From NCBI RefSeq assembly GCF_000165425.1, contig NW_001798964.1, positions 4,813 through 68,812 of the forward strand: a DNA stretch of 64,000 nt, read 5' to 3'. The stretch is from Paramecium tetraurelia. Its lineage: Eukaryota > Ciliophora > Oligohymenophorea > Peniculida > Parameciidae. Of this stretch, positions 1 to 64,000 are shown piece by piece. Numbering within the stretch: the first letter of the stretch is position 1; every line of letters starts with the position of its first letter. The notes beneath the pieces were generated by a model, which worked only from the letters and a program-made list of their open reading frames with translations, searched no databases and was not told the DNA's origin. The translations under genes and the position numbers were made by a program.

Positions 1-210
1 GAATAAATTCAAAATATAATTTTATTTCTTATAACTTTCTATTGTCTTCTGTTTGATGGATCAAAGATTTAAGGAACTTAAGATGACAAGTTTCCTAATA
101 AAGTATTACTTTAGAAAATTTAAATCTCATCTATGCCTTCTTTTCATGTCCAATAAAGGCTTAATCATAAATTAAGATAAAAGTACAATCGTTTGGATCA
201 TTTATATATA

Positions 211-384
211 TCATCGTAATTTTCTCCTTAAATTGTTCATTGATAAGAATCTTCTGTAAAAATCAAAATCGACAGTTTTTTACCAGTTTAAAATAATTTC
301 TTTAATTTCGTAGGTAACTTTTTCATCATTCAATTCAAGATTTTCTGTCCAAATAAATCCATAGTTTGGTTTTTGTTTATCCAT
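211..384 (-). CDS. short hypothetical ORF, possibly a gene fragment
   Basis: Read with TAA/TAG as Gln this is a 57-codon frame starting MDKQKPNYGFIWTENLEL and ending at TGA. Composition (acidic, then KEIILNWQKT and a basic end RRFLSMNNLRRKLR) looks like protein. It stops abruptly, and no GTA...TAG intron was found that continues it toward the window edge. It could be a truncated gene or the 5' exon of a gene running off the window. No family was recognised. It lies head to tail behind nothing clear; the next gene upstream on the same strand ends only about 190 bp away. Confidence 0.3.
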
Positions 385-574
385 CTTCTAACTTCAATTA
401 TTCATTAAAATATTCATAAGAAATTCTTATTTTAAGTTATAGATTTAGATGATCTATTTAGTTTACTTTTCAAACATAAATGTTGGTTATTATAAGATAT
501 TAAATAAATACAAATTATCGATAATTATAAATTACAAAAATATTGTTTTATTGTAGATGATAAAAAATATTAAT

Positions 575-3500
575 TCATTAATTCTTAATGCATTTTCTTT
601 TGAGATATTCACCTAAGGTTTTCAGCTATTTCCAAAATGAAAACAATATTTCTTATATTAAGAATATAAGTTACAACCCAATTGATATATAGATACTTAC
701 TCCAACAATCCATCCGATTTGATAAATTTATTCATCCTTTAATATTTTAAATCTATCTTAAAAAGCAAAAATAATTGAACAACCTACGATTATAAATATG
801 CAAAAATCAGGAACTAAATTTAGGATATATTATTTTTTGCCTTTAAATGGATTATTTGTCAACAATAATAGTAAATTTAAAAGAGATGATAGAAAGCAGA
901 ATAATGTCTAAAATATAGGATAGGAATATAAAGTAACAGTGGAAACAATAAAAGAAGTTTTCCGTATTAAATTTATACATGAGTATGCCATTGAATTTGA
1001 GGATTAAGTTTTCATTTCTTCATAAAAACAACAATACCTTTAAAAAAACTGTTTATTCTCTAATTTTACTTAATGTGCTTATGATATTTGATATGAGATA
1101 TAAATAAGATATAATATTAATAAGAAAAATCCATAAGCAGCAATCACATTAATTTTAACTATGAAGTTATGAGCAGTTTATTAATTAGTGATTTAAAGCA
1201 TCACTGCTAAAGTAATATCTAAATAGCTTAAAGAAAACGATCTCATTAAATTAGACATTAGATTGCTCTTTAAGTAAACGCATTTTTAAAAGAACGGTTA
1301 AAACCATATTGGTATTTCAAAGTTTTATTCTACTTCAGAAATTCTGGACTTTTCAGGTTTAACGATATCGCCTAATTAAAAGATAGAAAACTTAGTCTAT
1401 TATTTTCTATTTTTCCTGTAATTTAGCTAAGCCAATTTAATAACTATCACACTAAGGAGATAGGTAAATAACACTTGGAATGCAAATATGATTGGAGTTT
1501 AAATATTGTTAAATAATAACGGATCTATTTCTTTTTCCGTAAATTTTATGGGGGCTAAGAAGTAGTAATCATCATTTGGCTTATTTAATAATTTCAAAGA
1601 AGGGATATTGATAATATTACTCCATTCAGCCTATAAAAATAAGATCATAACATTCTCTGGATAATTTACATTTAAAAAATAAAAGTTATTCATCCAACTC
1701 ATTATATCAAGGATAGCCAAAAACAATTGAAATCCTCCAAATATAACTGCCAGAGGTGCTAAGTATATTTAGACTGAAAATAAAGTTTAATACCCTTCAG
1801 CCATATTCTCACCTTAAAGTCTTTGTTCTTTACTCACATAAACTTATCTTTATGGAACTACTATTATTTCTTTTATAAATGTTTCTTCCAATTATCTTAT
1901 TTTATAGTATCTTCTATACTAGATTGAAACATGTATTAAATTATTAGCTTCTATAGTTTTAAAAAACAAAAATCTCAAATCTAATTCACTATTGTTTTCA
2001 ATGACACTATAATTGTAATCTTAAATTGAAAATCCCTCAATATCGACTACTAAACTAGATAAATTAAGTGATTCTTAACTCTAGTTTATGAAAAGTGAAT
2101 AATAATTATTATTGGATTATAATCTCTCTACCTTAATATATGGGTCTACTTGTAAGGAATGGGTAGCAAGATTGAATATATACCCTTCTTCTAATTGACA
2201 AAATTCGTTGCATCCATCTAAAATATCTCTATTACTATCATCACATTATTCATGCGCATCTAAAAATCCATTTCCGCATTTTGAAATGCATTCATAAAAA
2301 TCAAAATCATTAAAGCTTCCTAAAATGAAATTGCATTTATGTTAATTTTATTAATTTTGAAATTGAGAATTAAAAGTAGTACAATTCTTGTAATTTTGAC
2401 TGCATTCAATACAACTCAGATCACATTAAGAGCATTCCTGAAATTAGTCTATATAATAACCTGATTCACATTCTAAACAAATTTATAATTCATACATTAC
2501 ATTACATTAAAGGCAATTCAAATCTTTACATCGAGAACACCCTTGAGATATCAAATTCTAATCGTGATTGCAAAAAAACCCTTTTTCTAAAAGGCATTTA
2601 TCACACCCATCTCTTATTTCATTATTTCCATCATCACATTCCTCAATTAACGGATTTAATATTCCATCTCCGCAAATGTTTTAGGTACATTGTTCACCAC
2701 ATTCTTAAATACATAAATTATTGTTATCTAAGACCCAACCTGGAGATTAGCATTCATAACATACTCCTTAAATGCATGATGAGCATTCATTTTAACATAC
2801 AATTTGGCATGTTTCACAAAAACATACATTATTATTTAGTATCCAATGAGGAGCAATGCATTCATAACAAATGCCTTACATACATTTGAGACATTCCTTT
2901 TAACACTCATTTTAACACTCATAACACCCATCATTTTTAAGATCATTGCCATCATCGCATTACTCATCACCAGCAACAATTTAATCTCCACATATAGTTA
3001 TACATTTGTTAATTGATAGATTAAGTTCCCATCCTTAATCGAAACACTTAGAGCAAATTCCTTAATTGCATATCTCGCATTTTTGATCACAAGAATAATT
3101 ACAATTAAAACAACCATCAAATGGTTCTAAATTTCCGTCATCACAAAATTCATTAAATGTAATAATAGAATTACTACATGATTCATGGCAACTAAATTCA
3201 ATATTCTCATAACCAATTTGACATTCAATACATTTCCCAAATTGACAATTTAAGCATTCCTATTAACATTAAAATAAGCAATTGTAACAGCCATCAAATT
3301 GAATCTAGTTACCATCCTCACATTGTTCTTCACCAACAATAACACCATCTCCACATATAGTTGAACATTAATAGTTTTCTAAATGGTATCCTGTATCACA
3401 TAATCCACAACGTCCCTCTAAACACGATAGACATCCAAGATTACAGATAAATTGAGAAGGTTAACATTTTGAATAAATTAATTCTACATCATTGTTTTAC

Positions 3501-4420
3501 TATTCTTAGTAAACTTATATACTATAAGTTTCTCTACATTAGTTATTAATTAATAAAAATCCAATTTGACACTTGATACACAAAATTCCATTGAAACATT
3601 ATGAACAATTAAGATTGCAATTTTTATTTAAATGAATTAACTAGTTTGTCTAATTATCTACACATTCATCATAATTAAGGATCATGTTATTATAATCACA
3701 ATAAGGTACACATTTAATAATTTTGGAAATAAATTTAAATCCAAACTTGCATTAAAGACATAATCCATTCTAACACAATTCACAATATTCTGTACAACTT
3801 AATTGACATTAATCACAAAATTTAAATGGATTTCTATTTTTATCATCACATTATTCTTAACCTTAAGCAATTATCCCATCCCCACAATTAGGTTCACATT
3901 TTATCCCAATCAAATACCATCCATTTGTTTCATCACACTCCTTACATATTCCATTTTCGCATAATACACAATGATCAAAACAATCTTAATTTTAACATAA
4001 TGGATTCCCAATCATCAAATAATCAAGGCAATTTATTTGGCATATATTTATACTAGCATCCAATATATAATTTGTTTTGCATTCATAACACCACCCATCT
4101 TAACAATCCTGGCAACTGTCTTAACATCCAAATTTGCATTAATCACAACCATCAAAAGGATCAAAATTTCCATCATCACAATCTTCGCCATCAACAATCA
4201 TTCCATCTCCGCATATTGGTAGGCATATAGGATTATGAAAATCATCATAATATCCTTCCTAACATATACATTAAACTAGTTGAAGTATTCTTTTAAGATC
4301 CTAAATACATCTTGAACAAGTTGAAAGAGAATCACAGATATCGCATAGTGGACTACATTACTCACATTAAACTAGGGTAAACAATAAGGCAACAAATATG
4401 ATACAAGTAACTAAATTCAT
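575..4420 (-). CDS. large cysteine-rich, multi-pass membrane protein with DUF4215-type repeats
   Basis: Uninterrupted 1281-codon frame in the ciliate code; I checked every TCA on the plus strand and none is in frame before 575. Residues 1-18 are a signal peptide (MNLVTCIIFVALLFTLVQC). Residues about 20-750 are cysteine-rich, with many units of the type CGDGM...CDDGN...DGC followed by CxxC pairs. This is the pattern of DUF4215/Myxococcus-type cysteine-rich repeats and of ciliate growth-factor-receptor-like surface proteins. After about residue 750 the cysteines stop; several hydrophobic segments follow between about 900 and 1270 and the tail is basic (EYLKRKCIKNQ). It is probably a cell-surface or endomembrane protein with a lumenal or extracellular head. 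Paramecium has a large family of such genes, none with a firm function. No intron is needed, unusual for this length here. Confidence 0.85.
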
Positions 4421-4560
4421 TTTTATAATAATTTTATGTGACTACATTAGCCTTAGAATAATATTAATAGTGAAGATATTTCTATATAATTTGATTAAAT
4501 TTGTGAATGTATTGATTTATATTTATTTATAAAGTTTTTATTAGTAGTTTATATTTTATA

Positions 4561-5571
4561 ATTTGAAATGCCCTTGAATTTATTTAAAAACTCATTTTTT
4601 CTATAATTTCTTGCTTTTCTGTAAATAAATATTTCTGATTTTATCCTAAGAATTCCAAGAGGGGATATCAAAATTAATTAATCTCCCTGTTTCATATTCT
4701 TTTTCCAGTTAGATATCAAACCCTTATTTTTCAGGATGATATGTACTTGATATTAAAATTTCAATTTCGGAATGTTTTTTGATTTACTTTTTATTTTGTA
4801 AGCAGCATTAAAATAATTTTTTTTTAAATCCATTAAATGATTTGCTTAAAATCTATGTTTATTATTCAAATAATATTAGTTTATGAAAATGTCGACAAAC
4901 TAGTATTTTTGGAATGTTTACGAAATATAAAACAACCATTTCCAATTTTAATCAAAATTTTAAAGAACCATAATATTGATATAATATCAATTTTTGCATT
5001 ATATGGAAAATTACACTTTCAAATTTAAAAGACTATTAATTTAATGCTTATATGTATTTATGTCCCCTAAGGAGTTTAAAAAAATATTATTGTGATTTTT
5101 CAATCAATTTTCTTGGTAGAAAAAGATTCCTGGTTTTTAGAAGATTCAAAATCTATCGCTTTTGTATAATATAAGATGATAAGAAATTAACAATTGCATT
5201 TGCAAATTACTAATGATTTTTGGATGTTGATAGCAGGAAATAAATTCAATAATGGATTTACACTACAACTACAATATTAAGGATGAATTGATTTCTTAGT
5301 TATAGAATATTATTGTTAAGCATCTATTTCATTCATTTCCAAATTAGTAGTTCCAAAGGAATTGAATCTATATTATTCTGTATATTAAAATTAATTTACT
5401 TTGGTAGACACATTTGCCTTTGTTTCAAAAAAATGCTAATTAATTATTCAAAAACCATATCATAAAATTCCTGAAATTCCTTATTTCTTGATCAATATTA
5501 AGTATCATGATTAGAATAGACTATTGGAATTGAGTATAATTCTATATCTATAATTATAATATCAGCTATGA
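4561..5571 (+). pseudogene. decayed protein-coding gene, family unknown
   Basis: One reading frame from about 4567 to the TGA at 5569 keeps protein-like composition throughout (for example QMICLKSMFIIQIILVYENV, DFWMLIAGNKFNNGFTL, KPYHKIPEIPYFLINIKYH). It is interrupted in frame by TGA at about 4636, 4780 and 5284. The interval from 4837 alone is open for 149 codons. No GT...AG pair of normal length removes any of the three stops. The same frame resuming after each stop argues for an old gene being lost by point mutation. The protein family was not recognised. Confidence 0.45.
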
Positions 5572-5874
5572 TAATCAATTTATAAAATAAAATCGAAAAT
5601 AGCCTAAAGATTAGTGAATTAATAACTTAGTAACTTAAATTTGACCGTAAACTTTCATTTCTATTTGTGATTTACGATTAAAAATATTAGTTTTTTTTGC
5701 TGAAAAAAAATTCATATGTTAGGTTTCGAACTTTAATTAGTCAGTTTGAATTAAAGACTATTTCGAATGTTAGGCGGATTAAGTTTCATTCTGGAATCCA
5801 ACCGAAATTTTGTGAAATTATTGCACTATAAAATGTCATTTTATTAATTGAATAATAATAATATTCATCATATA
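5572..5874. other. intergenic, A+T rich
   Basis: About 300 bp upstream of the small IFI6-like gene. All frames in both directions are cut by TGA and no RNA gene or repeat was recognised. It should contain the promoter of the gene starting at 5875. Confidence 0.5.
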
Positions 5875-6207
5875 ATGAACTAATAATAATAGGAAGTATA
5901 AGCCGAGAAACCTGGCTTTTGGCAAAATGTTAAGAAAGGAACCTATTTAGGTGGAATTGTGGCAGGCACAGGCACTGTTTTAACTAAGGCTGGATTGGCA
6001 ATTTATGGTTTCTCTTCGATTGGACCAGTTGCAGGAAGTATTGCTGCTGCCACATAAGCTAGCATTGGAAGTGTAGCAGCAGGAAGTGCATTTGCTATAG
6101 CTTAAGGAGTAGCAATGTCAGGATTAGGAGTCATTGCATTACCAGCTGTTGGAGTGGGAGCAGCAGTTGGAGGAGGATATGTTGCTTATAAACATCTAAA
6201 AAAATGA
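5875..6207 (+). CDS. small glycine/alanine-rich hydrophobic protein, IFI6/IFI27-like
   Basis: Intact 110-codon frame without introns, clear of other genes. The N-terminus (MNQQQQEVQAEKPGFWQNVK) is polar. From about residue 25 the protein is one long small-residue stretch with GGIVAGTGTV, GPVAGSIAAATQA and AVGVGAAVGGGYVAYKHLKK at the end. The pattern of Gly/Ala-rich helices around a GPVAGS-like core resembles the interferon-induced 6-16 family (IFI6/IFI27, ISG12), small mitochondrial or endomembrane proteins that also occur in protists. G+C content is higher than its surroundings because of Gly/Ala codons. The family call rests on composition and the GPVAGS-like core. The alternative is an unrelated small membrane peptide. 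Confidence 0.75.
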
Positions 6208-6813
6208 ACTTATATTTTTATGTTTAAATTTATGTAAGATACTATTAATATATCATAAATTGCTAAATTTTATATTATTTGTGTTTGACAATATTTCTTT
6301 GCCGTGTATTTAAAAAATTTATACATTGAGTTATAAAGTGATTCTTAAATTAATGAACATCTGCAGCTTTAATTTATAATCTAGGAAATTACTTGTTTGC
6401 ATAAAAATTTTTTTTTAGAAATAATTACTTAAATATCTAAAATATATTTTCATATAAAAAAAAATAGAATAGAATAGTTAAAGTAAATTGAAATACTATT
6501 ACAAATTTAATTTGAAATTATAGTATTTATTAGAAGTCAAATAGATGAGTCAAAAAGGAATCTTTTAAGTATCAGGCTTATGCCATCTGAAATAAAGTTA
6601 GAGGATTAGAATCTTTCATATTTAATGAAATTTGGTCTCTTATTTATTTAATAATATTCAAGATTAATTAAATAAACAATGACTATCGAAAAGAAGCAGT
6701 TACTTAAGGCACGTAAGAATTGAATAATTAGATGAAATTAGATTTCAATAAGCTATTTAGGTTACGAATCAAAATATTGTAATATGATATGTTTAACACA
6801 TAATGTTACACTA
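6208..6813. other. intergenic, no gene seen
   Basis: Convergent gap between the IFI6-like gene and the 3' end of the alpha-kinase gene. It holds poly-A/T runs and short frames only, with no RNA gene or repeat recognised. At about 600 bp it is long for this region. Confidence 0.5.
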
Positions 6814-9509
6814 TCAGCAACAGGAAAATGATTTCCCATTATAATCCTCCAGTGAAATAATGGAGTTTCTGTTATATGGTTTATTACATTTTTTACATCT
6901 AAAAGCTGAGAGGTATTCTAGAGCATTTTCGCAAATATAAAACGCTTAATCATTAATATTTAACTGCTTCATAATTTTTTGACAAACTCTCTTACAATAA
7001 TAGCAGGCATTCTTTTACTTTTCTTTTAAGCATTTAGATTTACAATCTGCACATTCACCCAAATTTGTTAATTATTTTATCTAGCTATTTAGAGGAGTTT
7101 GAAATATATAGTTACAACATTTGCATTCTTAATTTATTTTATTACTCTACTCAGTTAAACAAAAATTGCAATTAAATTTAAATTTCTTGTCTTTCAAATT
7201 GTTAAGCTAATCCATATCACCTTTAACAAATTCATCGCAATCATAACAAATTCCATTTATATTGCTAATTAATTCTTTTGGACATTTATTTTCATTAATC
7301 TTGGATTGTTAATTAATTTCTGGGAGATTTAATTTTTTACATAAATAACTACAATCCTTATGCTATGTCTTTTTGAATTCTTCAATTCCTTTATTTTTTC
7401 TATTCGTCTCATCTTTATCTAAATCTGATTCCCAATACTGATCGGTTTAGATAGATGGATCTGAAAGGATATTATTACACCCTTGTAAATCCATAATTAC
7501 TAAAAGTTTATTACTAATTTAGTATGTAAAATGACTAAATGCTGAATAAAAATATTTATTTTATTCGATATAAGCACTGTTGGTTGTATACTTTTCAAAT
7601 TTAAATTGAATTTGCAAGAAAGTTTCGCCATAAACTTTTGTCATTCCGAAAAATGGCTTATCTAAAGTATACAAAATTGGGTGAGCATAAAAAAGAGGTT
7701 GCATTTCATTAAGCAAATTACTTTCATTTAACTTCTGATTGAACAAATATGCCATTTGACAAGCGTAACAAGATGAGTAAAATCTTGTTTATGCAAGTTC
7801 TTCAGCTTCTGAGATTTCTTAAACACTGATTTTGCCTTGGTTATCAACAAGTTTTTTTGGAATTTTAATAATAATTTCCCTATTATTTATGGCATCAAAG
7901 GCCTTAAATATATATGTAGATGAATTATCATTTTCTTTATTTAATTCATTTTTGTCTACTATTACTTTTAGACCTGTGACGCCTGTTCTTTTTATGGAAT
8001 TAATCATATTAAAATAGCTTTTCCAATATTCTTCATCTTTACCTTCAGAAAAAGTATCTAATTTCAGTTTTTCAAATTCTGCTTTAAAATATTAGATTTT
8101 TATTATTAATTTATGATTTTAGCTTCTTCGATTCTGTTACAGACATTCGCAACGTAAACCCAACTACTTCAATTAAGTCTTCAGGTTTCTTTTCTGATGT
8201 TATTATCATCAAAGGCATAACTGCTTTCATTTTTTGAAACATAATGTCTGTTCGATTGTTGATTTTAACACAACATAAAAAATTATTCTTTTTAATTTGT
8301 TTATATTTTTCCAAAACATCTTCAAAATAATTCTTTGGCATCTTATCAATTAAATTGTCTGATTCAATGTTATGATAGTCTCCACCATGGCAAGGAGCAT
8401 CTGCAATTAAAAATGTACATAGTATGCTATCTGGATTATGAGAAAAATCAAGTTTTAAAGCTAGCTCGAAAGCAGAAACTATATCCTCTGCTTCATCGTC
8501 TCCTCCCTTAGCCTCTAATTTTGAAATATAATCCTAAATTTCATCAATTTTTTTAGTAAAACTCCAATAAACAAGCTTTTCCTCATTATCCCATATATCT
8601 CTGTATCCTATGAAAGCCACTCTAACTTGATATCCATTGACAGAATTTAAAAATTAATCTATTATTTTAGCTATTGTCTACTGCATAGTCTCTTTCCAAG
8701 GCCTCATAGATCCGGTTAAATCCATAACAATAACAACGTCAATCATATTTTATTCTTAAAACCACTTTTTATAATGTTCAAACTCTGATTTTTCGCATAA
8801 TAATTAAATTTCATTGAAATCAGGTGTTGAATGAATTTTTTTTTTTCTTTCTTGAGCGATGGTGATACAAGACTTTAAAGCATTTTTTTTAATTTATTTT
8901 TGTGTTAATTTTTTCCCAATCGGTATGATTTTTAATGCACTTTTTATTTGGACACAAACCCTTCAGATAGAGTATGCAATAATCATTTAACCAAGGAGGA
9001 TGTTTACCGCAATTACATTTTTCTTTCTCGCATAAATCTTCTGGCGTAGTGTCCTGATTCAATGAACAAGATCTAGCTCTTTCTTTTAATATGTCCAACT
9101 CCCAACGCACATGTTCTAACTCACATTGTTTATTTCTACAACTGCCTTTTAGAATTTGATTAAAACACACTTTTTCAGCCCATTTTCTATGTAGATATCC
9201 GCAATTTTCGAATCCACAACTCTTGGGACATAGATTGTGAGGAAATATCCCATTTATCGTTTATTTAGACAATTAATCGCTAAATTTGTCATTTTAAAAG
9301 TGCCACAAATTACAGTCTTTTTTATTGCATTTTGTTTATTCATACTCTTCACCTCCTTCATCATAAAATTATTGCTCATTCCTTAAATATTCTACGCAAA
9401 CTCCAACAAATACTCTCGAATGATTTAGTTAGCAAGAGTTATCTTTGCAATATATCGACTAGAGACAGATTTCTGTGAATATATAAGGTTTTTATTCTTT
9501 TTAATCCAT
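6814..9509 (-). CDS. CCCH zinc finger - vWA - alpha-kinase protein with two frame breaks
   Basis: Three blocks in successive frames form one domain series of about 897 codons. Residues 1-200 hold repeated C-x-C-x-C-x-H fingers (KGSCRNKQCELEHV, KGLCPNKKCIKNH). A von Willebrand A domain follows with MIDAS DLTGSM. An alpha-kinase (MHCK/eEF2K-type) catalytic domain comes next with IIIKIPKK, SAFSHFTYQ, MDLQG and SDPSIQT, and the zinc-site region HKDCSYLC. The tail has many CxxC pairs. The protein should phosphorylate Ser/Thr. vWA plus alpha-kinase is known from Dictyostelium VwkA; the fingers suggest nucleic-acid or protein binding. The frame changes by one base near 8883-8890 (a run of eight A) and near 8084-8092. 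No normal intron explains either, so this is a recent pseudogene or carries two assembly errors. Confidence 0.75.
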
Positions 9510-10158
9510 AATAATTAATAGAAATCAAAATATCGATCTCAATTTTAACGAGTTTATTTCTATTAATTATTCATATATCGGTATATATTAGAATAAATCA
9601 CTGTCTTCTGATAATCTAGGAAATTAATTGTTTAGTTTCTTTAGGTGAATCTAACCTTATATCAAAATCTCATAGCTATTAAATTTACAGATAGATTATG
9701 TCAATATTATACAAAAGAACTAAGAGATTTGAATTCTAATTTAGAATTGCAAGGGCTCCATTAATAATTGTAATAAAAAAGCTGATAACCTTTATCAAAC
9801 AAAAGAGGACAATTAAAAATTTTGATACCAATATATCGGGATTGATGGGGTGGGATAATGCAATAATTATATCATATCATATATTTATTCACACTTGATG
9901 AAATAACAACAAAGCGCAACTACAGTAGGAAATCATATTTTATCAATAAAATATTCAGGAGTTATATAATATAGAGAGTATAATTTTCTATTGTGATATT
10001 TACTATTATTTACGGAGACAAAAAAGGAGTTATTTCTTGATAATTAAAACAAATTGATTAGGTATTAGAGTGTTATCTTCTATCTATCTAGTTAATATAT
10101 ATATAATTATAATTTTAATCCAATTTAAACATAAATTAAAATTAATATATATATAATA
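9510..10158. other. divergent intergenic region, no gene seen
   Basis: About 650 bp between the starts of the alpha-kinase gene (minus) and the RCR ligase gene (plus). TATATA-rich close to 10158. No frame longer than a few dozen codons without TGA and no RNA gene recognised. It probably contains both promoters. Confidence 0.5.
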
Positions 10159-11940
10159 ATGAATAGTAATTTATTAATGCAAGGGTTTTATAATTAGGTT
10201 AAGTCATTGATGCAATCTAATCATGAGGAACCTAATTATGATGATAATTATAAATGCTTTTGTGGTTAATAGATCAGGTGTGACCCGTTTGATGACTTAT
10301 ACAATCACATTTCTAATTGCAAAAAATTTCTTAGTGAATCAATGTTTTATAAAGAATTTGAAAAGCTTCGATTGAATATCTTTAAGCTACCCTAACTTTA
10401 TACATTGAAAGCAGAATTTCTGTTTATCATAAATCAAATTGATGAAATTATCAATAAAAGTAAAAATATATTCATTTTAGTAGAAGAAATTAGTTAAGTT
10501 AATTCACCTAGAAGTGCTAATAGATAATTAAAATAATAAATACCACCATAATCCCAATTCTCATAAAAATAAGTAATGTTATTTTATTGAAATTTCAGTC
10601 GTTCAATAATATTCACAAAAAATACTTCCCAACGAAGAGTCGAGAATAAGAAATCAAGTAGAAATGCTCTGTTTGTGGAAAATTAGATAATAATGAGGAT
10701 GAGATGGAAACAGTTTATAATTTTTAAATTTGCCAACATGCTCATTGTCTTGGTTGCATTAGGAAATTAATAAATTAACAATATATTCTAAAATCAGGGT
10801 GTGTGTAATGTTCATATTGTTAAAAGTAATTGAGTTAATAAGAAATTGAAAAGTATGTAGGTTCAGAGAGATTGTTATACTTATAAAAAAAGTTAAGAAC
10901 AGGTGAATCGCCTGCTTAATAAAAATTATAATGTTCATTTTGTTATAGATACATAAACAACAAAGATATTAAATCTGGTCAAAGGCCAGTTTGTAATTAA
11001 TAAGAATGCTAATAAAAAAATTTATAAGCGTGTTAAAAACTAATTAGTTGCAAACATTTTTGTTCTGGATATAAGGATGAGAAAAAATGTTTGGGTTGTC
11101 TTGGATGTACCAACTAAAAGTTATCTGAAGAATATTGTACAATATGTTTTACAGAATCTTTATATGAAGGTCCTTGTATATAGGCAGCTTGCGGTCATGT
11201 AAATAATATTTGATAATATTAAATCAGCTATTTCACTTCTACTGTTTAAATAAGAAATTAGACAAGAAATGGACAAGTATGTATATATCTTTTGGTTTTT
11301 GTTGTTGTTCAATTTGTAAAAGATGGATGGTATTTATATATATAAATAATAAAGGAATTTCCCAACGATTCAATTTCATAGTAGAAAATGATTGAATATT
11401 AGGAATTACAACAATTAGTTCGTAAATAAGCCTCTTTGAGAATGGGAAAAATGGGAGATAGTTAAATATTAAAAGTTGAAGATGCTTTGGATATTTTTGC
11501 CTTTTATCAATGTTATAAATGCAAGAAACCATATTTTGGAGGAAAGAAAGATTGTTAATTAGAATTAGAGGCTGAATCGAATAGACAAAGTCAATAGGAT
11601 TTAATTTGCCCTTCATGCTGTGGACAATAAATAAATGGTTGTAAGACTCATGGAACTGAGTATCTTGAGTATAAATGCAGATATTGTTGTAACATTGCAA
11701 CATATTTTTGTTGGTATTATAAATAGACATAAGAATAGGGGGACTACTCATTTTTGTTAAACTTGTCATACAAAATAGTCGGGAGGGAAATATTTGACTT
11801 AATTGAAGAAGGAGGAATTGCCGTAATGCTAAGGAAAGGGTAAATGTCCAATAGGTGGGAATCATGCAATAAATGGATAGGAATAATGTTTAGGATGTGG
11901 TAAATATTTAAATAATTATTAAGGACTTTGTAATAATTGA
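10159..11940 (+). CDS. MYCBP2/PHR-like RING-Cys-relay (RCR) E3 ubiquitin ligase
   Basis: Spliced frame of 558 codons with four introns: 10573-10598, 11199-11227, 11330-11354 and 11714-11738 (26, 29, 25, 25 nt). An N-terminal zinc finger ([20 protein letters not shown]) is followed by a first Cys-rich module (CSVCGKLD...[10 protein letters not shown]). The C-terminal half is a RING plus tandem-Cys domain: [74 protein letters not shown] and CPIGGNH. These segments match, in order, the C-terminal catalytic region of MYCBP2, which transfers ubiquitin to Thr/Ser via two relay cysteines. The giant MYCBP2 scaffold (RCC1, PHR domains) is absent, so this is a compact ligase. Substrate unknown. Strong family match; the exact relay cysteines were not assigned. 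Confidence 0.88.
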
Positions 11941-12025
11941 TGAATTAGGAAAAAATATTGTACTGCTTTAATAAAATATAATATTAATATAAGTATTAAA
12001 AGATATTTCAAAATTGTATTGTTTC

Positions 12026-12598
12026 TCAAGGAATTTATTTCAATGATTTGAGTTTTTGAATTTCCTAGCACTTCTTTTCATAAGCTGATTAAATTTGATG
12101 ATTATGATCAAGAACCTTTTATAAACATTAAGATAATTTCTACTCTTCTAAGGAATATTAAGTTTTAGCAATTTCTAAGAAGGAGATTTTATCCATTAAG
12201 ACTTTGGCATGAGCTTTGATTGGTTACATGATTTTTTTTTGTTTGGTTTCGATTTCAACCAATTGTTGTTCCAAATCCGTCACCTATAATTAGAGATGTG
12301 TTATGTAACATTGATCCTTCTCATGTTAATATTTATAGTTTTCAATTTTTTTGAGTTAATCATCTTCATTCTATTATTTGCAATCATTATCAAATCTTAT
12401 ACTGTCAAGTATGCCTCTGGTTGTTTCTTCATCTCTTGTAGTAGAGTTTACAAGTTTATCAAAAGGTTACTACTTTAAAAGAGTAGCAGATTTAACTCTC
12501 TTTTTCGTGCTCAAAGGAGGGGTGGTAGTTCTTGATTGTTTGATATGCTATGATATTTTAAGAATATTTTAATAGCTCTGTTACATCGAAGTCTTCAT
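12026..12598 (-). CDS. 190-residue coiled-coil protein
   Basis: Intronless frame, start ATG at 12598, end TGA at 12026. The first third is basic and Ser/Thr-rich (SRTTTPPLSTKKRVKSATLL). From about residue 85 it is a heptad-rich helix (LKKIENYKYQHEKDQ, VTDLEQQLVEIETKQ, YSLEEQKLSQCLQKV). It converges on the RCR ligase gene (85 bp between stops) and is divergent from the broken LRR gene, whose first ATG lies 43 bp away. It may be a cytoskeletal or ciliary component; that is inference from coiled-coil content only. Confidence 0.7.
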
Positions 12599-12641
12599 TA
12601 ACTGCTTAAATGCAATAATAATTAATATAAATATATATATA

Positions 12642-15615
12642 ATGGATCAAGAAGAAGAGTAAGGATATTTTTTGAATATGACTTTGCTGTACGTTTATGT
12701 CTTAACACTATTAGTAAAAAGAGCTTTGTTTCAGCCTTCAAGGATCAATCACAAGTCCATCAAATTTTATCGAATATCTAATTTAGTGTACTTAAGGGAT
12801 TTAAAATCAGATTGGCGTAAAAGATTATTTTTATTATTCTTTTAAATAGTGCAAATGAACAGATCGATGATGTGGATTTTGATAAGATAATCTTTCTATT
12901 TGATGGTTAAAAAGTTACTTCGAACTCTATGAGTCACATCCTAATTAATTCAGAGTAAAAAATTAATTATAAGCTAATAGAAATGCTAATTATTTATCTC
13001 CTAAAACTTATTACAAGATATTACAACCCTTTACTTCAAATCTCAAGATGTTGTCCCTTAATATTATGGATAATGCAGGTCTTTCTATAGTAGAATGGCT
13101 AAAGCAATTATCTTTGATAATCTAATCTTGTGTTCAATTAGAATAATTATATATCTAGATTCACAAATTTGTTACAATTATCTTGAATAAAGGTTACCTT
13201 TAAATCAAACTTAAGTAAACCTTACATTTAAATTAGATGCGGCATTACTAATGATGGCACTAGTATTGAATAATTGGCATAACTTGGTTCCAAATTGCAA
13301 TTTAATAAATTCCGATTAAAAATAGATGAAGATAACGTTATTAAAAATAGTCTAGATCATTTTGGTCCAATTCTTCTGAATTGCAATAATTTGAATTATT
13401 TCTCATTAACAATTGGGTAATTGATTTATTCTATTAACAATAAGATAATCATGCTAATTAAATTCAACCTAATTCCTCTAATGTTTGAATTTACAACCAA
13501 TTAAGACCTTTAAAATAAAAATTGGCAATTCGAACGAAATTGGAAATCAAGCCTTATTAACAATTTTGTAATTGATTCAGAATTAATTGAGATTTCTCAA
13601 ACTTTAAGTTGGGTAAATTCTTTAAATATACTATTTTAGTAGTTCAACCAAAATATTTAAACAATTTTAGTTACAATCGTAGTATAATGAAGTGACTATG
13701 AATCAATCTTAATTTAATAAATTAGAATAATTGAATTTTAAAATTGGTAAGAACAATGACTTTCAAAATGGTGGAGCCAAATTCTTAGCCTTATTATTAG
13801 ACTCACCACAACTATAGATGGTAAAAATCAATATCGGAGATTCTAATTAAATGACAGATCTATAAGCCTTATCGATCTTTATATTACTTTAAAAGTTAAG
13901 AACAGTAAATATATTGGAATTAGAATTTGAGTAATTTGATTATAATATTAAATAGAAGGAATATCTGTGTTAATAAATTGTGCTTAGAATAATTAGAGAA
14001 GCTTATCAATAAAAGCAGCAATTTAAATAGTCTTTCTTTAAATTTTGCAAAACAATAATAAAATTTAGATTTTACCAATTTATTTTACACTCTTGGGCAG
14101 AAGAGAAATCTAGTTAATTTAGATCTGAGCATAGGTGGACAATAAGGTTTACCTGATTTATTTGAATTAGGTCAAAGACTTAAAGAATTAGAGTATCTGA
14201 GTGTTTTCAAGATACATTTGAAGGGTAATAATAATATAGAGTATCCAAAATTACAGTAATTCTTATAATTAGTAAAATCTAATAAGACTCTTAACTTACT
14301 ATCAATTAAAACAGGATCTTAGAAATCTAGTGAGTATAGATAAGAAGAAATGAATTCAAATGCACTTCTATTAAAAAGGATTTGCCTCTTTGGAACACCA
14401 ATAATTATATATTTTAGTCACTTAAATGATCAAATAAGTTATTAATATAATTTCGATAGATTATAATTGATTGGAAATCTGCAAGTGATTTCAAGAGATA
14501 CATTAATGCCTATTCCTTCAAATTAATTGGTACTTTAGATAAGGGATGTATAAAGAGTAGATAATTAATAATTGAAATAAATTTATTCCTTGATTAAATA
14601 ATAGGACTACATAGATATTCAAATATCTTAATTGCTTATCAAATATTAAAATGGAGTTTCCGTGATGAAAGCAGACTCACTTAATTATCTAGTCTAATTT
14701 GTAGCATTTACTTAAAGACAAATAACTGAAATTAAAATGTATAAAAAATATAATAATTTTGCAGTTAGGAAGAAGATTTTCTATGGTAAGGAATCAGCTA
14801 ATTACTCCTTGAGTTCATCAGAAGGTAAAGAACAGCGGAAATTCCAGAATTTAAATTTATTTCGAAGAATATTAGCATCATTTTACAAAATAGTTCCTTA
14901 GAAATAAAAGCGTAATATTTTAAACAATTACTTTTAGTAAGGACCCTATGGAACTAAATTAAGAAGGTTTTTCAGAGTTTTGTGAATTGCTATTTTTGAT
15001 TTCTTACTTTGAAGTTAGATTTCTAAAAATAGAATTTCCAATAACAAATTTCAGTTAAGATTGGAATTAATTAAGTAGTGCTTTGGTACACTTTGAATAA
15101 TTACAAAAACTAGATTTGAATTTGAAGAATCTATCTAACAATGAGGGTCATTGTCGAGATTATAAATCACTCCATTAAAATTTGTTGAAGGTATTTATGG
15201 AGAATAAATATCTCACAGATTATGATTAGTAAGAAGTTTGAATATATAAATTAGTTTTAGCGAAAAGGCAGTGTTTCCCATTACTTTACAATATCATTTA
15301 GGAAATCAAATAAAAGAGTTGGAAGGACAAATTAACTAATAAGAGGCCTAAGTTCAAAGGATTTTGAATGGCAATCCAATTCCTGGAGATCAAAATGTTG
15401 ACTTTGATCAACTGTAATAGAGTCTAAATGCCAACAAGAAGGATTTAGAGGAGAGAAATAAGGACATAAAGAGAGGCAAGGAATTCGATGGGATAAAATA
15501 GAAAGTATTATTGAGAAGAAGGAGATTGACTTATTAGTACTTTATGGCAATAAAGAAATATTCTTAAAGGTTGAACAAATAATAAATGATATCTGATATT
15601 ATTGAAATGTTATGA
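12642..15615 (+). pseudogene. broken leucine-rich-repeat gene with C-terminal coiled coil
   Basis: Leucine-rich repeats are readable along the whole interval but hop between frames. Segments include CGITNDGTSIEQLAQLGSKL, FKIKIGNSNEIGNQALLTIL, LNFKIGKNNDFQNGGAKFLA, TLGQKRNLVNLDLSIGGQQG and LVHFEQLQKLDLNLKNLSNN, the RNI-like pattern common in Paramecium. I count at least five frame changes that no 20-30 nt intron explains, so the gene is probably dead. The last part is clean: an intron at about 15229-15254 would join the repeats to a coiled coil (LEGQINQQEAQVQRIL, LNANKKDLEERNKDIKRGKE) ending at TGA 15613. The start is uncertain: the ATG at 12642 is out of frame with the first good segment. Confidence 0.55.
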
Positions 15616-15671
15616 AGTTATTGTGATCGATTTTATATATAAATGTAGGAAATTTAAATTAATATTATTTT

Positions 15672-18140
<2,469 letters not shown>

Positions 18141-18268
18141 TTTCAATATAATTGTTAAATATATTTTTAATAATTCAAACTACATTATCGTCTATGTTTA
18201 ATAAATTATCATCTTATTAAAACAAACTAAAAGTATGGGAATTTGGTTGGAAAGGCATTCCCCTTGTC

Positions 18269-20527
<2,259 letters not shown>

Positions 20528-20598
20528 TTGATCAATTAACCGGTTTAAATTTAAATAAATTAACAATCAAATATTAGTATAATTAAATATGCATGTCC

Positions 20599-23534
20599 TC
20601 ATTATTACTATTATTATAAAATCTATAATTTAGTGAGCAATTCCTTATTTATTTTCTTCTAATTCTCCAATTAAGAGTCCTTCTCCGTTATGATTTCTGC
20701 CATATTATTCGCAATGTGTTATAAATACTTAATATCCTTACTACTTCCCGTCATTGATTTTCCTGACTTCCCTTTTGTGTATCTGACATCTTGTTCATAT
20801 GCAATCTTCAAACTATACATATAAAATTATTTAATTACCTTCTCAATGTAGCTTCCAAATGCATTATCTGATTCTTCAATCGATTCACTTCACCATCACC
20901 ATCTAAACTATTTTATAGAATATTTTATTTACTTTGACATACTCTAACTTATATCAATTGAATATTTCTCCGCATCATCTAATTGGATCATAGATTAAGC
21001 TACAGGTTTAATATCCTTTGAAATAGGTCTCTCAAATTATAATCTCTAAAAATCTTTTTGAATTATTTATGGCTATTTCATTCCTTTCTCCAAAGCCAAA
21101 CTCTCATATTTCTTTTTTTCATGAATTAATTGATTCTAAAATCCTTCAATAACCTTCTCCAAGTCATCTATTTTTTATTAGGCTAAAATATGGTCCTTAT
21201 TTGCTGCCTCTAACATTAAATCCTTCTTAGTAATATCTTCCTTTAATTACTCAATCTATTTCTTTGCTTCATTCAAATCTTATGATTGTTATTATCGCTT
21301 CAATCTTTTTTGCAATTAGGAGATCTCCTCTTTCTAATTTGAACTGGATTCTGTTAGTTCCAATAATTAAGTTTTGTACATGTTGATATCCTGTTATAAA
21401 AATACTTTTTAATCATTTAAATTATGCATGATCTTCTTTTGATTTGTACATTCTTCTTCAAGTAAATAATAATTCTTAGTGCAATTATTTAATTACTCAG
21501 TTAGCGTTTAAATCTATTATATTTGTAAAATTCATACTTATTTCTTTTATTTTTGGATTGTTTCATTGTCCTTTTATTAGTTAACTTTATATTACTCAAT
21601 ATCTTATTTTAATTTCACGTTCTCATTTATTTAAATGTACAAGTCCATATTATTTTTCTTTTCTTTTTTTTTAATAGGACTGGCTTTCTCCTCCTTATTA
21701 TTTTCTGAACTAACTATAACTGATTAAAACTTATGATCGGCTCTCTACTTGCCTTATTATTCTTCCTTATTAAGTTAATTAGTTTATTCATTTTATTTAC
21801 TATTAACATTCTCTACTTATTATTTATTTTCTATATCTTTTGTTTACTATTCTTATTATTCAATCTACTATGATTAATTCGATGCTGCATCAATTTTTGG
21901 TTACTAAGCATCTATTTATTATTACTATAATTATTGTTGCTATTATTGTTATTGTTATTATTATTGCTATTATTCATATTATTATTGCTATTACTATTAT
22001 TATTATTATTCTTACTATTATTATTATTCTTACAATTATAATTATTCTTATTATTCTTATTGTTATTATTCTTGTTTTTGTTATTATTATTATTTTTACT
22101 ATTACTAATCTTATTCTTCTTTATCTTATTATTATGATTCTTAAATTATTTCTTTTTATTATTATTCTTAAATTGTGTCGTTTTATTATTTTTCCTCATT
22201 ATTTTAATCGTTTTCTTATTCTTAGATTTTAGTTTCATCAACCTATTAAATTATTTCATCAGATTTAGTCCGAGTTATTATAGCTGTTGATTCGATAGGT
22301 TTTTTCTGCTCCTCTATGGCTTGAACATTTTATTAATCTTCAATATTTACCTTTTATTCTATAATTTAATGTTATTATTATTCAAGTTCTGATTTGTGTT
22401 CATCTACTTATTCATCCTACTCTTTGGATTGCGATTACTCAATAGATTCTGTTGCTTTTTGCAATTCCTATTATTCAATTAATTATTAATTTTAGAGAAT
22501 TTTGATTTCTTCTTATTCTCTATCCTATTTTATTATTTAAGATTCAACTGATTTATCATTTAATTGCTCTTATGCTATGTCTTTTATATTGTCTTTTCCT
22601 TCCTCTTTTAAAATTTCATCCTATTGCACCTATTGTAGAATTTGCTCCTATTGTTCATCTTTAGGATTTTCATCCCCTTACTATTCTAATTCCTATTCTT
22701 CAGCCTCATCTGATTCATCCTCATCCTCACTTTCTCCAATTTATTACGTTTCCTAATCCTTCCATATACCTTTGCCATAAAATCCTTTAATGACAGTCAG
22801 AATTATATCTCTTTATGAATTATCTGCGGCTTTCATTTAAAATTGATTTGTTTAATCTACTCTTAGGATGAAACTCTCGCTAGTCCCTTGCTTAGACGAG
22901 CATGATGGATATTGTGCTTGCAAGGGAACTTGAATATGATGAATAGTTTGATCATTCTTTTTTAGTTCTAATTCCATATTTTTAAGGGTTATTTTGAGTA
23001 TGCAATTGATTGGCAATTCTGCTTCCTTTTTAATTAATATTTTAGTACAATTTCAAAATCTTTGCTTAATATTTATTCTAAAGTGACAAATACAGTCATT
23101 TTCTCATTGTCCAATAATTCGTCGATTTCTTCTTGAATAGTCTCATCCTTAAGCAATGGCCCTATTTCTAATGACTTAGGCATTCCTTCATATTGTCTAC
23201 CCTCTTTGATAGGCACAACTTGGATCATGAACTTAGAACCAACATCCTCTATACTAGGTTGATAAGAGTTTCCTGTTATTCCCAAAGTATTGAAATCATT
23301 GCTTGGTGAGATCTAAAACCACTTGATGTCAGTTTCCAACTTCTCATTATCTTCTTTTACTAAAATACAGTTACCAACAACAGAGATGGCTTCTATTACA
23401 ATCCTATCGCTATGAATCTTTCCTCCATTAACCTGTAGATTAAAGAAATTTTCATCGAAGATGATTTTTTTAGTTTCCTTTTTCTTCTGAGATCCATTGA
23501 AGAACGAAAAGAAATCATTTTTTTTTTCATTCAT
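20599..23534 (-). CDS. 945-residue coiled-coil protein with N-terminal Ig-like region and long polyQ
   Basis: Spliced frame, introns at 23026-23048, 21514-21537, 20908-20932 and 20813-20838. The N-terminus (about 1-210) looks globular and contains a segment with IEDVGSKFMIQVVPIKEG and ITGNSYQPS. That pattern recalls the Ig-like repeats of the microtubule protein AIR9; the match is weak. A second globular segment follows (SFILRVDQTNQFQMKA). Residues about 250-560 are acidic and extremely Gln-rich, with one run near 100 residues. The remainder is coiled coil (LKEDITKKDLMLEAANKDHI) ending with a basic Ser-rich patch (YTKGKSGKSMTGSSKD). It lies head to tail upstream of the kinesin-13 gene. A structural, microtubule-linked role is inference. 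The first intron ends AAAAAG, unlike the usual TAG. Confidence 0.85.
21840..22200 (-). repeat. long polyglutamine tract written in TAA/TAG/CAA
   Basis: Nearly every codon across about 360 bp on the minus strand is TAA, TAG or CAA, with only scattered Leu, Tyr, Glu or Lys. The plus strand shows the complementary ATT-rich pattern, which gives a false 130-codon frame of isoleucines at 21840-22232. Confidence 0.85.
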
Positions 23535-23642
23535 TTTTATTAATTTATATTTTTATATGAATTGACATATCACTTCTGCTTTTAATTAGATATAAATAAC
23601 TAAGCTATTAACAATACTAAGATAATTATATTAAATTTAAAT

Positions 23643-24114
23643 ATGGGAAATTTTATAGAAACACTTTCAGATCCATCATTTAAGAATCTATATCATCATA
23701 ATGAATATTTCACAATCAAAGATTTCAATGAATAATATTTGAAAACATTTGAGTAAAATTTAGAAATATTCTAAAAGCAAAACCAAAATTGATCAATTCT
23801 ACGCATCATTTGACTTTCAAAATTACATTCTACACAAAAAAGCAGAAAATCAAGTGTTTGTAGATCTAGGCAAAGTTATTAATGCCAATTGGATATTCTA
23901 AAGTCCAAAAATAATGTTGTTAATTAAAAAGTCATTTTTCACTTTCTATTATTATGAAGTGGCATTCCAATCAAACTTAAACGAATATAAATTATGTCTT
24001 AATACTGATGATTAACGACACTGCATTCAAATATTAAATTAAAAATAATTAGCCTTATATGAATTGCAAAGGGAAAAAATGAAATTTTCAGCTGAAGAGG
24101 TGAAAAAATTATGA
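23643..24114 (+). CDS. 148-residue hypothetical protein
   Basis: Starts MGNFIETLSDPSFKNLYHHN; one intron, 23753-23777 (25 nt, ends AAAG), restores the frame to KIDQFYASFDFQNYILHKKA and on to a TGA at 24112. The centre has aromatic strands (SFFTFYYYEVAF) and the end is a charged helix (YELQREKMKFSAEEVKKL). The N-terminal MGN allows N-myristoylation, which would place it on a membrane. The start is 108 bp from the divergent polyQ coiled-coil gene. Family not recognised. If the intron is not real the gene carries a frameshift. Confidence 0.6.
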
Positions 24115-24259
24115 AAGCTAGTTTGTTTATGAAAATATAATATTTAATTTTCATTTATCTCCCTTAAATTTACAATATTATTGAATGATCAAAAATCTAA
24201 GACGAACCAAAATAAGACTTATTATTACATATAAATTCACAGAAAATCAATCTTTATCT

Positions 24260-24496
24260 TCACAGCCATTTAAAAGAATCTTTCCAGTTACTTTATTAGT
24301 TTTCTTAGCTTCTTTTTAATTTATTCATGGGATAATCCTCAATAATGGTTTTACTAAGACATGATTAAATTATTGTGAAAGCCTGGGCAGAGATATATTA
24401 ATTATTTTCTAAGTTTTCATCATCTATCTCGGAAATTAAGTGATTTTTGCTCATTTGGCTTAAGGGAGTTGAAAAGTAATCCTTAATATTATTCAT
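24260..24496 (-). CDS. 78-residue hypothetical protein
   Basis: Single open frame starting MNNIKDYFSTPLSQMSKNHL and ending at TGA 24260, with several TAA codons read as Gln and protein-like composition throughout. It converges on the 148-residue gene. No domain recognised. It could be a genuine small gene or the remnant of a longer one: downstream frames degrade quickly. Confidence 0.4.
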
Positions 24497-24879
24497 AAAG
24501 TAAATTAATATGAAAAAGATTTTTCATTTTTACTTAATTATAAAAAAATCAAATTTCAATTGGATTCTGATTCAAATATTTCCAAATAAAAAATCTAATA
24601 TTAAATTCTCATTGATTGCCTCAATCATAATATTTATTATTTTTTAATCAATCATAATTAATAAAATTCCAAATTAAGACTTATTTTTTGCCTGAATCTA
24701 AAGTGGAGAGTATTTTCAATCCCAACTTATTTCGCCCTATATATAGAGAGAGTGAAAATTAATTTTTTGTTAAATTTCAAGTTCATAATTCTCATTAACT
24801 TGAAATAAGTTGGCTCAGCATCTGATCTTTTTATTAATAAGATTTGTATTACATTATGAAAACAGCAATCAAAATCATA

Positions 24880-25041
24880 TCAGTTTTGCTCTTTGCCATT
24901 GCTATCCTTTTACTATTAGCCATTATTTTCATTCAATTTATATACTTTCAAATTTTAGGCTGGATTATACAAGAATATTATACTTATTAATAACTTCATT
25001 CTATGGTCCTTATCTCTATATAATTTAAATTTAGATTCCAT
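24880..25041 (-). CDS. possible short gene or fragment
   Basis: 53 codons starting MESKFKLYRDKDHRMKLLIS with a Gln/Asn-rich end (ENNGQQQKDSNGKEQN). Only length and composition support it; a fragment of a lost gene is just as likely. Confidence 0.22.
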
Positions 25042-25986
25042 TTGAATCAGCAGATTCTTAATATACTTACAACTTCGTCGTTATTCACTATTAAGCAATT
25101 AATTTCATTTTGACTCAGATAAAAATAAGTGTAGTTTTTCTCTTATTTAAAAACAAGAATTAATTTACTCCAAGATAATCAATGCAGGTTTTACATCTTT
25201 AGGGTTATAGATTAATTTAATTTAAGTTAGTTTACTTTATTTTTTTGAGTAATAATAATGAAGTCATCTAATTTTATCCAAAGCTAGAGTTGATGAATTA
25301 TTTAAAAAATGAAAATGATTTGCATTTTATTTTTAATTTTTTAGTGCATGAAATTAGTGTTTTAAAATCAATCTTTTGCTTTGTAGAAAATCGTTTTCAG
25401 TTGATTAATATCTTTGTTAATTTTTATCACTATAATATTACAAAAAAATTATTAATTTAGTATATATAAAATATTTTTTCTCAATTTTGTTTTCAATAGA
25501 TTCCTTATAAATAATAATCGACATAAAGAACTTATATTTTAGAAAAAGAAATTAAATTCTGAGTTTCATTTCAAAGCCCATCTAAACTTAATTTATTTAA
25601 TCAAAATTGCTGTAGAATTTCTCTTCTATTAATTATTAAACCACATTATAAGCATTATCAAAATTATGGTTCGATTTTGTATTATAATTATATTTCTATA
25701 AGCAGTTGGATCTTTGCAGAGTCAATTAACTAGAAAAAACCTATTTTTCAATAATTCTAAAATAAAAGAAGTCTTAATGTTATTTGTTCAATTATAATAG
25801 CATTCCTTCTGACTACCAGTAGGATTCAAACAATATTTAGAATTAAAGTGCATTTTAAGAATTCAATCATGATGTATATATCAGTGAATAAATAAGAATA
25901 AATGGTAGATGTTTAAAATTTTCAAGCTCTTCCAAAATAATTAATATTTTCTTTAGTAAACAATAATAATTATAAATTATAAAAAT
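25042..25986. other. long A+T-rich intergenic region
   Basis: About 950 bp with no frame of interest. The last 200 bp (from about 25785) are the upstream flank shared with the second copy of the duplicated block near 55945. Confidence 0.5.
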
Positions 25987-26550
25987 ATGGGGTGTCTTTC
26001 TTCATCTTAAAAAGAAGAGGATGTTAGCATTGCTTTGTAGAGTTAGAAGAAGTTAAAGATTGTATTCATAGGATTAGAAGGGAGTGGAAAGACAGCAATA
26101 TTATAATATTTGAGAAATGGAAAATTTACCGAAACTTAACCTACTATAGGTTTGAATGTTGAGACAATTTAATATAAACAGAGATTCTATTTGATTTTTG
26201 ATGTTGGAGGGAAAGTGCGAACATTGTGGTCTCATTATTATGATAATTTGGATGGGTTGGTTTTTGTTGTTGACAGTACAAATCAGGAGAAATAATAAGA
26301 GATCTAAAAAGAATTAAAAAAGTTAAGCGAGGATATAAAAACAAAGGTAATTAACCAACTAATCTAGATAGTGTTATTAATGTATCTGAATAAATCAGAT
26401 TTACAAAATTCTTAGACCATGGAATTTGGAGATATTCCATACTCAAAATCAGATGTGATAATCCAAAAATGCAGTGCGAAATCAGGTGAAGGAATCTGGG
26501 AAGGTATTGATAAAATGAATGGATTGTTGGATCAAAAATTCTAATCTTGA
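25987..26550 (+). CDS. ARF-like small GTPase
   Basis: Spliced frame of 180 codons with one 21-nt intron (26347-26367). Starts MGCLSSSQ, so Gly2 could be myristoylated as in ARFs. G1 is FIGLEGSGKT, switch I TQPTIGLNVET, G3 FDVGGK, interswitch LWSHYYDNLDGLVFVVDST, G4 LNKSD and G5 CSAKSGEGIWEG. ARF/ARL proteins recruit coats, tethers and ciliary cargo adaptors to membranes. The catalytic glutamine after DVGG is a lysine here, so intrinsic or GAP-stimulated hydrolysis may be altered. The stop lies 16 bp before the start of the downstream coiled-coil gene. A decayed copy of the start lies at 56118. Confidence 0.9.
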
Positions 26551-26566
26551 TAATTTTATTTAATTA

Positions 26567-27685
26567 ATGTTAACGAACAACTAATATACCTAACATCCAG
26601 TTCAATCTGTTCTATACTAATAATAGCTTTAAACTAATCAGCGACTTCCTCTTTAGCAACTTTAATAACCTGTCTAAATGAAGTTAATATAACCTCAACC
26701 ATCAATGATATTTTAGCAATAAGCAGCTTAGAGTCAACTATATACATAATCAAATCAACATGTTAAAACTATCTAATAACACCATATGTAAAAAACAAAT
26801 CAAGTATTTTAGGCATCATACTCATGAATATAAAATCCCTCAATATTAGTAAGCAATTGTTTCTGCTCCGTAATAATCCATTGTTGCTGCTCCTCCTCCT
26901 CCTTAATAACCTGAAATTAATGAGATGTTTCATGTTGAAAGAGAGTTATAAGTTCTTTCTGTAGAAGATGTAGAGGAACCTTGGAAAAAGAAATGTGTTG
27001 AATTAGAAATTAAAATATTTGATTTGTAAACTGAATTAGGCAGATTTAAAAATTAAGGATAAGAATTGAAAGTTACATCAAATGAGGAATTCCAAGTAAG
27101 AGAATTGGAAGCTAAAATCAAAATGATGAAGGATATTGAGGACGCCTTAAGAAAAGAAATAGAAAGCTAATAAAGTGAAATTGATTCTTGGAGATAGAGA
27201 TATTCCAAATTGCAATTAGAGTTTTAATAATTGTTATAAGGAGGTGAAGAAGTCAGATAGTTAAGAGATGCTTTAGCCGAAAAAGAAAGGCAAATTTTGA
27301 AATTAGAGAATGCAGTAAATTCTTAAAATGTGGAAATGCAAAATTACATGAGATTAATTCAGTAACATTTAAATTTTAATATATTAGAAATAAAGACTAA
27401 GAAATTGCATAGTATAAATAAATGATCCATCAATTAGAATAGGAAATGAGTGAGTATTAATAAACTACTGAAAAAATGAAATATTATTCTAATGAAGCTG
27501 AAATTTGGAAGGAGAGATTTATGAAAGCCAATCAAGATTTTCACACTGCCCAAGAATAATGGATGATGGCTTAAGCTGAATTAGATTCTTTGAAAAAACA
27601 AAAAACTTTTACTACTACTGAAAAAACTACTACTGTTTAATAAACTAATACAAAATAAAGCAAGGCTGCTGCCAAATAGTATTGA
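26567..27685 (+). CDS. 355-residue coiled-coil protein with Gln/Pro-rich head
   Basis: Spliced frame with introns 26788-26812 and 27362-27387. The first 125 residues are Gln/Pro-rich (LQQLQQPVQMKLIQPQPS) and end in VAAPPPPQQPEINEMFHVER. The rest is one long helix (VEEPWKKKCVELEIKIFDLQ, RDALAEKERQILKLENAV, KDQEIAQYKQMIHQLEQEM) with a Thr-rich end (TFTTTEKTTTVQQTNT). It looks like a structural coiled coil such as a cortical or basal-body filament protein; no family was identified. It sits only 16 bp after the GTPase stop. A truncated remnant of its middle survives at about 56190-56430. Confidence 0.82.
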
Positions 27686-28211
27686 AAATTATAATATTAT
27701 TCTTATTTTTTTGAATCAACTTCCTACTCTCATCACATTAATCTAATTCTGATATATTCTCATTAATTAATCTAGGATAAAATTAAGCTACTTCATTGAT
27801 AAATGCTATAAAAGAGTAAATCTATCCTTCATATTTTCTCATTATATGAAAAATAGTTCCTACATCAAACAAATTAAACCTTTATTCATGAAATAAAAAA
27901 TATTTTACTCAAACTTATTCATGATTGAAGAGTTACTTTCTTCAATATAGTTTTACTAACTATTTAATATTAAGAATTATATTAATTCACTTTATTGCAT
28001 ATATATTACTAATGAAATTTATTTTATTATAAATTTGCTTATTCAATATTTAAATCATGATATTTTTTTTTCTCAAGCTTCCTATTTAAGTACAATATTT
28101 AAGAATTTAAATATTCTCAATTTTGGTATTAATATATAAACATATGAGATCATATCTTAAATCTTCAGTTAGCATTTAAATTACAATTATATCAAATTTG
28201 ATTAGCTTTTT
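27686..28211. other. upstream region of the antigen gene, copy A
   Basis: About 525 bp, A+T rich, no coding frame. It presumably held the promoter of the antigen-like gene. Only patchy resemblance to the equivalent region 56431-56973. Confidence 0.45.
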
Positions 28212-30628
28212 ATGATTTCCTTTGTTCTTTATTGTTTGACATTACAATAAGCATCTGCTGATTGTACCACCACTGATTCAGCAAGTTGTGAGGCAGAGAC
28301 AGGTTGTGGTTGGTGGTCAGAAGAAGGCTGTTACAAATGTTCAGATTGGGATTAATCAAATTGTTAAAATGTGTGCGGATGGTACAATTTAGCCTGTACA
28401 AAATGCACCAGCATACCAAATACTTCATGCCTTTCAACAGGATGTGGTCTTTCCTTTAGCAATTAGTGTATAAATTGCGGAGGATTAAGCACTTCAACCT
28501 GTTCTAACTATTTTGGATGCTATTTATCAGGTGGGGCTTGTTATGCAAGTTTATTTAGGACTTAAACTGATTGTGTTTCACCATATGAATGGGTTGATTC
28601 AAAATGTTAAATTTAAGCTTGTTCTTCATCAAAAAAATCAAATTGCATATGTGGAACATCTAGCTTAGTGGTTTGTGGCTCATCAGAAGGATGTAAGGAT
28701 ATTGCAGCCTCAACTGGAGTGTGTAAATAATATTGTGCTTAAAATTTAAACTCAAATTCATGCTAGTGTGGAACAGACTAAGTAGAATGCCTAAGCTCTC
28801 TACATACTGTGTGGACATCAATGCTACATCAGGACAATGTAAATAGGCATGTTCAGGATCAACAGTGTCTGATTGTATATGTGGAACCTCAAGTAAATCC
28901 TATTGTGATTCAACTAAATAATGCTAGAGTAATTCATGTGTATCTGTTGCGAATTGTTCTTCAATTAACTAAAATAACTGTTCATGTGGTAGTTCATCAA
29001 AACAAAATTGTGGTTCAACTACTTATTGCAAAGATCCAACTGCAGCCAGTGGAGTTTGTGTTAATAAATGTTAAGGATCAACTGTAAATAATTGTATTTG
29101 TGGATCTTCAACAGTATCATATTGCAGTTCAACATAAAGATGTGAAGATAATATGGCTAGTTCAGGTAATTGTTTGGATATATGTACTACTAATTTTTAA
29201 AGTAATTGTTCATGTGGTTAAAGTCAATTTAGTAATTGTAATAATTCTAAATATTGTGTGAATGCTTCTGCTTCTAATGGGTAATGTTATGATAATTGTA
29301 CAGATAGTGTTAGATCATCTTGCATTTGTGGAATTGCAACAAAATAAGTTTGTTCTAACTAACAAAAATGCCAAGATCCAACTTCTAATGATGGCAATTG
29401 TATTACTATACCAAATTGCATTAATAATTTTGATAACTCTTGTTTATGTGGTATAACTTAGGTTTCTTAGTGTTCTTAATCTACTTATTGCACTAATGTA
29501 TCTGATTCAACAGGAGTTTGCATATAAAATTGTAATCAAAATTTAAAGTCTAATTGTATTTGTGGTTCAGTTAATAAACTTATCTGTTCTAAAACTTAAG
29601 TATGTTAGAATCCTAATGATATGAATGGATATTGTATAGAAAAATGCGTTACGAATTTATAAACAAATTGCTAATGTGGTAACTCTGTTACTCCTTTTTG
29701 TGGTTCAAATGAACATTGCCATGATGTTTAATAACTTACAGGTAACTGTGTTAAATAATGTAATTTATTTGAAAACAATTGTGTTTGTGGAACATCATAT
29801 TATTCACAATGTTCATCTACCACATATTGTTCATCAAAATCAGAAGGAATTTGTTTAGATTACTGTTCTTACTAATCTTCCAATTGTATTTGTGGAAACA
29901 AAGTCAAATAGGTATGTTCAAATGAAGAAAAATGCGTTGATCCAAATTCAGATAATGGAATTTGTAATTAAGGAACTTGTACATTACAATTTTAATCAAA
30001 TTGTACTTGTGGTTTAAGTAATCAAGCTTATTGCAATAAGAATTAATATTGTTTAGATTAGACAGCACTCATTGGAGTATGTTATGAAAAATGTAAGTAA
30101 AATTAAAATAACTGTTTATGTGGAATAGATTCTATAGATATATGCCATGCTTCAACATATTGTATATTGCAATCTAAAGGTGTTTGTATGTCAGAATGCT
30201 CTTCAACTAATTATCAAAATTGTTTGATATTATCTGAAAACCAAAGCTTGTCTTGATTAACTTGATACTATCTATAATGATCTTACTGCAAAATGCGTAC
30301 CAACTTGCAAAGAAAATGGTTAAAATAATTGTTTTTGCGGTAGTAGGGAGAATGGTTTAGATGTAAAATTAATTTGTTAATCTGGCTTTGAATGCTAAAA
30401 TCTTGGAACAAAATAAAGTGGTTGTTAAGAGAAATGTACAACTAGCAAAACATCAAATTGTTATTGCGGATAAGAAAAGTCTCAATATTGTAATCAAAAT
30501 TAGACCTGTTTAGATGTGACTTAATAGGTAGGAACATGTAAATAACTTTAACTATTTCAAATGCTGATTTTTCTACCAATTTACAAATAGGGCTTTTTGC
30601 AATATTCTGCCTATTAACTATTATTTGA
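28212..30628 (+). pseudogene. surface-antigen-like cysteine-rich gene, broken copy
   Basis: Same protein as 56974-59832: signal peptide MISFVLYCLTLQQASADC, then cysteine-periodic units of the form CxCGxSS...C. Compared with the intact copy, this one has two extra bases at about 28797-28800, one extra base at about 30241-30252 and one base missing near 30543. The first two together shift the frame over some 1.4 kb, so most of the protein is lost. It also lacks two 222-bp repeat units present in the intact copy. The frame-shifted interval is open by chance in the standard code because of the TGT-rich repeats. Confidence 0.8.
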
Positions 30629-31240
30629 ATTTATATAAATCCATTAAGTATATAAACTATTAAAAAATTATTAATTGTCTTAGATGATTATAATCGAAAT
30701 TGTTCAAGAAAAGGATTTCTTTAGGAATTACAATGAAATTAATTTGACAATTTTATAATTTCGTAATAATTTACATTATGAATTGCACTATAAAATACTT
30801 AGTGCAATTTTATGCCAGAAATTGTGTTATAATTTTGCTGAATAAATTCTACTCTCATTTAATAGTACTATAATTGTTCAAGGCTTTGGCATAATCCGGA
30901 TTTTTACTGTTTCAAATTTGAATCTAATTATAATTTATACATAAGTAGGTACTTCTAACCAAGAACACTATATAAGATACTATATACTATTTCTTTATTT
31001 TTTGAAATAACCTGAACTCTGTATATGATATCATGGGGAAAAAGAAAAGTTAAGATAGATGAATAGAAAATTTATCCAAAATATAGGAAGAAATAGTAGT
31101 AATTCAATCAAAAGAGAATGATATATTAAAGCAATAAATGGAAAAAAGAAAAAAATGAGTTCTTCATTAAGATTTATAACTCTTGAATCGATAATATAAA
31201 TGTTAAATAAATTTTATATAATAATATAAAATAATAAATA
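30629..31240. other. intergenic, includes end of the duplicated block
   Basis: No coding frame of note. Around 30995-31030 there is similarity to about 60165-60205, marking the downstream limit of the duplication. Confidence 0.45.
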
Positions 31241-31695
31241 ATGGATAAGAGATTTTACAAAACTTGTTCAAAACATGCTTATTATTAGTATATTAATAGA
31301 TATGATCCAAAATTGTTAGCAACATACTAGACTGGGTATTATCATGGAATCGGCAGACAGTATATTTTCTTATTTAAGTTAAAGAGGGTTATTCAAAACA
31401 TTAGTTTTGAGATAAGCAGGTGATAGCATTGGAATGGAAGAAGATCACAGTTATACATATAAGATGCATGTTATGGCTATGAACTTGATGTATAGAAGTG
31501 GTTGGGTATTATTTGCTTACATTTTAATTTGGAATACATTTTTATTGGGAGATCCTTGTTAAGTATATATTAGTATCTAATGAATAGGTTTTTAATACTT
31601 CATACTGGGACTTAGCATGCAAACCATCAGGAGATATGGATTACAATACAAGATATGAAATGTTGTATGTTCAAGACAGAGTATTAAGATTCTGA
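31241..31695 (+). CDS. 134-residue protein with one membrane segment
   Basis: Spliced frame with introns 31360-31384 and 31563-31587 (25 nt each). The protein starts MDKRFYKTCSKHAYYQYINR, has QAGDSIGMEEDHSYTYKMHV in the centre, one hydrophobic segment (SGWVLFAYILIWNTFLLG) and the end YEMLYVQDRVLRF. A small basic N-terminus with one helix would suit a subunit of a ciliate mitochondrial complex, but this is only a guess from shape. The first intron ends TAAAG. Convergent with the HIT gene, 41 bp between stops. Confidence 0.65.
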
Positions 31696-31736
31696 TCCAT
31701 TAAATATAAAATGTTATTATTATTTTAACCATTTGC

Positions 31737-32135
31737 TCATTTGTTTTAGCTTCCACTGGAACCTGGAGGCCAAGTCAACTATTCTCCTCCAATTATATGA
31801 AGATGAAGATGCCAAACGCTCTGGCCTCCATTTTCTCCATCATTAATGACGACTCTGAATCCTTTCTTCAATTCATCAACTAATTCAACGATCTTAGTGA
31901 CGGTTAACAATAGATGGCCTAAGACTTCCTTATTGTGTTCTTAAGCCTTCGATAATTATGTCAATCCATTTCGTTATTTTGGAATCAACAGAATATGCAC
32001 AGGAGCCTATGGATTGACATCATGAAAAGCAAGGCACTAAATAAAGTTAATTTTTACTAGATCATCCTAATAAACGATGTTTGCTTTTATCTATCCAGAT
32101 ACGATTTTATCAAAGATTGTGACTTCAGCGTCCAT
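31737..32135 (-). CDS. HINT-type histidine triad nucleotide-binding protein
   Basis: Intronless 132-codon frame. The protein begins MDAEVTIFDKIVSGQI; HDVNPQAPVHILLIPKQ forms the nucleotide-binding strand, and VWHLHLHIIGGEQLTWPPG carries the HxHxH triad followed by the WPPG end typical of HINT1. Length is normal for the family. HINT enzymes hydrolyse nucleoside phosphoramidates such as aminoacyl-AMP and are cytosolic or nuclear dimers. Its start is 20 bp from the stop of the PAP2 gene on the same strand, so the two probably have very tight regulatory regions. Confidence 0.93.
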
Positions 32136-32155
32136 TTATAATTAAATTATATTAA

Positions 32156-33686
32156 TCAAAGCTTAATTTAATATTAATCATTATACTCTTTTATTTATTA
32201 ATACAAGCTATCTTAACTTTATTCGTCATCTAATTATTTTCTTTGGCAGAAAAATAGAAAATCTCCAGGGATTTGTAAGTTAAATCTTCTTAAAAGATAT
32301 GGAAATGCTCCATTGACAATAAATCCTGCTCCAAAGCACAATGGAAGTATCTAAAGATCATAATAATAATACTTTGCATATCATCTGTAAAACCACAGAA
32401 TTAGACGAAATGAATAAGAAGGGTATTAAAATTACAAAAGGAAGTAATAATAGGAGGAATCTCTTAAGATGGTATAATGTTGAAAGCTTTTTCTTCCACT
32501 TATTAAAGAGCCCTTCTTCATAAGAACCCTACACTAACACAGCACCAACTAATAATCCAGTAATTAGAGCTCCTACTCCTGTAAACTAAAAACAGGAATT
32601 ATATAATATTTAAGGGGATTCCTTAGTGTAATGAGTTGATTTGCATTCATTGATTCTTGCTATCCATTTACTCATATCGTTTTTATCATAATAGTATAAT
32701 GAATTCATTTTTAATAATCCCAAGGATAATCCCAATAAAACTATCAATAGGAAAAATGCCATAGGAATAATATGATTCATTTCCTCTAATCTACTCCTTT
32801 TGGGATTTACCAAATTTAATATGTATCTAAATTGATATTTTTTGATTAATACTCTCTTAATGATGCATGAATTACAAAAATATACATTAAAGTTATATAT
32901 AGGCCCCAAACCCAACCAAGGAGTACTTATCCTAAAGAATGAACTCCAAGAAATACTCTAGATATTCCAGTCAACACTATGCTTAAAAGGATGAATAATA
33001 TTAGGATCACTTTCATTGCAATTTTAAATTTAGATTAAAGATTGGTATTTACTTAGTATTAACTATTCTTAACTAAATATTCTTATAATTGTTACTCCTA
33101 ACTCTGAATTTTTCTCAGTATATATTGTATACCCTGTAGGAGGTTCTACTTTCTCATTATCTAATGTAATTTAAATGAATACTTACTATCTTAAAAATCA
33201 ACCTAAATTCTATGCCTTCTTAGTTATCTAATTGATGGGAAAAGCAACACAGGCATAAGAATAAGCATAACAATAGAGTTTTGAGAGTGTCCCGATGGTT
33301 TACCGTAGTCTGAGTTGCATTTTAAACTACAATATTATTTTTAGGTACCTCCTAATTTCAGGTTCAATCATGTATGGTCTTGCTTAATGGTAAATGTTTT
33401 TTAAAATCTCATTTGTTGTTACACTTGTTATTACAACACCCAAATAAAGCAATGCATTTAATTTATTGTCGTCATATACGAAACAATAAAATGCTGCTAT
33501 TGGTGGAATGATGACAATGTCTGAGAAGAATTCATAAAATAGCTGCTCGAAAAGAGGAATAGTTTTTTGCATTGATATCGCAAACGACTTGCTAACATCC
33601 CAGAGTTCATCATTAAAAGCTATGTCTATCACGATGTAAGCAATCAACAGAGTAGTAAACACTATTGACAATATTATTTTATTCAT
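32156..33686 (-). CDS. PAP2-superfamily phosphatase, glucose-6-phosphatase-like membrane protein
   Basis: Spliced frame of 468 codons with introns 33327-33348, 33161-33186, 33068-33095, 32827-32852 and 32351-32372. All three PAP2 phosphatase motifs are present: KNIYHQARP (KxxxxxxRP), GKPSGHS (PSGH) and SRVFLGVHSLGQ (SRxxxxxHxxxQ). The first residues form a transmembrane helix and at least six more hydrophobic segments follow. Glutamine replacing the aspartate at the end of motif 3, and overall layout, recall glucose-6-phosphatase-type enzymes of the ER, but lipid-phosphate phosphatase is possible. A soluble basic C-terminus follows the last helix. The 28-nt intron ends TTAAG. Confidence 0.85.
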
Positions 33687-34015
33687 TTAATTATTACGTG
33701 CAAAAATACATATTGCTATTTATAATATGAAATAGCATCATATTGTATAATGTGTAACTTTGTCATTAATTAAATGTTGTTAGGTTGAAATTCATTTCAA
33801 TTCAACCATCTCTATTAGAAATAATAAAATTATGTATAATCATAATAAATGTATTACTTAGACATTATTTAAGAAGATACTTTTTATTAGAATAATATAA
33901 GGATATATTTATTATGCAAAATTTAGATCCCCTTTCTATAACTAAATTTAATAATATTTCAGGTTATAAATGGTTATCAAATGAAATTTTAATTATAATA
34001 TATAAACAAAAATAA

Positions 34016-34705
34016 ATGACTAAAGAAGAAATTAAAGAGGTGGTTGAAGTTATCTTAAAAGATAAGTTAGGTTAAATTTGGTCTAAAATAGCAAATCTTG
34101 AAGAAAGGTTTTAAATTTATGAGAGATAACTAACTTAATAGCAAAGTGATGTTTAAAAAAATGCCAATAATTAGAATGGCTAAATTCTTCATTTGGGGAA
34201 GAAATTTAATGAGTTGATCAAACAATTATAAGCAGCTTAGGATGCAGCTAACTAAGTTGTAGAAATGACTGAGCGAAAAATATAGGAAACTTAAAAAGTT
34301 AAAAAGAATTAGCAGAAAAAATTGGAAGAGTTATATAAAAATTAAAATTTACAACAATAAATAAATTCAGGATTTTCATAATTAATTAAAAGTTAATAAC
34401 AATAATAGCAATAACAACAGCAATAACAATAACAATAATAATAACAACAGCAATAACAATAATTATAACAACAGCAATAACAATAATAATAGCAATAACA
34501 ATAACAATAATAGTAATTATAATAATAATACTATTAATTTTAAACTCAATAAGGAGTACCAGAAGGCATGGTATTTAGAACAAGAAATGGTACTAAATAT
34601 CATCTTAGAAATTGTGAGCATGTGCAAAAATATTAAACTTTAATGATAACTATAGAATAGGCTCGAGAATAAAATTTGACTGGCTGTTTGAATTGTAAAT
34701 CATGA
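34016..34705 (+). CDS. coiled-coil, polyQ protein with C-terminal Cys-His zinc motif
   Basis: Open frame of 229 codons from the ATG at 34016. The in-frame ATG at 33914 would add 34 residues, but the later start follows a more typical A+T-rich leader. An N-terminal coiled coil (EEIKEVVEVILKDKLGQIWS, VVEMTERKIQETQKVKKNQQ) is followed by about 45 glutamines. The end is a compact motif: YHLRNCEHV...ITIEQAREQNLTGCLNCKS. The YHxxxC ... A...G.x.C..C spacing resembles the small metal-binding module of Ada-type and nuclease-associated domains. Function unknown; metal or nucleic-acid binding is inference. Confidence 0.7.
34394..34532 (+). repeat. polyglutamine-coding tract
   Basis: Nearly pure CAA/CAG/TAA/TAG run inside the preceding gene, encoding about 45 glutamines with two leucines. 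Confidence 0.85.
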
Positions 34706-34764
34706 CTTAAATAATTTTTTTAATTCTATTAAAAAGGTCTTATTAAAATTTAGTTAAATAGACT

Positions 34765-35929
34765 TCATTCCATATATTGAGGTTTTTGTTTTCCAGTTCT
34801 AAGAGTGCATCCAGCACAATGCAATAATGCAACAGCAGCATAGATTGGTCCTTTTTTAAGTAAATCTGATCTAAATGCTATACCCATATATTCGCCATTT
34901 AATGCGAAGGAGAGTGTACCTAAAGTAATTAAAGTTAAGAGTACCATTAAGCATGTTTAAGCAAACTCCAAGAATTCCTTCTTTTTTGAATCTTTTACCA
35001 TAAGTTTATCCAGATGCATTGCTTCCATTTCTTAATTATGCTAATCCATAATAAGCGAAGCCTTGATTTAAGTCGCAGAAAGCAGCATTCAAATTAATGG
35101 CATTTCCTTAACAAACTCCAATTTTTAATTCATTTTCAGTTTTAGCATCTGCTTCAATTTCCCAATAATGAATACCAGTTTCAAATCCCTAAAAATGTTA
35201 AAAATTGTTTAAATACCTGATCTCCCAAAACTGTTCTGAAAATGTATGAACTTTCTTTAAGGAAGACACTAGAATCACCATTTAACAATTAAATGCCTGT
35301 GCCACATTTGTTTTTATCCCATCTAAAACTTGGACATCCATCAACACTGAGAACGGGTTGTATTGCAGGTTATTTATTTTAGGATAGAAAGCCTGATACT
35401 TATCCAGATCCTGTTAACTTCTGTTGAAGCTTCTTAATAATATCGTATTATTTTTTAGGATCCGACACATTTTCAAACAATTGCACTGTCAACTCACATA
35501 GTATGCTGCAATATGATGTTTAACTAAAGTTGATTAATAAGATTACTATTTCTCTTCAGCAGACAAAAACTCTTTACAATTTTCATGATTTAAACATTTA
35601 ACTTTAATACATTGATTTTGATGTTATTCGATATCTATAATAGAACACAATTTTTTGCATTCAGGATTTGAGCAGAATAATTACAAGTTCTTATAAACCT
35701 TAAGCATTGCTCCTTAAATTTTAATATACTTAGGAGTATTATCTGAAGAATTTGGTGGATATCCACAATCTGAGCTTTTGCAAGGAGGCTTTGTTGCCAC
35801 ACAATCAGAGCAGTACATTTAACCACAAAAATTGCATTCATATGGGTCTTTTACTACTTTATTGCAAACCAAACATATCAGATGTTGTTGAGGTTGAGGC
35901 TAGAATCGATTAATGTCGTACCCAGACAT
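34765..35929 (-). CDS. RING/TRAF-type zinc finger and SPRY domain protein
   Basis: Spliced frame of 362 codons, introns 35524-35546, 35189-35216 and 34920-34944. A RING finger lies at residues about 19-50 (LICLVCNKVVKDPYECNFC, MYCSDCVA). A TRAF-like Cys/His stretch follows (CSNPECKKLC, HQNQCIKVKCLNHENCKEFL). The C-terminal half is a SPRY domain: FETGIHYWEIEAD, LKIGVCQG, LGVCLNMLNGTLSFALNGE and KKGPIYAAVALL. This layout suggests a TRIM-like E3 ubiquitin ligase choosing substrates through SPRY. The 5' end is 350 bp from the divergent kinase gene. Strong domain calls; substrate unknown. Confidence 0.9.
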
Positions 35930-36281
35930 AATTTATTTTGTTGAAATTAATTAAAATTTGTATTCAATAATTCATTTAAATTTCGAATGTTTGTAATTCT
36001 GATAAAAGCAATTCTATATAAATTATACACTAACTTTAATGAAATACTATATAAAGACTTCTCCTGACTTCTCTGCACTTTAATAAGATACTAAAAACTC
36101 AATATAAAGCTTCAACTATAGTTATTTTGGGTTTCATATTTTAGAACACCTTTCTCATTTTGATGAATGTATTACTGATTTGTACTTGTCTTAGTTATTT
36201 ATAGTATTAAAATGAAACTAATCTGATTTGATTTATAAATTACTCTTGTAGAAAATTTAAAACAAACAAACTAATTTATTA
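35930..36281. other. divergent intergenic region
   Basis: 350 bp between two divergent starts, A+T rich, no coding frame; presumably holds both promoters. Confidence 0.5.
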
Positions 36282-37777
36282 ATGGATATATAAAATTAGA
36301 AAAGAAAGAGCAAATTTTCATTCTCTCGAGCTCCTACTAATGAAAATTCTGGTGCTTTGCAATAATTGAAAAATAGGTTCAAAGGTAAGATGAGTTTCTA
36401 TCTCTAGGACAAATGCTCTAATTAATTAATAAAAATGAGAATAAGGATTAAGATAAGTAAATTTAAGAGTTTTTGATTCGAATAAACGTTGAATTAGAGG
36501 AGGAAGATCTCAAATATATAAAATTTGATATGAGCTTGTATCATGAAAATTATATTGATGGTGAAATATTGGGAGAAGGATGTATTGGGTTAGTAAGAAG
36601 TGTTACAAGAAAATAAGATGGGTGTGAATTTGCATGTAAAATTGTAAAGACAGATGCTGAAGAGATTGTGAAAAATGTTATATTTGAATATTAATGTGAT
36701 AGATGATTTTAGAATTTAAGAATCTTAAAAAATTAAGTCATCCTCACATTGTTGCTATGAAGGAACTGTTCATACAATGGAATGAAGGTTTCCAGAGCAC
36801 AGGAACAGTTTTAGTAATAATGGAAAAGGTGAAGGGTAGAGAAATGTTTGAGGTAATACAAAAGTAAAAGAATTATAGTGGTAAATTATGATATAATTTT
36901 AGAGTGGACTGCAAGAATATTATTTGAGTAAATCTTGGTGGCGATAAAATATATGCATGATAATTATTGTTGTCATAGAGATTTGAAACCAAATAACATT
37001 CTATGTGCAGAGGATGGTACTTCAATTAAGATTACAGACTTTAATGTAAATAATAATTAATACATAAGGTTTCAAAATTTACTGACGGCTATAAAGAATT
37101 CACTAATCTCAACGACCATGGTAAAATCGAAATGTGGACATACACAGGTACTGTTGCATTTTCTGCTCCTGAAATATTCTCAGGGGGATTGTACAAGTAA
37201 ATTATATTTTGTAATCAGTGAATAAGTTGATCTGTGGAGTGCAGGAGTAATATTGTATGTGATGTTAAGTGGTGAATTACCGTTCAATTCAGATTATCTA
37301 AATGATCTTATTGATTAAATTTCAAAATGCAAATACTAAATGGTTGGTCCAATTTGGGATTAAATTTCACCTTAAGCCAAAGATTTAATATAAAATTTGC
37401 TATAATTAGATCCACTTCAAAGATTAACACCTGAATAAGCTCTAGATCATCCATGGATTAAAAATGTACAAAACAAATCAGAGATTCCAAGGGATACTTT
37501 GGAAAAAAACATGGCACGATTCTTAAATCAAAAAACAAATAATGAATCAGAATTAAGCGCCAAGAAGATTAAATAAATCTGTTTCTTATTTGGAGCTGGA
37601 GAGATTTGGAAACGTCACTCTTTGAAAAATTCATCAGTTTCCAAAATTTCTGAGGATCTCAAGAAATTTAAATCTATTGATATTTCAACATATAAAAAGG
37701 AAATACAAGTGACAAAGGATTAAAATTCGAATCATGTATATCATATAGATTATCCATTTAGTGATGATTCAGATTGA
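36282..37777 (+). CDS. CaMK-like serine/threonine protein kinase with DFN in place of DFG
   Basis: Spliced frame of 459 codons, introns 36385-36407, 36677-36702, 36881-36902, 37046-37068 and 37197-37218. Motifs: LGEGCIGLVRSV (glycine loop), EFACKIVK (ATP lysine), CCHRDLKPNNILC (catalytic loop), IKITDFNVSKF (metal site), TGTVAFSAPEIF and VDLWSAGVILYVMLSG. The C-terminal extension is Lys/Ser-rich and acidic at the very end (YPFSDDSD). The order and the LDPLQRLTPEQALDHPW segment point to the CaMK group. The DFG glycine is an asparagine, and an intron starts exactly after it. The last intron ends CAG. Convergent with an acidic-protein gene, 29 bp between stops. Confidence 0.9.
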
Positions 37778-37806
37778 ATTATTATTTTTATAATTATTTT
37801 ATATTT

Positions 37807-38451
37807 TCAAATGTGGAAATTTGCAAATTACTCCATCTCCTTTCTATATTACTCTTGCAAATATTGATCCAAATCGCTTGGACTGATTGATCCCTACATT
37901 TTGATATCACTTTCCTTAATCTCGAATCCACTTTCGCTATCATATGATGAATAGGGTAAACTGTTATCTGCTGGAGCAAATGGAGAAACAACTCCCTTTT
38001 AATCAGGAATTGGATCCTTTTAAATTACTGGAGTAAGTTAATGTTCAACCACATCAACAGGCATTTCACTTTCAGGATCATATTGAGTATTTTCTTTTCT
38101 TTCATTCTCTTGACTCGACATATAAGAGTCTTCGTCATTTAAATGCTATTCCTCAAGTGTTTATCTCTTCAATCTCTCATATTCTTCTTATTCTTTTCTG
38201 TCCAACTCTTCCATTTATTCTGGAGTCAATGTTTGTTCTTCATCAATTTATATTACTGCTTCCTCTTCTATTTGAACCTACTTTTACTCATGAACATTGA
38301 TTTCTTAAAAGCCTTCTTATTAAACATCTTGTTCCTGATTCAATGAAACATCATCATCAATGTATTGCACCTATTTTTGAATCAAAGCTTATTTTTATCC
38401 ATTCAAAATATGGCTCTTCTTTTGTCTCAAATGTTGAGCTGATTGAGCCAT
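37807..38451 (-). CDS. 214-residue acidic, Gln-rich protein
   Basis: Intronless frame from the ATG at 38451 (MAQSAQHLRQKKSHILNGQK) to TGA 37807. An upstream in-frame-looking ATG at 38554 belongs to another frame and was rejected. The middle is a charged helix (ELDRKEQEEYERLKRQTLEE). The C-terminal third has a Pro/Ser-rich linker and DLDQYLQEQYRKEMEQFANF at the end. Resembles many unannotated ciliate coiled-coil proteins; no family assigned. Confidence 0.72.
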
Positions 38452-39206
38452 ACATATTAGAATAACTATCAGAATCACTGTTCTCATTAAAACGGATTAT
38501 TATAATATTGTTAATATTCCAAAAAAAATTAAAAATACAATCTCTATTATTCAATAAAAATGCAGTAAATTTTCATCAAACACTCATAAACTAATCCTAA
38601 AATAGACAAAATTCTAAACCCGAGTGGTTATTCATAAAATTATATGATTATCACTCATTGATGCTCAAATCTATGAGTAATTAATTAATTTTATATATTC
38701 ATTTCCAAAAGAATAAATAATATTACTAAAAAGCATAAATATAGAATCTATATTTATTAATGAGGTTAATATCTGAATTCAGTAATTTATTTTATTATAT
38801 TTGTTCTCATAATGAAGATAATATTAATTTTTATTTCAAATTTTATCAAGACTAATATAAAGGGAAATGGTATAAAATGATAATAAAAAATAAAAAAATT
38901 CTCAAAAACACCTGAAATTCATTATTATTATTATTATTTACATGAATTTGAATTTAAATATATCAATTTAATTTAACATCTTTAAAATTTGAATCTCAAA
39001 TTGTATTTATTATTTAGATAGCAGTTTAATAAATTAAAACTAGAATATATTAAATACGTAGAATTGACATACTAGTATTGCGTTAACAAGATATTTGAAA
39101 TAAAAATGATGTTTTAGGAGCATTTTGGCATTGACTTTGAAGTATATTCATATAAGATAAAAGATTAGAATTATAATTTGTATTCGTTTTTAATAATAAT
39201 ATAAAA
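38452..39206. other. long A+T-rich intergenic region
   Basis: About 750 bp with no open frame of note on either strand and no RNA gene recognised. It separates two divergent genes, and a (TTA)n run sits near 38920. Confidence 0.5.
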
Positions 39207-40435
39207 ATGAGAATATTGATTTTAGTTCTATTGAGCATGGTAGTATTTATATAGGATGTTAGGCATTATGCAAAATGGGCACAGATCCAAAGATTGTATT
39301 GGCAGAAATTGATGATCATCATATGGGGAAAACATTCTTGAATGCAATCCAAATCAGTTTGGCAACAGGCTCACCTGTACATGAGATTTAGAGCTATATA
39401 AACAATATAAGGTATATAATAGGCTTGATAGTAGATTCATGTTGGAATAAGAATAAAAGGATGCTGATCTTTATATCCAAAACACACAAGCATCATGCAA
39501 TAGATTGTTGCACGATTTTTCAACTAATTTGGCCTATCATTAGAGCCAATTGAAAGCTCATTAGAAAATTGTGGAGGTTAATGTTTTATATATAAATTAG
39601 GAAAACACAAATAATCTCTAAAGATCTCTAAACAAGATTGCAGAAGTCTCAGTTGAAATTGAGGAGAACACCAAGAAAACAAATGCAGGATAGAGCGAAA
39701 GAGATTTACAATATGCTGAATTTTAATCAAAGATTAAAGATCATACAGAAGCTATTGCTGCTATTGATGAAGCATATGCTCTAATTGAACATTTATCTAG
39801 TGGTTCATCTTTCATTCAAGTTAAGGGAAGATTCAATAAAGTCTTATAGAGATTATAGAAGTAAAGCTCTATTGCAATTTCTTAGTTAATCAACTGGATT
39901 ATTATTCTAGCCAATTCTTACAATGATGACCTAATTATCATCAAAATCAGATTCAGACACTGCAAAGAAAGTCTTATAGTTATTGGCCAATTTGAGAGTT
40001 CAAATTGTTGAAAGTAAAGGAAATGACGAATCAATTGAGAAATAATAAAGTCTCAATTGGTAATAATTCTTATCAGATTTGACAAACGAGAAAAACACAT
40101 TGTAATTATTTATATTTACATCTATAATAGATCAGATCAAAGATAGAATTTAGAATAAGCAATTTTAAATTATTAGAGTATCATTGAGGAATCTGAAGGC
40201 AAGGTTGAGTATCATGCAGCTGAGGTTGAAAGAAATTAGGTAATAAAATAATTTAAATAATAAGAGCAACTTAGAAGGATAAGATTAATGGTGTAGATAA
40301 TAATAAGACATTTATTAGATGGAAACTTAATCAAGAGTTTAGAGTTAGGATTTAATTTCAAGAATATCAGATCACATTTAAGATAAGATAGTTACTCTTA
40401 AAGAATACTTAAGAGAAAGACTTCAGTTAAATTGA
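39207..40435 (+). CDS. trichocyst matrix protein (TMP) family member with one frame break
   Basis: Signal peptide MRILILVLLSMVALC after a 20-nt intron (39243-39262). Three further introns: 39412-39431, 40102-40130 and 40240-40264. The body shows the TMP pattern: MGKTFLNAIQISLATGSPVH near the start, long helices with LIQNTQASCNRLL-like segments, SFIQVKGRFNKVLQRLQ, a Ser/Thr-rich turn (PILTMMTQLSSKSDSD) and the TMP end WCRQQQDIYQMETQSR. TMPs are proteolytically processed and crystallise inside trichocysts, the exocytotic organelles of Paramecium. With these introns one base is in excess near 39863. A 22-nt intron at 39820-39841 would remove the shift but also delete a conserved stretch, so the copy may be dead. 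Confidence 0.8.
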
Positions 40436-40469
40436 GTATCTAATCATTCAAAAATATAAAAACCCATTT

Positions 40470-41595
40470 TCAAACAATTTCAAATATTGATAATTTATTA
40501 GAAATATCACTGACAAGAACAGTGTTATTTCCAATACTCTCTATCCAATTAGGCTTATCTTTTATTTTTGCTCTTAACACTTAAACTGATTGATTCCAAA
40601 TAGCAAATGTCTGATCATTTGAAATTGTAACTATTTTATCATTTAAATAAGTGGTTCTCATCACTTTACTTTTATGAGCATCTATGACAAATTCAGGAAT
40701 TGGTGGTTTCTTATTTTTCTTTCTTTTCAGTTGTTGTACTTTGAAACAATAGACTTGTCCAGTTTCAGTTGATATTAGAATTGAATTATCTTTAGAAGTT
40801 GCAGAGTATATGACAGGAGGTGAAACAGTTAAAGGTGCATATTACAAATGGATTGTGCCTTTTATCAAATTAAAAATAATACTTAAATCAAATTTGAAGA
40901 GTATCTTTGCTTGAGATGCCTATTAGAGTATTGGTTGTTCTTCAATTTAGTGCTTATATTAATAATCCCATAGAATAATTTTATAGTCGAATCCTGTAGA
41001 TACATAGAGTTACTCTCCCTCATCTTGAATGAAATCTCCACTAAAACAAATCTGGATATTAGAAGTTTGATAAATACATTTTCATGTCCTTCTTTGAGAG
41101 TGGATTTAACATTGAGTTACCTATCAAAAATGGATGTACAACCACTAATAATAGAGAAGTATAATAATAATACGAGTCAAAGTTGGCAGAAATTAATTGC
41201 TATTGAGAATCAAAGGTTATTTAGTTGATTTCACTATCGTTTTCAGACTTTAAGGTACATGCTTTAACAATAATGTCTTATCTAATGTCAAACAATTGAA
41301 TCTGAATAGTATATAATAAATTACTTCATTATTCCTAGCTCCATAGACTTAAGTGTCTGATAGTAAACAATTGGCAGTTTGAGAATCTTCTACTTTACCA
41401 AGATTGAATAATTTGACAGATGATTACAATCTTAGATCATATAATCTCATTGTTGAATCTTCGGATATGGTGAGGAAAAGGTTATCGTTTTGTTTGGATG
41501 CACTGATACCTGTGATTGGCTGTTGGTGAACTGGTATGAAATTCAAAAATACTATTTTTCTCTGAAAAGACAAGTGTAGATTTCTCTGTTATCAT
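40470..41595 (-). CDS. WD40-repeat protein, 333 residues
   Basis: Spliced frame with introns 41531-41552, 41302-41324, 41145-41173, 41052-41077 and 40859-40882 (22-29 nt). Repeats are visible as ITGISASKQNDNLFLTISED + STMRLYDL, STLKEGHEN, LYVSTGFDYKIILWDY, VIYSATSKDNSILISTETGQ and KIVTISNDQTFAIWN. A KRKKNKK patch lies between blades 5 and 6. The size suits a single seven-blade propeller. Probably a scaffold in a larger complex; no closer family assigned. Stops 34 bp from the stop of the TMP gene. Confidence 0.85.
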
Positions 41596-41726
41596 GAATT
41601 TAATAATTATGTTAAATAATATAATTTTAAATTTTAATGGTATATTAAAAAATAAATAGATGTGATTCTACTTGAAAATAGGTTGATATATAATTAATAT
41701 TGATGAGAGGAGTATTAATATATAAT

Positions 41727-42423
41727 TCAAAAACTGCATTATTATTTCTAACTTTAAATAAGTTTGATAACACTGCTTTGTTGTAAATATATCTATGGAT
41801 TGATTTGCTTAAATTTCCTATGCTATATTTTGGCATATTTTAAATAGCAAGGCTAAATAAGATAATGAAATTAGGTTACTTTATTTTATGGATTGGTCTT
41901 CCATTTTCTGCCATTGAAATAATTATAGAAGTCTTTAAGGTATGACTTTGATTTGAGATTGATAAATGCATAACCAGGATTAACAGTACCATCAAATGGT
42001 AAATTGATATAATCAAATTTATTTTTGAATTTTGAATCAATTTCCATAATCAGCATTTCTTTAGTATAGTTCTATGGAATGTTTCTCATCATCAGGGTTG
42101 TTCTATTGTCTCCTTCAATCTATTATTGGTTTGATTACTTACATTAGTGATGTTGAAATCAAAAGATTGCTCACTCTCCTCTGATTTATCAAATACTCCT
42201 TGAATGAATTGCAATTATTCAGAATGTATGGGTGTTTGATTGCTGCTTATAAATATTTGAGACTCTAAGTCTAATCATCAAAGTTGTTACCATATGCTTC
42301 GAACGTGGTATTCAGAAAGTCATCAGATGTAGAGGAATCATCACTCTAATGTCCATCACTATCCTTTTGATTGAACTCATCTATCTCCTTAAACAATGAC
42401 AATTTGTAAAGTTTTCTCTTCAT
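41727..42423 (-). CDS. small Mei2-like RNA-binding protein (RRM_2 domain)
   Basis: Spliced frame of 208 codons with introns 42271-42290, 42120-42142 and 41853-41879. Residues 1-95 are acidic and Ser-rich. The RRM_2 (Mei2 C-terminal) domain follows: TTLMMRNIPQNYTKEMLIME, FDYINLPFDGTVNPGYAFIN, FYNYFNGRKWK and YLKYAKIQ. Mei2 proteins bind non-coding or messenger RNA and promote meiosis in fission yeast. This one consists of little more than that domain, like other short ciliate members. It is divergent from TFIP11 across 190 bp. The tail after YAKIQ is shorter and less conserved than usual. Confidence 0.88.
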
Positions 42424-42613
42424 AATTTAAATTAATTAACTACTTATTAATAATAAAACATTTAAATTATTTTTTTAACTATTATCAATTTCATGTAAAA
42501 TAATAGTCATATTTTAAATATCCATATTGGAATGAGGAAACATAACTACACATCTGCTTTAGAACACAATAAGAAAATAATATTATTATTATTTATTATA
42601 ATTAATTATATAA
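42424..42613. promoter_or_regulatory. 190-bp divergent promoter region
   Basis: Short A+T-rich spacer between the start codons of the Mei2-like and TFIP11 genes, so it must hold both core promoters. No specific element was identified. Confidence 0.4.
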
Positions 42614-44901
42614 ATGAATTGCGAGCGTCGTTCATTATTGGAAGTTGATAATAAATAATAAGAGTAGATGAAATAGAATCAAACTCAAACCCAATAAAAA
42701 TTGAACCTTATACAAGAACCTAATATACAAACTTAAGAAGAGAATCCATCCAATAAATTGAAAGACATTCACAAAGAATATCGCAAAAACCAAGCATTTA
42801 GTAACTTTATCAAATGTCATGTCCCACTATTCTCTTAAGTGGAGAAGGGAGTAACTGTCAAAATGATCAACCATAACATTGAAGCATAAAATTCAGATGC
42901 TAATAAATTAGGTAAAGTGAAAACTGTGCAATTCAACCTACAAAATAATTATCTCCATTCAATTGTAAAGCATCCTAGTGAATATCTAACTTTGAATGAG
43001 AAGTTTAATTTACAAAGAAGTATTCAACAATATGCAATGCAAAATAGATTTGATTCTACTTCAGAAGAAGAAGATGATGATGTCGAGGATTAACACTCTG
43101 TGATTGAAATAGTAGTCAAAGAATTAACCTAACAACCAAAGAGCATTTTGAAGAAATAGCCTAAGGAATTTAAACATGAAACAGACGATGATGAAGATTA
43201 TTATTAAAACAAAGGCTTGAGTTTTAAAGAAATAAGAAACCTAGAGAAGAAAGTTAAAGAACATGATTATGGTGTAGGGTTGGAATTACTCTAAAAATTA
43301 GGATTCAAATATGGTGAAGGTTTAGGAATTAATAGACAAGGCATTCTAGAACCTGTAATTCCTGTAAAAAAATAAGTATTTACAGGTACCTAATCAAATC
43401 AAAATAAGGCAAATGAGGAAGATTAAGTTTGGTTGTATGATCAACCTTATGAGACTAAAAATACAAAAAAGGCAGATAAAATATGGAGAAAAAGAAACTA
43501 GACAGACAATTAGCAAAATTCTTCATCATCATATTAATTAAATTCTAAAGACAATATTATTCAAGAATATTTAGATGAAGTTAAAGAATTGGCGTAGTCA
43601 GTCTAACATTTATTATTTAATAAATTAAGTAAATATGAAATCACTGAATAAATCATATAGTAAAAAAGAGATTAAACTATTAAATTAGAGATTGAAAAGG
43701 AAAAGATACTCAGCAATTTGGAAAAGCAAAAAGAAAGCATAAGAAAAAAGGAATCATTTTAAAAATATCTTCTCTTTTTTTAAGATGATGAAGTCTAAAT
43801 ATCTAATGAACCTTTTCCACTATATGAAAAATTTCTAGAATGCTTTATCAAACATCCTGATATGTTCATTTAATTCAACCTGATTGATGTGTTGATTAAA
43901 CAAGGAGTAGAGGATATCACAGAAAATACTAGAAATTGGGAAGGACCACATACAGACATACTTGAAAATGAATTTAAATACATCAATAAAATTGTGTATT
44001 TAGGAAAAGATGTTTTTATTTAATAATAATAAATGGCTACTACTTCAAATAGTAAAGATTAAAAAATTCTGATTATTGATAATGTAATTTCAGAAAACGA
44101 TTTCCTAAACTTAGAGACTATTGTTGATATACTAGTTAATCCTATAAAGTAAAAATTGATCAATTATATACATACCAAATATGATCCATGTTCAGATAAT
44201 TTATTATTAGAAATGCTTAAGTTGTGGACCACTGACATCTAATCAATAGAAATTGAAGAATTTCAAGGTTAAAAAGTGGAACAACTTAAATTATTTAATG
44301 CCAGAATTATTGAAAATATCAGTAATCTACTTGTTCCAAAATTACTATAAACAATTTCTAATTGGAGTATTAATGACTCCTTTTAACTTCACAAAATTAT
44401 ACTTCCATGGATGTCTTCACGATTTAATAACTAAGAATTATCAGATCTATTGATTGAAAAACTACTATCTATTGATTTAGACAATTAACCTGATTTCGGA
44501 TTAAGTGTTCTATCTCCATGGTCTAAACTTCGTGATATCTAATGGAATCAGATTCTTGAAAAATAAGTAATACCAAAAATGATTAGTTATATGTCAAGTT
44601 TAGATGCTACTAATTTTGATGATATCAAGAGAATTCTTCAGCATTTTGAACACATTCAAGATTACGCTGAGACTCTATTTGAACCTCTAATGGAGAAAAT
44701 AAAATAACATGTAAGTTTGAGAATGGAAGAAAATGTGAGTTGCAGAGATCCAGGAATTCATCAATCAATTTTGGAGTATGATATTAAGTTATATTATTTA
44801 GGTGGCTGAATGGTTGGGAATTGATTCTCTAAGATTAGGTATTGAGTAAGTCCAATCTTCTGTCTGCAAAATTTAAATTGATCAAAGAGAAGTTAATTTG
44901 A
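42614..44901 (+). CDS. TFIP11: TFIP11/Ntr1-like G-patch splicing factor
   Basis: Spliced frame of 753 codons with a single 26-nt intron (44776-44801) close to the end. An acidic N-terminal part (DSTSEEEDDDVEDQHS) precedes the G-patch: GVGLELLQKLGFKYGEGLGI followed by NRQGILEP. A coiled coil follows, then the GCFC domain (SVLSPWSKLRDIQWNQILEK-type segment, and LEWLNGWELIL at the very end, completed by the intron). TFIP11 with DHX15/Prp43 disassembles the spliceosome after intron release. The order G-patch then GCFC with W..GW at the end is diagnostic. In a genome with tens of thousands of tiny introns this factor should be essential. Confidence 0.92.
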
Positions 44902-44972
44902 TGATCATTTACTAATTAAATTATAAATTACTGAAGTTCTGATATTATATCATAAAATATATATAAAAGTAA

Positions 44973-45287
44973 TCAATCTGATTGAATCTCAAATTCCTTG
45001 AAGCATGATTTCCTTTTATTTTACAAATTTGAGTAACATAAAGATGGATTTAAATAATAAGGCTCCAAATGCTTTTATTATATTTGAGCTTTTAGTCTTG
45101 ACCTGAAATTGAATATTTCTTCATCTTAGTAATGTAAAAATATAATAGAGGAATCTGCAAAACTTACTTTTCTCTCTCCATGCTATTACATTAAATCTAT
45201 CTAATCTTCATCATCGGTTAAACTAAACTAATCCATTTTTTATTGCATTAATTCAAACTTAATTTTGGGACCTCTGCATGTAGTCAT
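44973..45287 (-). CDS. 104-residue hypothetical protein
   Basis: Intronless frame starting MTTCRGPKIKFELMQQKMDQ, acidic in the middle (FSLTDDEDQIDLMQQ), ending YSNLQNKRKSCFKEFEIQSD. Stop lies 72 bp from the TFIP11 stop (convergent). A GTAAGT inside it could begin an intron but no good acceptor lies within 35 nt. Unknown function. Confidence 0.55.
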
Positions 45288-45593
45288 ATTTTATAAAAGA
45301 TAAAAAATTTTAATTTGAAACAATATTATATATTATAATATTCTCTATTATTAAATAGAAATTTAAGAGAAATCTCCATTTAGAGTGCTACCATTTAATC
45401 ATCAAGAGTTGATCAAAATTAATTATAAAATATACTATTTTAATTTTGAGTTTAAGAGATAGCGTAATATTATTTGGATTCATATTTATAATTGAATTTT
45501 CAAATAATAATTATTATAATAATAATATATATTTTTATATTATTTTAAATAATTAAATGCCAATAATATTATTCAAACTGAAATTTAAAAATA

Positions 45594-46098
45594 ATGGTTA
45601 ATCTTCAATTTATTGACTTATAATTACATAATAAACCCTATGCTTCTATTTCAGATAGTTGGACAATCTCTAAATAAATACGTCAGCAAATATTTAATAT
45701 TGACTGGTTATTAAAGTTATTTTTCATTAAATGAATATAAATTCATTTAAAATACATCTCTGATGACCTCATTCGATTAATTATTTAGTAAAAACAGAAA
45801 TATTATGAAAAGGAGATTCACCAACTGATTAGTCAACAATGAGGAGATGATAAGAGACCAATTGGATTTATACTGTAAATAAATTAATATAGATAAGTAT
45901 TCAAATAAAGATTATTAGGATATAGGCTATATTAACGTTGATATATAAATTTTGATATGTCCTCTAGTGTGTATAATTAGTGCCAAATTTATAAGATTTA
46001 AGAATAATAGAAATTATTAATTCATATATTATGATTATATAGCGAGTCTTTTTTTAGATATTGCTGATAATATCTCCTAATTTTTGATTAATTTATGA
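45594..46098 (+). pseudogene. remnant of a short gene
   Basis: From the ATG at 45594 a frame reads MVNLQFIDLQLHNKPYASIS and on to DWLLKLFFIK. Protein-like text then continues in other frames (SDDLIRLIIQQKQKYYEKEI, DDKRPIGFILQINQYRQVFK, FIYYDYIASLFLDIADNIS) up to TGA 46096. It is interrupted by at least two TGA codons or frame changes that no normal intron explains. Family not recognised. The 306 bp before it (45288-45593) hold nothing recognisable. Confidence 0.35.
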
Positions 46099-46154
46099 CT
46101 TTAAAATGCAATTCAAGATTTTAGATAAACAATATTAATCTTAAAATATTCAAA

Positions 46155-47156
46155 ATGAACTCTTCGCAAAGCTCATTTACAGATCTTAATGATTGGGCTT
46201 TAATTTACTAGAATCTCTAAAAAATCCAACCAGAACAATTATCTTCAAAGCTCAATTTACTTTTCAAAAATCTACCCGACTTTAATGACTTTATTAAACT
46301 TTATGAGTGTTGTAAAATAGACACAGGAGATCTTTGGAATCAAAATGAGGAACTGTTATTACAGTTAATAGTTTTGAGTCTCAATCCAAAATGTATGAAG
46401 GTAGTAGAAATTAAAAATTTAGAATCGATTCAATTGGGAGAGAGTGCAAAGGATGATGCCTAAATTTTGGAGTCTGCCAGAATTGTACTTTAAATTCTAA
46501 TCTTTCTATAAACCACTTTTCCCAAGATAACCATGGTCAACCTTCGAAGAAAGAACGCTTTTACAGATTATTTTGTATATAAATCTCATTCACATTAGAA
46601 ACAATTCTAGTCGCTGCAAAATGAAATGGAGTACTATCGCATATTAATACAATCGCACTTGCAAGTCTGAGATATAAAGAAATGCGAAACAATGTCGAGA
46701 ACGATGGAATAATAAGTTGGATCCACAAATTAATAGGTAATCATATTCATAAAACATTACAGAGATCCATGGTCGAAGTCTGAAGAGTTAAACTTTCTAC
46801 AATTGCTCCTTCAGAATGGACGTAAATGGACTGAAATATCAATGAAATTGTCTATGATTACTAATTAAAGAAGAAGAACCGAATTTGCTTTGAAACATAA
46901 ATTCAAACAACTTAAGAAATACTATGGTAGATGATTAGTATATTTTTAAGGTTTGAGAGCCAAAAGGTTGTGTGATTTAAAAGTAAGTCCACATTGGAAT
47001 ATTTAGGAGGCTGACATGATTTCATACAAAATAGAGCTGCTTGAGGAGATCACTAAAAAGGGTCAGACTCAAAAATATTCTTTTTGTGAATTTTGGAGTT
47101 TTGATCATGAGTAGTGCTTAGTCTTCATAAAAAATGGTAGTCTGATGTAATTGTGA
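46155..47156 (+). CDS. Myb/SANT-repeat DNA-binding protein, first of a tandem pair
   Basis: Spliced frame of 309 codons with introns 46401-46422, 46737-46762 and 46927-46950. Three Myb-like repeats: around WNQNEELLLQLIVL, then PWSTFEERTLLQIILYIN with QCRERWNNKLDPQINR, then DPWSKSEELNFLQLLLQNG with the helix TEFALKHKFKQLKKYY. The middle repeat is the classic R2-type with REKW-like QCRERW. The C-terminus (WNIQEADMISYKIELLEE) is shared with the next gene. Likely a nuclear transcription factor. Without the third intron the frame would stop at a TGA at 46932, losing the conserved tail. Confidence 0.87.
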
Positions 47157-47282
47157 TATCTGGGCAATAACATATTTATTATTTAAAATGAATTAAAAAA
47201 TTTGAAAGATATTCAAGTTTCTGGGTTTTATATTCTCGCATTGCATAGCGATAAATTACATTATTGAAATATTATTTGGAAT

Positions 47283-48386
47283 ATGAACTTCCTCCATATT
47301 CAATCTTCTTAACTATCGACTGATGAATCATCTCACCCCTTAAATTCCAAATTAAACTTTGCGCAAATTCAAGCCGTAGATTTAAAACCATACAAGAAAA
47401 AATGGAGGCTACTTTTTCATCATGTTCCAAGTGCCAAAATTATAGAATCTATTTACTATGATATATAAGGTCAATCTGTTGACGACCGCGAGAGCAAAGA
47501 GGTTATCTTATTGCAATTCATTTTGTTGAATATGCAAGCTCCTTTCGACTTGAAATTGGTAATTTAAACGTAATTAGTCTTAGAATGAAGATAAATGGAT
47601 TCATATTAGTGAACTGATGCCAACCCATAAATCTCCTAAAGAGTGGGCTTAAATTTGCCAAAAGTTTGTTCACCAATCCGCATACAACAACCCATGGTCT
47701 GAGAGTGAAGATTAATTGCTTTTAGAGATTATTTTGTAATGAAATTATACTCATTTTAGACAATACCAGAGGATGAGGAAGGGAAACAAATGGAGCAAAA
47801 TTGCACGAGAACTAAATGAACGGAGTCTCAATAAGTGTATTCGCACACCCAAATAATGTAGAGAACGTTGGGGGAACAAGTTAGATCCATCCATAAATCG
47901 GTATGATTTTGAATTCATAATTTTAGTGATGAATGGACTGACGTCGAGGATCTACATCTTCTCTAACTTCTCTTGCAACTTGGACGAAGATGGGCTGATT
48001 TATCTATTCAATTATCACCATTTACCAACAATAAAAAAAGAACTGAATTTTCTTTAAAACATAGATTTAAAAAATTGATATCCAATTCAAATTGCATTGG
48101 TATTATTGTAATTTTATCAATTCTAGAATCCAATTCAATCAGAAGAACCAATTATTAAATTTCCTCCGATTGGGACAAGAAGGAAATCAATAAATTACTT
48201 TGTAAGATTTCTCAATTAGAAATGTACATCAATAAAGGAGAGGTTGACAACTTCTATTATCACCCTCTAACGAAGCAAATCCTACTCAATGAGTCAAACA
48301 AGATTGTTATCATAAAAGGGAGATCCAAAGTAGAATTGGATTTGTCAATTCTTTTTAATTCGACAAATTCAGAATCAAAAGATTGA
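47283..48386 (+). CDS. Myb/SANT-repeat DNA-binding protein, second of the tandem pair
   Basis: Spliced frame of about 333 codons; introns 47559-47583, 47736-47759, 47901-47926 and 48100-48126. A first repeat with NEDKWIHISELMPTHKSPKE, then PWSESEDQLLLEIIL with KQCRERWGNKLDPSINR, then DEWTDVEDLHLLQLLLQLGR with the helix TEFSLKHRFKKLI. The C-terminus (WDKKEINKLLCKISQLEMYI) matches the upstream paralog, so the pair arose by tandem duplication, clearly long ago since introns and sequence differ. The first intron could also end at 47577; both choices keep the frame. Confidence 0.87.
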
Positions 48387-48445
48387 AAAATTGAATAGTA
48401 TTCATCATAAATATTAAATTTATTATCTAATTTTTGATATTCTAA

Positions 48446-49270
48446 TCACCTCCTTTTTGAACCTACTTTATTTTGTTTCTCCTCTGATTATTCGAATGTT
48501 AAATAGAGGGAAATCCCAGAAATCAACAAGCAACAAGTTACCACGCAGGCAGCTCCAAACAAATACACATAAGAATAAGTTTAGGTTTAATCTTTTGCAT
48601 CGACTGCCTTGCAAATCAAGTTAGATTCCGCACATTAGATTTATCCCAATTTATTTTTTATGAAATTCCCAAATACATATAGGCTTGATCCAAACTATTT
48701 CTATAAAAAAATCTTATACTGCTATTCCTTCCTCTGTAACTTTCACACTAAATGCTTCCTTAACATTTTCAATTTATGAATCATTTTCTGAGGGTGGCAA
48801 TACTTTTTAGAATAATGAAGCCACAAAGGAATCTTTGTTAGTTACGTGGATCAGAACATTATGATTATTTTGATCCTTCAAATTAAATGCTTTGACCCAT
48901 TAAGTCTGAATAATGTCTTTGTTGTATTCGTGTAGTGTTCCTTTGACGCAAATAAATTTCTATATTTTGTTGACTTTTGAATGCACATAGGATGTTGGGG
49001 TTAACTGTCTTTGGATAGATTAAGATTTTACTCAGAAGTGCCAATGAAAGAGATGTCATTGACTTAGACTAAGGGTCCTTCTTTGCCCTCCTTATTCAAA
49101 GCATCAATCAAATATTAATAATCAGATTTTCCGCCATCTGCCAATCTTTTTGATTCCTTTTTGAACTTTAAGTAATTAGTATAGAGTCTTTTATAGATCA
49201 CATATCCTCCTGTTAATAATAGAGCATTTGCTAGTACCACTCCAGTCTTTATTAGTCCTTAAACACTCAT
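48446..49270 (-). CDS. 258-residue protein with two membrane segments, weakly GIDE/MUL1-like
   Basis: Spliced frame with introns 49009-49031 and 48695-48719. An N-terminal helix (LIKTGVVLANALLLTGGYVI) is followed by a basic stretch, a soluble domain (QWVKAFNLKDQNNHNVLIHV, VKEAFSVKVTEEGIA, FGSSLYVFGN) and a second helix (VYLFGAACVVTCCLLISGIS) near a basic tail GSKRR. Two helices flanking a beta-rich domain with a GSSLYVFGN-like turn recall the GIDE domain of mitochondrial ligase MUL1, but no RING follows. Treat as a hypothetical membrane protein. Confidence 0.68.
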
Positions 49271-49404
49271 TATTCTTATTATTATTAATCCAATAATCAA
49301 AGATTCTGTATTATAAATTAGCAAATTATAATACCGAATGTAAATCAATAACATATAGCAATGATTGCTTAATTAGAACAATTATTATTTTAAGTATTAT
49401 ATTT

Positions 49405-50424
49405 ATGGAATCTTCATTAAAAACCTCAAGCAGAAGCAAGAAAGCCTTGAATAAAGCACTTTCAAAAAATTATGCCACTAAAAGTAAGAATTTCAAATGA
49501 GCTAGTCATTGATCTGCTCTCAACTCAAACTTAGCTCTGTCTCTTTGGTTCAATTGGTAAGAGCGACTCTCCCACCAGTCGAATGAGGATTCTAAGAAGC
49601 CTGAGAATACGAACTCAAGAGGATTAATAAAATAGAGTAAGTAAAAGCTTCGATCTAAAAATTGTTCGTCACACAAGATAATAGCAGAGACGCAAGAGTG
49701 GTATTGAGCCATTGTCTGAGAAACAAGTATCCATCTCGATTGATTATGTTCTTAGATGCATCTTGATTGTTTGTATCCGAAGACTCAGGTGTCGTAATAG
49801 CAAATACTATTAAATGAGATTTAGAAGACGAAGGAGCGAAAGAAAACCATTTTCAAACGCATGTCGAGTATCTTAATCAAACATCAGACAACGCTTCGTA
49901 CCATTGGCAATCAGAACAGCACTAATAACCAAAGGAACAGTGAGTTGCAATTATTCATGCTTCAAGAATCCCAATAGCCAATTGATGAACCTGTCCTTTT
50001 GCAATCTCAGGAAGTGAAAAAGACGAAGCTTCGACAATTGGTAATAGACTCAGAACTCCCGAAGGTAGTCTTAAATATATCTCGAAAATGCAAGAAACCC
50101 TTTGCTTCGATTCAGAGTTATGTGAATCAAAAAACAGAGAAGCACCAATCTTAAAAAGATTTGGGAAGCAGCAACCCCTTTCTAAGTTATACATCTTGTC
50201 AAAGTCTTACAGAGATGAACACTTAATTTCATTCTAATTCTCCTTAGACTTAGAGAAAATTAGTATCTTTGAAAGCAGCTTGTCCTCTTCCAGAAATCAA
50301 GTTGATCTCTTCTGCTCGCAATTATACCAATACAAATGATATCAATTTTCTAAAGCAAAAGTGTAAGAATAGTATTTATTGTGCAGATTCACATAGAAAG
50401 AGGAGGATTGAGACTAAAGTATGA
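49405..50424 (+). CDS. 322-residue basic Ser/Lys/Arg-rich protein
   Basis: Spliced frame with introns 49484-49505 (22 nt) and 49727-49755 (29 nt). Begins MESSLKTSSRSKKALNKALS and continues as a basic, low-complexity chain (NEIQKTKERKKTIFKRMSS, VKKTKLRQLVIDSELPKVV, ISRKCKKPFASIQSY, HRKRRIETKV at the end). G+C is higher than in neighbours, and several antisense frames are open by chance. No domain recognised; a nucleic-acid- or cytoskeleton-bound protein is possible. The first intron choice is the least certain part of the model. Confidence 0.65.
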
Positions 50425-50522
50425 TAAAATTTAATTAAAATTTTCATTTTTTTCATGTTAATTATTGATTTTGTGATTACCTAAAATATTGTTTAAAATA
50501 AAAGAATAAATAAATAATAAAA

Positions 50523-52635
50523 ATGAATCCCTACAAGTATCAATCTTGTGACCTGCCAGATCATGATGCTGAGTACCTCAATATGGTGTGCATAGATGAG
50601 AAATGCAACAAGCGACAAATGTTGTGTTGCTATTGCTAATCGGAGCATCAAAAATGCAAGACCATCCCTCTGAGAAAGTTCACCAAACAATTTCAGGATC
50701 AACTAAATCAACTTACCTAGGAGACTTCCAAAGTAAAATACACTGAGTACTTTGATTCTCTCATTATTTTAGTCTGATACTATACTTTGATTAAATTGAA
50801 GCCACATTAGAATAGTCTCAGAAATTAATTAATGAAATATTCAATAAAACAAAATCAGCCATTCATGAGTACTTTTTCATCCATATCGATTTAGTGCCAA
50901 GAACTCAATATAATAAATGACTACTTCTGATGCCTAACCATAGAGTCAAGGCTGCATCCTACAAAAGTTCGAATCAGAACCATCCAAAGAAAACTTCTGT
51001 AAACTCCTGATTGAAATTGAGTCCTTCAAACCCAATTCTGATAAGTACTCATTTACACTCAAGAAAAATGCATCCAAATAATTGCCTCAATCTACTGAAA
51101 GTGTTGCAAATGGGAAGATCTATGCTTAACAATACTAAAGTGCAGCCAACACATTTACTGAATAATTCTTAAATCTCCATGAAGTTCTAAAGAGGAATAT
51201 CACTAACTTTTTTACAAGTGCTCCCACCAGAGTAACAGAACCAGACAATGATGGCAAACGCTTTGATAAATTCAAGTCTGACAACATCTTTACACAAGTC
51301 TCTCATCCCAATCAATAATAATAACAACAACCTAAATCAATCATCTCAATCGAAGATGATATAGATCCTCCTAAACCAAACAAAGAATAGAAACCAAGTT
51401 AAAAAAAGAAACAGAATGATGTTGTCTCTCTGCCCTCCGAAGAGGATGGATGCACTCTAAGTTAATTCAAGCAATATCTGGACAAATCAACCGCCAATAA
51501 AAAGGAATAAGGCAACAAATAAAATACTAATCCAATCCCACAATAAAAGTAATAATAGTAGGAAGTGATACAACCAAAATAACCTGAAATACCTAACAAT
51601 AAAGGTAATCATTTAGTAATACACCACTAGCATTGTCTTAAGATGACAATATTGGTGAGGGTGAGACTATCCTGAATGTTTAGGAATCTAAGGAATTTCA
51701 ATTTATGTTTGAAGGCTAGGAGATTACCAAGTTGATCTATTTGAATAAGAATCTGATTGGAGGAATAGGTGGAACCAAGTGCATGATCTTTGATGTTTCA
51801 CCTAAGGATTAGGAAAGACCGATAAGAATTCAAACACTCCAATATGATGTAGAATTTACTGACATAGCCTATTTGGAAATGGATGAAGAGAATGGATAAC
51901 TCTATTTGGCTACGAAGAAAGGCAATATGCTTACATATATAAAAGAAGGAGTTAAGAATATATCATTTAGACAGACTTACAGTTCGACTCACAGTTTGGA
52001 TAAGCCTGGAAACTTGTTTCTTTAGGTGAGTGCAGTAGATAAGTGTTTATACAGTGTAGGTGATGAGAAGACTATCAAGATTTGGTCAATGAAGACAATG
52101 AAGGAGTTGAAAAGAGTAGCAATACAGGATCTACCAACTGCCTTTCACTTAGACTACAAGATTGCCTTCGTTGGAGGAAGCAACTTCATTTAAATCTGGG
52201 AGCCAACCACGGGAGTTGTTACTCATATGAAAGGGTTGGATTCTAAGGTCACTAAAATATTGACAAATGACTAGAAGATGTTTGTGAGTATGATGCTCAA
52301 AATTAAGATCTATGATAAAGTTGGATTGGGAGAGTATCATCTATCCAAAGAAGTCACCTTTGGATAAATCTTTTCTATGCAATTATTGAAGACATGGCCG
52401 ATGCTTGTAATCTCATACATGGAGGTATCATCATATCATAATGTGTTAGAAATCAGTTGGCAAAGTCAGCTTGTATAATTATGTTGATGAATTGCAACCT
52501 GAAACTCTTGTGGATAGATTGGCATTGAGTTGTGCTGTGAAAGAGCAGGAGAGAGTTAATTATTTGGCATTTGGATTGAGTAATGGAATATGCTTAATAT
52601 ATAAGATGGAATAGACATTTTAGTAGTCACAATGA
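50523..52635 (+). CDS. B-box zinc finger and WD40-like propeller protein
   Basis: Spliced frame of 669 codons; introns 50747-50772, 50869-50894, 51605-51630 and 52425-52449. The N-terminus is a B-box-like Cys/His module (SCDLPDHDAEYLNMVC, CCYCQSEHQKCKTIPL). Then a helix, and a low-complexity linker rich in Gln, Pro and Ser (IISIEDDIDPPKPNKEQKPS). The C-terminal half is a WD40-type propeller (MFEGQEITKLIYLNKNLIGG, LYSVGDEKTIKIWSMKTMKE, KIAFVGGSNFIQIWEP, LAFGLSNGICLIYKME). TRIM-like layout without RING. The last codons overlap the 3' end of the convergent kelch gene by 9 bp. Confidence 0.85.
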
Positions 52636-54545
52636 TTTATGAATTAAATTATGATACATCATATTTTCTTGTCTAAGTATTCTCTGTCTTCTTTGAGCAG
52701 TGTCTTTTTGATACACTTCGTTGATGTTGTGGAATTGCTTAAGGATGTCTTTGTTGCTCCTGATTTGTTATCTCACTTGTATTTCTTATTTGTATCTCTC
52801 TTCAAAAGACTTGTGAAATGAAATCAGAATATTTTTATATTCTTACTTTCTCTAATCAATGAGATTGAGGATGTCTTCATTGATAGATGTCTCCAAGAGA
52901 TTCTCACTCTGTCCCTTCACAAACACTTTGTCCATTTCAAAAATATACAAGGATGTTTTCCTGTAAAGATCTTCCAAAGCCAAAGCCTTCCTGTATACAA
53001 GTTTCCTTTTCTTCCTTTCAAATGCCAACAATTGCAATATCCTATTTATTGTAGACTGACTTTGATCAGCCTTTTGATTGAGTTCGGTTATTTCGATTCT
53101 TGTATTCTCAAGATCCTAATCCATCTTCAATTTTCCAATATCAATTTATTCCTGCAACTTCTCAGCCTTCTATTCAAGCAATTGGGAATTCTATTACAAT
53201 TGTTTCAAGTCCTTTTCTTTTTCACCAATAGTTCTCTTCTATTCCAAAATGATCTTTTCAGCCTCATCAAATACTAAAGTCAAAGTTGGAACAGTGACAG
53301 TTTTGTTCTCCTTCTTCAATTCTCTATACGTATCATATTTGTTCTTCTCCTTCTCATCTTTCTCATCCCAAGCCCTCTCTTTGCCTCCATGTCCAACTCA
53401 TGCAACACATATATGCATTAATTCTACAGTCCCATCATTCAATCTCCCTCCCAATAACATGATTTCTCCATGAACTTCATTTTGATTGCATGACATCACA
53501 TAACCAAACCTAGGAGCTGGAATATAACCACCAGCAACAGGTTTAGACCAATACCCTTCATTCAAATTCAATAGATATAGATCATTCAAAGGCTCTGAAT
53601 TCTTTAACTAATTCTCATTCACATTGTATCCTCCATACAAACACAATAAGTTCTCCTTAACGACCAATAATTCCTTAAAATATGATCACTATTTACATGA
53701 AATGCTCTCTAACCAGGTGATTATCCTTTCAATTCCAATTAACTTATATCGTAAGTCTCTATATCCAATAATAGACAACGATCCTAACATTATTTTTATT
53801 TATTGAATCCTCCATAGACCAACAACTCTTTATCTGATACTTGTATCATAGTGTGTGCTTTGATAGCTGGCATATCATCAAATGGCAGTTTCTCCCAAGT
53901 AATTCCTGGTAACTCCAATGATTGAGTTTCCCATGCCACATTTTCAAACTAATTTATTTACAAATTTTGCTTACAGACAATTGCCATACATCATCCATCA
54001 ATAGATTTTCAGGCATACTTGCTCCCCCCATCAAATATTTCTTCATTCCTTAAGTTGAGAATCCAAAATGCAATCTACCTGGAGGACCTTCCAAATAAAA
54101 GAATCGTTTCCACACAAACTTCTCTGTATTCAATATGTACAAATCACTAACAGTTTTATTCTCATATGTGATCCCTCCATACACATACAACAGTGGTGCT
54201 TCATACCAAACCTATGCACTCGTTCTTCTAGTTGGGGGTTTCCCTGTACATTTCTTGATACTCCATGAATAAGTAGCTGGATCCAATATGTACACATAAT
54301 CCTAGCATTCTTGATTACTAAATGGACTACTCACTCTTGTCTACTTTGGAGCACCTATTTTAAAGGATATTCCGTCGCTTTTTGGAGGAGATGGCTACTT
54401 CTCTAAGCTATAAATTCAATTGCATACCTTCCTATTACAAATCCTTAATATTGAATGGGTTCTTGCCTCCAAAGTATAGATATCGATTCTGATCAATCAA
54501 ATACACCAAATTAACACACTCCTACTAACTTAGGTGGACGACCAT
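52627..54545 (-). CDS. kelch-repeat propeller protein with C-terminal coiled coil
   Basis: Spliced frame of about 606 codons; introns 54403-54427, 53949-53974, 53674-53696 and probably 53385-53408. Kelch blades: LYFGGKNPFN, YILDPATYSWSIKKCTGKPP, LLYVYGGITYENKTVSDLYI, HFGFSTQGMKKYLMGGASMP, LLVYGGFNKQ, LLCLYGGYN and EIMLLGGRLNDGTVELMHI. A long coiled coil follows (KTIGEKEKDLKQLQQN-like, LEQKAEKLQEQIDIGKLKMD). The 53385-53408 interval contains an in-frame TGA (53398-53400). Treating it as a 24-nt intron (GTG...GAG) removes it, but both ends are atypical. A further 5' exon is likely, because a good intron (GTAAGT...TATAG) ends 5 bp before the first ATG. Confidence 0.82.
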
Positions 54546-54681
54546 GTTTCTCTATAAAATTTGAATTAATCACTTACTGTTGTCAATTTCAATTTTTCTT
54601 CCAAAATAACTATTACATAAATTAATGAACTAAACCAAACACTTTCCAAGATTGTGAAAAAGCTATGAAGGATTGGTAACT

Positions 54682-54951
54682 ATGGGCAGAGAACCAACAA
54701 ATGTAATTCAACCTTTATCACACATTAGTCTCAATCCTGAAGAATTGCCGCCCTTGCACTTTACACCCAAAGACCAAAAAAACAAGAGTGCTTTCAAACT
54801 GTTCAAACTCGATCATATTGTTGAAGTCAAGAAATAACATCCTGAATATGGCTTCAAGGAGAGATTGGAAACACTCAAACACATGTGGCGTAACCTCACT
54901 AAAGATGAAAAATTCATTTATGTTCAGAAAAGTAAACAATTGAAATTTTGA
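54682..54951 (+). CDS. HMG-box protein, 89 residues
   Basis: Intronless frame. After 30 Pro-rich residues (LSHISLNPEELPPLHFTPKD) comes one HMG box: KSAFKLFKLDHIVEVKKQHP, then YGFKERLETLKHMWRNLTKD and EKFIYVQKSKQL. The F..F, W..L and KxxY positions fit the box. HMG-box proteins bend DNA in chromatin or mitochondria. Very short for the family, so it may be a chromatin-architecture protein of the HMGB type. It lies about 140 bp from the first ATG of the kelch gene, and the two starts diverge. Confidence 0.8.
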
Positions 54952-55944
54952 ATTGATTATATATAATTTTATTGTTATTTGCTAAAACAATTGTTATTAA
55001 GGAACTATCTACTTTTCTTTTGTCATTTAATTATATAAACCCAGAAATATTATATTATACATGCAGAAATACTATTGCCATAAGATTAATATATGAATAT
55101 CATTTAATATATTTCAACTTCTTCTTGTACTAATATATATCTATAAAATACTTTGGGTATTTAGGTAATATCAAATGACTGTGTAAAATTGCAAAATTTT
55201 CATATTTTTATAGCCTCAAGATTATCTATCAATTTAATTAAAAATTAATGAAATGAATATCGTGTAATTGATAACTCTATAGCAATCATTTTAAGAACAC
55301 TTAATCACATTTCTATTGACTAGAGATTTCGATTCCACATACGAGAGACAGTGAAATATCATTCCAAATGTTATTACAACTTACATTAAACATTATATAA
55401 TCAAATCATTAGGTAAAAAGTTAAGTATAAATAAATGCTTTTGTAACACTTATCCTAATAAAAGTTCATGAATGAAAAACTTTTTTAAATCACGAAAATC
55501 ATTAGAGAGGACCTTCCCTTAAGTTTTCTGAATTATTATTGTTAACTTTAGTATAGCCTATTATTAATATATCAAAGTCATTTTTATATAAATAAATCTT
55601 GAGTATAAAATTTAAATTGCTAGCAAATGTTAATTTTTGGTTTGCAGAGTAAATGACCTATGTAACTCTCCATTTCCCTAAATTTAATTATTTTAGTAAG
55701 TTCAAATACAAAATTTATATAATTTAATATAAAGATATAATCCTAAGCTAAATTTATAAAAATTGATAAAAACCCACATAAGATGATATATTTTCAAAAC
55801 CAATGTAAACTCTCCTAACAGCTTTGCTTATTTTGCCGGATAATAAGTGATAATCAAATTATAAATAAATTAACTTATCCAATAAACCAAGTATCTTGGA
55901 TAACCCTACTTTCATAATCTAGAACAAATGTTGAAATAATATAA
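54952..55944. other. long A+T-rich intergenic region
   Basis: About 1 kb with no open frame worth reporting and no RNA gene recognised; ends at the left border of the duplicated block. Confidence 0.5.
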
Positions 55945-56117
55945 GTCGTACAATTATAATAGCATTCCTCCTGAATACCAGTAGCTCTCAAATAAAAAAT
56001 TATTAAATCATGATGTATTTCATTGAATGATTATAAAAAAATGCTAGAATATTAAAATTTTTAGAGCTCTTTCCCCAATCATAAAATTTCTTTAAATAAA
56101 AACTATAATTATAAATT

Positions 56118-56430
56118 ATGGGGTAGCTTTCTAAAAAAGAAGAGGAGGTCGGTATTGCTGTGTAAAGTTAGTTACATAATTATATATTTTTGGTGCTCCT
56201 TCTACTCCTTTTAACCTGAAATCTATGAGGTATATCATTTGTAAAGAGAATTGTATATTCTTTCAGTAGAGGATGTAGAGGAATATTAAAAAAGAAATGT
56301 TTTAAAATAAAATATTTGATTTGTAAGTTTAAATAGCCAGATAAAATTAAATGTAAAAAAAATTGAAAGTTACATCAAATGAATATTTTTCAAGAAAGAG
56401 AATTGGAGCTAAAACCACAATGATGAAGGT
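56118..56430 (+). pseudogene. fused remnant of the ARF-like and coiled-coil genes
   Basis: Begins like the ARF gene (ATGGGGTAGCTTTCTAAAAA, against ATGGGGTGTCTTTCTTCATC at 25987). After about 50 bp it jumps to the middle of the coiled-coil gene (AGTAGAGGATGTAGAGGAA, AAGTTACATCAAATGA, AAAGAGAATTGGAGC). One or more deletions removed the rest of the GTPase and the head of the coiled-coil gene. Frames are broken and no protein can be read. Confidence 0.75.
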
Positions 56431-56973
56431 GTTTAATAAACTTAAACAAGATCTAATAGTTTTTCAACTCATCTAATTCATATCATCTCATTAATATTTA
56501 TATATTTAACTTTACTGCACTCAAAAATAATTACAAATTCATAAATTATATTTTTAATTTGTAAAATACTTTAATAAGAAATCAAACTAAAATCTATCAG
56601 TTTCAAAACCTTTTTGTTTATATATAGAAATGTAATTATTTAAGTGAATCTTTATGAAGAAAAAAAAAATTTAAACATTTGTATGGAAAAGTAAAAGAAA
56701 TGAAATTCTAATAATTTCTTTCATTTTTAACCTATATAATCCATGCTTTATAAGTCCTAATCTGCTGACATATAATTTTATTGCTCAATAGCATCCAAAT
56801 ATTTTATGCCTAAAATTTTTATATTTATTGCTAGTAAAATTGGTAATTAGTAATATAAATGTCTTTGTTAATTCTAAATATAAATAAAAAATTAACGATC
56901 TTATAAAATCTTTGCTTTAAATATTAATTCTTCAATTAATCACTATTAGAAAATTTATAACTTAAAACCTTTG
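56431..56973. other. upstream region of the intact antigen gene
   Basis: About 540 bp, A+T rich, no coding frame. It should contain the promoter and silencing signals of the antigen gene; only weakly similar to the equivalent stretch of copy A, so the two genes may be regulated differently. Confidence 0.45.
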
Positions 56974-59832
56974 ATGATTTCTTTAGTTCTTTTTTATTTG
57001 ACATTACAATAGGCATCTGCTGATTGTACCACCACTGATTCAGCAAGTTGTGAGGCAGAGACAGGTTGTGGTTGGTGGTCACAAGGAGGCTGTTACAAAT
57101 GTTCAGATTGGGATTAATCAAATTGTTAAAATGTGTGCGGATGGTACAATTCAGCCTGCACAAAATGCACCAGCATACCAAATGCTTCATGCCTTTCAAC
57201 AGGATGTGGTCTTTCCTCTAGCAATTAGTGTATAAATTGCGGAGGATTAAGCACTTCAACCTGTTCTAACTATTTTGGATGCTATTTATCAGGTGGATTT
57301 TGTTATGCAAGTTTATTTAGGACTTAAACTGATTGTGTTTCACCATATGAATGGGTTGATTCAAAATGTTAAATTTAAGCTTGTTCTTCATCAAAAAAAT
57401 CAAATTGCATATGTGGAACATCTAGCTTAGTGGTTTGTGGCTCATCAGAAGGATGTAAGGATATTGCAGCCTCTACTGGAGTGTGTAAATAAAATTGTGC
57501 TTAAAATTTAAATTCAAATTCATGCTTGTGTGGAACAGACTAAGTAGAATGCCTAAGCTCTACATACTGTGTGGATATTGCTGCTACATCTGGATAATGT
57601 AAATAGGCTTGTTCAGTATCAACGGTTTCAGATTGTATATGTGGAACTTCAAGTAAATCTTATTGTGATTCAACTAAATAATGCTAGAGTGATGCTTGTG
57701 TAACTTTAACAGTAAATTGTGCATCTGCTTTTGATGCCAGCTGTTCTTGCGGAAGTTCAACCAAATAAACTTGTACTTCAACTACTTTTTGCGTTGATCC
57801 AACTGCATCATCTGGATCGTGTAAATAAGCTTGTTCAGTATCAACGGTTTCAGATTGTATATGTGGAACTTCAAGTAAATCCTATTGTGACTCTACTAAA
57901 TAATGTTAGAGTGGTGCTTGTGTAACTTTAACAGTAAATTGTGCATCTGCTTTTGATGCAAGCTGTTCTTGTGGAAGTTCAACAAAGTAAAGTTGTACTT
58001 CAACAACCTTTTGTGTTGATCCGACTGCATCCTCTGGATAATGTAAATAGGCATGTTCAGGATCAACAGTGTCTGATTGTATATGTGGAACCTCAAGTAA
58101 ATCCTATTGTGATTCAACTAAATAATGCTAGAGTAATTCATGTGTATCTGTTGCGAATTGTTCTTCAATTAACTAAAATAACTGTTCATGTGGGAGTTCA
58201 TCAAAACAAAATTGTGGTTCAACTACTTATTGCAAAGATCCAACTGCAGCCAGTGGAGTTTGTGTTAATAAATGTTAAGGATCAACTGTAAATAATTGTA
58301 TTTGTGGATCTTCAACAGTATCTTATTGCAGTTCAACATAAAGATGTGAAGATAATATGGCTAGTTCAGGTAATTGTTTGGATATATGTACTACTAATTT
58401 TTAAAGTAATTGTTCATGTGGTTAAAGTCAATTTAGTAATTGTAATAATTCTAAATATTGTGTGAATGCTTCTGCTTCTAATGGGTAATGTTATGATAAT
58501 TGTACAGATAGTGTTAGATCATCTTGCATTTGTGGAATTGCAACAAAATAAGTTTGTTCTAACTAACAAAAATGCCAAGATCCAACTTCTAATGATGGCA
58601 ATTGTATTACTATACCAAATTGCATTAATAATTTTGATAACTCTTGTTTATGTGGTATAACTTAGGTTTCTTAGTGTTCTTAATCTACTTATTGCATTAA
58701 TGTATCTGATTCAACAGGAGTTTGCATATAAAATTGTAATCAAAATTTAAAGTCTAATTGTATTTGTGGTTCAGTTAATAAACTTATCTGTTCTAAAACT
58801 TAAGTATGTTAGAATCCTAATGATATGAATGGATATTGTATAGAAAAATGTGTTACGAATTTATAAACAAATTGCTAATGTGGTAACTCTGTTACTCCTT
58901 TTTGTGGTTCAAATGAACATTGCCATGATGTTTAATAACCTACAGGTAACTGTGTTAAATAATGTAATTTATTTGAAAACAATTGTGTTTGTGGAAAATC
59001 ATATTATTCACAATGTTCATCTACCACATATTGTTCATCAAAATCAGAAGGAGTTTGTTTAGATTACTGTTCTTACTAATCTTCCAATTGTATTTGTGGA
59101 AACAAAGTCAAATAGGTATGTTCAAATGAAGAAAAATGCGTTGATCCAAATTCAGATAATGGAATTTGTAATTAAGGAACTTGTACATTATAATTTTAAT
59201 CAAATTGTACTTGTGGTGTAAGTAATCAAGCCTATTGCAATAAGAATTAACATTGTTTAGATTAGACAGCACTCATTGGAGTATGTTATGAAAAATGTAA
59301 GTAAAATTAAAATAACTGTTTGTGTGGAATAGATTCTATAGATATATGCCATGCTTCAACATATTGTATATTGCAATCTAAAGGTGTTTGTATGTCAGAA
59401 TGCTCTTCAACTAATTATCAAAATTGTTTGATATTATCTGAAAACCAAGCTTGCCTTGATTAACTTGATTCTATCTATAATGATCTTACTGCAAAATGCG
59501 TACCAACTTGCAAAGAAAATGGTTAAAATAATTGTTTTTGCGGTAGTAGGGAGAATGGTTTAGATGTAAAATTAATTTGTTAATCTGGCTTTGAATGCTA
59601 AAATCTTGGAACAAAATAAAGTGGTTGCTATGAGAAATGTACAACTAGCAAAATATCAAATTGTTATTGCGGATAAGAAAAGTCTCAATATTGTAATCAA
59701 AATTAGACCTGTTTAGATGTGACTTAATAGGTAGGAACATGTAAATCAACTTTAACTATTTCAAATGCTGATTTTTCTACCAATCTACAAATAGGGCTTT
59801 TTGCAATATTCTGCCTATTAACTATTATTTGA
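56974..59832 (+). CDS. surface-antigen-like GPI-anchored cysteine-rich protein, intact copy
   Basis: Single open frame of 952 codons, no intron. The signal peptide is MISLVLFYLTLQQASADC. Then regular cysteine units: CxxxxDSASCEAETGCGWW near the start and repeated CICGTSSKSYCDSTKQC / CSCGSSTKQTCTSTTFC pairs. The end is a short hydrophobic tail (LQIGLFAIFCLLTII) after NADFSTN, as expected for a GPI-anchor signal. This matches the Paramecium surface-antigen (PSA) periodic-cysteine pattern, though it is much smaller than classical immobilisation antigens. Such proteins coat cell and cilia and are expressed one at a time. Nearly identical to the broken gene at 28212 but with two more 74-residue units. 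Confidence 0.88.
57611..58276 (+). repeat. three tandem 222-bp (74-codon) units in the antigen gene
   Basis: Units start at 57611, 57833 and 58055, exactly 222 bp apart. The first two are nearly identical; the third starts alike and then diverges after the CDSTKQCQS segment. The broken copy at 28212 has only the third type, so two units were gained here or lost there. Confidence 0.88.
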
Positions 59833-61243
59833 AATTATATGACCATTATTGATGATATATAAATTATTAAAATATCTTTTTCAAATAGAATTCTTCGTTT
59901 ATTAAATTTAGTTCACAAATCTCAATCTCTAACTAATAAATTTCTAAATCTTTTTTGTAAATATTAGTCCCTTTATTAATCTAACCTTATTTGTAAAAAA
60001 AAAATTTATATTGTGTATATTTAAAAATATTTACCCTTTTTTTAATTGCTTTATAAAGATTATTGTTTATTTAAAGAATGATTTTGGTTGATCCTTATTC
60101 GATATCAAGGATTTTAGTTGGCTGAATAAAATAAGTTTTGGATAAATTGCACAATTTTTATTTCTTTATTGTTGAAATGACCAGAACTTTGTATAAATTT
60201 TAAAACAAATTCAATCTATAAAATTACTTTAATCCTCCAATTATAAAAGTGACTTTCAAATTAAAATAGAAGTAAAAATCTTCTGAAAAAAATAAGAAAT
60301 TGTATGAAATAAAATTTAAATGGATAAGGCAAGTCAATGTAATGATGTGTTGTTTACTGATAGAAAAAGTACTTATTAGTTTATTCAGATTAAGTAGAAT
60401 AATAAATAATACTTTGCCTTAGTATTTCAAAATATGGCAATATATAAGTATATTTTTATATATATGATATAACGAGTTCGATTAATGGATAATTTTTAAT
60501 TAAGCAAACCTTACACAAGAGTACTGATGCATGAATTAAATATAAGAATAATATAATCATTGTTAAACTTAGTATATTAAGATAATTTATAGTTTTTATT
60601 TTTTTAGATGTAATTATAATTAAGTTTTAAAGTTTAATATTGAATAATTAAAAATATATTATTCGTATATTTAAAGAGTATGATGTGGTACTAATCAAAA
60701 TTCCTCTTGTAAAATTATTGTAATGGTTGTCCTAAATAAATCAATAAAAAGTACTAATGACACTATTTTCGATGGCTTGTTTTAGTTTGAGTTTTTATTT
60801 TTAATATTTTGTTCAAGTTATATATAATCCTATTTTTAAATTGAATAATTATTTAATTGAATCTCATTTATACAGAATTTTATTTTTAGAACAAAAAAAG
60901 TTGAAAATAAATATTTTCAAACAGGACTCTTTGTTGATTTTTTTATGTAAAAAATGATTTCTTCCAAAAGTAATATAAATTGATTGAAAATCTCTAACTA
61001 TGTTGATTTCTAATTTATTATTTTATATATATTAGTGAGAGACAAGACAAAAATACATTAAGCTACGTCAGAATATTTAACAGTATAAATTAACTTCTTT
61101 AAACAAGACTTCAATATTAATATGATCAGAAGTTATCAATTAATGAGTTAGGTTCATTCCCAGTACAGTATTTAAATATACTTATATGATAATATTAAAG
61201 ATTTGGGCATTTATTTTAATTATTTTTTTATTGTTCAGAGTCT
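59833..61243. other. very long A+T-rich intergenic region
   Basis: About 1.4 kb, the longest gene-free stretch in the window. The first 370 bp still resemble the right flank of block A. No open frame, RNA gene or other repeat recognised in the remainder. Confidence 0.5.
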
Positions 61244-63899
61244 ATGATCTAAATTTCCTCCCCAAGGAATGAATAAATTTCATTGTACGTATTTATCATA
61301 ATGAAGAAAAACAATCTCAGAAAAATCTAAAAAAAGCAAATTAAACTATCCATTTTAACCAAATGACAACAGCTCTGGCTTTGAAATAAACTCTTTGTCT
61401 TTTGATTAAAGCGAACTGGAATCACAAAAACCATCAAGGAATACTTTAAAGCAATTAAAAATATAATAGTCATAAATCAATTGTCATTCCATTAATACTA
61501 CCAGAAAAAATTGTTATAATTCAGATATTGTGTAATAGGTGAAGGAGAGCGTTGTTTAAGAGGTATCTAAATAATTGGACAGCACATTTTTTTAGGAAAA
61601 TGGCAATGTCACTTCTGAGATCTTGTAATAACTCTTGAATAAAAAGTTATCCGATGTGTAATTTGCAAAATAAAGAAATATTAGGAAAAAGATTTAATTA
61701 GATGAAAATTCGTTGTATAAATTAACTCAAGTATTAATCCTGCTTCTAATCGGAATCATGAGTCCAACTTGGTTGGTACTTGAGAACACACCGTTTACAA
61801 CATATGGATGCTTATTTTAAATAACTCTCCTTATATCTTTTATATTATTACATCTATTTCTAAAGAGTAAATCTATAGTATCTACCAAAGTCAAAACAAA
61901 AGATGTCTTGATGTACTTAGTTTAAAATCTCTGTTATGAGCTATTTATATTACTGTTATCAATCATCTTATTTTTAAGCGATTTATTACAAATAAGTCAA
62001 CTGGATGTACTAAATATAATTTAAACAATTGCTTGTATTATTTGTTTGGCTAAAAATATTTCATTATCAAATCAATCTAGGCAAGCAGGATTAAAGATAT
62101 TATTAGGAAATTTGATTTTTTTCCATCTTTTAGAATGTTATAAACTTAGAATAACTAATCTCTAATCTCTTAACTTATAGACCTTCTGTAGGAAGTATAT
62201 TTTGACTATAGTATAATTGAATTCATTTCAGGAAAGTGAAGATAACGTTAGTCTGGCTTTATTGGAAATAGCTTAGATAATCTTTAAATACCTTTTGATC
62301 TCATAAGTCTTCATTTACCTCTTAAATTTATGGAACACTTATTTTAGTCTGGAATTTCTATTGGCTAACAAATATAAACAATATGAGAGATTGATGAGAG
62401 ATTTAGATGTTGATTAATAAACATCCAAAACGATTTTGAAATAAACTAAGAGTTACGAATTAGAAGAAATCAAGTATTTATAGCTGTTTGATCACCTAAT
62501 ATCAAATCAACACTTCATTTTGTAATTGAAGCGACTGTTATTTTAATAATCATAATTATTTGAATAGTTTTCTGATAAAACTTAGGAGTAACTTATATAG
62601 ATGATGGAATTGCATTTAATAAACCCACAACAGATTATTTCGAGTGATTCTCTGAATGAAGAAGAGTCAATTAATTTTTTAGTACATGGAACATTAGATG
62701 TAGGAATAAAAAATAAATAAAATTATAATTTCGAAAAAATCTAGGAATTAGAATAAGGTTTGCATTTTGGATAATTAACATTTTTTACAGGTTAAAGGGA
62801 TTGCCTTTCTTATAGAAGTAATCATTATACACTGTTATTCAAATTAAAAAGATAGAATATGTTAACTCATTTAGAAACTAATCTAGCTGATAAGGAGATA
62901 CTCTCTATAATAATAAATTCAGTCATTAATAAATAAAATTATTCTTTATTGAAATTGTATTGCCAATGTTGTAATTCGAGTGATCATACTCTTACAAGTT
63001 GTCCTTAGTTACACATATCTATTGATAAAAAGGATCTAATTTCTCAATTTCTATCACCAAAAAATCAAGACAGAATAAAATGTATTATTTTCATATATTT
63101 AGATACAAGATAATAAATTAAGAAAAGGAATAATATGATAAAATTTAGGTGGCCTAAAAGCAATTTTTCATCTGATATTTCGAAGAATTTATAAAGAAAG
63201 GAGAAGAATCCATAAATAGTGGAATGGAAGAGTTCAGCATTTAATATTGAAATTAATAGTATTTATATTTATTAAATCTCAATAGGTGATATTCCTAAGG
63301 AATTTACAAGCGAGAAAATACTAGAACAGTAGATGGTATCGCATTAGTTAAATTCTATTAATAGTGAACGTTTAATATAAGAGTTTTAGAATGATACACA
63401 TAAGAAAAGCAAAGGACTTACTAATTTAGATTAGAATTTCGAGCACAACTAAGTTAATGTAGGCTCATTGAATTTCGATGGTTAAGACAATTATATATGT
63501 CCCTATTAATTTGTAATTTCAGAAAGCAAACCTTAATTGGAGGATTTTGATTCAAGCAATATGATTAACAATCTCAATAGCTACAAATCTAAGCAGATGT
63601 CAGCCACGAATTAGAACTCACTGCAGCATCATTAATTTATATCATTAACTGGATAAGTATAATTCACATGTCATCTTTACTAGGTGACTTCGGTATTAAA
63701 CAACGAATTTTATAATCAATTTACGAATCTAAATATAGATAAATGGTGGAACTATGAGTATTTCGATGTAGAATACAATTTGTAGAGCATAGTACAAAAG
63801 ATAACTTAGGGGAAGGGAGATTAAAATGTAGTAAAGTAAACTTAAAACTACAATTTGATTATAAGAATAGATGAAAATATGATGATATAGGAAGATTGA
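61244..63899 (+). CDS. multi-pass membrane protein with cyclic-nucleotide-binding-like domain
   Basis: Start MIQISSPRNEQISLKTIS is set by a 22-nt intron at 61285-61306. Further introns probable near 62206-62226, 63092-63112, 63258-63284 and 63658-63684; spliced length about 845 codons. A polar N-terminus of 150 residues is followed by hydrophobic segments (LTQVLILLLIGIMSPTWLVL, ITLLISFILLHLFL, LFILLLSIILFLSDLL, TIACIICLAKNISL, LLISQVFIYLLNLW). Then comes a helical linker and a cyclic-nucleotide-binding-like cassette (FLVHGTLDVGI, LHFGQLTFFTGQRDCLS, YTLLFKLKRQ). A Cys/His cluster (CQCCNSSDHTLTSCPQLH) and a Gln/Ser-rich tail complete it. It resembles HCN/EAG-like channel layout, but no pore signature was found and the phosphate-binding cassette is degenerate. 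A non-channel receptor is possible. Confidence 0.78.
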
Positions 63900-64000
63900 T
63901 TGATTTTCTTTTATGTCTAATCAATGGATATATATATGAATTGAGAATTATATGAAATATTAGAGAATGTTAACATCACAATTTTGTACATACAGAAATA

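Follow-up and report, generated by a model that had tools for sequence, protein, structure and literature searches.

Probable gene conversion between antigen-like genes of a duplicated block on one Paramecium tetraurelia chromosome

Results

Gene content of the two blocks

The window analysed here is a stretch of 64,000 nucleotides of Paramecium tetraurelia DNA that corresponds to positions 4813-68812 of one contig (C11) in an assembly of 69.07 Mb and 231 contigs. With the standard code it holds three open reading frames of at least 120 aa, and with ciliate code 6 it holds 97 of at least 150 aa; introns of 20-26 nt are present in genes of the window and of the genome. Comparison of the window with itself, followed by shuffle tests, identified two homologous blocks, A (25.6-31 kb) and B (55.9-60.2 kb), in which a left flank, an Arf-like GTPase gene, a coiled-coil gene and a cysteine-rich antigen-like gene (antigen, for short) are arranged in the same order (Table 1). 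The initial annotation had added a right flank to this list. The other four parts are indeed shared in the order proposed, but the right flank amounts to one 37-nt patch and a short stretch that follows the antigen stop codon. A second cysteine-rich frame, of 1290 aa, is located on the minus strand at 575-4447; it has repeated CGDG...DGC motifs and hydrophobic C-terminal segments and is unlike the antigen in style.

Table 1. Features of blocks A and B, with positions counted from the first nucleotide of the window
Feature	Position	Strand	Remarks
Inverted antigen relic	25636..25845	-	left edge of block A; identical to antigens A and B at 155/206 aligned bases
Left flank of block A	25723..25986	.	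common to block B; overlaps the inverted antigen relic
Arf-like GTPase A	25987..26550	+	whole, 180 aa; intron 26347-26367 (21 nt)
Coiled-coil gene A	26760..27685	+	open to stop 27683-27685; intron 27362-27387 (26 nt); start codon uncertain
Antigen A	28212..30628	+	three frameshifting indels; one 222-nt unit; TGA 29259-29261 in frame from ATG
Right-flank patch of A	30988..31025	.	33/37 identical to B 60159-60195; reciprocal best tile, barely over background
Left flank of block B	55888..56117	.	homologous to A 25723-25978
GTPase stub of block B	56118..56171	+	start codon region only
Coiled-coil stub of block B	56177..56429	+	fused to GTPase stub
Antigen B	56974..59832	+	open frame, 952 codons (56974-59829); 15% cysteine; hydrophobic ends
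222-nt (74-codon) repeat units	57560..58225	+	three in antigen B; one in antigen A
Right-flank patch of B	60159..60195	.	partner of A 30988-31025

The left flanks (A 25723-25978 and B 55888-56117) are identical at 182 of 227 aligned bases, and when the start of the GTPase gene is included (A 25723-26046 and B 55888-56171), 229 of 282 bases are identical; none of 200 shuffles was as good in either comparison. On the right side, homology of the blocks appears to be barely detectable. The patch listed in Table 1 has a score of 49 (0/200 shuffles as good), and the next-best tiles score 45 among 354 tile-and-strand combinations of the window and 40 among 352. The short stretch directly after the antigen stop codon shows weak similarity, with 24 of 1000 shuffles as good. 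Homology was not detectable between the coiled-coil gene and the antigen (38/200 shuffles as good), nor was any found just upstream of the antigen in a comparison of 80 nt (390/1000) or of 50 nt (570/1000).

The inverted antigen relic at the left edge of block A scores 101 against the antigens, compared with 38 for the next best among 264 tile-and-strand combinations and 39 for the best of 200 Markov-chain shuffles. It is nearer to antigens A and B than to the related copy on contig C134 (score 39). A weak trace of the relic is found in the same register of block B (55948-56008), where its score of 33 is non-significant on its own. The ancestral order of the block was probably inverted antigen relic, GTPase, coiled-coil gene and antigen.

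The GTPase and coiled-coil genes are open in block A and truncated in block B

The GTPase of block A had been annotated as a whole gene, and it does encode 180 aa after removal of its single 21-nt intron. With the intron left unspliced, the frame matches the Pfam family Arf (PF00025) at E=3.7e-37, and the product resembles the Arf-like small GTPases in having the P-loop, switch I and NKxD. Full-length GTPase frames are also found on contigs C10 (~7380-7970) and C229 (~287660-288250), whereas the stretch of C64 beside its coiled-coil locus yielded a GTPase match at background level only (score 36). The three full-length proteins differ from the Arf-like family in lacking both the catalytic Gln that follows DxGG and a residue next to it, the sequence being DVGG-K, two residues shorter; Arf-like proteins encoded by C207 and C197 of the same genome keep the Gln in DIGGQDK. 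The GTPases of block A, C10 and C229 would form an atypical, possibly slow-hydrolysing subfamily. A 20-nt intron found in the C10 and C229 copies is missing from GTPase A exactly at the splice site, and a second intron, of 21 nt, is common to all three.

The coiled-coil gene of block A had likewise been described as whole, and its frame is open to the stop after one 26-nt intron. Both genes are deleted and fused in block B, again as first described: A-position 26046 is followed within 5 nt by the equivalent of 26871, the intervening 824 nt (26047-26870 of block A) have no counterpart in block B, and the two stubs are joined. The coiled-coil piece that remains (A 26871-27132 and B 56177-56429) is identical at 211 of 248 bases, with 0/200 shuffles as good. 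Further coiled-coil loci, compared by their first exons only, lie on C64, C10 and C229, and on C10 and on C229 they are near the GTPase locus. In a tree of the coiled-coil piece, B adjoins A with a support of 66; A and B share three derived sites, A and C64 also three, and B and C64 none, which is weak evidence for the grouping of A with B.

Antigen B is open and antigen A is frameshifted

Antigen B is uninterrupted over 952 codons and antigen A is broken by small indels, in agreement with the initial annotation. Three frameshifts of 1-2 nt were located in A, which has two extra nucleotides near 28796 and one near 30243 and lacks one near 30544; read from its own ATG, A continues for 349 codons to a TGA. 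Antigen A aligns over the whole ORF and is 444 nt, or two 222-nt units, shorter than B. Units of 222 nt are present in the C134 copy as well, where TRF finds two, and the derived state is therefore more likely to be the short array seen in A. Among the candidates listed, which give lower bounds, the antigen family occurs on C11 and once on C134, where an open frame of ~1030 aa is 74% identical at the nucleotide level and 65% identical in amino acids over 596 aligned codons. An antigen match was not found in the stretches downstream of the coiled-coil gene on C64, C229 and C10. On the minus strand at 56603-59038 there is an 811-aa open frame antisense to antigen B, which we take to be no gene because shadow frames are expected with a single stop codon (TGA).

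Cysteine makes up 15.0% of antigen B, with 60 of the 141 Cys residues recurring at a lag of 38 residues, and its most hydrophobic 16-residue windows lie at the two ends, at residue 1 and at the extreme C-terminus, which is where a signal peptide and a GPI-anchor signal would be sought. In appearance this may be a secreted and anchored repeat protein rich in cysteine, and we call it antigen-like for that reason. It shares with the variable surface antigens (SAg) of Paramecium their cysteine richness and regular cysteine spacing (Cys lag 38, 222-nt units), and departs from them in two respects. One is size, since a published screen, according to PMC9788069, kept proteins of >1000 aa, with an SAg average of 2200 aa, and antigen B has 952 aa. 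The other is the domain PF01508 (Paramecium_SA): hmmscan up to E=10 found no family in any of three queries, antigen B, the C134 frame and a piece of A of 550 aa. A genome search for PF01508, in which 150 of 1370 candidates were scored, placed all 150 above the cut-off (control genomes, 0/14), and none of these 150 places is on C11 or C134. Antigen B had no BLASTP match up to E=10 with the frame of a C179 locus carrying PF01508 hits, and a PDB search with the antigen gave no relative up to E=1, so that no named family emerged from the Pfam, PDB and genome searches. We file the protein in an antigen-like family, rather than as a proven serotype antigen. The contigs C51, C93 and C179 contain dense PF01508 clusters, in some of which the same score recurs at several positions along a contig.

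When the 3′ part of the antigen was polarised with the C134 copy (1765 sites), six changes (three synonymous) were assigned to A and seven (three synonymous) to B, and five were unclear. Because A has no excess of amino-acid changes, its frameshifts would appear to be recent, or else to be sequencing errors.

It had been noted that the two blocks together retain exactly one working set of the three genes. This is correct inside the window but not genome-wide, given the further GTPase, coiled-coil and antigen copies on C10, C229, C64 and C134. Two independent losses in a duplicated block hit different copies with a probability of one half, and complementary selection therefore draws no support from the pattern. 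To speak of opposite loss is fair locally, but such a pattern is unremarkable by itself.

Genomic context of the blocks

Contig C11 is collinear with C64, to which the window segments 15612-20675, 26539-27782, 31191-32917 and 34754-35660 correspond; C10 and C229 form a pair of their own. We read the C11/C64 pairing as the product of the latest whole-genome duplication. Blocks A and B were considered as whole-genome-duplication partners and rejected as such, the partner contig of C11 being C64, with C10/C229 as a related pair. Collinearity with C64 is seen on both sides of block A. It also includes window 51690-54995 and thus extends up to 0.9 kb left of block B, which has different neighbours; the next C11/C64 anchor to the right of block B is outside the window, at C11 ~73.8 kb. 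Approximately 14 kb of C11 (54995-64000 and on to ~73.8 kb, block B inside) stand opposite only 3.2 kb of unrelated DNA on C64. The block B region may be an insertion in C11 or may reflect a loss in C64; both would fit. In the interval from the coiled-coil gene to the next gene in common (27685-31190), C11 has the antigen. C64:203214-208324 has other open frames there, and these have no match in the window or in the C229 stretch.

These comparisons bear on the possibility that block B, or the indels of antigen A, are artefacts of assembly or sequencing. The indels themselves lend it some substance, as all three are of 1-2 nt, with one situated within a short CT repeat and another within a run of A, and they may still be errors. 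The blocks, however, are not one sequence assembled twice: the left-flank alignment contains 53 substitutions and 17 indels, and collinearity with C64 on both sides of A and close to the left side of B is combined with different neighbours of B. We regard an artefact as highly improbable. Flank divergence and the different neighbours rule out both an assembly duplicate of the block and a single recent uniform duplication.

The antigen ORFs are more alike than the rest of the block

Identity was compared along the blocks. The antigen ORFs of A and B differ at 43 of 2418 aligned sites, compared with 53 of 282 for the left flank and GTPase start together (Fisher p=7e-29), which bears out the earlier statement that the antigen coding parts are far more alike than the flanks. 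By codon position the 43 differences are divided 12/12/19, and 19 of them are synonymous and 24 non-synonymous (dS 0.038, dN 0.012), so that synonymous sites are alike too. The longest identical run between the two antigens is 373 nt, and no 23-mers are shared between the blocks in the left flank (0/302) or in the coiled-coil piece (0/240).

Two causes of this similarity had been suggested, strong selection and gene conversion after an older duplication, and of these only the second is compatible with synonymous sites that have hardly changed. An old duplication followed by strong purifying selection on the antigen protein, with no conversion, would be in keeping with the constraint on the family (dN/dS ~0.2 between antigen B and C134, from dN 0.229 and dS 1.117). 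Protein selection, however, cannot explain a dS of 0.038 while the left flank and GTPase start reached 53/282, and one of the two copies is broken. An extreme constraint on codon choice is contradicted by the dS of 1.1 between B and C134. In view of the synonymous sites, the identity of the antigens cannot be put down to purifying selection, and we give this account next to no credence.

The divergence between the antigens drops in steps from 5′ to 3′, with 25 of the 43 differences falling within the first 626 aligned sites and the other 18 within the last 1792; none of 1000 permutations produced an equally strong change point after 626 sites. Across this step the synonymous sites alone differ at 10/137 and 9/371, respectively (p=0.016). 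The first 43 sites by themselves contain six differences (p=8e-5) and are nearly flank-like, as expected if they represent an older shared ORF start that would lie outside a conversion tract. The similarity begins ~4 nt before the ATG and fades just past the stop. Beyond these limits, homology on the left is clear only at a distance (the flank and the GTPase and coiled-coil stubs) and is absent just upstream of the ATG; on the right it is weak. The antigens display two marks of a conversion tract, high identity, synonymous sites included, within a more diverged block, and stepped divergence along the gene.

One could envision another origin for so well-delimited a similarity, in which the old duplication comprised the flank, GTPase and coiled-coil gene only and the antigen ORF was copied later, for example as a cDNA or by ectopic insertion. 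The coincidence of the similarity with the ORF limits and the unrelated upstream sequences would follow directly from such an event. It requires, however, that the insertion by chance hit the equivalent site in the same orientation, and it predicts uniform divergence, whereas the observed divergence is stepped and the first 43 sites look older. The weak homology past the stop and the 37-nt patch of the right flank also speak against it. We consider a recent copy of the ORF unlikely.

Relative age of the duplications

For comparison with the genome duplication, dS between C11 and C64 was 0.727 for a kinase gene, 0.558 for an ankyrin-type gene and 0.907 for the coiled-coil gene, with two, four and zero codons, respectively, dropped for stops. 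Two further values, 0.313 for a kinesin gene and 0.532 for the gene at 31230, were not used, as there were stops and frame trouble in these stretches; the kinesin value is the one nearest to that of the flank. The dS of coiled-coil gene A with C229 was saturated. The difference of the left flank and GTPase start between A and B corresponds to ~0.22 after Jukes-Cantor correction. The likely order of events is genome duplication, block duplication and antigen exchange. The flank value is probably too low, because local alignment favours conserved parts, and the genome and block duplications may be closer in time than 0.22 implies.

Discussion

From the observed homologies, indels, stepwise divergence and genome copies we infer an order of events and a mechanism. 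The locus is best explained, and with good probability, by an old segmental duplication within one Paramecium chromosome that was followed by gene conversion confined to the antigen ORF. According to this scheme, an antigen-family gene would have arrived, on the C11 lineage, beside an ancestral GTPase/coiled-coil pair. The resulting block, composed of inverted antigen relic, GTPase, coiled-coil gene and antigen, would then have been copied ~30 kb along the chromosome. The copies would have drifted apart, B losing 824 nt over the GTPase and coiled-coil genes and the noncoding DNA diverging. The antigen ORFs, long and similar enough to pair, would later have undergone exchange, in all likelihood repeatedly, and the most recent event would have covered the 3′ three quarters of the ORF. 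Exchange would end near the ORF limits because flank homology was already gone. Antigen A would afterwards have been frameshifted three times and would probably have been shortened by two repeat units, B keeping its frame open.

The evidence for an old antigen gene in both blocks comes from the gene order, the diverged ORF start, the weak traces on the right side and the shared relic, because upstream homology is undetectable and the right flank is nearly gone. Some observations may count against conversion: the step at synonymous sites has a p of only 0.016, the support in the coiled-coil tree is 66, and the trace of the relic in block B is non-significant by itself. As an example of gene conversion we regard the locus as clear but fairly ordinary: events of this kind are known, and this one is well resolved at a single locus. 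Our literature search, which covered only a minority of subscription papers, returned no report recognisable as this locus.

Gene conversion between whole-genome-duplication paralogs of Paramecium is reported to be widespread in PMC10195154 and PMC11334263, and a few cases are given in PMC3464196. As in those described in PMC10195154 and PMC11334263, the paralogs studied here look younger than their true age, and steps in Ks are the published signature. The present case differs in that the copies stem from a local duplication, the tract is bounded by a single ORF and one partner was broken afterwards. A second point of comparison is the intrachromosomal antigen isogenes of Paramecium, which PMC9788069 dates after the last whole-genome duplication and for which it states the origin to be unknown. 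Like these surface-antigen isogenes, A and B are near-identical, cysteine-rich, repeat-bearing copies on one chromosome and not whole-genome-duplication partners. Unlike the isogenes described there, the antigen lacks a PF01508 match and is smaller, and the flanks date the duplication as older than the ORF similarity suggests.

A further reading is that the broken antigen A acts as a trans-silencer, which would feed the siRNA pathway of Paramecium and hold B silent, repeated conversion keeping the pair matched. Trans-silencing by defective copies is described in PMC4937312 and PMC6735861, which also count antigen genes among the small-RNA clusters and raise the possibility that pseudogenes could act in this manner. 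The likeness to the truncated transgenes of PMC4937312 is that of a defective, near-identical copy to an intact gene, and its authors suggest that pseudogenes could trigger siRNAs; the difference is that antigen A is frameshifted and is no truncated transgene. The reading is testable, because of these precedents and because 1700 of the 2837 23-mers of antigen B are found exactly in A and none in C134. We hold it to be decidedly doubtful.

The flank at this locus indicates an older duplication than the antigen ORF does. This single case postdates the last genome duplication as well and is thus in no contradiction with the dating given in PMC9788069. If refreshing of the ORF is common, coding similarity would be a poor clock for such genes, and flanks would be preferable. 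In this locus nature also provides a compact test of the idea that a damaged copy can silence the intact gene to which it is nearly identical, in line with the pseudogene suggestion in PMC4937312.
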